DNA of 64,000 bases from Alloprevotella sp. Lineage in GTDB: Bacteria > Bacteroidota > Bacteroidia > Bacteroidales > Bacteroidaceae. A model generated the notes under the pieces. It saw only the letters and a program-made list of their open reading frames with translations. It did not search any database and was not told where the DNA came from. How positions within the stretch are numbered: the first letter of the stretch is position 1; each line of letters begins with the position of its first letter. The position numbers were made by a program, and so were the translations under genes. Positions 1 to 64,000 of this stretch are shown here, piece after piece. Location of the stretch: positions 124,001 to 188,000 of the forward strand of contig JAFUTC010000007.1 of the NCBI GenBank assembly GCA_017471505.1, given 5' to 3'.

Positions 1-220
1 CGACCTCATCCATAAGAAACTGGTCGAAATTCTCGAGAAAATGGGATTGAAACAAATTGACGCCGTTGGAAAGGACTTTGATACCGACTATCACGAGGCA
101 ATTGCATTAATGCCCACCGAAGAAACCGAAAAGAAAGGTAAGGTTATCGAATGCGTACAGCAAGGTTACATGCTGAACGACAATGTTATCCGCCATTCCA
201 AAGTGGTAATTGGGCAATAG
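1..220 (+). CDS. grpE: GrpE nucleotide exchange factor, 3' end only
   Basis: Open frame from base 2 to a TAG stop at 218-220; the 5' part lies outside the window. The visible 72 residues include HEAIALMPTEE, KGKVIECVQQGY and an ending in NDNVIRHSKVVIGQ. This is the beta domain of GrpE, which binds the DnaK ATPase domain and releases ADP. In the family the HEAI and VxxVxQxGY segments are the most conserved part. dnaJ follows 33 bases downstream, the usual grpE-dnaJ arrangement. The call is secure from the C-terminal domain and the neighbour; nothing can be said about the N-terminal coiled coil. Confidence 0.93.
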   Translation, partial: DLIHKKLVEILEKMGLKQIDAVGKDFDTDYHEAIALMPTEETEKKGKVIECVQQGYMLNDNVIRHSKVVIGQ

Positions 221-253
221 CAAGACTCCGCAAGAATATAGAACTGTCAAAAG

Positions 254-1417
254 ATGGAAGAAGATTATTACAAGATATTAGGTATTGAAAAAAACGCCAC
301 GGCCGACGAGATAAAGAAAGCCTATCGCCGTACGGCCATCAAATACCACCCAGATAAAAATCCGGGCGATAAGGTGGCTGAAGAAAAGTTCAAGCAAGCC
401 GCCGAGGCCTACGCGGTCTTGAGCGACCCCGATAAGCGTAGTCGCTACGACCAGTTTGGCAAAGCCGGACTGGAGGGCGGTCCAGGCGGATTTAACGGAT
501 TCAGCGGCGAAGGTGTTGATATAAATGACATCCTGCGCCAGTTTGGCGACATTTTCGGCTTTGGCGGAGGCTTCGACTTCGGTGGTGGCTTCAATCAGCA
601 GCGTTCTTCCGGTAAGGCGCAATATCGGGGCTCGGATTTGAGGGTTAAAGCCAAACTGACCCTTCAGGAAATCAGTTCCGGAGTTAAGAAAAAATACAAG
701 ATTAACAAAGATGTCACCTGCTCCCATTGTCATGGCAGCGGATGCGCCGAAGGCCATCAGCCGGAAACATGCTCCACTTGCCACGGATCAGGTTACGTTA
801 CCCATACGCGACAGAGTTTCTTTGGCATATCTCGCGTACAAGAAGCCTGCCCCACCTGCCACGGTGAGGGTTCCATAATCAGCCACCCGTGTAGCCATTG
901 CCATGGAAACGGCATCGTAAAGGGCGAAGAAATTGTTGAAGTCGAAATTCCCGCAGGCGTAGCCGAAGGAATGATTATCAACGTTACGGGAAAAGGCAAC
1001 GCAGGCAAACACAACGGAATCCCTGGCGACATACACGTCATCATAGAGGAAGTGGAAGACAAGAACTTCGTACGTGACGGCCAAGACCTCATCTACAACC
1101 TTCTGCTTACCATTTCGCAGGCTGCCCTTGGCGAAAATGTCGAAATTCCACTCGTGTCCGGCAAAGCGCGTATTAACATCAAGCCCGGCACACAACCTGG
1201 CACCACGCTACGACTTCGCGGAAAGGGATTGCCGGCTGTTAAGGGTTACGGCTACGGTATTGGCGACATGATAGTCAATGTAAGTGTTTACATCCCCGAG
1301 ACTCTTAATTCAGAGGAAAAGATTTTTTTTGAATCCCATAAGGATAGTTCTCATTTCTCGCCGTCAGAATCAATCAAGACAAAGATTTTTAAGGCATTCA
1401 AAAACTACTTCCATTGA
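254..1417 (+). CDS. dnaJ: Chaperone DnaJ (Hsp40), type I
   Basis: Co-chaperone that delivers unfolded clients to DnaK and stimulates its ATPase. It is a full-length 387-residue class I protein: J domain at residues 4-70 with HPD at 32-34, Gly/Phe-rich linker about 73-120, and four CxxCxGxG zinc repeats ([32 protein letters not shown]) around 155-225. Two client-binding beta domains follow. ATG start at 254, 33 bases after grpE. The stop TGA (1415-1417) overlaps the TTG start of folC, so translation of the two is probably coupled. The last 40 residues are Lys/Phe-rich and less typical of the family. Confidence 0.97.
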
Positions 1418-2715
1418 CCTACCAGCAGACAATTGACTACCTCTATAACGCTACACCCTTGTATCAAAACAAGGGTGTAGGTGCTTATAAGCCTGGCCTT
1501 CAGAACACCATGGCTCTCGATGCCCATCTCGGACATCCGCACCGCGCCTATAAGACCATACACGTGGCCGGTACTAATGGCAAAGGAAGCGTGTGTCATA
1601 CGCTTGCCTCGGTGCTGCAAGCTGCCGGATACAAAGTAGGTCTCTACACGTCGCCCCATCTTATTGACTTCCGCGAGCGTATTCGGGTCAACGGCAAAAA
1701 GGTTTCAAAAAAATATGTCTGCGATTTCATTGCAAAAGAACGTTCGTTCTTTGAACCGCTTCGACCTTCATTCTTTGAACTTACTACGCTGTTGGCCCTC
1801 AACTATTTCAAGGACCAGCAAGTGGACATTGCGGTCATAGAGGTGGGACTCGGTGGCCGACTGGACTGTACCAATATCATCTCGCCCATCCTTTCCGTCG
1901 TCACCAATATAAGTATAGAACATACGCAACTACTTGGAAACACGGAAGCCGAAATTGCACACGAGAAGGGCGGGATTATCAAGCCGTCGGTCCCTGTAGT
2001 AATCGGCGAAGCCAACGAGACGGTACGAAAGGTCTTTCAATCGATTGCCGACGAAAGAGTTGCTCCCTTGTATTTTGCAGATGATGCCCCCGAGGTCATT
2101 CGCTTCACGACACAAGCCAGGGCTATGAAATACGAAACCGCATCGTTCGGTACACTCAAGCATGATTTGCTCGGCGACTATCAGCTTCACAACGTAAATA
2201 CCATTCTAACTGCCCTGAAGCACCTTGACGGCGTCCGGATTTCCTATGAAGCCATTCAGAAAGGCTTTCGCGCCGTCCAAAAGCAGACACATATCGAGGG
2301 GCGCTGGCAAGTAATCTCCAGGCACCCCCTATTTGTGTGCGACTCTGGTCACAACACCGGCAGTTGGAAGTATATTGCCGACCAACTGCGCCGCTATTCC
2401 CGTCCGTTGCTCATTCTCGGATTCTCCAACGATAAGGATATCAGCCGGATTATGCCGCTTATGCCTACCCATGCCACTTATTTTTGGACACAGGCCTCTG
2501 TGGAGCGTGCCATGCCTATTGACATTTTAACCAAAATGGCTCAGGCAAACGGATTGGACGGACAAGCGTTTTCGTGCGTTGGAGATGCGGCCGAAAAGGC
2601 CCTTGAACAAGCAGACATGCACGATATCATTTTCGTGGGCGGCAGTTTTTTTGTCGTGTCCGACATCCTTTCCATTATGCGCAATAATCGCAACTACAAT
2701 CTTAAGAAATCCTAA
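1414..2715 (+). CDS. folC: Bifunctional folylpolyglutamate/dihydrofolate synthase
   Basis: Adds glutamate to dihydropteroate and to tetrahydrofolates in folate synthesis. 433 residues, normal length. The Mur-ligase-type P-loop GTNGKGS is at 53-59, followed by the family motif YTSPHL and the FELTT...[17 protein letters not shown] region that binds Mg and ATP. The C-terminal domain has CDSGHN. The frame begins with TTG at 1414 inside the dnaJ stop (TTGA); no better-placed ATG is present before the conserved region, so a coupled TTG start is likely. Downstream is the htrA-like gene with its own promoter. Confidence 0.93.
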
Positions 2716-2753
2716 ATATTTTAAGATTTAATCTTTAATAACAAACATTTGAC

Positions 2754-2783
2754 TTGCATTAACAATAGTGCCTTCTATTTTTG
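2754..2783 (+). promoter_or_regulatory. Bacteroidetes-type promoter for the HtrA protease gene
   Basis: TTG at 2754-2756, 19-base spacer, then TATTTTTG at 2776-2783, matching the -7 consensus TAnnTTTG. The start codon of the protease is 44 bases downstream. The promoter indicates that the protease is transcribed separately from grpE-dnaJ-folC. Confidence 0.6.
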
Positions 2784-2827
2784 CTCTGTATTCGTGCAAT
2801 CAGAATCAATTATAAAGAAAACGGACG

Positions 2828-4351
2828 ATGGAAACATTTAAAGAAAAAATAAATAAAATGATGACAAAGAAAACATTATTCATCGTAGCCATTGCGCTAT
2901 GCATGGGTTTGTCAGCCACGGCTACTTACAAATCCTTCCAGACAGAGAAAAATGTTTCACAGACTTTTCCTGTGACAAGCAACGTGAGCGGTGTTCCCGC
3001 CACGCCAGTTGTCGACCTGACCTATGCGGCTGAAAAAGCAGTAAACTCGGTTGTTTACATTAAGGTCACTATTCAGGGTCAGCAACGCACTATGACCTAT
3101 TCCGACCCCTTTGAAGATTTCTTCGGCGACTTTTTCGGACGCGGACAGAGCCAACCTCAGCAGCGCACCTATAAGGAACCGGACAGAAAAGGTGCTGGCT
3201 CGGGCGTAATTCTCAGTGCCGACGGCTACATTGTTACTAACAATCACGTAGTAGACAATGCTTCGGAGATAATGGTCAAACTTAACGACAACCGCGAGTT
3301 CAAAGGACGCATCATCGGTACGGATGCAAACAGCGACCTGGCTCTTATCAAAATCGAGGCCAAGAATCTGCAGCCAATCACCATTGGCAATTCCGACGAA
3401 CTCAAACTTGGCGAATGGGTACTTGCTATCGGCAACCCCTACAGCCTTACTTCCACCGTCACGGCCGGTATTGTCAGTGCAAAAGCCCGTACGACCGGCA
3501 GCCTGAACGTGGAATCGGCCATACAGACCGATGCCGCCATCAACCCGGGTAATTCGGGTGGTGCACTGGTCAATGCTCGCGGCGAATTGGTCGGCATTAA
3601 CAACATGATTTACTCGCAAACGGGCTCGTATGCCGGTTATGGATTTGCCATTCCCGTTACCATCGTCAAAAAAGTCGTTGCCGACCTGAAGGAATACGGT
3701 GTTGTGCAGCGCGCACTCATTGGCATCGCCGGTTCGGACGTTTCCACCTTCATCGAGCAAAAGGAAGAGAAGGGCGAGAAAGTAGACCTCGGCACAAACA
3801 ACGGCATCTATGTCGGACAGGTTACTGACGACGGTGCAGCCAAGGCAGCCGGACTGAAAGAAGGCGATGTTATCACCGAAATCGACGGCAAGAAGGTTAC
3901 GCGCTTCGGCGAACTGCAAGAATTGCTCAGTACGCACAAGCCGGGCGACAAGGTTACGGTGAAATATCTCCGCGACAAGAAAGCACACACGGCTTCGCTG
4001 ACCTTGCAGAATGCTCAGGGAACCACCTCGGCCATTGAAAAGATGAGCAACGACGATTTGGGCATTGCTTTGCGTAAGCTAACTAATGATGAAAAGGATG
4101 AACTGGCACTGTCCTACGGTCTGATTGTCAGCGCTGTTAAGGATGGAAAGATGAAGGATGCTGGCATCACCAAGGGCCTCATTCTGATGCAGGTGAACGA
4201 CCGTCGCCTGAACGACGTCGAGGATTTTGAAGCCGCAGTGAAAGAAGCAAATATGTCGTCGGACCGTGTACTCTGGATACGCGCCAAGACACAGTCGGGC
4301 TACAACAAGAGTTTCACGGTTGACCTCAGCGATACGAAGAAAAAGAAGTAG
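2828..4351 (+). CDS. DegP/HtrA family periplasmic serine protease-chaperone
   Basis: ATP-independent protease/chaperone of the cell envelope that removes misfolded proteins. 507 residues. The N-terminal hydrophobic segment (about 15-32) is a signal peptide or anchor. The trypsin-like domain has the catalytic triad His140 (TNNHVVDNA), Asp170 (NSDLALIK) and Ser243 (NPGNSGGAL). Two PDZ regions follow, about 300-385 and 410-490. A Phe/Gly-rich loop near 92-110 (EDFFGDFFGRG) corresponds to the LA loop. The gene has its own promoter and a strong terminator, so it is monocistronic. An in-frame second ATG (residue 11) is an alternative start with a shorter signal peptide. Confidence 0.95.
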   Translation: METFKEKINKMMTKKTLFIVAIALCMGLSATATYKSFQTEKNVSQTFPVTSNVSGVPATPVVDLTYAAEKAVNSVVYIKVTIQGQQRTMTYSDPFEDFFGDFFGRGQSQPQQRTYKEPDRKGAGSGVILSADGYIVTNNHVVDNASEIMVKLNDNREFKGRIIGTDANSDLALIKIEAKNLQPITIGNSDELKLGEWVLAIGNPYSLTSTVTAGIVSAKARTTGSLNVESAIQTDAAINPGNSGGALVNARGELVGINNMIYSQTGSYAGYGFAIPVTIVKKVVADLKEYGVVQRALIGIAGSDVSTFIEQKEEKGEKVDLGTNNGIYVGQVTDDGAAKAAGLKEGDVITEIDGKKVTRFGELQELLSTHKPGDKVTVKYLRDKKAHTASLTLQNAQGTTSAIEKMSNDDLGIALRKLTNDEKDELALSYGLIVSAVKDGKMKDAGITKGLILMQVNDRRLNDVEDFEAAVKEANMSSDRVLWIRAKTQSGYNKSFTVDLSDTKKKK

Positions 4352-4375
4352 GCTTCCGACCGAAACCATCCCCAC

Positions 4376-4410
4376 AAGACCGGGCTCTCCTATGGAATGC
4401 CCGGTCTTTC
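4376..4410 (+). terminator. Rho-independent terminator after the HtrA gene
   Basis: Perfect 10-bp stem AAGACCGGGC / GCCCGGTCTT (4376-4385 with 4399-4408) around a 13-base loop, followed by a short T-rich run, 24 bases after the stop codon. Confidence 0.8.
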
Positions 4411-4468
4411 TTATGCCTTCGTGCGTATGGGAATATGCTGATAGTCTGCCACATAAGCGGCAGCAAAA

Positions 4469-4595
4469 ATTGCATTATGGGACGGAAAAATTGCATAATA
4501 CAATCTGCCAATTCAATTATACAATTTTCAAATTCCATAATGCAAAAATTTTATCCCATTATGGAATCCGACGCATTTTATAATCCGATGCATTC
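4469..4595. repeat. Family A 21-bp periodic palindrome array, locus A1
   Basis: The 361-base gap between the HtrA gene and the thioredoxin-like gene holds a terminator, this array, and a lone -7-like TAAATTTG at 4617-4624. Units begin at 4469, 4490, 4511, 4532 and 4553, an exact 21-bp period; a degenerate unit follows at about 4575. Each unit is built on the odd palindrome ATTSCATWATGSAAT, for example ATTGCATTATGG at 4469 and ATTCCATAATGC at 4532. This copy is the most degraded of three related arrays (see 38613 and 59263). No function is known to me. Confidence 0.85.
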
Positions 4596-4712
4596 ATGCT
4601 ATTACACAGATATTTATAAATTTGTGACGGCAAACGAGCACGACTATGCGTCCGGCCGGCTTGCCAATCGAACGAAAGCATTCCCCTATTCCACCCCAAA
4701 TTCCCCACAAGT

Positions 4713-5225
4713 ATGAAAGCAAGAGCATTGGTTCTTCTGTTTGCAACTATGGTCAGCCTGACCATTTCAGCACAGAATCCTCTCAAGAAAGTATACAACG
4801 AATCAATTGACCCCATTGAGCAACTTGACCAAGCCATCGACCGTGCCAAGCAAGAGGGCAAGTTTGTCATTTGTCAGTTGGGTGGAAACTGGTGTATATG
4901 GTGCCTGCGCTTTGCCGACTACATCGAGAACGACAGCATTATCAAGCAGACCGTCGACGATAATTTTGTCTATATCCATGTCAATTATCATCCACGCCGC
5001 TCTAATGCCCCTGCCAAGGCCGAGCAGACAAAGGCGCTGCTGAAAAGGCTTTCCAATCCGGTGCGCTTTGGTTTTCCGGTGTTTGTAGTGCTCGACGAGA
5101 CAGGCAAGGTGCTTCATATTCAAGATTCTGGACTACTGGAGCAAGGCGACGGATATGACCACGAAAAGACCCTCAAATTCTTCCAGCACTGGAGTCCGAC
5201 GGAAGTAAAAAAGGCAGCACTATGA
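4713..5225 (+). CDS. Secreted thioredoxin-fold protein with CIWC active site
   Basis: 170 residues. A signal peptide (about 1-20, ending TISA before QNP) points to the periplasm. The Cys-x-x-Cys pair is CIWC at 61-64 in GGNWCIWC, preceded by a typical thioredoxin-like strand (KFVICQLGG). The segment GFPVFVVLDETGKVL near 117-131 supplies the cis-proline strand. This resembles DsbD-C/DUF255-like thiol reductases more than classical thioredoxin. The exact substrate cannot be told. Its stop overlaps the next start (ATGA), suggesting translational coupling with the small nucleotide-enzyme-like gene. Confidence 0.75.
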   Translation: MKARALVLLFATMVSLTISAQNPLKKVYNESIDPIEQLDQAIDRAKQEGKFVICQLGGNWCIWCLRFADYIENDSIIKQTVDDNFVYIHVNYHPRRSNAPAKAEQTKALLKRLSNPVRFGFPVFVVLDETGKVLHIQDSGLLEQGDGYDHEKTLKFFQHWSPTEVKKAAL

Positions 5226-5548
5226 TTAAAGGCTACAAGATTGTCACGCTTTGTGGCAGTACGCGATTCAAAGAACAGTTCTTTGAGGTGCAAAAACGCC
5301 TCACGCTCGAGGGTTGCATAGTCATCAGCGTGGGTTTGTTCGGCCATTCGGGCGACGACGAGGTATGGTCGGACGGCGTGAAGGAGATGCTCGACGACAT
5401 GCATTTTCGGAAAATCGACCTGGCCGATGAGATTTTCGTGGTCAATGTAGGCGGCTACATCGGCCATAGTACGCGCAACGAGATTGCCTATGCGCAGTCG
5501 GTCGGCAAAAAGGTTCGCTATCTGGAGGAACCAGCGGCCGCACAGTAA
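5222..5548 (+). CDS. Small nucleoside 2-deoxyribosyltransferase-like protein
   Basis: 108 residues, no signal peptide. It begins KIVTLCGSTRFKEQFFEVQKRLTLEG and contains DDMHFRKIDLADEIFVVNVGGYIGHSTRNEIAYAQ in pieces typical of the nucleoside 2-deoxyribosyltransferase / Rossmann-like fold (GSTRF loop, a D-x-A-D-E-I-F-V-V-N strand and a final S-T-x-x-E-I-x-Y-A helix carrying the Glu). Members cleave or transfer N-glycosidic bonds of nucleotides or act as unknown hydrolases; the exact reaction is not visible. The ATGA overlap with the upstream thioredoxin-like gene makes a two-gene operon of unclear logic, since one product is exported and the other is cytosolic. Confidence 0.6.
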   Translation: MIKGYKIVTLCGSTRFKEQFFEVQKRLTLEGCIVISVGLFGHSGDDEVWSDGVKEMLDDMHFRKIDLADEIFVVNVGGYIGHSTRNEIAYAQSVGKKVRYLEEPAAAQ

Positions 5549-5550
5549 GC

Positions 5551-8500
5551 CTATTTTTTCTTTTTCGAACGCCGTTTGAACAGTTCCTTAAACCGGCTGA
5601 AATTGCGGTTGAAGGCGATTCCAACGCCCTGAGTAGTAAGCGACGACTTGGTAAAATAGCGGTCGTTGGTCTTGCTATAGGCTTTCAGTCGGATTTCTCC
5701 TCGCGGCGTCAGCAGATATTGCACGTCGAAGTCGCCCACAAAGTTGCTTGTGTTGTAAGTATTGTCGCGGTAGCCGATATTGCCGTCTATCAGCAACCGG
5801 TTATTGAACAATCGGCCGGAAATCAAGGCCTCGGCTTCCATCGAACGGGTGCCCAGACTGCCCGTAGCCAGATTGGTGCCAATGGTCCAGTTCGACTGTC
5901 CGATAATACTCTGCAAGGCGTTGTTTATCTGCCCGCTCAGCATATTTGAAAGGAGCGACTTGGTGGCGGCAGAGGCTTGCGACTCCTTATATCCCTGCCC
6001 GATTTGCTCCGCATCTTGCGCGTAGAATCTGCCAACGGCCAACAGATAGGCAACCTGCCGCTGCAAATCCTCCTTAGTAGAGATTACGCTCTTAAACAGG
6101 TCGGCTTCGTCGCTATTAATATTGGGAAATTCGATATCAAAGGACACATCCGGATTCTGTACCTTTCCCTGCAAGTTTAGCAGGCAGTTAACCTTTGTAG
6201 TCGAGGTCGAAAGGTCGTTGCCGATATTCAAGTCGCGCAAAGAAGCCGAGTTGACCGTATAGACAGCCTGCATGTCCATGTCTCCCTCCATCGGATTGCC
6301 GCTGAAGGTAATGTGGCTGCCCTCCTTGAACGTGAATGTCTTGCTGATTATATTCTGAATCTGCAACCGATAAGACCCCTCCGACAGCGTGTAGGTGCCG
6401 TACATTCGGAAGTCGCCCTTATTGTAGAAATCGGCACGCATGACGCCCAATCCGCGTGTGGAAATCACGTCGCCGGTCTTTTCGTCCATCACCACTCTCA
6501 TTTCCGCATTTTCATTGGCCTCGATATTCATGTTCAAACGAATATCGCCCCGGTCAAAATCAGCCACATATCGGTTGATGGGGTCATCGTAGTCAGAAGA
6601 ATCGCCCTCTGCTGCATCCACATCCTTATGCACCTCGCCGATATGTACGAAAGGCGTCGACGAAGCATCGCCCGGCGAAGCCATCAGATAGACAAACGTG
6701 GTGCCAGGTTCGGTGACCATGTCAATATCCGCATCGAAACGGCCGGACTGTCCATACAAGTGAGCGCGACCTGTACCATAGGCCGTGGCATAGAAGGTCA
6801 TGTCGGGCGTTCGTGCTTGATTGTAGACGAACATATTATTGACGTTGGCCGTCATATCGAATTTGATGTTTTTCAGATGGTTGTGCAGCAGCGCACCATT
6901 GAGCGTGCCGCGTCCCTGCTTATTGTCGGAAAGAGCAAACTGCTCGAATGCGATTTTACCCGAGGTAAACCGAACCACACCGTCCGTCACGTCGTAATGC
7001 GTGCCTATCACCGGCACGTCGACGCTTGCCGTAACGCGCTCCACCCCTTCCAAGTCAAGTTTCTTCAGCGGGCCGTAAAGCACCACGTGCCCGGTTCCGC
7101 GACCGGCAATATTGTCGAGAATTCCTCCGACAAACTTCTGCAGGAAAGCAAGATTGGTCTGCGTGCCGTTGATATCAAGATGCAAATCTTTACGAGTCAG
7201 ATTGACATATCCCTCTACATGGGTGTCCGACTTCACTTGGCTACTGTCCGACTGGCTTATGTATCCGTCAAGGTCAATCTGCTTAGTCTCAAAATCGAAA
7301 CCACCTTTCAAGGTGAGCATGCCCATCTCGGCTCCGTTCAAATAGAGCGGCGTGGCCACCACATCGGCCTGCACGCGGTTGCCATCCTCTTGTCGGGTGA
7401 AACGTGCTTCTCCCGAAACGGGACCAGCGAAGTCTACATCATTAAAATTGACCAAGTCCATGATATATTCGAGGTCCAGGTTTTTCAGACTGGCCGTGAT
7501 GGCATCGTTCTTGTCCTTTGACAGGCTGCCATTTATCTTCAGTCCCTGACCTTCGCTCTGCAGTTCGAAGCCATCTACTAACAGACTGCCTTCATCGTAC
7601 AACAGTTCGCTCGGACTGATGTGCCACAAACTTTCTCCGAGAGAGAACTCGGACGGACCGACCATGATGTCAAGACGTTGCCCGTTCTGTCCGAAACCAG
7701 TAGTCGTCGAAACGCTACCTCTGACAGTTTCATCGTCGGGACATTGCCATTGTGCATTCAAATTAAGCAGATTGTCGGCAGCCTTGGCATCAACCGTCAG
7801 GTGAATATCTTTTCCGCCCAGTTCCTTACATCCCTGCACCAAAACATTAAGCCCGTCGTCAGCATCATCCACATACAGGCGCAAATCATTGAATTCCACA
7901 TTGCCATATTTGACATTGGGAGCGAAAAGAGTAAGATGGGTCGATTTTTCGTAGGGGGAAAGTTGGCCTTCAATGGCAATTGGACGACTGAAACTAAGCG
8001 GCAGATGGAAAAATCGTTCGTAGATGGATGTGGGACGCAAGATGCCACGCAAAGCCCAGTTGTCCGATTCATCATAACGGACCGACGGTGCGGGCAGTAA
8101 GCCGGGAAGCGCGGAATGGACTATCTGCTTGCCCACCGCAATAAGCCTGCCGACCGAGTTCTTACCGCTAATCTTCAAGTCGGCTATGTCGGATACGATA
8201 TCGAGGCTGTTTTGTCGGGAATCGACAGAGAGATTCGACAGATAGATACTCGTGTCGGCCGATTCAAGCGTCACATCTCTTAGGCTCAACTGTCCATCCA
8301 ACCGATTTCCCTGCATAGCGGCAATATCAACCTGTCCGCTTCCAGAGAACGACCGAAGTTCAAACGGCAACTTCATATTCAACGCCCGCAAATCAGCATG
8401 GTTCACCACAAAATCGCCCTTGACATCACGCAAACCACCAGAAAGCAGATTGCCTTCAATATGGGTCGTCAGATCTAGTTTGTCATCCAGCGAGGAAACA

Positions 8501-9948
8501 TCGAGCCGGCTTTGCTGCCGATTACGCCAGTCGGCATCTACCTTTAAGTTGTGGTAGTGTTGATTATTGTAAACCATCGACGGCACAAGTGCGGTGGCTT
8601 GAACCGACTGTAGTTTTCCGTCCGAATGTACGAGGTTCAATTTCGAATCCACATCCAATCGACTGGGCAGATTATGGTTGTCCAAGATTTCATTGAGTGC
8701 CAAGTTTTCTGCCCTGACATCTGCCACAAGCCGATTGTTCTGATAGGTGCCTGAGGTATGCACTTGCCCCTTCTGCGTATTCGCCTCGATATTGAAACGA
8801 TAGCCTGAGCCACTTCCTGCCCACAATTCACCGGAAGACTTAAGGAATCCCAGTCGGTCAATGGTCTTTTTGGTCGCATCCGCAACAAATGCGTCCGGAA
8901 TCTTATCCACAAACTGCGGAAGTACATTCAGTTCGTGAATCTTACTATAAACCTGCCGATGGTCCTTATCCGTCCAACTGACTGTATTGTCCGACTGGAA
9001 GGCAAGTGAATTGTCGGGAGTCCTTGCCGTAAGATTCGACCGCCAAAGTCCTTTCTGCAACGCATATTGACCGCTGATATCAACCGATTGGTTCCATTCT
9101 TTGAGCTGTGGCTGTATAAAACCAAAATCGCTCATAGTCACATGCAGCGGTTCAATGGTTCCGGTCGTGGAAATTCGCTCAATAAATGGCAGCGAATCAT
9201 TATCGTCCAAGCGAATGTCTACCTCTTTCTGGTTGATTTCCGTATTGGGCAGGCGCAAGAAAAGGTCCGACAGATGAATGCGATGCTTGTTTGCCTCAAC
9301 CTTAAAGCCTAAATGCTTGACATCTAAGCCAGACTGCTCCTTAAATGCCACCTCGCGGACACGCAGGTTAAGACTGTCGTCCTGCAAGGACTTCAGACTG
9401 ACGTTCGCGCTAAGGTTGTCAATCTTCAAATGGTTCGGGTCAATCGACTCCCCTTTCTTTTCTTTCAACTGATCGTCGTATTTGACATTCACCCTATGCA
9501 AGATGATGGAGTTAATACGCAAGTTGAGTGGCTTCTTTGTCTCGCTGTCCGATTTGAACGCATCCAAAATATATTGGAAATTGTATTCGCCCGATGGCTT
9601 CGACTTATAAAGACAGACATCGGCATCCAGCAACGAAATTGTGCGCAGAATCAACTGGTCGCCTAATAGCGAGCGCCATTCAATCTTTGCCGTCAGCGTC
9701 TTTGCCTTTACCATTTCAGCATCCGACTTATCTTTAATCCGGACGTCTTGGGCTATCACTCGATTAAACAATCCGATGCTGACCTTGTCTATAGTAACCT
9801 CCGAACCGACCGTACTTGTCAAGGCCGACGATACAACCTTTCCCATCCAACGCTGAGTAATGTCAAGGTTGAAAAATAGTATGGCCACAAGGTAGAGACC
9901 TATCAGTGTCCCCACCAGCCATTTTGCTATTTTACCTATGGTTCTCAA
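5551..9948 (-). CDS. TamB-like translocation/assembly module protein (DUF490)
   Basis: 1465 residues. One N-terminal transmembrane helix (WLVGTLIGLYLVAILFFNL, about 10-28) anchors it in the inner membrane. The rest is a long, beta-rich repetitive region of the AsmA/TamB type, expected to form a groove-like bridge across the periplasm. The C-terminal 400 residues carry the conserved TamB domain, with segments such as GRGTGHVVLYGPLKKLDLEG and SKTFTFKEGSHITFSGNP. Relatives act in outer-membrane protein insertion and phospholipid transport; the cargo here is inferred. The apparent start is TTG; no ATG precedes the membrane helix. It lies convergent with the gene ending at 5548, only 2 bases away. 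Confidence 0.88.
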   Translation of the reverse strand: MRTIGKIAKWLVGTLIGLYLVAILFFNLDITQRWMGKVVSSALTSTVGSEVTIDKVSIGLFNRVIAQDVRIKDKSDAEMVKAKTLTAKIEWRSLLGDQLILRTISLLDADVCLYKSKPSGEYNFQYILDAFKSDSETKKPLNLRINSIILHRVNVKYDDQLKEKKGESIDPNHLKIDNLSANVSLKSLQDDSLNLRVREVAFKEQSGLDVKHLGFKVEANKHRIHLSDLFLRLPNTEINQKEVDIRLDDNDSLPFIERISTTGTIEPLHVTMSDFGFIQPQLKEWNQSVDISGQYALQKGLWRSNLTARTPDNSLAFQSDNTVSWTDKDHRQVYSKIHELNVLPQFVDKIPDAFVADATKKTIDRLGFLKSSGELWAGSGSGYRFNIEANTQKGQVHTSGTYQNNRLVADVRAENLALNEILDNHNLPSRLDVDSKLNLVHSDGKLQSVQATALVPSMVYNNQHYHNLKVDADWRNRQQSRLDVSSLDDKLDLTTHIEGNLLSGGLRDVKGDFVVNHADLRALNMKLPFELRSFSGSGQVDIAAMQGNRLDGQLSLRDVTLESADTSIYLSNLSVDSRQNSLDIVSDIADLKISGKNSVGRLIAVGKQIVHSALPGLLPAPSVRYDESDNWALRGILRPTSIYERFFHLPLSFSRPIAIEGQLSPYEKSTHLTLFAPNVKYGNVEFNDLRLYVDDADDGLNVLVQGCKELGGKDIHLTVDAKAADNLLNLNAQWQCPDDETVRGSVSTTTGFGQNGQRLDIMVGPSEFSLGESLWHISPSELLYDEGSLLVDGFELQSEGQGLKINGSLSKDKNDAITASLKNLDLEYIMDLVNFNDVDFAGPVSGEARFTRQEDGNRVQADVVATPLYLNGAEMGMLTLKGGFDFETKQIDLDGYISQSDSSQVKSDTHVEGYVNLTRKDLHLDINGTQTNLAFLQKFVGGILDNIAGRGTGHVVLYGPLKKLDLEGVERVTASVDVPVIGTHYDVTDGVVRFTSGKIAFEQFALSDNKQGRGTLNGALLHNHLKNIKFDMTANVNNMFVYNQARTPDMTFYATAYGTGRAHLYGQSGRFDADIDMVTEPGTTFVYLMASPGDASSTPFVHIGEVHKDVDAAEGDSSDYDDPINRYVADFDRGDIRLNMNIEANENAEMRVVMDEKTGDVISTRGLGVMRADFYNKGDFRMYGTYTLSEGSYRLQIQNIISKTFTFKEGSHITFSGNPMEGDMDMQAVYTVNSASLRDLNIGNDLSTSTTKVNCLLNLQGKVQNPDVSFDIEFPNINSDEADLFKSVISTKEDLQRQVAYLLAVGRFYAQDAEQIGQGYKESQASAATKSLLSNMLSGQINNALQSIIGQSNWTIGTNLATGSLGTRSMEAEALISGRLFNNRLLIDGNIGYRDNTYNTSNFVGDFDVQYLLTPRGEIRLKAYSKTNDRYFTKSSLTTQGVGIAFNRNFSRFKELFKRRSKKKK

Positions 9949-10006
9949 TGTGAATGAATATTGTTTTCTGACGTTCGGCTATCGACTCGGTTTAACCGCT
10001 TATAGT

Positions 10007-10633
10007 CTAAACTGATTGCTGCTTCTTGAGCATTCGCTCGATATAAACACGCAAGATATTTACGGCACGTTTGTTCTCACCGCCTTGTGGGATGACTATG
10101 TCGGCATATTCTTTTGTCGGCTCTATGAATTCTCTGTGCATAGGCTTCAGCACTTTCCGATAGCGATCCATGACATTCTTGGCCGTACGACCACGCTCCA
10201 CGACATCGCGCTCTATTACACGAATCAAACGTTCGTCGGAATCGGCATCTACATAGATACGCAAATCCATCATATCACGCAATCGTTTCCGATATAAGGC
10301 CATTATTCCTTCTACAATGATTACGTCGGACGGTTCTACGTGGATTGTTTGGGGAAGACGGTCGCACAAGGGTACGCTATAAGTGGGCTGCTCAATGGCA
10401 CAGCCGTTTCGAAGCATGGCAATATGCTCCTCCAGCAAATCCCAGTCGAATGCATCGGGATGGTCGTAGTTCATCTTCCGCAACTCTTCCAAACTGACTC
10501 CTTCGGGTGCTTTTTTGTAGTAAGAGTCTTGGGGAATGATTGACACATGCCCTCCCTGAATTCGTTCGGCTATCTTATGAACGACTGTGGACTTTCCAGA
10601 TCCGGTTCCGCCTGCAATTCCGATGATAATCAT
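10007..10633 (-). CDS. udk: Uridine kinase
   Basis: Phosphorylates uridine/cytidine with ATP or GTP in pyrimidine salvage. 208 residues, normal length. Walker A GIAGGTGSGKSTVV at residues 4-17. The family motifs YDHPDAFDWDLL and VEGIMALYRKRLRDMMDLRIYVDADSDERLIRVIERD are present, as is the ERGRTAKNVMDRY segment. ATG start at 10633. It sits between batE upstream and the TamB-like gene downstream, all on the minus strand, so it may be co-transcribed. Confidence 0.95.
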   Translation of the reverse strand: MIIIGIAGGTGSGKSTVVHKIAERIQGGHVSIIPQDSYYKKAPEGVSLEELRKMNYDHPDAFDWDLLEEHIAMLRNGCAIEQPTYSVPLCDRLPQTIHVEPSDVIIVEGIMALYRKRLRDMMDLRIYVDADSDERLIRVIERDVVERGRTAKNVMDRYRKVLKPMHREFIEPTKEYADIVIPQGGENKRAVNILRVYIERMLKKQQSV

Positions 10634-10669
10634 AATAGTATTGATTGATGGTTTAGTTTATTCCGATTG

Positions 10670-11437
10670 TTAAATAATCTCAAGTTGCCGGGCAAGTATC
10701 CATCCCTCCGACTGGTCGGGCATTACTACGTGAATCCACTCTTTTGTCGTGGCATTCACCTCTACGACCATACCCTCGTATAGGTCTTTCAAATGCTTGG
10801 CCTTAGCATCGGGGCTGGAGTATAGTTCCACCTTCGTTTCCAACACGACTCCACGTTCTTTTCTATTATAGTAATGCCACTGCGAATAGGCCAGCCACCA
10901 ACAGCAAGCCATTAGCACGAAAGCAAGTACGCTCGCGGCAAACCACAACTTGCGCGGACGCTTGGCCTGCGCTATGTAGAACAGGAAGAAGAACAGGCAG
11001 CATAGCAGCCACATTATTCCGCCAATCCACGCCCACGTGGTCTGAGTGAATAGGTCGCGTACTTCCATAAACCAATCGTATAGGAAGAAGCGCGATGCGG
11101 GGACATTTGAATGATTCAGATTAGCGTTGAGGATATTGATATTATCACGCACGTCGGCATCACTGGGATTGAGACGCAAAGCTCTTTGGTAGGCACACAT
11201 GGCCCGCCCATATTGTTTCTGCCGATAGTAGGCATTGCCTAAATTATAATACAGCGCAAACGATTCTCCCTTCTTTAATGCACCCTCATAGGTTCTTGCG
11301 GCTTCTACATACTGACCGGAAGCATAAAGACTATCCGCCGACTGCCACAAATTAGGCTTTGCCTGAACAGTAGCAGTGGCAATGATACTGTTCATTAGCA
11401 ATACAGTCAGCAGGCGTATGTAGTGTCGGAGAAACAT
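10670..11437 (-). CDS. batE: BatE: TPR and SH3-like membrane protein
   Basis: 255 residues. Signal peptide about 1-27. TPR repeats span about 30-105 (ADSLYASGQYVEAARTYEGAL, YYNLGNAYYRQKQYGRAMCAYQRALRLNP). Two transmembrane helices follow (about 133-160 and 167-187), then a C-terminal SH3-like domain (VELYSSPDAKAKHLKDLYEGM...EGWILARQLEII). This architecture is that of BatE from the Bacteroides aerotolerance operon, whose molecular role remains poorly defined. The start codon overlaps the batD stop by one base (TAATG), so the two are translationally coupled. Confidence 0.87.
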   Translation of the reverse strand: MFLRHYIRLLTVLLMNSIIATATVQAKPNLWQSADSLYASGQYVEAARTYEGALKKGESFALYYNLGNAYYRQKQYGRAMCAYQRALRLNPSDADVRDNINILNANLNHSNVPASRFFLYDWFMEVRDLFTQTTWAWIGGIMWLLCCLFFFLFYIAQAKRPRKLWFAASVLAFVLMACCWWLAYSQWHYYNRKERGVVLETKVELYSSPDAKAKHLKDLYEGMVVEVNATTKEWIHVVMPDQSEGWILARQLEII

Positions 11438-13257
11438 TATTTAATTTGGCTGTCTATTGATTTAATCTGTTCGCGCAACGATTCTATCAAGTTGTGGGTA
11501 TCGTCAGAATTTCCAGGCGCATAACGCAACATGTCGGTTTGTTCGTACAAACTTACAAAATTATCCACATCAACGGCATTTACCTTATGGGCTGCCAGTT
11601 CTTCGCGAATGTTGGAAAGCAGCATATAATTCTTCTCATCGGCAAATCTTTTCGCGAAATATACCGCAATAGCATCCTGTATGGTCTCTACGGCCTTTCG
11701 CACGTCTTGCCCCAGCAACTGTGCCGAAGCCTTGTCGAACTGTCCATACAGCCTATTCAACGGACGGCTCATATAGCGGCGCAGCAAGCCGGAACCATTC
11801 TTCTTGGCATTTTCATAATACCATATCGCCATGCCTAACAGCAATGCAACAAGTCCATACGCAAACCAAATGGCTCCATCCTTCCAGAAGGCAACAGGTT
11901 TATCGAACAAATCGGAACCAGCGGCGGGTTTGTTCGGACGAATATCCTCTCGGCGCAGGGCTAACTCTTTTTCCAGGTCGCTATCGGATTTTTTGCCTTT
12001 AACCACATTGATTTGAAGGCTGTCCTTATGCAAGGTGGCGAACTGTCGGTTCTCTATGTCGAAATATCCGATATCGATGCCCTCTATCGTATATTTTCCA
12101 GGGTTGCGAGGCACAAAATCGTATTGGAACGTAACCTTTCCTTCCACGCCATTCGACGTAACTCGCGTACTGTCTATGGTTTTCACTTCGTAGACCTCGA
12201 AATCGGCTGGAAAGTTTATCTTTGGCGGCACAATCATATTCATGTTGCCCGTTCCCGATATGGTAAGGTTATAGGAAGCAATCTCGTTGGTCGCGATGTG
12301 CGGTGATGATAATTTCCCGGACAGGTTAAATCGACCGACACCTCCCATATAATTTGCCGGACGTGGCTCCGGAAGCGATTGCACACTAAGCTTGACGGGC
12401 GACGTCACGCGTTGCACTTTCCGGCTAACTAATCCGCCACCGTTGAAGTGCGCGGTCAATTCGTCGATGTCATCATCGCGCTGGACCACAAAACAATCGA
12501 ACGTGAGCGAAGGTATATCGAGCGAGCCTGTCTTCTGCGGGAAAACGATGTATTCTACTACCGTGCCGACTTTATAGTGCGTCCCACCGATTTTCTCGAC
12601 CATCTGTTCAAGCCCGGCGTGAGGGATGTTGTGCGATACAATATCCTTAAAGTCGGGATTCTTAGTCAGCATAATGTTTTGCAGTCCGACACCGAGCCGT
12701 GCATACACCTTGTAGGACAGACGGACGGCTTCCTGCTCGAAAATCTTTGTCTTCGATGGCACTACCTTTACAAAGAGGTCGTGTTCGCTTATGGTGCTGC
12801 CGGCTTTCTGTATCGACTGCGTTCCTTGGCCTGAGGCGTTCTCGTGTCCTCCGGCACCACCCGACACATTTCCTTCTACCACAGAAATTTTAAGCGGTTT
12901 GGATGCAACGGTTCTATCGCCAATTTTCACAGAAGCCGGACTAATGGTGAACGTTCCTACTTTGGTCGGACGGATAGTAAAGGTAAAAGTCGTGGAACTC
13001 TGTTGCTGAGTACTGCCGTTTACTTGTACGCTCGAGAAGAACGAAGATACGTTGGGACCCGATAAGACCTGGAATCCGGGAAACTGTGGCGACTTGAAAT
13101 CGGATACTCCACTGGCACTGACGCTATATTTGACATGGAAATAGTCGTCCTTCATACCGACTTTCGACGGACCAGACACAACCAAAGACTGCGCCAACGA
13201 AACGAACGCAGTAAAGAAGAATGCAATAAATAGGATGTAGGTCTTAATGGAATTCAT
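11437..13257 (-). CDS. batD: BatD: aerotolerance operon oxygen-tolerance protein
   Basis: 606 residues from the ATG at 13257. Signal peptide MNSIKTYILFIAFFFTAFVSLAQS, then several beta-sandwich domains (family oxygen tolerance/BatD), a proline-rich linker, one transmembrane helix (AIWFAYGLVALLLGMAIWYY) and a helical cytoplasmic tail. The frame can be extended to 13284, but a -7 box (13282-13289) lies over that position, so 13257 is preferred. In other Bacteroidetes BatD works with the VWA proteins BatA/BatB and with BatC/BatE; here only batE follows and the upstream gene is unrelated. Confidence 0.88.
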   Translation of the reverse strand: MNSIKTYILFIAFFFTAFVSLAQSLVVSGPSKVGMKDDYFHVKYSVSASGVSDFKSPQFPGFQVLSGPNVSSFFSSVQVNGSTQQQSSTTFTFTIRPTKVGTFTISPASVKIGDRTVASKPLKISVVEGNVSGGAGGHENASGQGTQSIQKAGSTISEHDLFVKVVPSKTKIFEQEAVRLSYKVYARLGVGLQNIMLTKNPDFKDIVSHNIPHAGLEQMVEKIGGTHYKVGTVVEYIVFPQKTGSLDIPSLTFDCFVVQRDDDIDELTAHFNGGGLVSRKVQRVTSPVKLSVQSLPEPRPANYMGGVGRFNLSGKLSSPHIATNEIASYNLTISGTGNMNMIVPPKINFPADFEVYEVKTIDSTRVTSNGVEGKVTFQYDFVPRNPGKYTIEGIDIGYFDIENRQFATLHKDSLQINVVKGKKSDSDLEKELALRREDIRPNKPAAGSDLFDKPVAFWKDGAIWFAYGLVALLLGMAIWYYENAKKNGSGLLRRYMSRPLNRLYGQFDKASAQLLGQDVRKAVETIQDAIAVYFAKRFADEKNYMLLSNIREELAAHKVNAVDVDNFVSLYEQTDMLRYAPGNSDDTHNLIESLREQIKSIDSQIK

Positions 13258-13281
13258 TAACTCGTCGACAAGCCTGTATGT

Positions 13282-13289
13282 CAAAGGTA
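13282..13289 (-). promoter_or_regulatory. -7 box before batD
   Basis: TACCTTTG on the minus strand fits TAnnTTTG, 24 bases upstream of the chosen batD start. No clear TTTG is found at the expected -33 distance, so the promoter is only half supported. Confidence 0.4.
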
Positions 13290-13341
13290 TATTTAGGTAA
13301 AATTACGATGTACGCCCAGCATGGCAAAGTTTTTCAGTGAT

Positions 13342-14397
13342 TTAATCGTCTGCGGGACTATGGTTCAACAATTCATGTTGCTGGCGCAAGCTCTCCGTAT
13401 GTATCTGTTCGAACAGCTGTTCGGCAAATCGGGGCGAAAGTCCCTGTTCCTCGGCCATTGCCGCGTAGTGTGCAAGTACTTCCGTATAGCGGTTGTTCTG
13501 AAAAAGGGTCAGATTATTTTGCTGCTTGTATTTTCCAATCTGGCGGCATACGTCGATGCGTTGCGACAATAGTTCAAAGAGTGTTTCGTCTATGGTATCA
13601 ATCTTACGGCGCAAGACATCAAGCTCATCGGGTATGTCTTTGGTCTGTCTTACCACAAGCCGCGACAGCATTTCCCTGAGTTGCGCCGGCGAGAGTTGCT
13701 GCTGCCTGTCGGAAAGTGCGCACTCCGGATTGGCATGACATTCCACCATCAGTCCCTCATAGCCGAAGTTGAGCGCTTGTTGCGACAATGGTTCTATCAG
13801 ACTGACCTGTCCGCCCATATGTGAAGGGTCGCAGAGCAACGGAATCGTCGGATAGCGCCGCTTCATCTCAATCGCAATATTCCAAAAAGGCGTGTTGCGA
13901 TAAAGGCGGCTGTTGTAGATGGAAAAGCCTCGATGAACAAGCACCAGGTGCTTTACGCCGACCGACAACAGCCTATCTACGGCACCGCACCATAGTTCGA
14001 CGTCGGGATTGACCGGATTTTTCAGAAAGACCGTATGGTCCTCGTCCGTCATCGCATTGGCCAACTGTTGGAGTGCAAAGGGGTTGGTGGCGGTCCGAGC
14101 GCCTATCCAATAGGCATCAATATCGTATTTGCGTACGGTATTAAGATGTTCGGCCGTAGCTACTTCGGTAGCCACTTTCAACCCATACTCCTGACGCACT
14201 TGCCTTAGCCAATTCAGTCCCACTTCGCCTACTCCCTCGAAAGAACCCGGTTTCGTGCGCGGTTTCCATATTCCGGCACGGAAATAGGTTACGCCCATCG
14301 CCACCAACTCGCCGGCAGTAGCCATGAGTTGTGCTTCCGTTTCGGCAGCACACGGACCAGCAACAAGCATAAACCTTTGTGTGGATTCAGCGTTCAT
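13342..14397 (-). CDS. Bifunctional DAHP synthase / chorismate mutase
   Basis: Two shikimate-pathway activities in one 351-residue chain. The N-terminal DAHP synthase domain (AroA-beta/KDO8PS-like) has VAGPCAAET near residue 15, FRAGIWKPRTKPGSFEG, YWIGARTATNPF, KNPVNPDVELW and the metal-binding DPSHMGG. The C-terminal chorismate mutase domain (about 262-345) has the AroQ pattern VLRRKIDTIDETLFELLSQRIDVCRQIGKYK. The frame is open to a TTG at 14406, but the ATG at 14397 is the natural start. In many Bacteroidales this gene sits with pheA and tyrA; here it is between mrcA and batD. Confidence 0.94.
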   Translation of the reverse strand: MNAESTQRFMLVAGPCAAETEAQLMATAGELVAMGVTYFRAGIWKPRTKPGSFEGVGEVGLNWLRQVRQEYGLKVATEVATAEHLNTVRKYDIDAYWIGARTATNPFALQQLANAMTDEDHTVFLKNPVNPDVELWCGAVDRLLSVGVKHLVLVHRGFSIYNSRLYRNTPFWNIAIEMKRRYPTIPLLCDPSHMGGQVSLIEPLSQQALNFGYEGLMVECHANPECALSDRQQQLSPAQLREMLSRLVVRQTKDIPDELDVLRRKIDTIDETLFELLSQRIDVCRQIGKYKQQNNLTLFQNNRYTEVLAHYAAMAEEQGLSPRFAEQLFEQIHTESLRQQHELLNHSPADD

Positions 14398-14452
14398 GGA
14401 ATTCAATTGTTTTGCGGGCAGTTTCGAGAAGCAGACTCATTCCGTGGACGGA

Positions 14453-16933
14453 TTAGTTAAACAAGTCATCAGTGGTCTCCGTCGCGACATTGTCTTCGCT
14501 ATGGTGCCGCGACTGCGGATTGGGATTGGCATCGTTTTCCATAAGGTTGTCGGCCGACGACACCAGCAGACTGTCAGACAAGGCCAAAGAATCGATTTCG
14601 TTGTCGTATTCGGGAATGTAGTAGGTCGCGGAGTATTGCTGCGGACTTATGGGTTCCGAGGGCTCCGGATATAGTTTGGCATATTTTGCACTAAGTTTTG
14701 CGTTGGCAAGTACTTTCTCATAGAACAGGCCGACTATGGGCAGAGCTGTTTTGTTGCCTTGTCCGAGTTTGCCGGTGCGGAAATGCACGCAGCGGTCTTC
14801 GGCCCCTACCCATGCGCCACCGACCAATTCAGGCGTCACACAAACAAACCACGCATCAGAATGGTTGTTGGAGGTACCCGTCTTACCGCCTGCGTCAATA
14901 TGTTTCGACCAATAGGCATTTCCCAAGTAGCGACGCATCGATTGCGAAGTGCCCCCGGCGTCGGACATACCCGCCTCAAGCATTTTCTGCATAAAAAACG
15001 CCGACCGCTTTGATATGGCTCTGTGTTTCTCAGGCTTAGCCTCATAGAGCACCTTTCCGTTTGCGTCCTCCACGCGAGTAACCAACACGGGCTCCACATA
15101 TTCGCCGTCGTTGGCTATGCTGGCATAGGCGCCCACCAGTTCTTCCAGTTTCATGTCGCTTGAACCCAATGCAAGCGACGGTGTCGGGTCGAGCGGCGAT
15201 ACTACGCCCATCTTCTTGGCCAGGCTAACCACATTGTTCATGCCCACCTCTTGACCGACTTTAACGGCCACTGAATTGATACTTTGGGCAAATGCCGAGC
15301 GTAGAGGCAGATTGGCTCCGGAAAAATGGCCGTTTGCATTCGAAGGACGCCACATGACATTCTCGTTCTTATTCTTGTCGAACACTTCCATTTGGATGTA
15401 TTCGTCTTTCCTTGTGTCTGCCGGCGTCATGCCCTGTTCCATGGCTGCAGCATATACGAAGAGCTTGAAAGTGGAACCAGGCTGGCGCATAGCGGTTACT
15501 TTGTCGTATTGCCAGGTATTGTAGTCGATGTCGCCAACCCAGGCCTTCACGTGTCCGGTCTTAGGTTCCATGGCCACAAAACCGGCATGCAGCAGTCCGG
15601 CCATATAGCGCAGCGAATCTACCGTAGAGATTTCCTTCGTTTGTGGTCCGTCGTAGGAAAACAGCGTTATCTTATGAGGCTTGTTCAAGTAGTATTTGAT
15701 TGAATCGGGGGATTCCGGAAAGCGGGCCTTTAGTTTTTTGTAGGCCTCGGTGCGCTTGAGTTTGCTGTCAATAAAGTCAGATATGACCCTACCCTGCTCG
15801 TCGCGCCACGGTTCTTGGCCGCGCCAGTGTCCATCAAAGGTGTGCTGAACCGTTTTCATTTGTTGCACGAGCGCCTCTTCGGCCATTTCCTGCATACGCA
15901 TATCAAGCGTAGTGAAAATCTTAAGACCATCAGTATAGGGATTGAGTTTCGGACATTTCTCCGCCAGATAGTCGGCCACGGCATCGCGGAAATAGAGCGC
16001 CTTGCCGTCGCGCACGGACTCCACACTAAAGTCCAGTTTGATGGGTATCTGTTTTATCGAATCAGCCTTCTGACGCGTTAGTTTCTTATTATGAACCATG
16101 TTGTCGATGACCACATTCCGACGACCCAGACTGGCTTTCGGATGCAGCATCGGATTGTAGGCGGTGGTAGCCTTAAGCATTCCGACCAGCACTGCCGACT
16201 GTTCGACGGTCAGCTTGTCGGGCGTCGTATTGAAATAGGTCTTTGCCGCCGTCTTAATACCGAACGCATTCGAACCAAAGTCCACCGTGTTGACATACAT
16301 ACGGAGGATGTCCTCCTTCGTATTGAAAAGTTCGAGTTCGGTGGCAATAATCATCTCCTTGCTCTTTAGTATGAGCATGTGGAGACCGGGAATTTTTCCA
16401 AGCAAGCCTGTTCCATACTCGCTACGCATCTTAAACATATTCTTCACCAACTGTTGCGTGATGGTAGAAGCACCGCGTGCACGTCCCTGAGCGGCATCCT
16501 TCACGGCCGCAAAGAGCCCCGGAATGTCAATGCCGTGATGGTAGTAGAAACGCTCATCCTCCGTGGAAATAAGCACGTCGTAGAAATTGGCACTAACCTC
16601 GTCGTAGTTGACAGGCGAGCGGTTTTCGTTGAAAAACTTACCAATCAGTTTGCCGTCAGCACTGTATATCTCGCTGGCAGCGGGAGTTTTCGGATGCATA
16701 ATATCACCCAGCGACGGCGAACGGCCAAACAGCCAGAAAAGATTGAGCGACACGGCCACCACATAGAGCAACACAAATGCTACAAACGAAAGCAAACCGA
16801 GGCCTATACGCTTCCACCAGCCGGCACCCTTAAACAATCCGACATACCAATGCCAACCCTGTCTCACACCATTCAACGACTTGACACAAATGGTCTTCAG
16901 AACCCTCCAACAGGTGGTTAGAAAATTATTCAT
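14453..16933 (-). CDS. mrcA: Penicillin-binding protein 1A (bifunctional peptidoglycan synthase)
   Basis: Polymerises glycan strands and cross-links peptides in the periplasm. 826 residues from the ATG at 16933; a TTG at 16939 is two codons upstream. A short cytoplasmic tail and one transmembrane helix (GLGLLSFVAFVLLYVVAVSL, about 46-65) lead to the GT51 transglycosylase domain with EDERFYYHHGID (catalytic Glu near 125) and GASTITQQLVKNMF. The transpeptidase domain has GSTFK (active Ser near 484), SINSVAV and KTGTSNN (near 688). All catalytic motifs are intact. A family B repeat array lies upstream of its promoter. Confidence 0.96.
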   Translation of the reverse strand: MNNFLTTCWRVLKTICVKSLNGVRQGWHWYVGLFKGAGWWKRIGLGLLSFVAFVLLYVVAVSLNLFWLFGRSPSLGDIMHPKTPAASEIYSADGKLIGKFFNENRSPVNYDEVSANFYDVLISTEDERFYYHHGIDIPGLFAAVKDAAQGRARGASTITQQLVKNMFKMRSEYGTGLLGKIPGLHMLILKSKEMIIATELELFNTKEDILRMYVNTVDFGSNAFGIKTAAKTYFNTTPDKLTVEQSAVLVGMLKATTAYNPMLHPKASLGRRNVVIDNMVHNKKLTRQKADSIKQIPIKLDFSVESVRDGKALYFRDAVADYLAEKCPKLNPYTDGLKIFTTLDMRMQEMAEEALVQQMKTVQHTFDGHWRGQEPWRDEQGRVISDFIDSKLKRTEAYKKLKARFPESPDSIKYYLNKPHKITLFSYDGPQTKEISTVDSLRYMAGLLHAGFVAMEPKTGHVKAWVGDIDYNTWQYDKVTAMRQPGSTFKLFVYAAAMEQGMTPADTRKDEYIQMEVFDKNKNENVMWRPSNANGHFSGANLPLRSAFAQSINSVAVKVGQEVGMNNVVSLAKKMGVVSPLDPTPSLALGSSDMKLEELVGAYASIANDGEYVEPVLVTRVEDANGKVLYEAKPEKHRAISKRSAFFMQKMLEAGMSDAGGTSQSMRRYLGNAYWSKHIDAGGKTGTSNNHSDAWFVCVTPELVGGAWVGAEDRCVHFRTGKLGQGNKTALPIVGLFYEKVLANAKLSAKYAKLYPEPSEPISPQQYSATYYIPEYDNEIDSLALSDSLLVSSADNLMENDANPNPQSRHHSEDNVATETTDDLFN

Positions 16934-16956
16934 CCTCAAATTACATAAATACTACG

Positions 16957-16988
16957 CAAATTTAACGCGTTCGACCGACACCACGAAA
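16957..16988 (-). promoter_or_regulatory. Probable promoter of mrcA
   Basis: Minus-strand TAAATTTG (16957-16964) fits the Bacteroidetes -7 box and lies 23 bases before the mrcA ATG. A TTTCG at 16984-16988, about 20 bases further up, is a partial -33 match. Confidence 0.45.
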
Positions 16989-17050
16989 CGAAAACAAGGG
17001 TTTAAGTAAAATTAACCCCTGCCAAATCTTCAAATCATAATGCTTCGTTC

Positions 17051-17112
17051 CATTTCAAGGCTTGAAATGCGCGTTTCAGGGCTTGAAATGTCCATTCCAA
17101 GGCTTGAAACGG
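17051..17112. repeat. Family B 21-bp periodic palindrome array, locus B1
   Basis: The 345-base gap between mrcA and trmD holds the mrcA promoter, this array and the trmD terminator. Three units have cores at 17053, 17074 and 17095, exactly 21 bp apart. The first unit is a perfect 19-bp odd palindrome, CATTTCAAGGCTTGAAATG (17051-17069). The same three-unit element recurs at 26797 and 48786, with conserved spacers (ATGCGCG after unit 1, ATGTCC after unit 2). Function unknown to me. Confidence 0.9.
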
Positions 17113-17221
17113 GAAAACGCCATAAGGAAACCGGAGGTTGGGAATAGGAGGACGAACCGCTGGCATGGGTTGTCAATAAATCGGAATATATAACCAAGCA
17201 GAAACACAATAGGCAAAAACA

Positions 17222-17257
17222 AAGGAACAGTCAAACAAACTTATTCAACTGTTCCTT
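17222..17257 (-). terminator. Probable terminator after trmD
   Basis: Perfect 10-bp stem AAGGAACAGT / ACTGTTCCTT (17222-17231 with 17248-17257) around a 16-base loop, followed on the minus strand by TGTTTTTG. It lies 22 bases beyond the trmD stop. Confidence 0.6.
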
Positions 17258-17278
17258 CACTTATCTATAATTATCTAA

Positions 17279-17956
17279 TTATTTTTCAAGCAAATCGGGT
17301 CGTAGTCTTTTAGTACGTTCGAACGACTGTTGTTGCTCCCATTCAGCAATCTTCGCCTCGTTTCCACTTAGCAAAATATCGGGCACTTTCCAACCCTTAT
17401 AGTCTTGGGGCCGAGTATATACGGGAGCAGACAAAAGGTGGTCCTGAAACGAGTCGCTGAGTGCGCTTTCGGCGTCGCCGATAGCACCAGGCAACAACCG
17501 CACTACGGAATCGGTGATTGCTGCGGCTGCCAGTTCGCCTCCCGTAAGCACGTAGTCGCCAATCGATATCTCGCGGGTTATCAGGTGCTCTCTAATCCGA
17601 TAGTCCACCCCTTTGTAGTGTCCGCACAATATGATAATATTTTCCTTTAACGACAGTTCGTTGGCCATAGGTTGGTCGAATTGCTCGCCATCAGGGGTGG
17701 TGAAGATGATTTCATCATAGTGCCGCTCTCTGCAAAGTTTCGATATGCATGCATCAATGGGCTGACACTGCATAACCATACCGGCAAAGCCGCCATAAGG
17801 GTAGTCGTCGACACGGCGGTGCTTGTCTTCGGTGTAATCGCGTAGGTTGTGCACATAAATCTCTACCAAGCCTTTCTTTCGGGCACGCGCCACAATGGAA
17901 AGGTTTATGAAACTGTCGAGCATCTCTGGCAAAACCGATATGATGTCTATACGCAT
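17279..17956 (-). CDS. trmD: tRNA (guanine37-N1)-methyltransferase
   Basis: Methylates G37 of tRNAs reading CNN codons, preventing +1 frameshifts. 225 residues, normal length. The SPOUT trefoil-knot motifs are clear: [18 protein letters not shown], then [29 protein letters not shown] (about residues 110-155). The N-terminal [25 protein letters not shown] is typical. ATG start at 17956, about 54 bases downstream of a minus-strand -7 box. It is divergent from ligA and not in the usual rpsP-rimM-trmD-rplS cluster. Confidence 0.96.
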
Positions 17957-18009
17957 GATGGATGGGATTGTGGGACAGATTGGATGAATGGTGCAAAAAT
18001 TCTGCGCTG

Positions 18010-18017
18010 CAAAAATA
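18010..18017 (-). promoter_or_regulatory. -7 box for trmD
   Basis: Minus-strand TATTTTTG fits TAnnTTTG; the -33 region is not convincing. It is back-to-back with the ligA promoter 50 bases away. Confidence 0.45.
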
Positions 18018-18042
18018 CAAATAAATCGAACGAATGGAATAG

Positions 18043-18073
18043 TTTGCCATAAGGCAGAAATGATTTATTTTTG
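18043..18073 (+). promoter_or_regulatory. Promoter of ligA
   Basis: TTTG at 18043-18046, 19-base spacer, TATTTTTG at 18066-18073: a full match to the Bacteroidetes -33/-7 pattern. A start near 18080 leaves about 10 bases before the first ATG (18090) and 28 before the second (18108). Confidence 0.7.
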
Positions 18074-18080
18074 CAATTAG

Positions 18081-20204
<2,124 letters not shown>

Positions 20205-20231
20205 CCCTACCGAACCTAAAACAAACCCTAT

Positions 20232-21134
20232 ATGTGCAAGACAGACAGTAATCCTTTCAACGGATTTGGCGTAGCCCTTACTACACCTTTTAAAGAAACG
20301 GGCGACGTGGACTATGAAGCACTGCAAAAACACGTAGAGATGCTCTGCCAGAACGGTGCCGATTTTCTCTGCGTATTAGGAACCACCGCCGAAACTCCCA
20401 CCCTCAGCGACGAAGAAAAGAGGAAGGTGCGGAAAACCGTGGCCGACACCGTAAAAGGTCGGATTCCGCTGCTCGTAGGTGCGGGCGGCAACCATACGCA
20501 AGCCATCTGCCACGAATTAGAACAGGACCGTTTCGACGGATATCAAGGCATACTAATCGTTTGTCCGTTCTACAACAAACCTACACAGGAAGGACTTTTC
20601 CAACACTTTATGGCAGTGAACCGCGCAAGCCATCTGCCTATTGTCATCTATAACATTCCGGGACGCACCGGCGTTAATCTTGAGACAAAGACCCTTTGCC
20701 GAATCATAGAAAACTGTCCGAATGTCGTTGCTATCAAGGAAGCCGCCGGAAAACTCAGTCAGATTGAAGAATTTGTCCGTAGCACCCCGGCGCAGTTCTG
20801 TGTTCTCTGCGGAGACGACGGACTTGCGCTCGACGCACTCAAGTCCGGCGCGAAGGGAGTCATATCGGTTGTGGGCAATGCATACCCGAAAGCATTCGGA
20901 CAAATGGTGCATCGAGCCATTGAAGGCGACCTTGCCGCAGCGGGACAATTAGACACCCGCATGCAACCGCTCTATCGACTGATGATGGCAGACGGAAATC
21001 CAGCCGGCATAAAGTGCCTGCTCTCCAAACTAATGCCGACGGCCAATAGGTTAAGACTTCCACTCGTCCCCGTAAGCCAAGCGGTAGAAAACGAAATCGA
21101 AGCATTCTGCCGGCAAAAACTTCTTTCCGACTAA
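20232..21134 (+). CDS. dapA: 4-hydroxy-tetrahydrodipicolinate synthase
   Basis: Condenses pyruvate with aspartate semialdehyde, the first step towards lysine and diaminopimelate. 300 residues, a full TIM barrel. Key residues visible: Thr51-Thr52 (LGTTAETPTL), Tyr140 and Arg145 (YNIPGRTGVN), and the Schiff-base Lys169 (VAIKEAAG). ATG start 27 bases after ligA, so it may be co-transcribed with ligA and uvrB (38 bases downstream). Confidence 0.97.
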   Translation: MCKTDSNPFNGFGVALTTPFKETGDVDYEALQKHVEMLCQNGADFLCVLGTTAETPTLSDEEKRKVRKTVADTVKGRIPLLVGAGGNHTQAICHELEQDRFDGYQGILIVCPFYNKPTQEGLFQHFMAVNRASHLPIVIYNIPGRTGVNLETKTLCRIIENCPNVVAIKEAAGKLSQIEEFVRSTPAQFCVLCGDDGLALDALKSGAKGVISVVGNAYPKAFGQMVHRAIEGDLAAAGQLDTRMQPLYRLMMADGNPAGIKCLLSKLMPTANRLRLPLVPVSQAVENEIEAFCRQKLLSD

Positions 21135-21172
21135 CTACTGGCAAACGGCCTGTGAATAATGCCCGTTGACGG

Positions 21173-23185
21173 ATGAATACGTTCAAACTCCACGCAGACT
21201 ATCTTCCCAAAGGAGACCAACCAGAAGCCATTCAGCAACTTACTGAAGGCGTGCAGAGCGGTACTCCGGCCCAGGTGTTGCTCGGAGTAACGGGCTCGGG
21301 CAAGACTTTTACGATAGCAAATGTCATTCAAAACATCGGAAAGCCCACACTTGTCCTCAGCCACAATAAGACACTCGCCGCGCAACTGTATACGGAACTG
21401 AAGAATTTCTTTCCGGAGAATGCCGTCGAGTATTATGTCTCCTACTACGACTATTATCAGCCAGAAGCCTATATTGCCCAGACCGACACATATATTGAAA
21501 AAGACCTGGCCATCAATGAAGATATCGACCGGCTCCGACTTGCCGCCACGTCGGCCTTGCTTTCCGGTCGAAACGACGTGGTTGTGGTCTCATCGGTCAG
21601 TTGCATCTACGGCATGGGCAATCCGGCCGCATTCTACGACAATATCATCGAAGTTGAGGTCGGTCGGACGCTCCCTCTGCATACGCTGCTGCGCCGGCTG
21701 AACGATTCCCAATACGTGCGCAACGATGCAGCGCCCCACTTAGGTAATTATCGCGTCAACGGCGATACGGTCGACATCTATCTTGCCTATGCCAACTATG
21801 CGCTGCGTATTAGTTTCTGGGGAGACGATATTGACTCCATCCAGGAAATCGATGCCACCGACGGGCAACCCATTGGTACCTACTCCTCTTATAAGATATA
21901 TCCGGCAAATCTCTTTCTGACCAGCAAAGAACGCCAAGAGTCTGCCATCAGAGAAATACAGGACGACTTGGTGCGACAGGCCAATTGGTTCAAAGAACAG
22001 GGTAAGGACCTTGAAGCAAAGCGTTTGGAACAAAGAGTTAGTTACGATATCGAAATGATACGTGAACTCGGCCACTGTAGCGGTATCGAAAACTACAGCC
22101 GCTACTTTGACGGTCGCGAGCCAGGTATGCGCCCCTACTGTCTGCTTGACTTTTTCCCCGACGACTTCCTTGTGGTAATCGACGAGAGCCATGTAACCGT
22201 TCCGCAACTCCGTGCCATGCGCGAAGGCGATAGGAGCAGAAAAGAAGTACTGGTGAACTACGGATTCAGACTACCTGCCGCCTTGGACAACCGACCATTG
22301 GGTTTCGACGAATTCCAAGCCTTGGCAAAACAAGTAATATACGTCAGCGCTACTCCTGCCGACTACGAACTGAATGAAGCAGAGGGTGTGGTGGTAGACC
22401 AGGTCATTCGCCCCACCGGACTATTGGACCCGTTCATTCAAGTACGCCCCAACTCGAATCCAATAGACGATTTGTTGGAAGAAATAAGAAAGTGTGCGGA
22501 AAACGAGGAGCGCGTGCTGGTTACTACCTTGACCAAACGAATGGCCGAGGAGTTGTGCGAATATTTATTACAGTACGGAATCAGAGCAAACTACATTCAC
22601 AGCGATGTAGATACCTTGGAGCGCGTCCAAATAATGGACGACCTCAGACGAGGCATCTACGACGTGCTTATAGGCGTCAATCTGCTCAGAGAAGGCTTGG
22701 ATTTGCCCGAAGTTGCCTTGGTTGCCATCCTTGATGCCGACAAGGAGGGATTTCTACGGGACACCAGAAGTCTTACACAGACCGCCGGCCGCGCAGCACG
22801 CAACGTAAACGGTCGCGTCATAATGTACGCGGACAAGATTACGCAATCGATGGCACAGACCATACAGGAAACAGAGCGCAGGCGTAGCAAGCAGATGGCC
22901 TACAACGAGAAGCATCACATTACGCCTACGCAAATCGTCAAGCAAATAGCAGAAAACGAACTGTCGAAGGCACAAACCAAATCGGAAAGCAAATTTACGA
23001 CCGACAATGCCGCTACTTCCTATTCGAAAGTGGCTGAAAGCGTCTTGGAATATAACAGTGCCGCCTCCCGCGAAGCACGTATCGAGCAACTGAAGCGTAT
23101 GATGAAACAAGCGGCCAAAGAAATGGACTTCATCACTGCTGCCCAAATTCGCGACGAACTACTTGCGCTTGAAAACAACCATTAG
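21173..23185 (+). CDS. uvrB: Excinuclease ABC subunit UvrB
   Basis: Damage-verifying helicase-like subunit of nucleotide excision repair. 670 residues. Walker A GVTGSGKTF near 38-46, beta-hairpin region YYVSYYDYYQPEAYI near 91-105, DESH near 337, motif VI QTAGRAARN, and the C-terminal UVR domain (IEQLKRMMKQAAKEMDFITAAQIRDELLALE, read in pieces) that binds UvrC. Third gene of a likely ligA-dapA-uvrB transcript. No obvious terminator follows, but the next gene has its own promoter. Confidence 0.98.
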   Translation: MNTFKLHADYLPKGDQPEAIQQLTEGVQSGTPAQVLLGVTGSGKTFTIANVIQNIGKPTLVLSHNKTLAAQLYTELKNFFPENAVEYYVSYYDYYQPEAYIAQTDTYIEKDLAINEDIDRLRLAATSALLSGRNDVVVVSSVSCIYGMGNPAAFYDNIIEVEVGRTLPLHTLLRRLNDSQYVRNDAAPHLGNYRVNGDTVDIYLAYANYALRISFWGDDIDSIQEIDATDGQPIGTYSSYKIYPANLFLTSKERQESAIREIQDDLVRQANWFKEQGKDLEAKRLEQRVSYDIEMIRELGHCSGIENYSRYFDGREPGMRPYCLLDFFPDDFLVVIDESHVTVPQLRAMREGDRSRKEVLVNYGFRLPAALDNRPLGFDEFQALAKQVIYVSATPADYELNEAEGVVVDQVIRPTGLLDPFIQVRPNSNPIDDLLEEIRKCAENEERVLVTTLTKRMAEELCEYLLQYGIRANYIHSDVDTLERVQIMDDLRRGIYDVLIGVNLLREGLDLPEVALVAILDADKEGFLRDTRSLTQTAGRAARNVNGRVIMYADKITQSMAQTIQETERRRSKQMAYNEKHHITPTQIVKQIAENELSKAQTKSESKFTTDNAATSYSKVAESVLEYNSAASREARIEQLKRMMKQAAKEMDFITAAQIRDELLALENNH

Positions 23186-23252
23186 GCCGACCGTAAACCT
23201 CCCAGCATATTGCCACGCCATATTGCACACTTTTGCCCCCAATATGCAGTTG

Positions 23253-23284
23253 TTTGGTGGTTCCGTTTTATTCTCCTATTTTCG
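23253..23284 (+). promoter_or_regulatory. Probable promoter of the carboxyltransferase gene
   Basis: TTTG at 23253-23256, 20-base spacer, TATTTTCG at 23277-23284 (one mismatch to TAnnTTTG), 46 bases before the start codon. Confidence 0.5.
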
Positions 23285-23330
23285 CAACCTAAATTCAAAA
23301 ACAATAAGACATTTCCCCTAAACCATTATT

Positions 23331-25109
23331 ATGGCAAAACGTAAAATAGCTTTTAGTCTTGTTTACCGTGACATGTTTCAATCTTACGGTAAGTTTCAGC
23401 CCCGCAAGGACCAGTTAGAGCGCATTGCGCCCGTAATAATCAAGATGGGATGCTTTGCTCGCGTCGAAACCAACGGAGGTGCGTTCGAACAGGTCAATCT
23501 TCTCTACGGAGAGAACCCTAACGACGCTGTACGCGCCTTTACAAAGCCGTTCAACGAGGCAGGTATCAAGACACATATGCTTGACCGCGGCTTGAATGCC
23601 CTTCGCATGTTCCCGTGCAGCGATGATTTGCGTCAGTTGCAATATCGTGTCAAGCACGCGCAGGGAGTTGACATCACGCGCATCTTTTGCGGACTCAACG
23701 ATGTCCGTAATATCATTCCGTCCATCAAGTGGGCTCTCGAAGCCGGAATGACTCCTCAGGCGACGCTATGTATTACCAATTCGCCCATCCATACGGCAGA
23801 ATATTATAGCAATATTGCCGACGAGCTCATCTCGGCCGGAGCGCCTGAGATATGCCTTAAGGACATGGCCGGCATAGGACAGCCCGCACTTTTGGGTAAG
23901 TTGACGGCTATGATTAAGCAGAAACACCCCGACATCATTATCCAGTATCACAGCCACTCGGGTCCCGGACTCAACATGGCCAGCATTCTCGAAGTGTGCA
24001 ATAATGGAGCCGATGTCATTGACGTTGCTATCGAGCCGTTGTCTTGGGGTAAGGGCCACGCCGACCTGCTTAGCGTTCAAAGCATGCTTAAGAACTACGG
24101 ATTCGACGTTCCGGAAATCGACATGCACGCTTATATGGAAGCACGCAAACTTACTCAAGATTTTATCGACGATTTTCTGGGCTATTTCATGAATCCGACC
24201 AATCACTTGATGAGTTCTCTGCTGCTGGGATGCGGACTTCCCGGCGGAATGATGGGTTCGATGATGGCCGACCTCAAAGGTGCCATGGGAGCCATCAATA
24301 ATAACCGCGAAAAGAACGGAGAAGCACCGCTGAGCGAAGATGAACTGCTCGTGAAGCTCTTTGACGAGGTCGGATATGTTTGGCCTCGCGTCGGATATCC
24401 CCCATTGGTTACGCCGTTTAGCCAATACGTCAAGAACATTGCCTTGATGAATCTGCTCACAGAATCCATGAAGAAGCCTCGCTTCTCTATGATGGACGAA
24501 AACATGTGGGGCATGATTCTCGGCAAGAGCGGCAAACTGCCCGGCAAGCTTGCTCCGGAAATTGAAGACCTTGCGAAAGCGCAAAATCGCGAGTTCTATT
24601 CAGGCGACCCGCGTGAGCTATACCCGAATTGCCTTAACAAATATCGCAAGGAGATGGAAGAAAACGGCTGGGAACTCGGACCTGACGAAGAAGAACTCTA
24701 TGAGTTCGCCATGCACGAGGTTCAATACCGTGCCTACAAAAGCGGTCAGGCCAAAAAGCAGTTCCTTTCCGACCTGCAGGCCGCTAAGGACAAGGCAAAC
24801 GCCTCGGGCATGAGCGCCGACGAAGCACTTGCGCTCAAGCATGCCAAGGCCGATGCCGTGGTTGCCCCTGAAGCCGGTATCGTGCTTTGGGAAATCAACG
24901 GAGAAGCCGAGAATGTGAAGAGCATTGAACCGTTTATCGGAAAAGAATATAAGGAAGGCGAATTCTTCTGCTATATTGAGAACAAATACGGCCAGGTTAA
25001 GGAAATCCCGGCCGCACTTGGCGGAAAATTAGTAGAGATTGCAGCCAAGCAGGGCGCACATGTGCAGAAAGGCGACTGTCTGGCCTACATTGAGCGTAAG
25101 CAAGATTAG
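23331..25109 (+). CDS. Carboxyltransferase (oxaloacetate decarboxylase alpha / pyruvate carboxylase B-like) with atypical biotinyl domain
   Basis: 592 residues. The N-terminal TIM-barrel carboxyltransferase domain (about 1-300) is recognisable: YRDMFQS stands where RDAHQS is usual, with VETNGGAFEQ, CLKDMAGIGQP (metal/biotin lysine region) and YHSHSGPG (HxH metal ligands). A helical conserved domain follows (about 300-480, KLFDEVGYVWPRVGYPPLVTPFSQYVKN). The C-terminal 70 residues have a biotinyl/lipoyl fold ending (IPAALGGKLVEIAAKQGAHVQKGD), but the hairpin reads IENKYGQVKEI instead of EAMKMxNxI. No biotin carboxylase, carrier or membrane beta subunit is encoded nearby. Family membership is clear; the substrate (oxaloacetate or pyruvate) and biotinylation are not. 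Single gene with own promoter and terminator. Confidence 0.82.
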   Translation: MAKRKIAFSLVYRDMFQSYGKFQPRKDQLERIAPVIIKMGCFARVETNGGAFEQVNLLYGENPNDAVRAFTKPFNEAGIKTHMLDRGLNALRMFPCSDDLRQLQYRVKHAQGVDITRIFCGLNDVRNIIPSIKWALEAGMTPQATLCITNSPIHTAEYYSNIADELISAGAPEICLKDMAGIGQPALLGKLTAMIKQKHPDIIIQYHSHSGPGLNMASILEVCNNGADVIDVAIEPLSWGKGHADLLSVQSMLKNYGFDVPEIDMHAYMEARKLTQDFIDDFLGYFMNPTNHLMSSLLLGCGLPGGMMGSMMADLKGAMGAINNNREKNGEAPLSEDELLVKLFDEVGYVWPRVGYPPLVTPFSQYVKNIALMNLLTESMKKPRFSMMDENMWGMILGKSGKLPGKLAPEIEDLAKAQNREFYSGDPRELYPNCLNKYRKEMEENGWELGPDEEELYEFAMHEVQYRAYKSGQAKKQFLSDLQAAKDKANASGMSADEALALKHAKADAVVAPEAGIVLWEINGEAENVKSIEPFIGKEYKEGEFFCYIENKYGQVKEIPAALGGKLVEIAAKQGAHVQKGDCLAYIERKQD

Positions 25110-25140
25110 CCATCCGACCGACTTGCGCACACAGAGCAAA

Positions 25141-25171
25141 AAGGAACGACCCGAAAGTCGTTCCTTTTTTT
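25141..25171. terminator. Bidirectional terminator between convergent genes
   Basis: Perfect 10-bp stem AAGGAACGAC / GTCGTTCCTT (25141-25150 with 25157-25166), 6-base loop, followed by a T run on the plus strand and, on the other strand, by TTTTT. It serves the carboxyltransferase and the facing nitroreductase gene. Confidence 0.85.
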
Positions 25172-25206
25172 GTATCTTCCATAGTGGAACTATCCGGAGC
25201 CGGCGG

Positions 25207-25797
25207 CTACTTGACGAATGTGATATTCTCGGGCTTCCACTTGTCCTTGGGTTCAGGCGACTCGTCGGGAAAACCGACGGCTACCACGCAGAGAGGCATC
25301 AGCGTGTCGGGCAGTCCGAGCAGTTTGCCGTAGTTCTTCGAGCGTTCCTCGTTGGGCCACGACGATGTCCATACGGCACCCAGCCCGAGGCTATGGGCCG
25401 CAAGCAGAATGTTCTCCGTAGCAGCCGAGCAGTCTTGAATCCAGAACTCCTTCCCTATCGGCCCCTCAATGGTCTTCGTGAAATCGCCGCACACCACAAT
25501 GGCCAGCGGAGCCTGCTTGGCCCTGCCGCCCATTTCCTCTAACTTCTGGCGGTTGGTCACTACCACAAAATGCCACGGCTGCCTGTTCATGGCCGTCGGC
25601 GCAGCCATTCCGGCCCGAAGCATAGTCTCAATCATCTCGGGGCAAATAGTGTCGGTCTTAAACTTGCGGATGCTCGTCCGGCTCATAATCGTCTCAACCA
25701 CGGGGTTGGCCGCTTTCTTGCAGCAGTCTTTCTTCTCCTGTGCGGACATAGTGACGGGCATCAGCAGCAGGAGCGAAACAAACAGAATCTTCTTCAT
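25207..25797 (-). CDS. Exported nitroreductase-family protein
   Basis: FMN-dependent NAD(P)H oxidoreductase family. 196 residues with an N-terminal signal peptide (MKKILFVSLLLLMPVTMSAQ) followed by EKKDCCKK, unusual because most nitroreductases are cytosolic. Fold markers: MSRTSIRKFKTDTI (phosphate-binding SxRxF), MAAPTAMNRQPWHFVVV, CSAATENILLAAHSLGLGAVWTS and GFPDESPEPKDKW. The substrate cannot be told. ATG at 25797; 30 bases downstream of the nuclease gene, so the two may form an operon. Confidence 0.82.
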   Translation of the reverse strand: MKKILFVSLLLLMPVTMSAQEKKDCCKKAANPVVETIMSRTSIRKFKTDTICPEMIETMLRAGMAAPTAMNRQPWHFVVVTNRQKLEEMGGRAKQAPLAIVVCGDFTKTIEGPIGKEFWIQDCSAATENILLAAHSLGLGAVWTSSWPNEERSKNYGKLLGLPDTLMPLCVVAVGFPDESPEPKDKWKPENITFVK

Positions 25798-25827
25798 ACG
25801 GTTTTCTATTATAATAAGTACACAAAA

Positions 25828-26718
25828 TCAGTCTATGCGGTCCCACTTCCAGGCCGACTTTTTGGCCGAGGCCTCAATACGCGTCTCCACCTCGTCGGGC
25901 AAGGCGGAAAAGAAGTCCATGCCGGTAAGTGCCTCAATAGAGTCAACTGACACCACGCGCTGTGCGATGGGCTGGTTAGTGCCGTTGTTGGCAAAGATAA
26001 ATCCGAGGGCAGCCATGTCGCCATTGTTGCGCATGACCACCTTAAAGAATTTTTCGGGCACAGCCACTTTGTGCCGGCCGATTGTACGGTGGTTCTGCTT
26101 GTTCACTATAGGTCCGCACACCACGTAGACGGCGCCATAGCGGCGGGCCCATAGGCGGGTCTGCTGCTCGAGTCGGTTCCAGTCCTCCACATTAAGGTGC
26201 GGATGCTGCGGGCATACGTTCGTCAGCAGGAAAGTCTGCTCCATGGCTTCGGTGTCCCATTTGTTGTCGCCGGCCGGACACATGTGTCCCCTGTCGTAAC
26301 GGCTCCGCATGTAGTCGTTAGTATTCACCCGCGGTCCGTCTGCCTCGTAGTCTTCGCTGAAAGCCATCTCGTCGCGCCTCACATCGCCGCGCGTGTGGGC
26401 GGCAGTCAGTTTCCATGCTACCCAGTTGGGTATGCGATAGTATGCATTATACGAGACCACGTAAGCCTTGCGCTGCAGCACCTGCGAGCGCGTGCCGTCG
26501 GTCATCTTCTGCATCAGGAGCGCGTCCGTGCCCTTCGTGGCGACCGGTTTCTCCGTGGAATGCTGTGCCGAATTGTACACATACAACATCGCCTCTTTCT
26601 TTTTCTCCCATTTCCGCGACGAAATGATTGACCACACACACATCACCGCAATAAACAACATGACAAGGAAAAAAAATATATTGGACCATTTCGAATCCTC
26701 AGGTTGAGTTCCGTACAT
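25828..26718 (-). CDS. Membrane-anchored DNA/RNA non-specific endonuclease (NucA family)
   Basis: Beta-beta-alpha-metal nuclease. 296 residues: one N-terminal transmembrane helix (about 13-33, IFFFLVMLFIAVMCVWSII) places the catalytic domain outside the cytoplasm. The active-site motif is DRGHMCPAGD with general base His145; TNVCPQHPHLNVEDWNRLE supplies the Mg-binding Asn and Glu. All expected catalytic residues appear present. Likely roles are nutrient nucleotide release or degradation of extracellular DNA. Its 5' region faces etfB across a family B repeat array. Confidence 0.88.
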   Translation of the reverse strand: MYGTQPEDSKWSNIFFFLVMLFIAVMCVWSIISSRKWEKKKEAMLYVYNSAQHSTEKPVATKGTDALLMQKMTDGTRSQVLQRKAYVVSYNAYYRIPNWVAWKLTAAHTRGDVRRDEMAFSEDYEADGPRVNTNDYMRSRYDRGHMCPAGDNKWDTEAMEQTFLLTNVCPQHPHLNVEDWNRLEQQTRLWARRYGAVYVVCGPIVNKQNHRTIGRHKVAVPEKFFKVVMRNNGDMAALGFIFANNGTNQPIAQRVVSVDSIEALTGMDFFSALPDEVETRIEASAKKSAWKWDRID

Positions 26719-26796
26719 AACAAAAATATAGTGTCAAAAAGTAGAACAATCTTTTGGCAAATATACAAAAACTTTCCGTAGCATAATTCTCCACCC

Positions 26797-26862
26797 CATT
26801 CCAAGGCTTGAAATGCGCGTTTCAAGCCTTGGAATGTCCGTTTCAGACCTTGAAACGGAACG
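26797..26862. repeat. Family B 21-bp periodic palindrome array, locus B2
   Basis: The 346-base gap between the nuclease gene and etfB holds this array and the etfB promoter; I see no gene in it. Three units have cores at 26799, 26820 and 26841 (exact 21-bp period). Units 1 and 2 are exact inverted copies of each other: CATTCCAAGGCTTGAAA (26797-26813), six bases TGCGCG, then the exact reverse complement (26820-26836). Unit 3 has its own 8-bp arms CCGTTTCA / TGAAACGG. Confidence 0.92.
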
Positions 26863-26940
26863 GACCGCTATGCCGTCCAAGAAAAAAACGGAACGCACTG
26901 CACGATGCCGCTATTTGACTGAGAGTTATTGCCCATTTTC

Positions 26941-26971
26941 TTGGTGGTCCGATTATGATTGTGTAACTTTG
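26941..26971 (+). promoter_or_regulatory. Promoter of etfB operon
   Basis: TTG at 26941-26943, 20-base spacer, TAACTTTG at 26964-26971, matching the Bacteroidetes pattern. The start codon is 94 bases downstream, leaving a fairly long untranslated leader. Confidence 0.6.
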
Positions 26972-27064
26972 AAAGCGATTTTGGGCCCATCTCCGCATGG
27001 GGTAGTTCCGCCGCATAGCCGCCCGGCCCGAAAGGCTTAAACTGATACTTAAACTAACCGAAAT

Positions 27065-27934
27065 ATGAAATTGAAAATCATTGTTTTGGCAAAACAAGTG
27101 CCCGATACCCGCAACGTGGGTAAAGATGCGATGACACCCGAAGGTACTGTCAACCGCTCGGCCTTGCCTGCTATTTTCAACCCCGAAGACTTAAACGCAC
27201 TCGAACAGGCCCTTCAACTGAAAGACCAGTTCCCCGGAACGACCGTAGAGATTTTGACGATGGGACCTCCGCGTGCCACCGACGTCATACGCGAGGGTCT
27301 GTTCAGAGGTGCCGACGGCGGCTATCTGCTGACCGACCGCGCCTTTGCAGGTGCCGACACGCTGGCCACAAGCTATGCCCTGGCCACTGCCATCCAAAAG
27401 ATTGGCATGCCCGACATAGTTATAGGCGGCCGCCAGGCTATTGACGGCGACACGGCTCAAGTAGGTCCGCAAGTGGCGCAGAAACTAAACCTGAACCAGG
27501 TCACCTACGTCAACAAGGTCAATAAGATTGAGGACGGAAAAATCACGGTCACACGCCACATTGACGGAGGCGTGGAGGTGGTAGAGGCTCCGTTGCCCAT
27601 ACTGCTCACGGTTAACGGCGACGCCGAGCCATGCCGTCCGCGCAATGCCAAACTGCTGATGAAATACAAGCGCGCCACGGCTCCGATGGAGCGTACCGAC
27701 GACATGCCCTATAAGGAAGAATACGAAAAGAAACCCTATCTGACCGTGACGCAATGGAGTGTGGCCGACATTGACGGCGACTACAACCAATGCGGATTAG
27801 CCGGCTCGCCCACAAAAGTAAAGGCCGTGCAAAACATCGTATTCAAAGCCAAGGAAAGTAAGCGCCTCACCGCTGCAGATGCCGAGGTGGAGGCTCTCGT
27901 ACAGGAACTGTTGGAAAACCACACTATCGGTTAA
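27065..27934 (+). CDS. etfB: Electron transfer flavoprotein beta subunit
   Basis: 289 residues. Starts MKLKIIVLAKQVPDT, with NPEDLNALEQALQLKD, ILTMGPPRATDVIREGLFRGADGGYLLTDRAFAGADTLATSYALA and the signature GRQAIDGDTAQVGPQVA, all typical of EtfB. Forms a heterodimer with EtfA and passes electrons between an acyl-CoA dehydrogenase and a membrane or ferredoxin partner. Followed by etfA after 19 bases and then the dehydrogenase: a three-gene operon. Whether it is of the electron-bifurcating type cannot be settled by eye. Confidence 0.95.
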   Translation: MKLKIIVLAKQVPDTRNVGKDAMTPEGTVNRSALPAIFNPEDLNALEQALQLKDQFPGTTVEILTMGPPRATDVIREGLFRGADGGYLLTDRAFAGADTLATSYALATAIQKIGMPDIVIGGRQAIDGDTAQVGPQVAQKLNLNQVTYVNKVNKIEDGKITVTRHIDGGVEVVEAPLPILLTVNGDAEPCRPRNAKLLMKYKRATAPMERTDDMPYKEEYEKKPYLTVTQWSVADIDGDYNQCGLAGSPTKVKAVQNIVFKAKESKRLTAADAEVEALVQELLENHTIG

Positions 27935-27953
27935 ACACTAAGACTTAGAAAAC

Positions 27954-28976
27954 ATGAACAACGTATTCGTATACTGTGAAATAGATCAGTTTCAAGTAGA
28001 GGAAGTAAGTTTCGAACTACTGACAAAAGGTCGCAAACTCGCCAATCGCCTTGGCGTGAAACTCGAAGCCATAGTGGCCGGAACCGACATCAAAAACAAA
28101 GTGGAACAGCAGATACTGCCCTACGGCGTGGACATACTTCACGTGTTCGACGGCAAGGACCTCTTCCCCTACACCTCCAAGCCCCACACCGACATCCTTG
28201 TGAACCTGTTCAAGAAAGAGCAGCCGCAGATTTGCCTAATGGGCGCAACCGTCATCGGGCGCGACCTCGGTCCCCGCGTGTCGTCCTCGCTGACCAGCGG
28301 CCTTACTGCCGACTGCACCGCCCTTGAGATTGGCGACTACGAGGACAAGAAGAACAACAAGACCTATACCGACCTGCTCTATCAGATACGCCCCGCATTC
28401 GGCGGCAATATTGTAGCCACCATCGTGAACCCCGAACATCGGCCTCAGATGGCCACCGTTCGCAGCGGCGTTATGAAGGCCGAGATTATCAACCCGCAAT
28501 ACAACGGCCAGGTTATCTACGAGAACGTCAGCGACTATGTACCGGCCGAGGACTATGTGGTAAAAGTCATTTCGAGGCAGGTGGAGAAAGCCAAGAACAA
28601 TCTTAAGGGTGCTCCTATTATCGTGGCGGGTGGCTACGGCGTGGGCTCGAAGGAAGGCTTTGACCTGCTGCGCAAACTGGCCGACGAACTGCACGGCGAA
28701 GTAGGCGCAAGCCGCGCTGCCGTAGATGCCGGATTCTGCGAGCACGACCTGCAAATCGGCCAGACGGGTGTAACCGTCCGCCCGAAGGTGTATATTGCCT
28801 GCGGCATAAGCGGCGCCATCCAGCACGTAGCCGGCATGAAGGAAAGCGGTATCGTCATTTCCATCAACACCGACCCGAACGCACCTATTAACGACATAGC
28901 CGACTATGTCATAACCGGAAGCGTGGAAGAGGTTGTCCCCAAACTCATCAAGTACTACAAGGAAAACAGCAAGTAG
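27954..28976 (+). CDS. etfA: Electron transfer flavoprotein alpha subunit
   Basis: 340 residues. The N-terminal domain resembles EtfA (VFVYCEIDQFQVEEVSFELLTKGRKLANRLG). The C-terminal FAD domain carries GGYGVGSKEGF, VGASRAAVDAGFCEHDLQIGQTG, VRPKVYIACGISGAIQHVAGM and INTDPNAPINDIADY. These bind FAD in the heterodimer. Second gene of the etf operon; 87 bases separate it from the acyl-CoA dehydrogenase. Confidence 0.96.
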   Translation: MNNVFVYCEIDQFQVEEVSFELLTKGRKLANRLGVKLEAIVAGTDIKNKVEQQILPYGVDILHVFDGKDLFPYTSKPHTDILVNLFKKEQPQICLMGATVIGRDLGPRVSSSLTSGLTADCTALEIGDYEDKKNNKTYTDLLYQIRPAFGGNIVATIVNPEHRPQMATVRSGVMKAEIINPQYNGQVIYENVSDYVPAEDYVVKVISRQVEKAKNNLKGAPIIVAGGYGVGSKEGFDLLRKLADELHGEVGASRAAVDAGFCEHDLQIGQTGVTVRPKVYIACGISGAIQHVAGMKESGIVISINTDPNAPINDIADYVITGSVEEVVPKLIKYYKENSK

Positions 28977-29063
28977 CCAGAACGCGGGCTTCACATAAGG
29001 AAACCAACTGCTTCCCATCCCGTAGCACCTCAACTGATAACACAATAGAAAATCAAGAATACT

Positions 29064-30794
29064 ATGTCGAATTGTTATAGCGACCACAAAGAACTTAAGT
29101 TTGAGTTAAATCATCCTCTGATGCGCAGAGTTGTCGAACTGAAAGAGCGCGACTTTGCCGACAAGGACCTCTACGACAATGCCCCACTCGACTTCGACGA
29201 CACGATGGACAACTACGACCGCGTGCTTGACATCGTTGGCGAGATTACGGCAACCACCATTGCCGACAATGCAGAGGGCGTCGATTTGGAAGGTCCTCAC
29301 CACGAAGGCGACCGTGTTCGCTACGCATCGGGTACGGCCAGCAACCTGAAGGCCATGGTTCAGGCCGGAATGAACGGCATGACCATGCCGCGCCGCTATG
29401 GCGGACTTAACTTTGCCATTACACCCTACACAATGTGTGCTGAAATCGTTGCCGCCAAGGATGCCGGCTTCGGAAACATCTGGAGTCTGCAGGATTGCAT
29501 CGAGACTCTCTACGAATTCGGCGATGAAGACCAGCGACAGCGCTTTATTCCGCGCGTGTGCAACGGAGAAACCATGTCGATGGACCTTACCGAGCCCGAC
29601 GCCGGCTCTGATTTGCAGAGCGTAATGCTTAAGGCAACCTACAGCGAGGAAGAAGGCTGCTGGCTACTCAATGGCGTGAAGCGATTTATCACGAATGGCG
29701 ACAGCGACATCCATCTGGTGCTCGCACGCAGCGAAGAAGGCACGAAAGACGGTCGCGGACTCTCGATGTTCATCTATGACAAACGTCAGGGCGGCGTTAA
29801 CGTGCGCAGAATAGAAAATAAACTGGGCATACACGGCTCGCCTACCTGCGAACTGGTCTATAAGAACGCCAAAGCCGAACTTTGCGGCAGCCGCAAGCTC
29901 GGACTTATCAAATACGTCATGGCTCTGATGAACGGAGCACGCCTTGGCATTGCCGCACAAAGCGTGGGCATTTCGCAGGCCGCCTATGACGAGGCTCTGT
30001 CCTATGCACAAGACCGCGAACAGTTCGGTAAGAAAATCATCGAGATGCCTGCTGTCTACGACATGCTGGCACTTATGAAGGCAAAACTCGATGCCGGACG
30101 CGCTTTGCTCTATCAATGCAGCCGATATGTCGACATCTACAAAGCATTGGACGATATCGCACGCGAACGCAAACTTACTCCGGAGGAACGCGACGAGCAG
30201 AAACGGTTTGCTAAACTGGCCGACGCGCTGACGCCACTCGCCAAAGGCATGAACTCGGAGTATTGCAATCAGAACACCTATGATGCCATCCAAATACATG
30301 GCGGTTCGGGTTTCATGATGGACTATCCCATCCAGCGCTACTACCGCGACGCCCGAATCACTTCCATATACGAGGGAACGACACAACTGCAGGTAGTGGC
30401 CGCCATCAGGTATGTAACCAACGGAAGTTACCTGGCCCAGGCTCGCGAGTTTGAGCAAGCAGAGGTGGCAAGCGAACTAAAGCCGCTGCAGGCCAAGGCC
30501 GTCAAAATGGCCAACATGCTCGAAGAGGCCACGCAAAAGGTTAAGGATGCCGGAAATCAGGACTTCCAAGACATTTGCGCCCGCCATCTGGTTGAAATAG
30601 CAGCCGACACAATCATGCTACACCTTCTCCTGCACAATGCCACGAAGGATAGCGAACTGTTCAATAAGTCGGCCCACGTATATGCCAACTTTGTAGAGGC
30701 AGAAGTGCTGAAGCATCATGCGTTTGTAATGGGACTCACGGAAGAACAACTCGACTTCTACCGTCCAACTGCAACCGCCGAGGCTGAAGCATAA
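29064..30794 (+). CDS. Acyl-CoA dehydrogenase
   Basis: 576 residues, longer than the 380-residue short/medium-chain enzymes because of a C-terminal helical extension. Dehydrogenase signatures: SMDLTEPDAGSDLQSV (FAD-contact), ITNGDSDIHLVLARSE, RLGIAAQSVGISQAAYDEALSYAQDREQFGKKI (in parts), and IHGGSGFMMDYPIQRYYRDARITSIYEGTTQLQ, which holds the catalytic-base Glu of IYEGT. It oxidises an acyl-CoA to the enoyl-CoA and hands electrons to the adjacent EtfBA. Chain length is unknown. No other beta-oxidation gene lies nearby, so the operon may run in the reductive direction. Confidence 0.93.
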   Translation: MSNCYSDHKELKFELNHPLMRRVVELKERDFADKDLYDNAPLDFDDTMDNYDRVLDIVGEITATTIADNAEGVDLEGPHHEGDRVRYASGTASNLKAMVQAGMNGMTMPRRYGGLNFAITPYTMCAEIVAAKDAGFGNIWSLQDCIETLYEFGDEDQRQRFIPRVCNGETMSMDLTEPDAGSDLQSVMLKATYSEEEGCWLLNGVKRFITNGDSDIHLVLARSEEGTKDGRGLSMFIYDKRQGGVNVRRIENKLGIHGSPTCELVYKNAKAELCGSRKLGLIKYVMALMNGARLGIAAQSVGISQAAYDEALSYAQDREQFGKKIIEMPAVYDMLALMKAKLDAGRALLYQCSRYVDIYKALDDIARERKLTPEERDEQKRFAKLADALTPLAKGMNSEYCNQNTYDAIQIHGGSGFMMDYPIQRYYRDARITSIYEGTTQLQVVAAIRYVTNGSYLAQAREFEQAEVASELKPLQAKAVKMANMLEEATQKVKDAGNQDFQDICARHLVEIAADTIMLHLLLHNATKDSELFNKSAHVYANFVEAEVLKHHAFVMGLTEEQLDFYRPTATAEAEA

Positions 30795-30813
30795 TAGCCA
30801 ACGCGCAAAAGCT

Positions 30814-30851
30814 AAGCGGAGGGTTTCTTACTGGCAAGAAATCCTCCGCTT
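30814..30851. terminator. Terminator between acyl-CoA dehydrogenase and aroE
   Basis: A 16-bp stem with one wobble pair joins AAGCGGAGGGTTTCTT (30814-30829) and AAGAAATCCTCCGCTT (30836-30851), 6-base loop, then TGTTTT. It lies between convergent genes and can serve both. Confidence 0.8.
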
Positions 30852-30870
30852 GTTTTATGAGGCACAAATA

Positions 30871-31617
30871 TCATTTAGGCAGGTTCCAAATCTCCCAAGC
30901 AGCCTCGGCCTGCAATCGTAGCATCTGCTCGCCGTTCTTTATGCGGCAGCCTCGCTCCATACCCTTCCGCAAAAAACGGGTAAGACTCGGATTATACACA
31001 AGGTCGTAGAGGGACATCTTCTCCGACAGATGTTCAAAAGGAACAGCAGGACAGCCATCCACCTCAGGGAAAGTGCCCAACGGCGTAGCATTGACAATCA
31101 GTTGCACATGGGCAATCAATGATGCCGTAATGGACTCGTAGGACAAAACGCCTGGACGAGGGCTTCGGCTTATGTACCGGACCTCGATGCCTCGACCACG
31201 CAATGCGTAGCCTACTGCCCTCGACGCTCCGCCTGTGCCCAACACCAACGCACTTATGCAACTTGCGGGCAACCAACCATCCAACGACTGGCTGAACCCT
31301 ACTGCATCGGTGTTGTACCCGACCAGTTTCCGATTCGACCCACTTCCGAGCACGTGCACCACATTAACCGCACCGATTGTCGCCGCTTCGGGCGAAACAT
31401 CATCGAGCAGCGGAATGATTGTCTGCTTGTAGGGGATGGTCACATTAAAGCCCTGGAGGTGTTCCCTATCGACCAGGTCGAGAACCTCTTCCACCCGATC
31501 CAACTCATAAGGCCGATAGGATGCGTCGATATGCTCACGCTCAAACTTGCTATTGAACAACATTTCCGAATAGGAATGCTGCAATGTGCGACCGATAAGA
31601 CCAAACCGACGAGTCAT
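30871..31617 (-). CDS. aroE: Shikimate dehydrogenase
   Basis: Reduces 3-dehydroshikimate with NADPH. 248 residues from ATG 31617, which lies 10 bases after the menG stop; the frame is open further upstream but that part would overlap menG and has no family similarity. Motifs: GRTLQHSYSEMLFNSKF (shikimate-binding S-x-S), FNVTIPYKQTIIPLLDD with catalytic Lys, GAVNVV, NADP loop VLGTGGASRAVGYAL, and NATPLGTFPE. Last gene of the phoH-purC-menG-aroE run. Confidence 0.95.
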   Translation of the reverse strand: MTRRFGLIGRTLQHSYSEMLFNSKFEREHIDASYRPYELDRVEEVLDLVDREHLQGFNVTIPYKQTIIPLLDDVSPEAATIGAVNVVHVLGSGSNRKLVGYNTDAVGFSQSLDGWLPASCISALVLGTGGASRAVGYALRGRGIEVRYISRSPRPGVLSYESITASLIAHVQLIVNATPLGTFPEVDGCPAVPFEHLSEKMSLYDLVYNPSLTRFLRKGMERGCRIKNGEQMLRLQAEAAWEIWNLPK

Positions 31618-31627
31618 CTGTGAACGA

Positions 31628-32371
31628 TTATCGCTTAGCCGTATAAAGCGTGCATAGTCCAAACGTGAAACGCTTGTATGCCACGTCTTCATATCCCAAT
31701 CGGGTCAGAATGGCGCGCATTTGTTCGCCTTGCGGAAACACCTCCATCGTGGCGGGCAAATATTTGTATGCACTCGCATCCTTCGAGATGATGCGCCCCA
31801 CCATAGGCATATACACATGGGAATATAGCCAGAACAACAGCCGCATAGGACCTCGACGCGGAGAAGTCAGTTCCAAAATCACCAGTCTGCCATCGTCGCG
31901 AAGCACCCGATAGATTTCCCGAAGCCCAAGTTCCAAGTCTGAAAAATTTCGAGCACCATAGGCAATGGTCACACTATCGAACTGCATCTCGTCAAAGGGA
32001 AGCTGGCTACAATCGCCCTTGGTCAGCGAAATAACACCGTCCAACTTCTCGTTGGCCACCTTCTTTTCCGCCACGCGAAGCATCTCTTCGCTCAAATCAA
32101 GACCGACTATTTCTTTCGGACTCAGCAATTTGGCAGCAAGAATGGCAAAATCGCCCGTCCCCGTAGCCACGTCGAGCATCCGATTAGGCGCGAATGGTTT
32201 CAGAGAAAGTATTGCCTTCTTTCGCCAGTTGCGGTCGATGCCACAAGAGAGAAAGTGATTCAGAAAATCGTACGAGTGGGCAATGTTATTGAACATTTGC
32301 TCCACCTGCTCGGTCTTTCCCTCCGTTTGTGAGTAGGGTTTTATTTTTTCTTGGGCGTATTGCTGACTCAT
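31628..32371 (-). CDS. ubiE: Demethylmenaquinone methyltransferase (UbiE/MenG)
   Basis: Final C-methylation step of menaquinone synthesis, using S-adenosylmethionine. 247 residues. UbiE/COQ5 signatures: FNNIAHSYDFLNHFLSCGIDRNWRKKA, motif I LDVATGTGDFAILAAKLL, LSEEMLRVAEKK, VTIAYGARNFSDLELGLREIYRVL and VYKRFTFGLCTLYTAKR-like ending. Bacteroidales use menaquinone, so MenG is the expected role. ATG overlaps the purC stop by one base (TAATG), indicating translational coupling. Confidence 0.95.
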   Translation of the reverse strand: MSQQYAQEKIKPYSQTEGKTEQVEQMFNNIAHSYDFLNHFLSCGIDRNWRKKAILSLKPFAPNRMLDVATGTGDFAILAAKLLSPKEIVGLDLSEEMLRVAEKKVANEKLDGVISLTKGDCSQLPFDEMQFDSVTIAYGARNFSDLELGLREIYRVLRDDGRLVILELTSPRRGPMRLLFWLYSHVYMPMVGRIISKDASAYKYLPATMEVFPQGEQMRAILTRLGYEDVAYKRFTFGLCTLYTAKR

Positions 32372-33318
32372 TATATGGTGTCAATATATTTCAGTATGTT
32401 CTGCTCAATGCGCACAGACAAATCGTCGCTGGAGTCCTTGACAAAGGGTTGTCCGGTAATATGTTCAAACAGTTCGATGTAGCGCTCGGAAATATGGTTT
32501 ATGATTTCGTCGGTCATCTCAGGAATCTGCTGTCCTTCCTTACCCTGAAATCCGTTCTCCATAAGCCATTCGCGCACGAACTCCTTAGAAAGTTGCTTCT
32601 GCGGCAGACCTTTCTCGAAGTTCTCCTTATAAGAATCTGCGTAGAAATAGCGCGACGAGTCGGGGGTATGTATCTCGTCCATCAAATAGATAGTGCCGTT
32701 GGCCGTGCCAAACTCGTATTTTGTATCTACCAGTATCAGGCCACGCTGCGCTGCCATCTGAGTGCCACGTTCAAATAGGGCTAGGGCATATTGCTCAAGC
32801 TTCTCGTATTCCTCCACAGTGGCCAGGCCGCGTTCCAGTATCTCAGCCTTCGAAATGTCTGCATCATGCTCGCCCTGCTCGGCCTTTGTCGTGGGAGTAA
32901 TTATTGGAGTCGGGAACTTCTCGTTTTCTCGCATGCCATCCGGTAAGGCAACGCCACAAATCTCCCTTACTCCCGACTTGTAGGCCCGCCATGCGCTTCC
33001 GCACAAATAGCCCCTGACAATCATCTCTAATGGAAATGCCTTGCACAATATACCGCACGAAACCATTGGGTCGGGACTTGCCAGTTTCCAATTAGGGCAA
33101 ATGTCGGAAGTAGCATCCAAAAACATCGAAGCAATTTGATTCAGAACCTGTCCCTTATAGGGAATGCCCTTTGGAAGCACTACGTCGAATGCAGAAATAC
33201 GGTCGGTGGCAATCATCACGAGTTGCTCGTTGGCAATATTATACACATCGCGCACTTTGCCGTGATATACTCCGATTTGCTTAGGAAACGAAAAGTGGGT
33301 ATTAGTTAAAACAGACAT
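32371..33318 (-). CDS. purC: Phosphoribosylaminoimidazole-succinocarboxamide synthase
   Basis: SAICAR synthase, joins aspartate to CAIR in purine synthesis. 315 residues, longer than the 237-residue E. coli enzyme and similar to the long form seen in many Bacteroidetes. Motifs: [66 protein letters not shown] and [20 protein letters not shown] at 33318, 46 bases downstream of phoH. Overlaps menG by one base. Confidence 0.96.
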
Positions 33319-33364
33319 ACGATTGAACTTTTGAGGTTTATATTAAAGGATGTTATGGGATGAC

Positions 33365-34321
33365 TTATTCTTCATATCGCCTACTCCCTTGTTCTGCCAA
33401 ATCGTAGGCTTCAACAATGCGAGTAACTAACTTGTGTCGGACGATATCTTGCTTGTTCATTTCGATAAAAGCAATGCCCTCAATTCCATCAAGGATTTGC
33501 TTGGCTATAGCAAGTCCCGATTTCTGGCTGGCAGGGAGATCTATCTGTGTCAAATCGCCGGTTACAATCATTTTAGTATCGCGTCCCATTCTTGTAAGGA
33601 ACATTTTGATTTGAGCAGAGGTCGTGTTCTGCGCTTCATCGAGAATTACGACGGCATCATTAAGCGTGCGACCACGCATAAAGGCCAACGGGGCGATTTG
33701 AATGACGTTTGTGTCCATATATTCACGCAATTTGACCGCTGGAATCATTTCCTGAAGCGCATCATAGAGCGGTTGCAGATACGGATCGATTTTTTCTTTC
33801 ATATCACCAGGCAAGAATCCCAGTTTCTCACCCGCCTCAACCGCCGGCCTACTCAAAATAATTTTACGGATAGTATGATTCTTCAGGGCCTTTACGGCGA
33901 GCGCTATCGCCGTATAGGTCTTTCCCGATCCCGCAGGGCCGGTGGCAAACACCAAGTCGTTTTTGTCGAATGCCTTTACGAGCCGGCGCTGATTCTCGGA
34001 CCTGGCCACAATAGGCTTACCGCCCGTCGAATAGACAATAAGGTCCTTCTCCTCAGGCTTTATGGGCGACTTTCCCTGCACTATCTGCAGAATGTCTTTC
34101 TCCGCAAGACTATTAAAATGCAAGCAATGCTGCTGCAATTCCGAAAGCACCTCTTCAAACGTGGAAAGGGCTTCTTCATCGCCTAGAACTTTCAGCACAT
34201 TGTCACGAGCCAACAACCGAAGTTTCGGATAAAGCGACTTAAGCATTTTAAGGTTTACGTTTTTCACTCCCCATAGAATCTGAGGGTCGGCCTTATCGAT
34301 GATGTAGGTTTGTTCAATCAT
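33365..34321 (-). CDS. PhoH family ATPase
   Basis: 318 residues. A KH-like N-terminal domain is followed by the PhoH ATPase domain with Walker A ATGPAGSGKTYTAIALA (about 131-147), the AVEAGEKLGFLPGDMKEKIDPYLQPLYDAL signature (in part) and Walker B VILDEAQNTTSAQIKMFLTRMG. PhoH-type proteins are RNA-linked ATPases/helicases whose role (often with YbeY in rRNA maturation) is incompletely known. First gene of the phoH-purC-menG-aroE run. A minus-strand -7 box lies 39 bases upstream. Confidence 0.92.
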   Translation of the reverse strand: MIEQTYIIDKADPQILWGVKNVNLKMLKSLYPKLRLLARDNVLKVLGDEEALSTFEEVLSELQQHCLHFNSLAEKDILQIVQGKSPIKPEEKDLIVYSTGGKPIVARSENQRRLVKAFDKNDLVFATGPAGSGKTYTAIALAVKALKNHTIRKIILSRPAVEAGEKLGFLPGDMKEKIDPYLQPLYDALQEMIPAVKLREYMDTNVIQIAPLAFMRGRTLNDAVVILDEAQNTTSAQIKMFLTRMGRDTKMIVTGDLTQIDLPASQKSGLAIAKQILDGIEGIAFIEMNKQDIVRHKLVTRIVEAYDLAEQGSRRYEE

Positions 34322-34359
34322 TGAAACAATAGAATTATAGGACAGCTGTATCCTATTAG

Positions 34360-34367
34360 CAAAAGTA
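34360..34367 (-). promoter_or_regulatory. -7 box before phoH
   Basis: Minus-strand TACTTTTG fits TAnnTTTG, 39 bases before the phoH start; no convincing -33 element at the right distance. Confidence 0.4.
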
Positions 34368-34400
34368 TATAAAAAAGTAAGCTATTTGCAGGTTTTTCGG

Positions 34401-34408
34401 TAAATTTG
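34401..34408 (+). promoter_or_regulatory. -7 box before the DUF5715 gene
   Basis: TAAATTTG fits TAnnTTTG, 33 bases before the start codon at 34441; a TTTG lies only 12 bases upstream, shorter than usual spacing. Confidence 0.35.
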
Positions 34409-34440
34409 TTTGCAATTTCTATCGAACATACTCGTTTACT

Positions 34441-35280
34441 ATGACTTTCAAACACTCCAAGTGGCAATATATCTTCGCTCTATGTGCAATTGTTCTAGTT
34501 GTCTATTTGTTTAGAGCAATCGGTAATTCTATCTCATTCTCCAACTTTCTTGTTTACGGCGAGAATATTCTTCCCAAAAGAAACCATGGCATCGGCTCGC
34601 ACCGACATGGGACGGACACCGTGGCCGCACAGGCCAAAGCGACTGACCGCATAATTGCCTCCAGCCGGAAACCGCTGGTACTTTTCAACGAAGCAGGCAA
34701 TCCTGTCAGAAACCGCGTGGTCAGCGTGCCAGACTTTAAGACATCGTTCCCCGACATAAACGACGTCCAGTTTACCACGGCACAACAGCTCGGCATCTCC
34801 CAACGTGTAAAAAACCGCGAGGCGGCTGAGAACCAGAAAGACGAACTTGTGTTCATCGGCGACAATCCTTTCTATCGGGTAGAAAAACTTAACCAATCAA
34901 TCCCCTATCTGACCCCCCGGGCCGCCAGGCTTCTCGAAACGATTGGCCGTGCTTTTATGGATTCGTGTATGACAAAAGGCGTAGGGATGCATAAAATCGT
35001 CGTAACGTCCGTACTTCGTACCCAAGAGGACGTTGACCGCCTGCGTCGTTATAATGTGAATGCGAGCGAGAATAGTTGCCACCTCTACGGCACTACTTTT
35101 GACATTGGCTACAATAAGTATGATAAAATAAACGACCCCACCGGTGAGGAAAAACCTACCGAGTGGGGCGTGAAACTAAAGTCTATTTTGGCCGAAGTAT
35201 TAGCCGACCAACGCAAACAAGGCACCTGCTATATAAAATATGAGTACAAGAAGCCTTGTTTCCATATCACAGCGCGCTAA
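34441..35280 (+). CDS. DUF5715 family protein, possible M15-like peptidase
   Basis: 279 residues. One N-terminal transmembrane helix (WQYIFALCAIVLVVYLFRAI, about 8-28) suggests an anchored periplasmic protein. The C-terminal half matches the Bacteroidetes DUF5715 type: KIVVTSVLRTQEDVDRLRR, then SENSCHLYGTTFDIGYNKYD, ending CFHITAR. The pattern His214-x6-Asp221 with a late His275 resembles the zinc ligands of M15/VanY DD-peptidases (SxHxxGxAxD ... H). Peptidoglycan hydrolysis is therefore an inference from motif geometry only. It overlaps the convergent prs gene by 4 bases. Confidence 0.7.
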   Translation: MTFKHSKWQYIFALCAIVLVVYLFRAIGNSISFSNFLVYGENILPKRNHGIGSHRHGTDTVAAQAKATDRIIASSRKPLVLFNEAGNPVRNRVVSVPDFKTSFPDINDVQFTTAQQLGISQRVKNREAAENQKDELVFIGDNPFYRVEKLNQSIPYLTPRAARLLETIGRAFMDSCMTKGVGMHKIVVTSVLRTQEDVDRLRRYNVNASENSCHLYGTTFDIGYNKYDKINDPTGEEKPTEWGVKLKSILAEVLADQRKQGTCYIKYEYKKPCFHITAR

Positions 35281-36248
35281 ATCAGGTACTGAGAGGAAAT
35301 GCTCTCATTGCTTTCGATTCGGCAGATAGTTTCAGCAAACACTTTGCCTACGCTAAGCTGACGCACCTTCTTCGAATGGCCGCGATAAGGTATGCTGTCG
35401 GTGAATATCATTTCGGTGATAGGCGATGCGTCTACCCTTTCGTCTGCCGGGCCGGACATGATGCAGTGCGACACCATTGCGCGGACCGATTTGGCACCGT
35501 TGTCCATCATTAACTGGGCTGCGCGGGTGATTGTGCCTGCTGTATCGACAATATCATCCATCAAAACGACGTCTAAGCCTTCGACGTTTCCAATTACACG
35601 CATATCTCCGACCACGTTGGCGCGGCTTCTCGTCTTATGGCATAGTACGAGGGGTACGTCCAAGTATTTTGCGTAGGCAACCGCACGCTTTGAGCCGCCG
35701 ACGTCGGGAGATGCAATGCAAAGGGTCTCTCGGTTGAGTGTCTCCAAATATGGAAGGAACACGGTGGAGGCATATAGGTGGTCAACCGGTATGTCAAAAA
35801 ATCCCTGCTCTTGGTCTGCGTGCAAATCCATCGTTATTAAGCGGCTGATGCCTGCTACGCTGAGCATGTCGGCTACCAGTTTGGCGCCAATGCTTACGCG
35901 GGGTCGGTCCTTTCTATCTTGCCGGGCCCAGCCGAAATATGGGATGACGGCAATTATGCTTCGTGCGCTGGCACGCTTGGCTGCATCAATCATCAACAAT
36001 AGTTCCATCAAATTGTCGGCTGTTGGGAACGTCGACTGCACCAAATATACGTCGCGACCGCGTATAGTTTCGGCGTAACGCACCGAGAACTCTCCGTCGG
36101 CAAAACGGGTTACTTCCAGATTGCCTAAGGGGCAATTGAGTTCTTCACAGATTTTTTCAGCCAGGTAACGGGTTTGTGTGCCGGCAAAAACCATGAAGTT
36201 GTTAGCGTGCTTACATGTTTTCTTTGCCGGATTTGTCTTGTCAAGCAT
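35277..36248 (-). CDS. prs: Ribose-phosphate pyrophosphokinase
   Basis: Makes PRPP from ribose 5-phosphate and ATP. 323 residues. Motifs: FAGTQTRYLAEKICEELNCPLG, RDVYLVQSTFPTADNLMELLLMIDAAKRASA (in part), PYFGWARQDRKDRPRVSIGAKLVADML, LHADQEQGFFDIPVDHLYA (Mg-binding His) and the PRPP loop VVLMDDIVDTAGTI. The first 17 residues are an extra, basic N-terminus; ATG at 36248 is kept because no other Met precedes the core. The 3' end overlaps the opposing DUF5715 gene by 4 bases. Confidence 0.96.
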   Translation of the reverse strand: MLDKTNPAKKTCKHANNFMVFAGTQTRYLAEKICEELNCPLGNLEVTRFADGEFSVRYAETIRGRDVYLVQSTFPTADNLMELLLMIDAAKRASARSIIAVIPYFGWARQDRKDRPRVSIGAKLVADMLSVAGISRLITMDLHADQEQGFFDIPVDHLYASTVFLPYLETLNRETLCIASPDVGGSKRAVAYAKYLDVPLVLCHKTRSRANVVGDMRVIGNVEGLDVVLMDDIVDTAGTITRAAQLMMDNGAKSVRAMVSHCIMSGPADERVDASPITEMIFTDSIPYRGHSKKVRQLSVGKVFAETICRIESNESISSQYLI

Positions 36249-36436
36249 AAAACAAAGATTTTGAAAGGATTAATATATCAAAAACGTTGACAAGACAGTC
36301 CATCCGATTGGCTTGATAATTCGAATTTTCTGTCCATCAACGATTTCATTTTCTAATAGTGTGTGGGAGAGAGGCAGGATAGGTTTTTCGCCTAACGACA
36401 TAGCGAAATTAAACAATTTTATATGTATGCAACGAA

Positions 36437-36461
36437 AAAAGAACCTAAAAAAGGTTCTTTT
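36437..36461 (-). terminator. Terminator after the PorE-like gene
   Basis: Perfect stem AAAAGAACCT / AGGTTCTTTT (36437-36446 with 36452-36461) with a 5-base loop; on the minus strand it runs into TTTTTTCG. It starts 17 bases beyond the stop codon. Confidence 0.75.
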
Positions 36462-36477
36462 CCCTGAAGTTTTTTTC

Positions 36478-38559
36478 TCAATACCATTCTCCGCCCTCGC
36501 TGTCGTCCTCGGGCAGTTCTTCTTCCTTAGGCGGCCGGGCTACCGGAACCTCCTTCAAATGGCCGTTTTCGTCGAACAGGCCAAAGGTCGTATTCAACAC
36601 GCGGAATTCCGTACGGCGGTTGAGCGCATTGGCCACTTCCTGCTGTGCCGGATGGAGTTTTTCGATGGTCTGAATATTCAGTGTGTCGCCAAGTGCGAGG
36701 TATGGATACTGTTCATGTAACTTGCGTGTGACAATCAGTGGCCTGCTCTCGCCATACCCTACTGCCGTCAGTCGGTTTCTGTCGATGCCGTGAGCAATCA
36801 GATAGTTGACCACTTGCTGGGCACGGTTCTGAGACAGCCGCAGATTATATCTGTCGCTACCGCGATAGTCGGTATGGGCCGCAAGTTCGATGGTTACGTT
36901 CGGATTCTCCTTGAGCAGTTTGACAAGCCTATTGAGCGCCACGCTGCTACTATCGGTTATGGTTGCTTTGTCGAACTCGTAGAAGATGCCCCTTATGAGC
37001 ACTGGCATGTTGATATTGGGCAACGGGAATTGGAGTACGTATTGCTTCTCCACTTCCTTGTTTTCCGTTTGCAACTGGTGTTGAATGTTCAGGAATCCGT
37101 CGCATGCGGCCAGGAACAAGTATTTGACGCCTGGCGTAAGCGGTTCTTCGAAACTGCCATCCGTGCGCAGTCCTACCTTCTTATTAGTGCCGTCGGTGCC
37201 CACCATATATATCTGTGCGCCGGGCAGTTCGTAGCCGTCTTGCTCATAAACCCATCCTTTGACCGACTGGAGATATTCGGGATAAGAAAAGGAGAATATC
37301 TTATCCCAACCGCGGCCGCCGGTCGTACGCGAGGACGAGAAATAGCCACGATTATGTATGCCTTCGAAAGTCATACCGAGGTCGTCGCCATTGGAGTTCA
37401 TCGGTGGCGGAAGTGCCTTCACGTCCCAGGTCTTCGTATCGGAATGGTAGCGGGCACAATAAATGTCGAGGCCGCCAAGGTTGGGCAGGCGGTTGTCCGA
37501 GGAGAAATAGAGGTCGCCATTAGGGCGGAACGACGGAAAACATTCGTTGCCGGGCGTGTTGATAGTGGGACCGAGGTTTTCGACATTGCCCAGTCCAGTT
37601 TTCATAATCTTGACGCGCCACAGGTCGAGTCCTCCCATTCCGCCAGGCATGTCTGAGGTGAAATAGAGGTATTCTTCGTCGGGCGACAAGGCTGGGTGTG
37701 CGTAACTCGACAGGGTGTCGGCCGTGATTTTCAGTGGTTTCGGCGCACTCCACTGTGCATCGGTTCGGTTTGAGGTGTAGATTTCGGCCATGCGAGGATA
37801 GAGTCCGTCCGTCTTACAGACCGTGAAATACATGGTCTTACCTTCGCGGTCGAAACAACAGGCGCCCTCGTCGGCTTCCGTATTGAGCGCCCCTTCCACC
37901 GCCTCGGGACGCTTCCATTGACCGTTCTCGTCGCGGCGGGCAAAGAACAAGTCGCCGGGCTTCATAGCCGTGATGCCCGAGATGTCGGCACCTTCCGACT
38001 GGTTGCGCGTGGAGGAAAAAAAGATTTGCTCGCCCGACAGGCCCATGAGTGCGGGAGCGTAGTCGGAACGCGAGGAGTTGAAGAGCGCAACGGGTTGTAC
38101 CGTATAGTAAGAACCGCTGTCCTTGAGTTCGGGAGCGACCTGCGCGGCCTGAAGTCCCTGCAATGCAGCGGCATCGTCGGGATGACGGTCGAGATATGCC
38201 TGGTAGGCCACTGCAGCAGCGGGATAGTCGCCCTGGGCACGGAGCATGTCGCCCAGCCGAACATAGGTTACGGTATCGATATAGTTGTAGCGTTCGGCAT
38301 TACGGTAGGCCGAAAGCGCACGAGCCGTGTTTCCGTAACGACGATAAGCCTCTCCCATGTCAAAACACAGCTGTCCGCGCTTCGGACGGTTCTTTGCCGG
38401 CGTCTGCTGATAGGCGCGGCGGAAAAGGCTTGCCGCCTCGGCATACTCGCCTATGGCTAGCGCATTGTGGGCACGCCGCTCGGCCCGCTCGGCCGTCTCG
38501 CAAGAAAACAGACTTGCAAAAGCGAGCAGGAAAATTAGCAAACGACTTAATTTCAGCAT
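36478..38559 (-). CDS. PorE-like outer-membrane lipoprotein of the type IX secretion system
   Basis: 693 residues from ATG 38559. Lipoprotein signal MLKLSRLLIFLLAFASLFSC with lipid-modified Cys20. Domain order: TPR repeats (about 25-150, HNALAIGEYAEAASLFRRAYQ), a PD40/WD-like beta-propeller (about 165-400, HPALSPDEEYLYFTSDMPGGMGGLDLW, FPSFRPNGDLYFSSDN), a carboxypeptidase-regulatory-like beta domain (about 435-520, VKGWVYEQDGYELPGAQIYMV), and a C-terminal OmpA peptidoglycan-binding domain (about 545-670, TIELAAHTDYRGSDRYNLRLSQNRAQQVVNYL). This exact order is that of P. gingivalis PorE. The frame extends 55 codons upstream through the 21-bp repeats, but the -7 box (38588-38595) lies inside that extension. 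Confidence 0.82.
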   Translation of the reverse strand: MLKLSRLLIFLLAFASLFSCETAERAERRAHNALAIGEYAEAASLFRRAYQQTPAKNRPKRGQLCFDMGEAYRRYGNTARALSAYRNAERYNYIDTVTYVRLGDMLRAQGDYPAAAVAYQAYLDRHPDDAAALQGLQAAQVAPELKDSGSYYTVQPVALFNSSRSDYAPALMGLSGEQIFFSSTRNQSEGADISGITAMKPGDLFFARRDENGQWKRPEAVEGALNTEADEGACCFDREGKTMYFTVCKTDGLYPRMAEIYTSNRTDAQWSAPKPLKITADTLSSYAHPALSPDEEYLYFTSDMPGGMGGLDLWRVKIMKTGLGNVENLGPTINTPGNECFPSFRPNGDLYFSSDNRLPNLGGLDIYCARYHSDTKTWDVKALPPPMNSNGDDLGMTFEGIHNRGYFSSSRTTGGRGWDKIFSFSYPEYLQSVKGWVYEQDGYELPGAQIYMVGTDGTNKKVGLRTDGSFEEPLTPGVKYLFLAACDGFLNIQHQLQTENKEVEKQYVLQFPLPNINMPVLIRGIFYEFDKATITDSSSVALNRLVKLLKENPNVTIELAAHTDYRGSDRYNLRLSQNRAQQVVNYLIAHGIDRNRLTAVGYGESRPLIVTRKLHEQYPYLALGDTLNIQTIEKLHPAQQEVANALNRRTEFRVLNTTFGLFDENGHLKEVPVARPPKEEELPEDDSEGGEWY

Positions 38560-38587
38560 GGTGGGCTTAATGGCAATTGTCGAATAG

Positions 38588-38595
38588 CAAAGGTA
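38588..38595 (-). promoter_or_regulatory. -7 box of the PorE-like gene
   Basis: Minus-strand TACCTTTG, 28 bases before the start codon. The expected -33 position falls in the first unit of the family A array. Confidence 0.5.
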
Positions 38596-38612
38596 ACCAA
38601 ACCTGCCGAAAA

Positions 38613-38738
38613 ATTGCATAATGGAATCGAAAAATTGCATTATACAATCTGAAAATTGCATTATGGAATTTCGAAATTGCATTATGGAATTTTTCTGTCC
38701 CATAATGCTATATTTCTGTCGCATAATGGATTTTTCAA
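38613..38738. repeat. Family A 21-bp periodic palindrome array, locus A2
   Basis: Six units start at 38613, 38634, 38655, 38676, 38697 and 38718, an exact 21-bp period, between the divergent PorE-like and nagA genes. Units 1-4 read ATTGCATWATGGAAT or close variants; units 5 and 6 keep CATAATG at the centre with altered left arms. A typical unit is an odd dyad AAATTGCAT-W-ATGGAATTT. The array abuts the -33 region of the PorE-like gene and ends 28 bases before that of nagA. Confidence 0.93.
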
Positions 38739-38766
38739 AAACCTCGAAAAATAGGTACAGAAACTA

Positions 38767-38798
38767 TTTTTCAATTCGCCGACAAAACACTACATTTG
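38767..38798 (+). promoter_or_regulatory. Promoter of nagA
   Basis: A T-run at 38767-38771 at the -33 position, 19-base spacer, TACATTTG at 38791-38798. The nagA ATG is 42 bases downstream. Confidence 0.5.
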
Positions 38799-38839
38799 CT
38801 CAAATAAATAACAACAACTGCACATCAAACTATTGTCGT

Positions 38840-39994
38840 ATGAAACAAATTTACAACGGAAAAATTCTTACCCCTGAAGGATGGCTGAAGAACGGTTCCA
38901 TTCTCGTGGAGGATAATAAGATTGTAGAAGTGCTTAATATCGACCTTCCGATAGTCGGAGCCGAGCGTGTAGATGCCAAGGGAGGCTCGATTGTTCCCGG
39001 TGGCGTCGAGCAACACTGCCATGGCGGTGGCGGACGCGACTTTATGGAAGGCACGGAAGAGGCTTTCCGCATTGCAGTGGACGCACATATGCAACACGGC
39101 ACTACTTCGATTTTTCCGACGCTCTCGTCTTCGACAATGCCAATGATATACAGTGCAGTCGAAACCGTAGAGAAACTCATCAAAGAACCCAACTCTCCCG
39201 TCCTGGGACTGCACCTCGAGGGCCACTACCTTAATCCGATGTTCGCCGGCGGGCAGATGATGGAAAACATCAAGAACCCCGACCCCGAAGAATATATCCC
39301 CCTGCTCAACTCGACGAATGTTGTCAAGCGGTGGTCCACGGCTCCCGAACTGCCCGGTACGGAAGAATTTGCAAAATACTGTCAGCGCCACGGAGTGCTC
39401 AATGCCCTGGCCCACACCAAGGCAAACTATCACGAAGTGCTCCAAGGTTTCCACTGGGGATTTACTCACGCCAACCATCTGTTCAATGCCATGCGCGGAT
39501 TCCATAAGAACGGCGAGTTCAAGCACGAAGGAACCGTGGAGTCGGTATTAGACATTGAAGGCATAACCGTAGAGATGATTGCCGACGGCATACATGTGCC
39601 GCCCGTCATGCTTCACATGGTCTATTCTATTAAAGGTGTGGAGCGCACCACCCTTATCACCGATGCCCTTGCCGTAGCCGCCAGCCAAAGCACCACGGCC
39701 TTTGACCCGCGTGTGATTATAGAAGACGGTGTTTGCAAACTCAAAGACCGCAGCGCCCTTGCCGGTTCGATTGCCACCATGGACCGACTGATTCGCACGG
39801 CCGTGCAGCAAGCCCGCATCCCCATGGAGGACGCCTGCCGCATGGTGAGTGAGACTCCGGCAAAAATCATGCACGTCTACGACCGCAAGGGTTCGCTCCA
39901 GAAAGGCAAGGATGCCGACATCGTCATCTATAACGACAAGATAGAACCCACTTACGTGATGGCAATGGGTAAGGTCGTTCGCGACGAACGATAA
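38840..39994 (+). CDS. nagA: N-acetylglucosamine-6-phosphate deacetylase
   Basis: Removes the acetyl group from GlcNAc-6-phosphate in amino-sugar use and wall recycling. 384 residues from ATG 38840. Amidohydrolase motifs: EQHCHGGGGRDFMEG (His59, His61), LEGHYLNP (Glu127), ALAHTKA (His192), FTHANHLFNAM (His213) and catalytic Asp275 in TLITDA. The reading frame is open back to 38621 through the family A repeats; that extension is rejected because the promoter lies downstream of it. No nagB or nagE lies adjacent. Confidence 0.95.
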   Translation: MKQIYNGKILTPEGWLKNGSILVEDNKIVEVLNIDLPIVGAERVDAKGGSIVPGGVEQHCHGGGGRDFMEGTEEAFRIAVDAHMQHGTTSIFPTLSSSTMPMIYSAVETVEKLIKEPNSPVLGLHLEGHYLNPMFAGGQMMENIKNPDPEEYIPLLNSTNVVKRWSTAPELPGTEEFAKYCQRHGVLNALAHTKANYHEVLQGFHWGFTHANHLFNAMRGFHKNGEFKHEGTVESVLDIEGITVEMIADGIHVPPVMLHMVYSIKGVERTTLITDALAVAASQSTTAFDPRVIIEDGVCKLKDRSALAGSIATMDRLIRTAVQQARIPMEDACRMVSETPAKIMHVYDRKGSLQKGKDADIVIYNDKIEPTYVMAMGKVVRDER

Positions 39995-40013
39995 CCAACA
40001 AGTCCGACGCAGC

Positions 40014-40541
40014 GTGAAAACAAACGAAGCAAGTTCACTCTACGCTAAGCCCGTAATCGAATTCGTCACCGTAGCGGCAGAATTCTGCAAATTGATGGAA
40101 TCGGCCGCAACGATTGGCGTATCGAATTTTGCCAAGCAAACGAGCATCCTGCTCTCCATGCTATACCTGAAAGTGCAGTTCATAAGCGCGGAGGACGACT
40201 CGGACGGCTACAACGAAGAATACGTAACGGAAGACGACTACAACCATATACGCTCAACCGTGGCCAGCCTGCTTGGCGCCAACGACGAGTATCTGACAAC
40301 GGCCGTCGATGATTTTAAGTATTCCGACCAACCTATTCTCCACACAATAAGCGAAGATTTGGCCGACCTCTATCAGGTTATGCGCAACCTGCTCGAAGTT
40401 TTCCGCAACGGCTACGAAGATGCCGTGCAAAAAGCCCTGTTCGACCTATTGGAACAATACCGCTACTACTGGGGACGCGTATTGCTAAACGCACAACTGG
40501 CATTGCATCTGGTTGTCACACAAGACGAACCCGTCGATTGA
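40014..40541 (+). CDS. DUF5063 domain protein
   Basis: 175 residues, helical and acidic, with no signal peptide. It matches the Bacteroidetes DUF5063 type in length and in segments such as VIEFVTVAAEFCKLMES, DDYNHIRSTVASLLGANDEYL and SDQPILHTISEDLADLYQVMRNLLEVFRNG. Function unknown. It starts with GTG at 40014, 19 bases after nagA, and is followed 7 bases later by the RNase D-like exonuclease; the pairing with the exonuclease and rRNA methyltransferase suggests a role linked to RNA processing, which is only an inference. Confidence 0.7.
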   Translation: MKTNEASSLYAKPVIEFVTVAAEFCKLMESAATIGVSNFAKQTSILLSMLYLKVQFISAEDDSDGYNEEYVTEDDYNHIRSTVASLLGANDEYLTTAVDDFKYSDQPILHTISEDLADLYQVMRNLLEVFRNGYEDAVQKALFDLLEQYRYYWGRVLLNAQLALHLVVTQDEPVD

Positions 40542-40548
40542 GCCACTT

Positions 40549-41178
40549 ATGGAACGACTCTATACTTCTACGCCAAAGGAATATATCAGTAATTTACCTC
40601 TATATAAATACGACGGGCCGATTATCGTAGTCGACACGCCCGAGGCATGCTCAGACGCACTCGAAGAACTGAGCCACGCAAAGATTGTGGGCATCGACAC
40701 CGAGACACGACCGTCGTTCAAGAAAGGATGCACGAACTCCGTGGCGCTGCTACAGGTGGCAAACGGAGAGAAATGCTTCCTCTTCCGACTGAACAAACTC
40801 GGATTTCGCCACCCCATAGCCAAACTGCTCAGCAACCCCGACATAAAGAAAGTGGGCCTATCACTACACGACGACATCAACGGCCTGCAGCAACTTAGCA
40901 AATTCAAGCCAGCCGGACTCCTAGAGTTGCAGGCTATGGCCAAGGAGTTTGGCGTTGAAGACCAAAGCCTGCGGAAACTTTTTGCAAACTTCTTCAAACT
41001 GCGCATATCGAAAAGCAGCCAGTTGAGCAACTGGGAAGCCTCGGAACTCAGTCCGCAACAGTTGCTCTATGCGGCAACCGACGCACACACCTGTCTGATG
41101 CTCTTGCAGAAGATGGAGGAATTAAGAGAAAGTCGTGACTACGAAATAATACCCCTGTCCGAACCGACCACCGCATAA
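40549..41178 (+). CDS. 3'-5' exonuclease, RNase D-like (DEDDy)
   Basis: 209 residues from ATG 40549; an upstream TTG at 40513 would overlap the DUF5063 gene and is not favoured. The DEDDy motifs are complete: Exo I VGIDTETRPSF (Asp, Glu), Exo II LSLHDDINGL (Asp) and Exo III LLYAATDAHTCLML (Tyr, Asp). The protein lacks the HRDC domain of full RNase D, so it is a stand-alone catalytic domain. Substrate (RNA or DNA) is not visible. Likely part of a nagA/DUF5063/exonuclease/methyltransferase run. Confidence 0.9.
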   Translation: MERLYTSTPKEYISNLPLYKYDGPIIVVDTPEACSDALEELSHAKIVGIDTETRPSFKKGCTNSVALLQVANGEKCFLFRLNKLGFRHPIAKLLSNPDIKKVGLSLHDDINGLQQLSKFKPAGLLELQAMAKEFGVEDQSLRKLFANFFKLRISKSSQLSNWEASELSPQQLLYAATDAHTCLMLLQKMEELRESRDYEIIPLSEPTTA

Positions 41179-41191
41179 CACAATCAGCCCA

Positions 41192-42370
41192 ATGAACAGC
41201 ATTCAACTCAAGCCCAAGAAAGAAGAAAGCCTGTTGCGCTTTCATCCGTGGATATTCTCCGGTGCAATCGCCCAGAAACCCGCCAATCTGGAAGAAGGCG
41301 AGGTGGTAAGGGTATTGTCGCATAGCGGCGACTGCCTGGGAGTCGGACATTTCCAGATTGGGTCTATTGCCGTTCGCATGCTGTCCTTTGACAACAGGCC
41401 GATTGACAATGCTTTTTGGAAAGAACGCATAGGAAAAGCCTACGAGATGCGCCGGACAACCCTGCTGGACCATCTCGCCGACAACAATATCTATCGGCTA
41501 GTGCACGGCGAGGGTGACATGCTGCCCGGACTTATTATTGACGTCTACAACCATACGGCCGTCGTCCAAGCCCATTCTGTGGGCATGCACAAGCAACGGG
41601 AAGACATCGCAAAAGCCTTGGTTGAGGTCCTGGGCAATAACGTTGAGAATGTATATTATAAGTCGGAGACTACCCTCCCCTACAAGGCCAACCTGCACGA
41701 GAAGGAAGGATTTCTGATTGGCAATACCAATGAAAACGTAGCCAAGGAAAACGGGCTGCAGTTCCATATCGACTGGCTCAAAGGTCAGAAGACCGGATTT
41801 TTTGTAGACCAGCGCGAGAACAGACATCTATTGGAGAAATATGCAAAAGGGCGCCGCGTGCTCAACCTATTTTGCTATACGGGCGGATTCTCGGTCTATG
41901 CTCTCCGAGGTGGCGCTGAATATGTGTGCAGCATAGACAGCAGCGAGAAGGCCATAGAACTGACCCGACAGAATGTGGCTCTGAACTTTCCAGACACCAG
42001 TCGCCATGAAGCGTATGCCGAAGATGCGTTTAAATACCTCCAACAAAATGCAGCGGACTACGACCTTATGGTTCTCGACCCCCCTGCTTTCGCCAAGCAC
42101 CGCGATGCCCTGCGCAACGCTGCTAAGGGTTACATCCGACTAAACGCAGCCGCATTCCGGCAAATCCGTCCCGGTGGCATCGTCTTTACTTTTTCGTGCT
42201 CACAAGCCGTCAGCAAGGAACAATTCCGCCTATTTGTGTTCACAGCCGCCCAACAAAGCGGTCGAAAGGTCCGCATACTGCATCAATTGCATCAACCTAT
42301 CGACCATCCCATCAACATCTATCATCCTGAAGGAGAATACCTGAAAGGGTTGGTACTATTCGTCGAATAG
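41192..42370 (+). CDS. Class I SAM-dependent rRNA methyltransferase (RlmI-like, PUA domain)
   Basis: 392 residues. N-terminal PUA domain (about 1-75, HPWIFSGAIAQKP, VLSHSGDCLGVGHF), EEHAD-like middle domain (GLIIDVYN), and a Rossmann methyltransferase with motif I VLNLFCYTGGFSVYALRGGA, motif IV LDPPAFAK and the catalytic-type Cys in FTFSCSQ. This is the architecture of RlmI, which makes m5C in 23S rRNA. The exact target base is inferred by homology. Starts 13 bases after the exonuclease. Confidence 0.88.
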   Translation: MNSIQLKPKKEESLLRFHPWIFSGAIAQKPANLEEGEVVRVLSHSGDCLGVGHFQIGSIAVRMLSFDNRPIDNAFWKERIGKAYEMRRTTLLDHLADNNIYRLVHGEGDMLPGLIIDVYNHTAVVQAHSVGMHKQREDIAKALVEVLGNNVENVYYKSETTLPYKANLHEKEGFLIGNTNENVAKENGLQFHIDWLKGQKTGFFVDQRENRHLLEKYAKGRRVLNLFCYTGGFSVYALRGGAEYVCSIDSSEKAIELTRQNVALNFPDTSRHEAYAEDAFKYLQQNAADYDLMVLDPPAFAKHRDALRNAAKGYIRLNAAAFRQIRPGGIVFTFSCSQAVSKEQFRLFVFTAAQQSGRKVRILHQLHQPIDHPINIYHPEGEYLKGLVLFVE

Positions 42371-42398
42371 GTTTCTCCGTTCCGTCTTCCGACATCGG

Positions 42399-42434
42399 TA
42401 TAGTGCATATTTCTATCGAAAAGTTTGCACTATA
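42399..42434. promoter_or_regulatory. Inverted repeat over the initiator tRNA promoter
   Basis: Perfect 9-bp arms TATAGTGCA (42399-42407) and TGCACTATA (42426-42434) separated by 18 bases. The right arm covers the -33 TTTG (42424-42427) of the tRNA promoter. It could be an operator or a weak terminator for the methyltransferase gene; there is no T run after it. Confidence 0.5.
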
Positions 42435-42455
42435 TAAAATAATATACTACTTTTG
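42424..42455 (+). promoter_or_regulatory. Promoter of the initiator tRNA
   Basis: TTTG at 42424-42427, 20-base spacer, TACTTTTG at 42448-42455: a full match to the Bacteroidetes promoter pattern, 12 bases before the mature tRNA. Confidence 0.7.
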
Positions 42456-42467
42456 CACCGCAAACAT

Positions 42468-42540
42468 CGCGGAGTGGAGCAGTTGGTAGCTCGCCAGGCT
42501 CATAACCTGGAGGTCATTGGTTCGAGTCCAATCTCCGCAA
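42468..42540 (+). tRNA. Initiator tRNA-fMet (CAT)
   Basis: 73 bases, clean cloverleaf: acceptor CGCGGAG/CTCCGCA, D stem GAGC/GCTC, anticodon stem CCAGG-CTCATAA-CCTGG with anticodon CAT, T stem ATTGG/CCAAT. The unpaired C1:A72 end and the A11:U24 pair are initiator hallmarks. The third hallmark, three G:C pairs at 29-31:39-41, is here A29:U41 followed by two G:C pairs. CCA is not encoded. Confidence 0.93.
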
Positions 42541-42543
42541 CTA

Positions 42544-42581
42544 ATAAGGCAGCAACTCGAAAGTTGCTGCCTTATCTTTTT
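42544..42581 (+). terminator. Terminator after the initiator tRNA
   Basis: Perfect 14-bp stem ATAAGGCAGCAACT / AGTTGCTGCCTTAT (42544-42557 with 42562-42575), CGAA tetraloop, then CTTTTT. Confidence 0.92.
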
Positions 42582-42610
42582 GTTAACCAATAAAATGGAT
42601 TGGTTGAAAC

Positions 42611-42814
42611 TTACTTCAGGGCTACTTCTATATCTTTCTCAACTTCTTCAACTACAATTTTGTCTTCACGAAGGAGCCATCCAAGGCCGAGATATAGTTC
42701 TTTTTCAGTCTTAACCTTGATTGCTTTCTTTAGTTCTTTTCCAGAAAGTTTTCCATTAGCGTCTAACGCATTCCAAATTTTTCCGGCAAGGATGCCAGCA
42801 TTTTCTTGAAACAT
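42611..42814 (-). CDS. Small winged-helix domain protein (DUF2582 type)
   Basis: 67 residues from ATG 42814. Sequence AGILAGKIWNALDANGKLSGKELKKAIKVKTEKELYLGLGWLLREDKIVV (read in parts) is a compact winged helix: helix, helix (GKELKKAIK), then the recognition-like helix and a wing (REDKIVVEE). These small proteins are common in Bacteroidetes and are annotated as winged helix-turn-helix or DUF2582; no ligand is known to me. The longer frame from 42856 is rejected because a -7 box (42845-42852) overlaps it. Monocistronic, convergent with the tRNA. Confidence 0.75.
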   Translation of the reverse strand: MFQENAGILAGKIWNALDANGKLSGKELKKAIKVKTEKELYLGLGWLLREDKIVVEEVEKDIEVALK

Positions 42815-42844
42815 AGTATATCTGTATTTTTTAATTGAACACCA

Positions 42845-42852
42845 CAAAAATA
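42845..42852 (-). promoter_or_regulatory. -7 box of the small winged-helix gene
   Basis: Minus-strand TATTTTTG, 30 bases before the start codon; TTTTC stands at the -33 position. Confidence 0.5.
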
Positions 42853-42886
42853 ACACTCACCACTCTCATAGGAAAATTGGACAATA

Positions 42887-42933
42887 AAAAGAACCCATAA
42901 AAGCCTATTTTTTAGGATTTAATGGATTCTTTT
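42887..42933 (-). terminator. Probable terminator after the Na/Pi symporter gene
   Basis: Imperfect hairpin: AAAAGAA (42887-42893) pairs with TTCTTTT (42927-42933), then CCAT with ATGG and CCTA with TAGG, around a T-rich loop. On the minus strand it is followed by T-rich sequence. It begins 29 bases after the stop codon. Confidence 0.6.
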
Positions 42934-42961
42934 GTAAAGCGCAAAGTACAAATTGCGCGGT

Positions 42962-44665
42962 TTAATGGTGCTTAATACCCATGCGAGCCTCAACTACATT
43001 GATTACATAATCACCCAATTTTTCACATTCGTTGATTATGTCCATGTAAATAGTGCCCAGCGTATAGTCATACTGGTGGTTATCAATATCATTGATGTTC
43101 TGACTCTTAAGTTGGTCGCGGTAGTGATTTATCTCATGCTCCAGATTGTAAGACTTATTCGTGTCGAAATCTGCCTTACGCCCGTTGAGCATCTGATTCA
43201 TCAACGACAGACTCTCATCGTTGAGTTCAAACATCTGATAGATGTGTCGCTGCTGTTCTTCGGTGAACTGTTCCTTACTAACCTTGCCTCGATTGATTGC
43301 ACGGGCCAAATTGTAACAACTGTCGCCAATACTTTCCAATTCCGATATCTCGCGGAGCATGGCACGTATCTTTCCTTTCGTTTCGGGACTCAAATGCGCG
43401 TCGCTGATTTGGTTAAGATAGCGGCCGATTTGTAGTTCCATGTTGTCGGATATACTTTCGTATTTCTCAATCCGACTAAACAGTTTGTTGAACGATTCAT
43501 CCTTCTCGTTGACCAGGTCTTTGCAGAACGTAAACATACGGTGCACGCGCTTTGCAAAGTTCTGTATTTCCTTTTCTGCCTCCAGCAGCGAGAGTTCAGG
43601 CGTCTCCAGCAAGCCTCCGCTTATGAACTGCAGGCGGAACTCGTCTTCCTCTTCTGCTTTCGCCTTGATAACGTAGCATACGAACTTCTCAATATACGGC
43701 ACGAACCAGATAAGCAGGAATGTGTTTGAGATGTTGAACGCGGAGTGGAATGTAGCGAGCACAACCGATATGCGGGCAAGATTCTCCGTGTATCCGGGCT
43801 GGCCGGGCAATATGTCCTTGTCGAAGCCTACCATATTGCATACGGCCGCAAGAAACCACGGCAGCACGGCAAGTACCCAGCACACGCCCAGCACATTGAT
43901 GCTCATGTGAGCAAATGCGGCGCGACGGGCCTGAGTATTAGCCGACAGCGCCACGATATTCGAGGTGATAGTCGTTCCGATATTTTCGCCAAGCACAAGC
44001 ATAATACCTTGATCGATGTGCAATACTCCCGTAGAGCAGAGTATCATAGTAATGGCCATGATAGCCGCAGAAGACTGCACACACAGCGTCAGTATCGTTC
44101 CCATCAATAGGAAGAACAGCGAATTCCAGAATGAAGCATCGTTAAACTGGGCAAAAAACGAACTGATAATCTGACTTGTCTCCGGATCCTGCACGATACC
44201 GAAACCGGTTTCCTTAAGGGTTGTGAGTCCCAAAAAGAGAAATGCGACGCCAAATAGGAAATCTCCGATGAGGCGACGTTTCTTCATATAAATTAGAAGA
44301 ATGCCTATAAAGAATGCAATATAGACGAAGTTGGCTATGTCAAAGGAAAATCCCAGAGACATAATCCAGGCCGTTACCGTCGTACCGATATGCGCACCCA
44401 TGATTACGGAAATGGCCTGCACAAGAGTCAAAAGGCCGGCGTTCACAAAGGAAACGGTCATCAAGGTCGTTGCAGTTGACGATTGCACCGCGGCCGTCAC
44501 AAACATACCAGTAAGCATTCCGGTGAACCGATTATGCGTCATGGTACCAAGTACGTGGCGAAGTTGGCTGCCAGCCATCTTCTGCAAACTCTCACTCATG
44601 GATTTCATACCGAACATAAGCAAGGCAAGCGAACCCAAGAGTTTAAAGAAAATCCAGATAGTCAT
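42962..44665 (-). CDS. Na/phosphate symporter family protein with PhoU-like domain
   Basis: 567 residues from ATG 44665 (the 28 extra residues upstream look non-coding). Inner-membrane protein with about nine transmembrane helices and the two inverted NptA/PNaS repeats marked by VQSSTATTLM and VQSSAAIMAITMI, plus MGAHIGTTVTAWI and GENIGTTITSNI. The C-terminal 200 residues form a cytoplasmic PhoU-like four-helix region (SIGDSCYNLARAI, INECEKLGDYVINVVEA). Predicted role is sodium-coupled phosphate uptake or efflux; direction is not known. Confidence 0.9.
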   Translation of the reverse strand: MTIWIFFKLLGSLALLMFGMKSMSESLQKMAGSQLRHVLGTMTHNRFTGMLTGMFVTAAVQSSTATTLMTVSFVNAGLLTLVQAISVIMGAHIGTTVTAWIMSLGFSFDIANFVYIAFFIGILLIYMKKRRLIGDFLFGVAFLFLGLTTLKETGFGIVQDPETSQIISSFFAQFNDASFWNSLFFLLMGTILTLCVQSSAAIMAITMILCSTGVLHIDQGIMLVLGENIGTTITSNIVALSANTQARRAAFAHMSINVLGVCWVLAVLPWFLAAVCNMVGFDKDILPGQPGYTENLARISVVLATFHSAFNISNTFLLIWFVPYIEKFVCYVIKAKAEEEDEFRLQFISGGLLETPELSLLEAEKEIQNFAKRVHRMFTFCKDLVNEKDESFNKLFSRIEKYESISDNMELQIGRYLNQISDAHLSPETKGKIRAMLREISELESIGDSCYNLARAINRGKVSKEQFTEEQQRHIYQMFELNDESLSLMNQMLNGRKADFDTNKSYNLEHEINHYRDQLKSQNINDIDNHQYDYTLGTIYMDIINECEKLGDYVINVVEARMGIKHH

Positions 44666-44849
44666 AGAAGTAAGCCTTATTGGTTTGTCAGGAGGCAAAT
44701 ATGTCCGATTTGACTCCCTGTCGGTTGAATACAAAATTACCGTTTGCAAAGATAATAGAATATCTGGTCTGTCAAAGCAAAAGTCGTGTATTTATCGGCC
44801 TTTATTGTTCACATTTTCGTATTATGTATGGATTTCCACTAATTCTATT

Positions 44850-44857
44850 TATTTTTG
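44850..44857 (+). promoter_or_regulatory. -7 box before the polytopic membrane protein gene
   Basis: TATTTTTG, 17 bases before the ATG at 44875; no clear -33 match. Confidence 0.4.
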
Positions 44858-44874
44858 CACGAACCATACTGTCT

Positions 44875-46134
44875 ATGTCCACTACGCCCCATTTGTCCAA
44901 CCGAAAGTGTCAGTTCACTGTCCTCGCGTCCTTATTGGCCGTGCTGGCATTGCTATGCTTCTACCAATTCCGACAGGCCATGCTCACGCCTTGGGTAGGC
45001 GACGACATCGAATACCAGTACATTGTCGGGCACAAGTACCTCGAATTCACCGACTCCCCTATCGAGTCGCTTGACGACATTGTGGACTCGCAGCAAAGGC
45101 ACTATTTCTTTGTCAACGGGCGTACCCCTGTGCATTTTGTCATACAACTGTTCAGCAGTTTGTTCGGGCGGCAGGCATTTGCCTTTATGCAGACGGCCAT
45201 ATGCATGCTGTTTCTGATGCTTGCCATAAGACTCTCCCACCTTCGCTGTGGCAATCCGCTTCATGTGCTTATGGCCTTGGCACTTTGGTTTATAATGCCG
45301 TCTATCGCCATAACACCGGTACTGCAGGCGAACTATGTATGGGCCTACGCGTTCATCCTCCTTTTTCTCATCCTATGGGAAGGACGCCAACGGCGCATGT
45401 GGCCACTCATCTGCCTTATAGCCTTCTTTGCCGGATGGATGCACGAATCCCTCAACATCGGGCTGTCCGTCGGCTTGTTCGTCGGACTGATTACGAAGTC
45501 GGTGACTGACCGCCGCAAATGGCTGCTGTTTGTCTGCTTCTGCCTGGGACTGTCGCTCATCATACTGTCTCCGGCCGCCTGGATGAGGGCCGAAGCACAG
45601 CAGATAGCACTGTCCACCAGCCTGTCTATGGCAGCCCAGTCGATGCGTGTCACGTTCATCTGCATCATAGTTCTCACAGCGGCTGCCCTACTGCGACGTT
45701 TTCCGCTCAAGGACTTCCTGAAAGAAAACATTGAGTTTGTCGTTGCCGCCATTGTGATGCTCCTTTTTAATATAATTATAGGAGTGGCAACGGCACGGCA
45801 ATTTCTCGGAACCGAACTTTGTGCAGCCGTTCTTCTGCTTCGTTTCGTAGCACGACAGGGCATTTCTTCCGCCAAGGTCCGTGCGGCAGTTGCCATGGTC
45901 AGTTTGGTTGTATGCCTGTCTATTGCCACTAAGCGCATCCACTTTGTCGATGCCACGCGCCAGGCTTATGCCGACATTGTCGATAAGGCAGTCAACGCCC
46001 CCGACGGCACAACGGTCGTCATCGACAATCGGGTGGACGGAAAACCTTGGCCCGGAGTCAACCATCTCTATACAATGGAAAAAATGTTGCAGACAACGAC
46101 CCATCGTCCCATTTCCCTGCAGCAAGCACAATAG
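44875..46134 (+). CDS. Polytopic membrane protein, possible DUF6056 / GT-C-like
   Basis: 419 residues from ATG 44875, about 10-11 transmembrane helices. After the first helix comes the periplasmic loop TPWVGDDIEYQYIVG, whose paired acidic residues resemble the catalytic loop of GT-C glycosyltransferases and of the DUF6056 family of Bacteroidetes. A further loop has WMHESLNIG. The protein ends with a soluble tail (TVVIDNRVDGKPWPGVNHLYTM). Family assignment is tentative and no substrate can be named. The frame opens earlier (44680), but the promoter and first helix favour 44875. It is convergent with the LolE-like gene. Confidence 0.55.
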   Translation: MSTTPHLSNRKCQFTVLASLLAVLALLCFYQFRQAMLTPWVGDDIEYQYIVGHKYLEFTDSPIESLDDIVDSQQRHYFFVNGRTPVHFVIQLFSSLFGRQAFAFMQTAICMLFLMLAIRLSHLRCGNPLHVLMALALWFIMPSIAITPVLQANYVWAYAFILLFLILWEGRQRRMWPLICLIAFFAGWMHESLNIGLSVGLFVGLITKSVTDRRKWLLFVCFCLGLSLIILSPAAWMRAEAQQIALSTSLSMAAQSMRVTFICIIVLTAAALLRRFPLKDFLKENIEFVVAAIVMLLFNIIIGVATARQFLGTELCAAVLLLRFVARQGISSAKVRAAVAMVSLVVCLSIATKRIHFVDATRQAYADIVDKAVNAPDGTTVVIDNRVDGKPWPGVNHLYTMEKMLQTTTHRPISLQQAQ

Positions 46135-46171
46135 CATAGTAGCCTGAAACAGACTGTGTTCGCCTGGCAGT

Positions 46172-47434
46172 CTAATCGAAACGGATTGCCCGGGCGGGTT
46201 GTATGCGTTCCACAAGCAGACTTGGAATAATCAGAGCCAGCAGCGTAACGGCAAACGTAGCCAAATTCAGCAGCAGAATAAGCCACACGTTCATATCTAC
46301 GGGCAGCACACGCACATAATAGGTAGCCGGGTCAAGTTGCACAAGTCCGAACCGCTGCTGCACCCACAAGAGCGAGCAGCCTATAAGGTTGCCCCATATC
46401 AGACCACGCACAACGATAAATGCCGCATAATAGAGAAACGAGGTGCGTATGTGGCGGGTTGACATTCCTATGGCGCAGAGTAGTCCGATATCGCTTGTGC
46501 GTTCCAATATCAGTATAAGTAGTCCGGCACTCATACTGAACACGGCCACCAGAGCCACCAGCACAAGAATAAGCCAGATGTTCATGTCAAGAAGTGAGAG
46601 CCAACTGACCACTTGCATAGTGCGAGGATTTTCGTTGAGTCCCACAACCATTTTCTGCTCCGTCAGATTTTCCGCCAACAACGGTTCGGCTTGTTCGGTC
46701 AGTAATTCCGTCCAGTCGGTCATGGGCAGTTTTTGGTCGGAATATATCTCTACTCCGCTCACGGTGTTGGGTTCCCATTCGTTAAGTCTTTGCACCACGC
46801 TCATCGGAACCACGGCCATGTGCTGGTCATATTGCTTCACGTTGGTCTGATAGATGGCGGCAATCGTAAACCGGCGCATCTTTACCGTTTCCTCGAAGAA
46901 ATAGGCATACACCTTATCTCCAACCGCCAGATGGAGCGCACTTGCATGCGTCTGCGATATGACTATCTGGTTGTTGGAGGCACTGTCGGCATAGTTGGGC
47001 AAGGCTCCGTCTACGATAGACTCTTCCAGAAAATGAGTGTCATATTCGGGAGCAATGCCGCGTAGGAGAATGGCCTCGAACTCCTCTTCTGTCTTCAGCA
47101 CACCCATTTTCTCAGCAAAACGCTGCACCCTTTCCACGCCCTGCAACTGAGTTATGCGACTAATGAACGAAGAATCGACGGCAATGCCATATTGGTCGGG
47201 CTGGACAAACGAGCGAATGTCCACAACCTGGGCATGTGCCGAAAAACCATATAGTTTTCGGTTGATTTCCTGCTTAAATCCGCGCACAATGCCCACAGAA
47301 ACTATCATGACGGCCAATCCGAGCGCTACGCCTATCGTTGCAATGCGCACGGCCGGCGCAGATGCACGCGGACGCGACGTCTGGTCGCCATAGCCGCCAT
47401 AGAACTTCCGGGCAATGTATAGGGGCAGATTCAC
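46172..47434 (-). CDS. FtsX/LolE-like ABC transporter permease
   Basis: 420 residues from GTG 47434, 7 bases after the aminotransferase stop; this gives the family-like start MNLPLYIARKFYGG. An ATG at 47479 would overlap the upstream gene by 38 bases. Topology is that of MacB/LolC/E permeases: one helix near 30-55 (IATIGVALGLAVMIVSVGIV), a large periplasmic domain, then three helices at the C-terminus including the FtsX segment (LIVALVALVAVFSMSAGLLILILERTSDIGLL-like, near 280-315). Likely partner is a LolD-type ATPase encoded elsewhere; lipoprotein release is the probable function. Confidence 0.82.
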   Translation of the reverse strand: MNLPLYIARKFYGGYGDQTSRPRASAPAVRIATIGVALGLAVMIVSVGIVRGFKQEINRKLYGFSAHAQVVDIRSFVQPDQYGIAVDSSFISRITQLQGVERVQRFAEKMGVLKTEEEFEAILLRGIAPEYDTHFLEESIVDGALPNYADSASNNQIVISQTHASALHLAVGDKVYAYFFEETVKMRRFTIAAIYQTNVKQYDQHMAVVPMSVVQRLNEWEPNTVSGVEIYSDQKLPMTDWTELLTEQAEPLLAENLTEQKMVVGLNENPRTMQVVSWLSLLDMNIWLILVLVALVAVFSMSAGLLILILERTSDIGLLCAIGMSTRHIRTSFLYYAAFIVVRGLIWGNLIGCSLLWVQQRFGLVQLDPATYYVRVLPVDMNVWLILLLNLATFAVTLLALIIPSLLVERIQPARAIRFD

Positions 47435-47441
47435 GTTTGGC

Positions 47442-48659
47442 TTATTCGCTGGATGGGTTCGACTGAGGCAACTTGGCATAGGCCTCTAATGCCTTGCGAA
47501 GCACTAACACGGCTTTTTCCAAGTCGGCCAGTTTGAGCACGTAGGCCATTCGGACTTGGTCGCGGCCAGCACCTGGGGTAATATAGAACCCTGCTGCGGG
47601 CGCCATCATTATGGTTGAGTTTTCGTAGCGAAAGTCCGACAGACACCAGGCACAGAACTTCTCGGCATCGTCAACGGGCAATTTGACCACCGTATAGAAC
47701 GCTCCCATCGGAATAGGCGTATAGACGCCGGGAATGCGGTTGAGTTGGTCGATAAGGAAGTTGCGCCGCTCGACATATTCCTCGTAGCAGGCTGCCTGAT
47801 AGTCGGGCGGTGCCTCGAGCGAGGCCTCTGCCACGATTTGTCCGAGCAACGGTGGACTCAAACGGGCTTGGCAGAATTTCATCACGGCGTCGCGCACCTC
47901 TTTGTTCTTTGTAATCAGCGCACCGATGCGTATTCCGCACTCGCTGTAGCGTTTCGACACCGAATCAATCAATACGACGTTCTGCTCGATGCCGTCCAGA
48001 TGGAACGCACTGATATAAGGCGAGCCTGTGTAAATAAATTCACGATAGACTTCATCGGAAAACAGGAAGAGGTCATATTTCTTCACCAGGTCGCGAATCT
48101 GATTCATCTCGCGGCGCGTATACAAGTAACCCGTCGGATTATTGGGGTTGCAAATCATGATGGCCCGCGTGCGCTCGTTGATAAGTTTCTCGAACTCCTC
48201 TACCTTGGGCAGCGCAAATCCCTCCTCGATAGTGGTGGCTATCGTACGGATGACGGCGCCGGCCGCTACTGCAAACGATTTATAGTTAGCGTAGCCGGGC
48301 TCGGGCATAATTATTTCGTCGCCGGGGTTGAGGCATGTCAAGAAGGCAAATAGTACAGCCTCGGAACCGCCCGCAGTAATCACGATATCGTCGGGGTCTA
48401 ACCGAATCTGATACTTATCGTAGTATTTGGTAAGTTTGGTGCGATAGGACAAAAAGCCTTCGCTAGGACTATATTCAAGGGTCGTGCGGTCAATGTGCTT
48501 TAAGGCTTCAAGACCGATGTCGGGAGTTGGCAAGTCGGGCTGACCTATATTCAGATGATAGACCTTTACTCCCTCTCTGGCGGCTGCGGCTGCCAGCGGA
48601 GCCAACTTTCGGATGGGCGAAAGCGGCATGGTTTGCGCACGTTCTGATAGTTTTAACAT
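47442..48659 (-). CDS. PLP-dependent aminotransferase, aspartate aminotransferase class I
   Basis: 405 residues, fold-type I. Motifs: VYHLNIGQPDLPTP, ITAGGSEAVLFAF, the CNPNNPTGYLYTRREM segment, FSDEVYREFIY (PLP-binding Asp and Tyr), VLIDSVSKRYSECGIRIG with the Schiff-base Lys, and ITPGAGRDQVRMAYV with the substrate-carboxylate Arg. Aspartate or aromatic amino acids are probable substrates; specificity cannot be read directly. Likely co-transcribed with the LolE-like gene. Confidence 0.9.
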   Translation of the reverse strand: MLKLSERAQTMPLSPIRKLAPLAAAAAREGVKVYHLNIGQPDLPTPDIGLEALKHIDRTTLEYSPSEGFLSYRTKLTKYYDKYQIRLDPDDIVITAGGSEAVLFAFLTCLNPGDEIIMPEPGYANYKSFAVAAGAVIRTIATTIEEGFALPKVEEFEKLINERTRAIMICNPNNPTGYLYTRREMNQIRDLVKKYDLFLFSDEVYREFIYTGSPYISAFHLDGIEQNVVLIDSVSKRYSECGIRIGALITKNKEVRDAVMKFCQARLSPPLLGQIVAEASLEAPPDYQAACYEEYVERRNFLIDQLNRIPGVYTPIPMGAFYTVVKLPVDDAEKFCAWCLSDFRYENSTIMMAPAAGFYITPGAGRDQVRMAYVLKLADLEKAVLVLRKALEAYAKLPQSNPSSE

Positions 48660-48785
48660 AGCGGTAGAATATGCTTTCTAAAGCGAAAATAAGAAAATCT
48701 GAAGAACCCGCATTACAATCGGTCAAAATAAACTGCGAAAACTGCAACCACCCTGCCAAAATCGGTCGTTTCATAATCGGTTGTT

Positions 48786-48851
48786 CCGTTTCAAGGCTTG
48801 AAATACGCATTTCAGGGCTTGGAATGTACGTTTCAAGCCCTGAAATGAAAC
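48786..48851. repeat. Family B 21-bp periodic palindrome array, locus B3
   Basis: The 310-base gap between the aminotransferase and the HU-like gene holds this array and one promoter; I see no gene. Three units have cores at 48789, 48810 and 48831, exactly 21 bp apart. Unit 2 (CATTTCAGGGCTTG, 48808-48821) and unit 3 (CAAGCCCTGAAATG, 48834-48847) are exact reverse complements over 14 bp. The array ends 14 bases before the -33 element of the HU-like gene. Confidence 0.92.
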
Positions 48852-48865
48852 AAGGCAAAGACCTG

Positions 48866-48896
48866 TTGGAAATCCGGACAGATTCTGCTATCTTTG
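48866..48896 (+). promoter_or_regulatory. Promoter of the HU-like gene
   Basis: TTG at 48866-48868, 20-base spacer, TATCTTTG at 48889-48896, a full match to the Bacteroidetes pattern. It lies just downstream of array B3. Confidence 0.65.
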
Positions 48897-48969
48897 TACA
48901 TAGGTTCTCCCACCTTCCAGCGGGACGGTTGGGAGACCGGATTGTTTTACCTATTAAAGAACTTATAGT

Positions 48970-49590
48970 ATGAATGAAAAAACTCGTTTCTCCCTCAAGG
49001 AGATGCCTGCCGGCATGTGGTCCGAAAGGCGAATCTATCCGAAAGTGACTGGCGGAGCCACCATGCAACCCGAAGCGGTGGTGGCCCATATTGCCCACAG
49101 CACGACGCTTACGGCGGCCGACGTGCGGGCCACGCTGACGGCGTTGCACGACCTGCTCGTCGAACAGTTGGCCTGTGGCAACAGAGTATGCCTCGAAGGC
49201 ATCGGCATATTCAACGCAACGCTTACTCTCAACGCCAAAGGTGCCGACAAACTGAAGCAGGGTCGGAAAATTATCGGTAGCGACGTGGCGCTGAAGCGCA
49301 TCTGGTGCCGAACGGCTCCCCTATTGCGCCGCCACGTAGAAGCCTCCCTCTCGCCCACTCCTCAACCCAAAAGCCGTGCCGGTGGCGATGAAACGGTCGA
49401 TACCATGGAGGCGCGACTGGACAAGGCCCTTGCCTTCATCGGCGAACGGGGGGCCCTCTACCTGAACGACTATGTCGGACTGACACACCTCAGCCGCACC
49501 ACCGCATGGCGCGAACTAAACCGACTAGTAAGTCTAGGCCGTCTGCAGAAAGAAGGCTCGGGCGCACGCACTCACTATGTGGCCGGCTAA
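48970..49590 (+). CDS. HU-like DNA-binding protein with C-terminal winged helix
   Basis: 206 residues, basic. The N-terminal 125 residues match the HU/IHF-like (HU-HIG) proteins of Bacteroidales: YPKVTGGATMQPEAVVAHIAHSTTLTAADVRATLTALHDLLVEQLACGNRVCLEGIGIF (in parts), a helical dimer core leading into a beta arm. A proline-rich linker (LSPTPQPKSR) leads to a C-terminal winged helix (about 140-206, VGLTHLSRTTAWRELNRLVSLGRLQKEGSG). The fusion suggests a sequence-reading nucleoid protein or regulator. ATG at 48970. The 3' end overlaps the facing DUF1460 gene by 4 bases. Confidence 0.78.
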   Translation: MNEKTRFSLKEMPAGMWSERRIYPKVTGGATMQPEAVVAHIAHSTTLTAADVRATLTALHDLLVEQLACGNRVCLEGIGIFNATLTLNAKGADKLKQGRKIIGSDVALKRIWCRTAPLLRRHVEASLSPTPQPKSRAGGDETVDTMEARLDKALAFIGERGALYLNDYVGLTHLSRTTAWRELNRLVSLGRLQKEGSGARTHYVAG

Positions 49591-50453
49591 AAATCGGGAT
49601 TGAGTCGAAAGACTTTGATACCTAAGAACGACGGACGCTTATACAGATAGTTGAATAGTGTCGACGAGTCGGCCACCACACGCTTCTGCTGACTCGAAGC
49701 ATGGAGCATGTGCAGGCGGCCATAACGGTCGTAGAAAGCAAAACCGAGGTGGGCATAGTCGAGTCCGTCGCGCGACGTGACTACTGCAATGATGTCGCCG
49801 TCCTCGATAGACGAAAGTGCCCGGCGCGACTGGCGAATTTTTTGCTGCGGCACATAGGGAACGGCCGCACCATTATAGCGGCGCTCAAGCCTACGGATGC
49901 TATCGACGGCAACTGGGTCGTCGCGAAGCATGGCATAGGACTGTGGATGGACCGACATATAGTGGTTGTCAATCCGAAGCACGGCGGTACACAAAGTCTT
50001 GTCGGCGACACTCGTCACAAGGTGGCGTGCCTCGTTGTCAAGAGCCCACCAATGGAAATAGTGGTGGCGTGAAAGATAGCCATTACGCACTCCGCCGAAA
50101 TAGCGCAGACGGGTGAGCATGGCCTTATAGTCGGCAAATGTGGCAAGGTCGCGCTGGCGACAAAGCCGGAGCGCACAGACGGTTTCTACGAGCGTGGTGC
50201 AGTCGAATTCGTGCAAGTTGACCACAAGTGGTTCGAATGCTCCCCTCTCAAGGGTGTGCGCCACATAAGGACAGCCCAAAAACTGACGGGCAAACCATAA
50301 TGTGCCCGCATCCTTGGGAGCGGTGGCCAGAAGTCGCTCCACCAACGCCGAGTCGCTATCGCTGACAATGGTTTCGCCTATGCCGTCCGCCCGCATCAGC
50401 ATGGCAGCGGCCCATAGCCAAAAGAAAATCGACAGTCGGAGCATGGTATTCAT
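49587..50453 (-). CDS. DUF1460 protein, NlpC/P60-like amidase
   Basis: 288 residues from ATG 50453; a TTG 9 codons upstream is the alternative. Signal peptide MNTMLRLSIFFWLWAAAMLMRADG. The catalytic pattern of the N-acetylmuramoyl-L-alanine amidase-like DUF1460 family is visible: FLGCPYVAHTLE, NLHEFDCTTLVET (active Cys near 85) and LDYAHLGFAFY (His). It is predicted to act on peptidoglycan or its fragments in the periplasm. Follows the FAH-like gene on the same strand after 29 bases. Confidence 0.85.
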   Translation of the reverse strand: MNTMLRLSIFFWLWAAAMLMRADGIGETIVSDSDSALVERLLATAPKDAGTLWFARQFLGCPYVAHTLERGAFEPLVVNLHEFDCTTLVETVCALRLCRQRDLATFADYKAMLTRLRYFGGVRNGYLSRHHYFHWWALDNEARHLVTSVADKTLCTAVLRIDNHYMSVHPQSYAMLRDDPVAVDSIRRLERRYNGAAVPYVPQQKIRQSRRALSSIEDGDIIAVVTSRDGLDYAHLGFAFYDRYGRLHMLHASSQQKRVVADSSTLFNYLYKRPSFLGIKVFRLNPDF

Positions 50454-50482
50454 AGACACATGGGGGGAACGGACCGACAAGA

Positions 50483-51058
50483 CTATTTTACGCGGAAACG
50501 CATGGCTTCGGCTTGCTGGAGAAAGCCACTTATCTCGTCATTGTAGCGACAAGCGAACGGATGCGACGTAGCCACCACGACAACATCTCCGACACAGAGC
50601 TTATGATTTCGGCTCAGCCGGGCCACAAGTTGCTCGGGCGACTGGACAAGTGCCGACACGCTGAAGGACGGCACGGAGATTTCGTTGTGGCGGACCGACC
50701 AATCGACCGACGCAAGCGGACTGTCGGCCGACACCGTATGCCACTCCGACACATTGAGCACCCCGTCGTAGGCCAACGCACTGCTCCACGGCAATGCCTC
50801 GGCACGAAGTTGCTGCAACAGAGACTCGTTGCGAAACAGCACGGCGACGGCCACTGAATCGATATAGCGGCAGGCAAACTGCTCGGCGATGTTCTTGCCC
50901 AACCTACCGATGCGCACGGCAAGCGTAGGGAAAGCCGTCATCGCCATATCGATGTCGGGCAGGAAGAAGGGCTGACCAACGCGATTGAGTGCCGTGTCGG
51001 GCAGAATGTAATAGGCTCCGGCGGAAACTACGTTATCTACAGCAACAAAAATCTTCAT
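50483..51058 (-). CDS. Degenerate fumarylacetoacetate hydrolase-fold protein
   Basis: 191 residues, no signal peptide. The order of segments follows the FAH fold: PFFLPDID, FPTLAVRIGRLGKNIAEQFACRYIDSVAVAVLF, LPWSSALAYDGVLNVSEW, and SPEQLVARLSRNHKLCVGDVVVVATSHPF, which parallels the family's LIAYLSxxxTLxPGDVIxTGTP. The metal ligands are not conserved: the E-x-E before LAVVIG is FPT (43-45) and the later Asp of NDVSARD is missing (VLFRNES). Possibly a non-catalytic relative. Lies 23 bases after sprA and 29 before the DUF1460 gene. Assignment is from pattern only. Confidence 0.6.
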   Translation of the reverse strand: MKIFVAVDNVVSAGAYYILPDTALNRVGQPFFLPDIDMAMTAFPTLAVRIGRLGKNIAEQFACRYIDSVAVAVLFRNESLLQQLRAEALPWSSALAYDGVLNVSEWHTVSADSPLASVDWSVRHNEISVPSFSVSALVQSPEQLVARLSRNHKLCVGDVVVVATSHPFACRYNDEISGFLQQAEAMRFRVK

Positions 51059-51081
51059 AGTCGGTTGACAAGTGGGTCGGA

Positions 51082-54000
51082 CTAACGATTAAGCATGAAG
51101 CGGAAACTCAAGCCAAAGTCCTGCGTAGTGGTCGGATAGGAACTCGACGTCAGCAAAGGTCGCGTCAGGAGTCGTTCATAATAGGCCGTAACGGTCAGAT
51201 AGCGGCTCAGCGCATAATCGGCATTGAAACTGACCTGAACTGAATGCGACCCGCTCGTGGCCTGCGACAGCAGCGTCATTATATCGCGGTTCAGCGTCGT
51301 TTGGTCGCGCAAGGTGAAATCAAGACGCAGATTCAGCGTGTTGGCAAAGCCGCGTGCATTAGTAGAACGCGACCGCGAACTGCTGCTATTATTGTCGTCG
51401 TCGGAACGGAACGGATTCGAACGCTTCTCACGCACCGTGCGACGCGGCTGGAAGAGTTTCAGGTCGTTAATCTTATAGCCTATGCCGATGACAAAGTCCT
51501 TCGAGTGGGTTTCGTTGATTTGCAGATTGGTCATACTGAGCGTCACGACGCGAGACTTACGATATTCGATTTTTGCCGAGATATCGTTGCGGAGCGTCAT
51601 ATTTATACCAATCAGCGGCGAAAAGCTTTCGTTCAGCGACACCATAGAGAAATTGTACATGGAGCCAGGTATCGGCATGCCTGTCTCTACGTCGGGCAGG
51701 AAGCCCAGTTCTCCGGTAAACTCTCTGAAGGTTGAATAGGTATTGAACGAACCTACGCTGTAGATACTCCTATAGGCGTGAGTCAGCGTAAAGCTCTTGA
51801 AGATGCGCCGCATAGCATTCAACTTGGAAAGTCCGGCATAGGAAATGTTCCAGTTAGGCAGCAGTTTCTTCAGTTTGGGGAACAAACCGACCCCACCGCC
51901 GCTCGCGGTATAAGCCTTGAGGAATGCCGGCACAAGCACGTCGGACGAATAGCGACTAACCGTTCCGTTTTCGGGGTTGAAGGTCTGACCCGCCATCGGC
52001 ATACCATTGGGATAGGTTGCGCCTATGTACTGCGCCTCGACCCTATCGCGGAAATCGGCAAGCGAAGCCACAAACTTTTCGAAAGTACGGCTTCTGTATC
52101 CGTTCTTCGCACTTCCGATTGAAGCGAAGGCGGTTCGCAGCGAAATGGTGGTTTGCGTAAACGAACCCGATATCGTTGTCGGCATACCCTCGTACATATA
52201 TTGTATGCTCTTTGCTCTATTTGTGTTGCGGGTGGCGGTAAGGTCTATCTTGAAATCTCGGAACGGTTCCAAAGTGGCTCGAATTTCAAGATTGCGGTTT
52301 CGGTTGGTCGTAGCCGGAGTTACAATCGTGTCGCACATCAGCAGTAAGTTGCGCTTTGCTGCCTTCTCAATATAACTATCTCCAGTAAAACCAAACGCAA
52401 AGCCAAGTCCCGGCTTCATGCCCGATAATGAACCCTGTCCGAAGAAGTCGCCAATATCCGGAAGGAAGCCAGGCAGCGTCATGTTGTAGCGGTCGGTGTA
52501 ATTGATACTGATATTGCGCACCATCATGAGTCCGCGTGTGGTGTATTCAAGTGCCTTGTACCAACGCTGTTCTTCCTTGCGTTGCTTCGGGGCTATGGTC
52601 ACCTTGACCGTATTCGTATCGCGCGTAAGGATTTCAATACGGTTCGCATCAAGCACCTTATAGTTAAGTTTCACGCGAGCACCGTCTTTGTTGATGGCAG
52701 CAAAGCGAATGTTGCGCGAATGCTGCGAATGGACAACAATGACGGATGTGTCGGCCTGCAACTTAATCTCGCTCTGATACTGCTGAGGCTTATCTTTCGA
52801 TTTATTCTTCGCACTCTTCGACGTTGTACGCGAACTGCTGGAGAACTTACGGTTGACGGCCTTCAGGAATGGCACATGGTTGTAGAGCGTCTCCATGTTC
52901 AGGCGCGACATAACGCTAATTTCACGTCCGTTGGAGATGGTGTTGCCCATCTTTGAGCCGTCCTCCAGTTTCGTACCACGCTCCCACATGTAGTTAGAAC
53001 GATAGTTGAAGTCGACCGTGGTCCAGTCGAGCGCCGGTATCAGATTGAGCGGCAACTTCCATGAGAAATCAAAATTCTGTTGATAGTTGATGGGCGCACC
53101 AAAATGCAACAGACTGCGACGAACGGAGTCTTTCCATGCCGTATAATGGTCGGGATAGAGGTCCTTATTGATGGCAGTGTAAGGTTGCTCTATCTCGGCG
53201 TTTGTACCCGAGGTAAACGACAGGTGTATATTCTTAGTGAAGTCCCAACGCAGTCCGAACGTACGATTCCATACGAAGTCGGAACTCCAATTCAAAGGAA
53301 TGCTCTGATTCTCTAAGTTCTCCATATCGCGCTCCTGCATCTCGTAATAGGTTCGATTGATGTCAGAGTTGAACGTAATGTTCTGCGGAGCAAAATTGAA
53401 CCCAAACCGCTTGAGAATATCCCACCACTTGCTTTCGCTCTTTATCCACTTCTTGAACGGCTCAACCGTTTCGAAGTTCGTGGTATAGTTGTAGTTGATA
53501 TTCCACTTCCAATTCAAATGCTTCTCCCATACTGTCGTATGGCCGGTCGTATGTGTCGACGAATGGGCATATCCAAATGTAAAGTTCGCCGGGTCGTAGG
53601 GCATCGCATGACGGGCCGTCCGAATGTCGAAACGGACACCCGACAACGAGAAATTCTTGTTTACAACCACCCGATTGGCAATTGCTTTCAGCGAATCGCG
53701 CTCTGCTTTTGTTTCCAAGGCATTGAGGGCGTCGTCCATAGGCATGTCGGTGTCGAGCGGGTTATACTGTGGCGATACCTTCTGCTTGTTGTAAGAATAG
53801 TATAGCGGGGCATTGAGTTTCACCTTGTCGGGCAGGAACTTACCTAACTGGACATTGGTGGACACATTATACTCCAGCAGATTATCATCGCGGCGCTGAA
53901 GCACAGATTCTTCCAATCCGCCAAAACCGTTGGTCTCCAAGTGGGCCGAAGCATCAACCGTACCGATGTCCGATACTTTTATGTTTACAGATGCCTGTGC

Positions 54001-57000
54001 GGCCCAACCTCCCTTATTGGAAAATTCCTGAAGGCGCAGTTCGTTGGCCCAAACCTCTATGCTCTGAGTCTCTCGCGAGTTGTTGCGCACGCCAATCATT
54101 ATGGTACGCACATCGCCAAGAGTCGGATTACCCATCACGCTAATCTTGTTGGCCGGTTTGTCGGGGTCATATTCCGAATAAACCTGGGCATAGGAGGACA
54201 TGCCAAGGGATTTCTGACGATTTCTATTGCGCTTGATGTTGGTGAATAAGGTAAAGTCGATGTCAAGCATATTGGCTTCGGGCCAAACAGCCAGCGCTCC
54301 CGAATTAGAATTGGCATATTGTCCGGCAGGAGTCACTTGCAGGGGTATCTCATACTCATAGTAGTTGGACTTATAGTCCGACCCCAGTCGTATAAAGAGT
54401 GCCACCTGTCCATCTTCGACCTCCGGCTCGCCTATCAAAGAGTTTGCGTGGTTAAACATTTGCAAATGCTTGTAACGCCTAAGGTCGAGCGACGTGTTCT
54501 TATAGACGGCTTTCGCATCTCCGCTGGCCAGGTTTTTAACCGTAAGGGCAAGCGCCTGTTCATTATTCTCTAGCAATTCGCGCTGACCTGGATCGATGAC
54601 ACGACTGACACCGGGAGGAATCACATAGTTGACGGGAGTCTTCTCGTTATTCTCTTCAAAATTAACAGCACTAGCCTCGAGCGAACCACTGGCATTGCCA
54701 GACTGCGAACCATAGTCCAGACTCTGCTCATAGGTTCTCCATTCGCCACGGACTAAATTAAGCGTACCAAAACGTAAGACGACGTGCTGGTCGAACCCTG
54801 TAAGGAACATACGCATAAAGCGCAACGAATTGTAGCCCGTGATTCCGCCGACATTTCTCTCGTAGTTTTCGACAGGAATACGGAACAAATACCAGGTAAC
54901 AGACTCGGACGTACCGTTTCGAAGAGGCGCCGTGGCCGTACGACTATCTACGATATAGTTCCGACCGACAACCATGTCCTGAGGTGCGATGGACACGTGG
55001 TACTGATAATACTTTTCGTATTCGTTAAGCGTGTAGTCCTGGTTTACATCCTCGGCGTCGGGAGTAGTCTTATAGGCCGTCGAATAAGATTCGGCTGAAC
55101 TCTCGGCGTCCCTGGAGTTTCCGTTCGGATTGTTGATGTATTTGTAGCGGTCCTTAATGGAACGTTGCTGGGCATCGTAGTCCGAACCACGGAAATAATG
55201 GTACAGGTCGGCAGAAGGACTCCGCAAAATGCTGTCATAGACTTCGGGAGTAACCCGGCCTTGCACGGCTTCCAAGTAATTGCGGTAGGCAGGGAAATTA
55301 CGCTCGTCGGCCGAAGAAAGTCCATTCAATCCGACATCCTGACGCTCACGGCTGCCGTTTGCCGTATTGAACGCGTAGGTAATACTGGTCTGCGTGGGAA
55401 CACGTCCCCAAGTCGTTTCCGAATAGAGAGAGCTGTTGTCGTCAACGGGTAAGCCGCTTTCGTAGAACTTCTTTCCGTCCTTCAACACATCTTCGCTGAT
55501 TTCACCCAGGTTAAAGTAGAGATCACCTTGCACATTCCGACCGTCGCGCCGCGCCTTGATAAACGGGTCCATGAGCCAGAATTCGATGTATTCGATATTG
55601 GACGCCTCGAAATCGCTTGTCTGAAGACGTCGCATCATACCACCCCATCGCGTAGAGGGCGAAGGAAGATGTCCGTTCGACTCTACATTCGGATCCAAGT
55701 TATATGGGCCACGCTCATTGGGGTAATATGCCAAGTTAAGCACATTTAGTGATGCGCTCTCGGTCGTATTAATTTGTCGGTTGGGGAATAGTTCCGTCTT
55801 GTAAACCTCGCGGACATCATGGTCGGAAAGTTGTTCCAGGTCGTTCTTTATGTGTGCAGGCGTAAGGCTAGAAGTGCGGCGCGTAAACAACGGGTCGATG
55901 TAATACCACGACAATAATGCACGATTGTATCCATATCGCACGTCGTTCGAATAGTTCGACTCCGGGAACATCGAAGGCACACTTGAAATCGTCCACTCCT
56001 TGGGATTCGATATATCGATATCCGAACTGGTTGTTTCAAAGTCGTCCAAATAGGAAGCCTTAGCCTGTGCTCCCCTATTCTTACCGGCTATGAGATGTGC
56101 AAACTCTGCCGAGAAATTTATACTTGAGGGTTCGGTGGCATGCACAAGCGGAATTTTGTCCACAAGGTTTGTGAGCCACATGTTGTCGGACTTATAGTTC
56201 AGATTGAGGCCCCAAATCGTATTGTTGAGTGCTTCCTGGCCCATCGTGACCTTTGTCGTCAATGGCTTCTCCCCCAAGTGAAGCAACGTGCCGCCTATTA
56301 TAAAATTCTTGGAGAAGTCATATTCCCAATTCAAACCGACAAGCGTCTTGCGCTGCATTCCATATTCAGTGTTACTCTCAAGATGCACACTGATTGGAGT
56401 ACCGGCATCGAGCAGACTGCGATTCAATATCTTCACGGTTCCACCATAGTAGTCGACGCTATAGTCTGACCCTTCGACCAGCTTAACTCCGCCGGCCGTA
56501 ACTTCTACCGAACCGCGCGGAACATTGATTGCGCCCAGCGAAATCTCGTCCTCGCGACTCGCCTTATACTGGCCCTGAATGATATACTTGTCTTTCTCTG
56601 CTATCTGCTTGGCTACCGTCTTGGTTGAATCGTAGAGTTCGTCGAACACATACTTGTCGGCCAGAGCATCATTGCCAATCACCTTGCGCAGATAATCGCC
56701 GAACGGCTCAACCGAGGTGAAGAAAACGCGACCATCATCGGAGCTGATTGTATATCCCTCCACGAAGTCGAAATATGCGTTCGGATTGCGCTTATTATTA
56801 TTGTCGAGGCGGTCGAGACCGAGCAGGTCGAGCAGATTGCGGTCCTTCAGCGTCGGACTGGGCAGATAGGTAAGATAAACTCCGGTGGTGTCCGAAAGAT
56901 ATTTGATATTCAGCCGGAATTGTTCGCGCTGCACACTGGAAGCACCGAGATTGTAGACGTTCTTCATCATCAAATCCCAGTTAGGTTGCTTGGGCGTGCA

Positions 57001-58485
57001 GGCCGTATTCTTCAATGCCTTGACAAAAATAACCTCGGAAGCATCCTTATGGTCGGTTGAAAATTCACCAACTTGAAACGTCTGCCCGCGATAAGTGTAC
57101 TCGTAGGCAACAGCCAACACCTGGTCGGTTTGCATAGTCGAGCGCAACGAAACATACCCAAGTGTCGAGTTAAGGTTGTATTCCGACGAGGAAAGCAAGC
57201 GTGCAGATTCGAGTTTTTCATAATCCACGCCGCCGACAAGTCCGATACCGTCGAGCACGGGAGTAACACTCGAGATATTTCGAGCATCGGGGTAACTGCC
57301 GCTAATAGTCTCGTAGAGGTTGTTCGAGGTGTTCGACGGATTTTCCAAAGACCCCTTGGACCACATCGGATTTGCCGTGTGCGACTGCTCGGCCATATCG
57401 GCAAATGCCACTATGTTGCGCGTATTTGTAGTTTGGCCCGTCTTGTTTGTAACCCAGATTTCAACTCGGTTAATAACGACGCCACTCACAATGTTGGGAA
57501 GTTGCAACATATTGACGTCATATTTGTCGCGGAAGAAGTGTCCGAGGAAGAAATGCCTATTTTCATCGTAGTCGTCCGCACTAAATTCGTACGAACTCAA
57601 CTGTACTCCGCCCTTAGAACTCACACTTTGCGAAGAACTTTTCTTTTGCGCCAGAATGGTTTGAAGTTTCAATTTGCCGAATTGCAAGTCCGTACGGATA
57701 CCGAACAATGAGGAAGCGCCACGGACGAGTGAGTTGTTGCTCGGCATTGATACGTTTCCGGCTTCCACCAACTTGATAATCTCGTCCTCCTTGCCTTGGT
57801 AGCGCAGTTTCAACTTTTGCGCATCGAAATCGAACGTGGAGTTTGAGTTGTAAGAAAAGTCCATTCCAAGCTTATCTCCGACCTTCGCATTGACACTTAC
57901 ATTGATGTTTTCGTCGAAGTCAAAGCTAAAGACTCTTCGGTTACGTTCCGAGAGCGAAGGGTTATCTACAAATCGCGTGTTAGCCCCAAGTTTCAACTCG
58001 GCCGAACCTTGTGTCTTTATGCGCACCCCACCTGGACCGAAAATGCGGTTTGCAGGCCCCAAATCGAAGTGCATATCCGTAAAGTCGAACTTTTCTTTGC
58101 CTTTCTTCTTGTATTCTTCAGCATTCTTCTTGCGGAAGTATTCGCGCATGGAACTATGAATTAGGCTGCTGTTTACTTCCGACTCGTCCATTTCAAAAGG
58201 AGGCGAAAGCCATTCCTCGCCTAATTTCGTGCCATACTTATACGATTGGGTCTCCTCATCGTAGAACACGCCCGTCTTCAGATTCTCCGGGTCTTTCAGA
58301 TCGGTGGACGACGAAGTTACTGGCTTCTGCGTCTGTGCACCCGTCTTCTTTACGGGGAAAAGCACGGAGTCGGGCGGTGTCTGAGCCACTTGCTGCTCAG
58401 GCGTCCTGGGCTGTGCCTCGGTCCAGTTATGGCGCAGCCACAGAGCATGCGAGGCAAGCGTTGCCATCAGCATCGCAACAATCAA
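51082..58485 (-). CDS. sprA: SprA/Sov, type IX secretion system outer-membrane translocon
   Basis: 2467 residues from TTG 58485, in the usual 2300-2500 range. SprA forms the large outer-membrane barrel through which T9SS cargo passes. Family markers run the whole length: GPANRIFGPGGVRIKTQGSAELKLG near 170, GGKNRGAQAKASYLDDFE-like segment near 850, many SprA beta-strand repeats, and a C-terminal barrel ending YPTTTQDFGLSFRFMLNR with a final aromatic-rich strand. The first residues after the TTG (IVAMLMATLASHALW) look like the core of a signal peptide whose basic N-region lies upstream in an open frame without ATG/GTG/TTG. Upstream neighbour is ruvA, a linkage also seen in other Bacteroidetes. 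Confidence 0.95.
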   Translation of the reverse strand: MIVAMLMATLASHALWLRHNWTEAQPRTPEQQVAQTPPDSVLFPVKKTGAQTQKPVTSSSTDLKDPENLKTGVFYDEETQSYKYGTKLGEEWLSPPFEMDESEVNSSLIHSSMREYFRKKNAEEYKKKGKEKFDFTDMHFDLGPANRIFGPGGVRIKTQGSAELKLGANTRFVDNPSLSERNRRVFSFDFDENINVSVNAKVGDKLGMDFSYNSNSTFDFDAQKLKLRYQGKEDEIIKLVEAGNVSMPSNNSLVRGASSLFGIRTDLQFGKLKLQTILAQKKSSSQSVSSKGGVQLSSYEFSADDYDENRHFFLGHFFRDKYDVNMLQLPNIVSGVVINRVEIWVTNKTGQTTNTRNIVAFADMAEQSHTANPMWSKGSLENPSNTSNNLYETISGSYPDARNISSVTPVLDGIGLVGGVDYEKLESARLLSSSEYNLNSTLGYVSLRSTMQTDQVLAVAYEYTYRGQTFQVGEFSTDHKDASEVIFVKALKNTACTPKQPNWDLMMKNVYNLGASSVQREQFRLNIKYLSDTTGVYLTYLPSPTLKDRNLLDLLGLDRLDNNNKRNPNAYFDFVEGYTISSDDGRVFFTSVEPFGDYLRKVIGNDALADKYVFDELYDSTKTVAKQIAEKDKYIIQGQYKASREDEISLGAINVPRGSVEVTAGGVKLVEGSDYSVDYYGGTVKILNRSLLDAGTPISVHLESNTEYGMQRKTLVGLNWEYDFSKNFIIGGTLLHLGEKPLTTKVTMGQEALNNTIWGLNLNYKSDNMWLTNLVDKIPLVHATEPSSINFSAEFAHLIAGKNRGAQAKASYLDDFETTSSDIDISNPKEWTISSVPSMFPESNYSNDVRYGYNRALLSWYYIDPLFTRRTSSLTPAHIKNDLEQLSDHDVREVYKTELFPNRQINTTESASLNVLNLAYYPNERGPYNLDPNVESNGHLPSPSTRWGGMMRRLQTSDFEASNIEYIEFWLMDPFIKARRDGRNVQGDLYFNLGEISEDVLKDGKKFYESGLPVDDNSSLYSETTWGRVPTQTSITYAFNTANGSRERQDVGLNGLSSADERNFPAYRNYLEAVQGRVTPEVYDSILRSPSADLYHYFRGSDYDAQQRSIKDRYKYINNPNGNSRDAESSAESYSTAYKTTPDAEDVNQDYTLNEYEKYYQYHVSIAPQDMVVGRNYIVDSRTATAPLRNGTSESVTWYLFRIPVENYERNVGGITGYNSLRFMRMFLTGFDQHVVLRFGTLNLVRGEWRTYEQSLDYGSQSGNASGSLEASAVNFEENNEKTPVNYVIPPGVSRVIDPGQRELLENNEQALALTVKNLASGDAKAVYKNTSLDLRRYKHLQMFNHANSLIGEPEVEDGQVALFIRLGSDYKSNYYEYEIPLQVTPAGQYANSNSGALAVWPEANMLDIDFTLFTNIKRNRNRQKSLGMSSYAQVYSEYDPDKPANKISVMGNPTLGDVRTIMIGVRNNSRETQSIEVWANELRLQEFSNKGGWAAQASVNIKVSDIGTVDASAHLETNGFGGLEESVLQRRDDNLLEYNVSTNVQLGKFLPDKVKLNAPLYYSYNKQKVSPQYNPLDTDMPMDDALNALETKAERDSLKAIANRVVVNKNFSLSGVRFDIRTARHAMPYDPANFTFGYAHSSTHTTGHTTVWEKHLNWKWNINYNYTTNFETVEPFKKWIKSESKWWDILKRFGFNFAPQNITFNSDINRTYYEMQERDMENLENQSIPLNWSSDFVWNRTFGLRWDFTKNIHLSFTSGTNAEIEQPYTAINKDLYPDHYTAWKDSVRRSLLHFGAPINYQQNFDFSWKLPLNLIPALDWTTVDFNYRSNYMWERGTKLEDGSKMGNTISNGREISVMSRLNMETLYNHVPFLKAVNRKFSSSSRTTSKSAKNKSKDKPQQYQSEIKLQADTSVIVVHSQHSRNIRFAAINKDGARVKLNYKVLDANRIEILTRDTNTVKVTIAPKQRKEEQRWYKALEYTTRGLMMVRNISINYTDRYNMTLPGFLPDIGDFFGQGSLSGMKPGLGFAFGFTGDSYIEKAAKRNLLLMCDTIVTPATTNRNRNLEIRATLEPFRDFKIDLTATRNTNRAKSIQYMYEGMPTTISGSFTQTTISLRTAFASIGSAKNGYRSRTFEKFVASLADFRDRVEAQYIGATYPNGMPMAGQTFNPENGTVSRYSSDVLVPAFLKAYTASGGGVGLFPKLKKLLPNWNISYAGLSKLNAMRRIFKSFTLTHAYRSIYSVGSFNTYSTFREFTGELGFLPDVETGMPIPGSMYNFSMVSLNESFSPLIGINMTLRNDISAKIEYRKSRVVTLSMTNLQINETHSKDFVIGIGYKINDLKLFQPRRTVREKRSNPFRSDDDNNSSSSRSRSTNARGFANTLNLRLDFTLRDQTTLNRDIMTLLSQATSGSHSVQVSFNADYALSRYLTVTAYYERLLTRPLLTSSSYPTTTQDFGLSFRFMLNR

Positions 58486-58570
58486 TAGTGCAGTATTTCG
58501 CTCGAATCGTCCTATGGCTTCAATCTTTACAGGGTTCCAACGGATAAATGATAGTAACTTCGCAATTGAC

Positions 58571-59164
58571 TTAAAGCATCTTCAGCGCTTTTCGTATGAT
58601 TTCCTCGACAGTTGCCTCGGGGTTTTCCTTGATAACCTCAAGGGCCGCTTTCTGTGCAATAGCAGGCGGGAATCCGAGAGTCTGCAATGCGCTGACAGCC
58701 TCCTTGGCCTGCTCCGAAACTGCCGGGCGCCGGTTCGTACCATCGCCCGATTCGATGCCTTGAAGTTTCTGTACTTTCTTTCGCAGGTCTAACACAATGC
58801 GTTGGGCGGCCTTTTCGCCGACGCCTTTGACGGCCTTAAGCGAACGAACATCCTCTTCAGTGATTATATGCACAAGGTCGGCAGGCGGATAGGCCGACAG
58901 CACCAGCCGAGCCGTCTGTGCGCCGACGCCATTGACCGTCGTGAGCAAGTCGAAGAGTTCGCGCTCACTGCGATTGAAAAATCCGAAGAGTTGATAGGCA
59001 TCTTCGCGTATCAGTTCGCGAACCAGGAGTTTTGCCTCTTCTCGCCCTTGAAGAGCCGTATAGGTGTTTACCGTAATATACAGCCCGTAGCCTACCCCAT
59101 TGGCTTCGATAACCACTGATTCGGGCGTCAGGCTGTCTATCTTACCGATTACATATTCAATCAT
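58571..59164 (-). CDS. ruvA: Holliday junction branch-migration protein RuvA
   Basis: 197 residues from ATG 59164; 24 further upstream codons are open but unlike the family. Binds four-way junctions and loads RuvB. Domain I OB-fold MIEYVIGKIDSLTPESVVIEANGVGYGLYI (in parts), domain II helix-hairpin-helix motifs LLTTVNGVGAQTARLVLS and SLKAVKGVGEKAAQRIVLDL, and a C-terminal UBA-like domain III (AVSALQTLGFPPAIAQKAALEV) that contacts RuvB. The stop is followed directly by the open frame of sprA. Confidence 0.96.
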   Translation of the reverse strand: MIEYVIGKIDSLTPESVVIEANGVGYGLYITVNTYTALQGREEAKLLVRELIREDAYQLFGFFNRSERELFDLLTTVNGVGAQTARLVLSAYPPADLVHIITEEDVRSLKAVKGVGEKAAQRIVLDLRKKVQKLQGIESGDGTNRRPAVSEQAKEAVSALQTLGFPPAIAQKAALEVIKENPEATVEEIIRKALKML

Positions 59165-59223
59165 ACTAATGCGTTTATGCGCCCCTATGACGGGCATTGA
59201 CACAATAAGCCAATATATTAAAG

Positions 59224-59231
59224 CAAAAGTA
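59224..59231 (-). promoter_or_regulatory. -7 box before ruvA
   Basis: Minus-strand TACTTTTG fits TAnnTTTG, 59 bases before the ruvA ATG; the -33 region is not convincing. Array A3 starts 31 bases further upstream. Confidence 0.4.
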
Positions 59232-59262
59232 AGCAATTCACTTGGAACTACCGCGTATTTTT

Positions 59263-59367
59263 ATTGCATAATTGCACAAAAAAATTGCATAATGGAATTT
59301 TGAAATTGCATAATTGAATTTTTGAATTGTATAATGCAATTTTTCGATTGCATAATGCAATTTTCGG
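59263..59367. repeat. Family A 21-bp periodic palindrome array, locus A3
   Basis: Five units start at 59263, 59284, 59305, 59326 and 59347, an exact 21-bp period, between the divergent ruvA and guaA genes. Unit 5 is a perfect 15-bp odd palindrome, ATTGCATAATGCAAT (59347-59361); unit 2 extends as a 19-bp dyad with one mismatch. The array reaches to 12 bases before the guaA -7 box, so the last unit occupies the -33 position. Confidence 0.94.
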
Positions 59368-59379
59368 CTACAATTATTA

Positions 59380-59387
59380 TATTTTTG
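59380..59387 (+). promoter_or_regulatory. -7 box of guaA
   Basis: TATTTTTG, 38 bases before the guaA ATG. No independent TTTG at -33; that position is occupied by the last family A unit. Confidence 0.5.
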
Positions 59388-59425
59388 CCTATCAAAATAT
59401 TTCCATCCCACCAAAGCCATTTTTC

Positions 59426-60967
59426 ATGGAACAGAAAATAGTTATCTTAGACTTTGGTTCTCAAACCACCCAACTCATTGCTCGAAGAATCCGGGAACTC
59501 AACACATTCTGCGAAATCCTCCCTTACAACAAGTTTCCGGATAATACCGAAGGCATCATTGGCGTAGTTCTGAGCGGATCGCCCCTTAGTGTCTACGATG
59601 CCGACAGTTTCCACATCGACTTCAATAAGATTGCCGGCCACTTCCCCCTGCTTGGCATCTGCTACGGCGCACAACTGACGGCGCAGACCTATGGCGGAAA
59701 GGTAGAAGCTTGCCCCACTCGCGAATACGGCCGTGCCGCGCTGTCGCAACTCGAGGGCACCGACCCGCTGCTCAAGGACATTCCGCTGAACAGCCAGGTT
59801 TGGATGAGCCACGGCGATACTATCACCGCGCTTCCCAATGGCTTTCATTGCATTGCCTCTACCGAATCCGTGCGCTATGCAGCTTTCCGCTCGGACAACG
59901 AGGCAGTCTGGGGCGTGCAGTTCCATCCCGAAGTATTCCATAGTATCCACGGTTCGCTACTCTTGAAGAATTTCGTGGTAGACATTTGCGGCAGCCAACA
60001 GCAATGGAGTCCGAGCGCGTTTGTCGAGGAAACCGTTGCCGAACTGCGAGCCACACTTCAGGACGACCATGTAATCCTCGGACTAAGCGGCGGTGTCGAT
60101 TCCACAGTTGCCGCAGTCCTGCTCCACAAGGCTATCGGACAAAATCTTACCTGCATCTTCGTGGACCACGGCATGCTCCGAAAGAATGAGTTCACACGCG
60201 TCTTGGCCGACTACCAGACCCTCGGACTGAATGTCATAGGCGTGGACGCCAGCGCAAAGTTCTTCGCCGACCTCAAGGGCGTGACGGAGCCCGAAGCAAA
60301 GCGCAAGATTATTGGCAGAGACTTCATAGAAGTATTTGAGACAGAGGCCCACAAGATTAGCAACGTGAAATGGCTTGCCCAGGGTACGATTTACCCCGAC
60401 CGCATAGAGAGCCTCAACATCACGGGTAAGGTCATCAAGAGCCACCATAACGTAGGCGGTCTGCCCGAGCGTATGAATCTTAAATTATGCGAGCCTCTGA
60501 AATGGCTATTCAAAGATGAAGTCCGGCGTGTCGGTCGCGAACTCAACATTCCCAAGAGCCTCATCGGACGCCATCCATTCCCCGGGCCGGGACTCGCTGT
60601 AAGAATCCTGGGCGATATTACCCCCGAAAAAGTTGCCATGCTTCAGGAAGCCGACGATATTTTCATCAGCAACATGCAGGCATGGGCACTCCCCGACAAT
60701 AAGACCCTCTACGACGAAGTTTGGCAAGCCGGCGCCATTCTCTTGCCTGTCAACAGCGTAGGCGTTATGGGCGACGAACGCACCTATGAAAAAGCCGTAG
60801 CCCTCCGTGCCGTCACCAGCACCGATGCCATGACAGCCGACTGGGCCCATCTTCCCTACGAGTTTCTGGCTAAAGTCTCCAACGAAATCATTAACCAGGT
60901 CAAGGGCATCAATCGCGTCTGCTACGATATCTCTTCAAAACCGCCATCAACCATTGAGTGGGAATAG
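59426..60967 (+). CDS. guaA: GMP synthase (glutamine-hydrolysing)
   Basis: Converts XMP to GMP with glutamine and ATP. 513 residues from ATG 59426; the frame runs back to 59327 through the repeats, but this lies upstream of the -7 box. The glutaminase domain has catalytic Cys79 in LGICYGAQ and the HPE triad in [11 protein letters not shown]. The ATP-pyrophosphatase domain has the P-loop [12 protein letters not shown] (near 222), and the C-terminal dimerisation domain has [12 protein letters not shown] and the ending PSTIEWE. Complete and unremarkable. Confidence 0.98.
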
Positions 60968-60985
60968 TGGCATAAACCAACTGAC

Positions 60986-61258
60986 ATGTACGACGAACAA
61001 GCCGAATTCATCGAAGCACTTGCCGACTACGCCGACCATCTGCTGAGCAGCCTCCACTACGACGGCGAATACTCCAACGACGCCATTCGTATAGTGGATG
61101 CTCGAAACCATTTGTTCCGTAACATAACGGCCTCGTGCACCGATGAGGAAAAAGACATCTATATGCTTCGCGACTTAGTGCGTATCAATGAGCAGACATT
61201 CGACTACATGGTCGACCAGAACCGCATAGTCTCCATTGCACGCAACTACTTTGCCTAA
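60986..61258 (+). CDS. Small acidic protein of unknown function
   Basis: 90 residues, highly acidic in its first half (YDEQAEFIEALADYADHLLSSLHYDGEYSNDAIRIVD), predicted all-helical, no signal peptide or recognised motif. ATG at 60986, 18 bases after guaA and 20 bases before the thioesterase gene, with codon use like its neighbours, so it is probably a real gene in a guaA-orf-thioesterase-aroB run. I do not recognise the family. Confidence 0.65.
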   Translation: MYDEQAEFIEALADYADHLLSSLHYDGEYSNDAIRIVDARNHLFRNITASCTDEEKDIYMLRDLVRINEQTFDYMVDQNRIVSIARNYFA

Positions 61259-61278
61259 CCGCCCCATACGACAACGAC

Positions 61279-61716
61279 ATGACAAACCAAAACGATTCGC
61301 TCACCTATCGGCATTCACTCGACATCCAAATACGCTTCAACGACGTCGACCAAGTCGGGCACGTCAACAACAACGCCTATTTTTCCTATTACGACCTCGG
61401 AAAGGTTGACTACTTTAACCAAGTACTAAATCTCTATACCGAACCGAGTGACATCCTACCCGTCATCGCCAACATCAATGCCGATTTCTACGCTCCGATA
61501 TACTACGGCGACGACATCGAAATGCAAACCTGCGTCAACCATATCGGAACAAAGAGTTTCACGCTCCACCAACGCGCCATCAATAAGAAGACGGGTGAAT
61601 GCGTATGCCACTGTTGCACGACCATGGTATGTTTTTCTATCAAGGATAAGGCTTCAGTCGAAGTTCCCGCACATTTCCGACAGGCAATCAGTAGTTTTGA
61701 AGAAAAACAACTATGA
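61279..61716 (+). CDS. Acyl-CoA thioesterase, 4HBT hot-dog fold
   Basis: 145 residues. The 4-hydroxybenzoyl-CoA thioesterase-like motif is clear: IQIRFNDVDQVGHVNNNAYFSYYDLGKVDYF, where the Asp of FNDVDQVGHVNN is the usual catalytic residue. Helix and beta-sheet succession fits a single hot-dog domain. Members hydrolyse acyl-CoA or acyl-ACP esters; substrate unknown. The stop overlaps the aroB start (ATGA). Confidence 0.85.
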   Translation: MTNQNDSLTYRHSLDIQIRFNDVDQVGHVNNNAYFSYYDLGKVDYFNQVLNLYTEPSDILPVIANINADFYAPIYYGDDIEMQTCVNHIGTKSFTLHQRAINKKTGECVCHCCTTMVCFSIKDKASVEVPAHFRQAISSFEEKQL

Positions 61717-62756
61717 GCCAAACTCGTGTCGTAAGCCAGCATCTTCGTTCAAGTATTGCTAAAGCCATCGAGTTAAAGCAATACGACAAAATCTTTATAC
61801 TAACCGACAATAATACAATGCGTTATTGTCGGGCAATTATTGAAGTCGACCATCCTAATATCTACGACATCACCATCCCTGCCGGAGAGGAAAACAAGAC
61901 CCTCCAGACGCTCAACATTGTATGGGAACAACTGCAGGCTAACAATGCTTCGCGGCACAGCCTTATGATGTGTGTCGGCGGTGGTATGGTGTGCGACCTT
62001 GGCGGTATGGCGGCGGCTTGCTACAAGCGTGGATTCGACCACATCCATATACCGACCACTCTTCTCGCTATGGTCGATGCTTCGATTGGTGGGAAAACGG
62101 GTGTGAACCTTAACCACCTGAAAAACGAGATTGGTGTATTCAAGGCACCCACTATGGTATTGGTGGAAACAGAGTTTCTTAAGACACTTTCCGATAATGA
62201 ACGATTGGCAGGCTATGCAGAAATGCTCAAGCATGCCCTTCTCTCCGACCGGCAGAACTGGGCACGACATTTGCGCTACTATTGGGAAGAACCCGACTAT
62301 GACGAACTTGAGGCGCTCATCCTTTCCAGCCAGCAGATAAAGACGACTATCGTCAAGGCCGACCCTCTGGAGATCGAATTGCGTAAGTCATTGAACTTAG
62401 GGCATACTTTTGGCCACGCATTTGAGGCATTTTTCAACCGAAAAGGCCGTCCGGTCAGCCACGGCTATTGTGTAGCCTGGGGACTGGTCTGTGCGCTCTA
62501 TGCCAGCCATACGCAACTTGGCTTCCCCATTGATGCAATGCGTCAAACCTGCCAATATATTTTAAACTATTTCGGTCGTCCCGACGTCTTATGTAAGGAT
62601 TATGAAGTTTTATACAGTCTGATGCTGCACGACAAGAAGAATGTGGGAGAACAAGTCTGTTTTGTACTTCTCGAGGACATTGGAAAACCTGTAATCAATA
62701 ATATCTTAGACAAAGAAACTATTTTTGCCGCCCTCGATTTCCTTCGCGAAGGATGA
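61713..62756 (+). CDS. aroB: 3-dehydroquinate synthase
   Basis: Second step of the shikimate pathway, NAD- and zinc-dependent. 347 residues. Motifs: IPAGEENKTLQTL, GGGMVCDLGGMAAACYKRGFDHIHIPTTLLAMVDASIGGKTGVN (in parts), AGYAEMLKHALL (zinc Glu), LNLGHTFGHAFEA (zinc His) and VSHGYCVAWGL (zinc His). All ligands are present. The ATG overlaps the thioesterase stop by 4 bases, so translation is coupled. Confidence 0.96.
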   Translation: MSQTRVVSQHLRSSIAKAIELKQYDKIFILTDNNTMRYCRAIIEVDHPNIYDITIPAGEENKTLQTLNIVWEQLQANNASRHSLMMCVGGGMVCDLGGMAAACYKRGFDHIHIPTTLLAMVDASIGGKTGVNLNHLKNEIGVFKAPTMVLVETEFLKTLSDNERLAGYAEMLKHALLSDRQNWARHLRYYWEEPDYDELEALILSSQQIKTTIVKADPLEIELRKSLNLGHTFGHAFEAFFNRKGRPVSHGYCVAWGLVCALYASHTQLGFPIDAMRQTCQYILNYFGRPDVLCKDYEVLYSLMLHDKKNVGEQVCFVLLEDIGKPVINNILDKETIFAALDFLREG

Positions 62757-62789
62757 CGGCTTTAAGAAACATCTAAATACAACTATCAC

Positions 62790-63302
62790 ATGAACATCAA
62801 ATCTACTCTTATCATTTTGCTGATGAGCCTGACGGCAACACTTCCCATTCAAGCACAAAAATCGCAGAAAGCTACTGCGCAGAACACCGCTACAGTCAGC
62901 GAGCCCAGTGCTCAGCAACTCCAGAAACTCGGCCTTACGGACGCAACTCTTAAGGAAGTGCGCTCAGGCATTTGGAAAGTTTCCGTAAAGAAACGCAATA
63001 AAGGCTACGTTATCAATAGTGGAGTCTATTCGCAAGGTACTGTGGGCTATAACGGTAATACCCCGCTGCTGGTGTATATCGCCAACGACAAAAAAGTCAC
63101 GTCGATTGTCAGCCTGCGTAATCGCGAGACTCCCAACTACTATCAGTATGCCGAAAAGATACTGAAAAACTGGTCTGGCAAACCTGTTAAGCAAGCAGCC
63201 AATATGAATGTCGATGCAGTGAGCGGTGCAACCTACTCATCAAAAGCCATTATCAAAAATGTGCAGGTTGCCATTGACGCCTATAATAAGTATTGCAAGT
63301 AG
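62790..63302 (+). CDS. Secreted FMN-binding domain protein
   Basis: 170 residues with a signal peptide (MNIKSTLIILLMSLTATLPIQAQ). The C-terminal 100 residues are an FMN_bind domain: GYVINSGVYSQGTVGYNGNTPLLVYI, and the flavin-attachment motif DAVSGATYSS near 147-156, matching the D-x-x-S-G-A-T pattern on which ApbE-type transferases attach FMN to Thr. Extracytosolic flavin electron transfer is likely. Its own terminator follows. Spaced 33 bases from aroB. Confidence 0.85.
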   Translation: MNIKSTLIILLMSLTATLPIQAQKSQKATAQNTATVSEPSAQQLQKLGLTDATLKEVRSGIWKVSVKKRNKGYVINSGVYSQGTVGYNGNTPLLVYIANDKKVTSIVSLRNRETPNYYQYAEKILKNWSGKPVKQAANMNVDAVSGATYSSKAIIKNVQVAIDAYNKYCK

Positions 63303-63322
63303 TCCGACAATAGTCTGCACAA

Positions 63323-63369
63323 AAAACATAGGGGCAAGATAGCGAATCGCTATCTTGCCCCTATGTTTT
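63323..63369. terminator. Long bidirectional terminator palindrome
   Basis: A 47-base perfect odd palindrome (centre 63346): AAAACATAGGGGCAAGATAG... mirrored to ...TATGTTTT. A-tracts and T-tracts at both ends make it work on both strands, between the FMN-binding gene and the convergent queA. Confidence 0.9.
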
Positions 63370-63377
63370 ATACGGCT

Positions 63378-64000
63378 CTACGCCAAAAACAACAGGCAAC
63401 TGTCTCCGTAACTTAGGAAGCGGAAGTCGCGACTAAGCGCATAGTCGTAAATCTCACGCCAACGCCCACCAACAAAAGCAGAAACCAACAGAAGCAACGT
63501 CGATTTCGGCTGGTGGAAGTTTGTTACCATCACATTGACATATTTAAACGAATAGCCCGGTGCTATAATAATTTGCGTGGAGCCTGTTATCGACTCGAGC
63601 GAATGTCTTTCCATGTACTCCAACAGACTTTCCAACGCCTCCGAAGCAGACAGCGGCTTGTCCGACTGTGCGGCGTACTCGTAGGGCAGCCACTGCGGAA
63701 CAAATAGTTCGTCGGGCGACAGGTCGGGATTATTCTTCACCTGCACGCCTATATAATACAGGCTCTCTATCGTACGCACCGACGTAGTACCAACGGCCAC
63801 GCAGCGTGCGCCATGGTTCAGCAAGGCGGCAATCGTATGTTTCGCGACACAAATCCATTCGGAATGCATCGTATGTCCATCTATCTTGTCGGTTTTAACG
63901 GGTTTGAATGTGCCGGCACCGACATGCAGCGTGATTTCATCGAGTTCCACGTGCTTATCCCTGAGGTTTTCGAGCACGGAAGGCGTAAAATGAAGTCCCG
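63378..64000 (-). CDS. queA: tRNA ribosyltransferase-isomerase QueA, C-terminal part
   Basis: Transfers the ribosyl part of S-adenosylmethionine to preQ1 in tRNA, making epoxyqueuosine. The gene runs off the right edge; about 207 of an expected 345 residues are visible, and the true start is outside. Upstream of the first in-window GTG the frame continues as GLHFTPSVLENL, as expected. Motifs: TLHVGAGTFKPV, MHSEWICV, VAVGTTSVRTIES, VMVTNFHQPKSTLLLLVSAFVGG and FRFLSYGDSCLL. Ends next to the long palindromic terminator. Confidence 0.95.
   Translation of the reverse strand, partial: GLHFTPSVLENLRDKHVELDEITLHVGAGTFKPVKTDKIDGHTMHSEWICVAKHTIAALLNHGARCVAVGTTSVRTIESLYYIGVQVKNNPDLSPDELFVPQWLPYEYAAQSDKPLSASEALESLLEYMERHSLESITGSTQIIIAPGYSFKYVNVMVTNFHQPKSTLLLLVSAFVGGRWREIYDYALSRDFRFLSYGDSCLLFLA

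Follow-up and report, generated by a model that had tools for sequence, protein, structure and literature searches.

A 64,000-nucleotide stretch of an Alloprevotella genome (the window throughout; bases 124001-188000 of contig C4 of genome G000, a 1.44-Mb assembly that is 77% complete) contains six arrays of short palindromes, and raises the question of which protein these arrays might bind and what they might do on the chromosome. A sequence-only reading had described the arrays as 19-bp odd palindromes repeated with a 21-bp period in 3-6 units. Consistent with that description, TRF reported period 21 at 6/6 of the window arrays, and the sequence itself resolved into three arrays of family A and three of family B, all made of 19-bp odd palindromes at a 21-bp pitch. 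The family B unit has the consensus CRTTTCAAG-S-CTTGAAAYG and is present as three strong units in each window B array; the family A unit has the consensus AAATTGCAT-W-ATGCAATTT, and the window A arrays score as 5, 6 and 4 units. Note that the palindromes are imperfect (6-9/9 pairs in the units tabulated, and fewer than 6 in certain A units). The arrays, together with the protein that we propose as the family B binder, are as follows.

4467..4569, unstranded: family A array of 5 units at 21-bp pitch, between HtrA-like and thioredoxin-like genes (co-directional)
17051..17111, unstranded: family B array of 3 units with a weak in-phase unit adjoining, between trmD-like and PBP genes (co-directional)
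26797..26857, unstranded: family B array of 3 units, between endonuclease_NS and ETF genes (divergent)
38611..38734, unstranded: family A array of 6 units, between OmpA/TPR and amidohydrolase genes (divergent; the left gene call overlaps the first unit, and its gene start is uncertain)
48787..48847, unstranded: family B array of 3 units, 5' of the HU-wHTH gene
48970..49590, plus strand: HU-HIG protein of 206 aa, the proposed family B binder, with an HU domain (PF18291) and a C-terminal winged-helix region
59282..59363, unstranded: family A array of 4 units, between ruvA and guaA (divergent)

An Rfam scan of the window and three loci placed no RNA family at the arrays, its sole match being a tRNA gene at window positions 42468-42540. 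(An unusually long open frame, of 2467 aa, occupies window positions 51082-58485 on the minus strand.)

Anatomy and abundance of the arrays

Palindrome strength was measured at each in-phase position around the arrays. Arrays of family B, and those of the B' family of the related genome G002, have strong dyads at positions -1, 0 and +1 and weaker ones at -2 and +2 (for B, 5.1 sd at -2 and only 2.4 sd at +2; for B', 4.1 and 4.8 sd). The A arrays have about five equally strong dyads, from -2 to +2, and their AT-rich positions are phased with the helix. Among the outer units of B arrays, several resemble A (centre CATNATG) and some are complete A units, so that the two families can stand in phase within a single array; mixed in-phase arrays of the forms BBB+A (C1:172026, BBBA) and A+B' were indeed found.

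The arrays are not confined to the six loci of the window. In detailed scans of contigs C1 (340 kb) and C4 (308 kb) of the same genome, a weight-matrix search found 65 arrays in 648 kb and 0 in a reversed-sequence control, with matrices that had been trained on these same arrays; 59/65 of the arrays were strong (46 A and 13 B). Genome-wide, family A has 327 sites with at most two mismatches (control, 0) and family B has 41 sites with at most three (control, 1). The 21-bp period that the sequence-only reading had singled out also proved to be special. In particular, a motif-free scan of C1 and C4 for three in-phase palindromes at periods of 12-79 showed clear enrichment of odd palindromes in threes at two periods alone, 21 and 42, with 48 (C1) and 37 (C4) W19 matches at period 21, 10 and 7 at period 42, and 0-1 elsewhere. 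Exactly three strong units are present in 13/13 B arrays of C1 and C4, and high-scoring units fall inside arrays in 38/38 cases for B, 87/87 for the B' of G002 and 187/191 for A. We conclude that the arrays form a real, genome-wide and orderly system.

Contig C8 of the same genome (L063, 7162 bases) carries the same B array and neighbouring unit as C1:79308-79387, and its array probably represents that place once more, as a duplicate or a strain variant. The B arrays are concentrated on C4 (10/13 of those in C1 and C4; Fisher P 0.014). GC skew on C4 turns, terminus-like, from mostly positive to negative at about 90-100 kb.

HU proteins with a winged helix and the dyads upstream of their genes

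The gene that starts 122 bp past the B array at 48787 encodes a protein that matches PF18291 with an E value of 5.5e-16 (59.2 bits, passing the curated cut-off of 26.2). Its C-terminal winged-helix region matches PF22168 under the cut-off (E 1.5e-4, 22.5 bits, cut-off 27) and aligns with 13 other members sharing this region. Against TIGR01201 (HU_rel) the protein scores 56.2 bits, below the NCBIfam cut-off of 68.6, which among five proteins scanned only that of P. massiliensis passes (86.3).

We compared 31 HU-HIG frames of at least 130 aa, 14 with the winged-helix region (HU-wHTH) and 17 without it, and scored phased dyads upstream of their genes at P<=0.05 against dinucleotide shuffles. Such dyads precede 11/14 HU-wHTH genes and 0/17 HU-HIG genes without a winged helix (Fisher P 4.3e-6), and because the latter genes lack arrays, the association is a specific one. 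In a larger set of 36 HU-wHTH genes, which are not fully independent because the set overlaps the first 14 and includes six pairs at 70-100% protein identity, phased dyads lie 5' of 24/36 genes versus 0/36 of the downstream stretches (P<=0.05), with 12/36 upstream regions falling short of that threshold. (The added loci come from collections of plasmids and phages, and many of the supposed plasmids look like pieces of chromosome; L390, in which no open frame was found, is left out.) At P<=0.01, and over a range of 15-35, the upstream periods were 21 in nine cases, 22 in nine, 33 in five, 27 in three, and any other in at most one. The secondary excess lies at a period, 33, that is 1.5 times the 22-bp unit, which suggests that the centres between units are also symmetric.

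The proposal, made from the window alone, that a single class of DNA-binding protein exists in versions of different specificity gained support from these genes. HU-wHTH genes of several Bacteroidales are preceded by differing phased dyads, and this is true even of the two paralogues in G036 and the two in G020. Moreover, the palindrome before the HU-wHTH gene is the dispersed family in G000, G002, G036 and P. massiliensis; in G036 only one of the two paralogues' palindromes is dispersed (106 kb examined). Distinct upstream palindrome arrays precede the HU-wHTH genes L346 (G036), L331 and L354 (G020), L341 (B. cutis) and L358 (G035), and the sequence examined of each of these genomes showed no further array of the palindrome concerned. 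The recognition-helix region differs between the G000 protein (LSRTTAWRELNRL) and its G002 orthologue (QTHSTAWRELQRF), a contrast of helix and half-site drawn from one pair of proteins that differ elsewhere too.

The correspondence between proteins and arrays varies among the genomes. G015, G017 and G020 have HU-wHTH genes and gave no clear dispersed family in 140, 140 and 60 kb, respectively, and the G011 HU-HIG protein with a full frame (137 aa) is without a winged helix, though G011 has triplets. In line with the association, G004 (99% complete) gave only short HU-like matches and, in 120 kb, no 21-bp triplets. A candidate binder, the HU-wHTH protein, emerged for family B and none for family A. 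Pfam scans covered 13 of the 32 genes that follow A arrays on C1 and C4 (ten directly and three through the same or overlapping frames) and showed no DNA-binding regulator; three of the ten match no family. No A sites lie within the 1.05 kb read at a partial HU-like gene on contig C15 of G000.

With a candidate protein class that is statistically supported, we think it probable that HU proteins carrying a fused winged helix (HU-HIG, PF18291) are what binds at the arrays, which would act as chromosome-organising bending nodes and in autoregulation; the link between HU-wHTH genes and arrays is statistical, and the binding, the bending, the autoregulation and the chromosomal role are inferred. 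Each array would be a platform of about five dyads spaced two helical turns apart (three strong dyads and weaker outer ones in the B type, about five equal ones in the A type), with one dimer of the HU-winged-helix protein per dyad, the winged helices reading both half-sites and the HU parts bending the DNA. A pitch of 21 or 22 bp would set all dimers on one face of the DNA, and we propose that binding would as a result be cooperative and the bends additive. An HU-wHTH gene behind such an array would be autoregulated, and the G000 arrays, which recur about every 10 kb between genes of any orientation, would be chromosome-organising nodes, possibly serving as topological or bending anchors.

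Placement along the chromosome and in related genomes

The sequence-only reading had placed the arrays always 5' of gene starts. This is so in the window, where 6/6 arrays lie 5' of a gene (four between divergent and two between co-directional genes), and is not so beyond it. By the analysis's own simple gene calls, 0/59 strong arrays of C1 and C4 lie inside genes, 31 lie between co-directional genes, 15 between divergent genes and 13 between convergent genes. Set against every intergenic gap of 60 bp or more (174 co-directional, 52 divergent and 38 convergent), divergent and convergent places are mildly over-represented (chi-square P 0.04); among the B arrays, 7/13 are between divergent genes.

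The strong arrays are also evenly spaced. On C1 (32 strong arrays) the mean gap is 10.2 kb with a CV of 0.45, and on C4 (27 strong arrays) it is 11.3 kb with a CV of 0.35 and a minimum of 5.0 kb. Random draws from intergenic gaps gave a CV of about 0.91, and the observed evenness was reached in 0/10,000 draws. For the strong arrays of three G002 contigs, evenness had P values of 0.02, 0.07 and 0.02 (0.18, 0.02 and 0.06 when weak arrays were counted too), and in G036 the CV was 0.40 over 12 gaps among the matches listed. The dispersed arrays of P. massiliensis are uneven (CV 0.91).

These placements bear on a reading in which the arrays are the operators of a large regulon, controlled by a global transcription regulator (HU-wHTH or other), and are not part of chromosome structure. 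The position of every window array 5' of a gene, the share of B arrays at divergent pairs, and the presence of arrays before the HU-wHTH genes themselves are all what such a regulon would produce. However, 13/59 strong arrays sit at convergent pairs, the scanned neighbours (20 window proteins and 10 others) are mostly unrelated housekeeping genes, and the arrays are far more evenly spaced than random picks of intergenic gaps. We therefore regard a regulon as unlikely, and the convergent arrays and even spacing reject, or at the least weaken, a role at promoters only.

The places of the arrays are inherited while their families change, with inner bases differing between B and B' and with A able to occupy the B' place of a relative. 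Among 36 other genus members searched, family A occurs in number only in G002 (25 sites with at most one mismatch, compared with 0-2 in the remaining members). The B' palindrome of G002, RTTTCACA-S-TGTGAAAY, is found in triplets, and its half-site differs from that of B in the inner two bases. Contig C14 of G002 is syntenic in blocks with C4 of G000, the aligned DNA of the two genomes being only about 65-86% identical, and B' triplets lie at the same places as the window arrays at 17051, 26797, 38611, 48787 and 59282; the triplet facing array 48787 is likewise 5' of the G002 HU-wHTH gene. In all, a G000 array occupies the same place as 14/15 mappable B' triplets (7 facing A and 7 facing B), 16/21 mappable G002 arrays have a G000 counterpart (two share one G000 array), and 15/19 mappable G000 arrays have a G002 counterpart (B, 7/7; A, 8/12), so that 4/12 mappable A arrays are without a counterpart in G002 and 1/15 B' triplets without one in G000. 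When positions were shifted as a control, 1.8 of 23 matched on average, with a maximum of 8 in 300. Thus, since the arrays of G000 and G002 coincide though their motifs differ, places have been kept while sequences changed.

Other genomes carry other families. G036 has YRTTACAAASTTTGTAAYR (294 and 300 strand matches; controls, 1 and 0), usually in arrays of four units, and triplets with a 22-bp pitch and weaker outer units are scattered through P. massiliensis DSM 17679 (62 and 64 strand matches; controls, 1 and 3). In the P. massiliensis elements L282-L297 the triplet is visible in 13/16 stretches (three stretches, L282, L288 and L297, hold N runs that misled the palindrome script), and in the elements the units are ordered and the outer ends inverted (GGAAGATTATTACAGTCT ... 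AGACTGTAATAATCTTCC). In 1.32 Mb of sequence around guaA, from 80 named loci of Bacteroidales type, threes of similar palindromes occurred 11 times at period 22 (in 10 loci), once each at 21, 23 and 30, and at no other period from 17 to 60, figures for which the between-period comparison alone counts because reversal preserves palindromes and renders the reversed-sequence control void. G011 has triplets, and G035 has a CAAATTAAGSCTTAATTTG array that matches none of the HU-wHTH operators examined. We found one weak 21-bp triplet match in 140 kb of G017, one candidate in 140 kb of G015, and no 21-bp triplet in 120 kb of G004 or 60 kb of G020. Spread in phages was rejected or at least weakened for A, B' and the G036 family, whose tandem patterns gave 0 matches in viral contigs.

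Copies that are many and dispersed, and P. massiliensis elements with ordered units and inverted outer ends, might also be expected of selfish repeats of a MITE- or REP-like kind, which could have become evenly spaced via target immunity. Such an origin seems to us improbable, as the flanks of the G000 and G002 arrays are little or not conserved (past the first outer unit, 0.08-0.21 bits per base at 22-42 bp and 0.08-0.13 bits per base at 43-80 bp), and the arrays keep their places despite the divergence of the aligned DNA while their sequences differ in concert. In addition, no Y1 transposase match was found in G000 and G002 (both incomplete), G011, G072 or B. cutis. (Y1 transposase was found in 6/11 genomes, including the array-bearing G036, G035 and P. 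massiliensis.)

Returning to the HU-wHTH reading, we suggest, more tentatively than the binding itself, that Bacteroidales chromosomes may carry a chromosome-wide lattice of sequence-specific HU fusions and five-dyad anchors (about every 10 kb here), in which places are inherited, every anchor sequence changes along with the specificity of the protein, and the rival families A and B can take over the same anchors in phase. This would be an example from nature in which a DNA-binding protein and its sites, numbering tens to hundreds and kept at inherited places, have changed in concert. For chromosome organisation in Bacteroidales there is now a named candidate protein family with putative DNA sites, and binding, bending, autoregulation and folding can be tested directly, for example in cultured P. 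massiliensis.

Comparison with known systems

A nucleoid factor of another kind with two-turn phasing (Lrp/AsnC, ParB-like, or wrapping of the gyrase type) would make the neighbourhood of HU-wHTH genes incidental, and we hold this to be a poor prospect, since arrays are missing at HU-HIG genes without a winged helix. The B' half-site resembles parS, which, like the helix-phased AT-rich positions of the A arrays, would suit such a factor; parS, however, is 16 bp long and even. A ParB paralogue acting at parS was rejected or at least weakened given the single ParB per genome in five genus members (none matched in G000 or G002) and array units that are odd and longer than parS. The recognition helix of the G002 Lrp protein is unlike those of other Lrp orthologues, and Lrp-family sites are reported to be 15-bp semi-palindromes that are multiple and regularly spaced at one target (PMC4977709). 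Nevertheless, in a comparison with 8/11 Lrp proteins recovered (those of G000, G015 and G017 being absent), the recognition helices are identical in G036 and G011 despite different arrays; the helix thus does not track array sequence in this pair, and Lrp/AsnC is rejected or at least weakened.

The literature searched yielded no description of such arrays, no DNA sites for HU-HIG or HU_rel proteins, and no paper on chromosome organisation of this kind in Bacteroidales. The window protein matches both HU-HIG (PF18291, above cut-off) and HU_rel (TIGR01201), and what is added here is a winged-helix subclass statistically tied to phased palindrome arrays.

BrickBuilt of P. gingivalis, which the sequence-only reading had offered as a distant parallel, is a MITE of 19 copies with 23-nt repeats, a leader, a tail and inverted-repeat ends (PMC4596501). 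It is likewise from Bacteroidales, intergenic, and built of tandem units of about two helical turns. The parallel did not hold up, as the pitch here is 21 bp and not 23 nt, flanks are unconserved beyond the outer unit, the G000 array flanks are without leader or tail, and neither G000 nor G002 arrays have conserved flanks or terminal inverted repeats; we therefore do not assign the arrays to BrickBuilt or other MITEs. In ParR-parC plasmid centromeres, tandem repeats are wrapped by small DNA-binding dimers; these share the tandem repeats, and differ in having one site per plasmid and a protein of another family.

The nearest known kind is that of dispersed sites of a chromosome-organising protein. 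MatP-matS, SlmA and Noc are structuring proteins that act on short palindromes dispersed over the chromosome as single sites; the arrays resemble these in their dispersed short palindromes, with protein binding here the putative element, and differ in having about five phased dyads per array, about every 10 kb, with a sequence that varies between species. The archaeal SegB, a RHH protein, has 46 dispersed odd 13-bp palindromes with an S centre that are linked to chromosome organisation, mostly intragenic and conserved in motif (PMC12284271). The odd palindrome, the S centre and the dispersal are alike, whereas the arrays described here are intergenic, tandem and of changing motif. What sets the arrays apart from this nearest kind is therefore the combination of tandem two-turn dyads, a candidate protein that joins HU to a winged helix, and motifs that turn over while their places are inherited.
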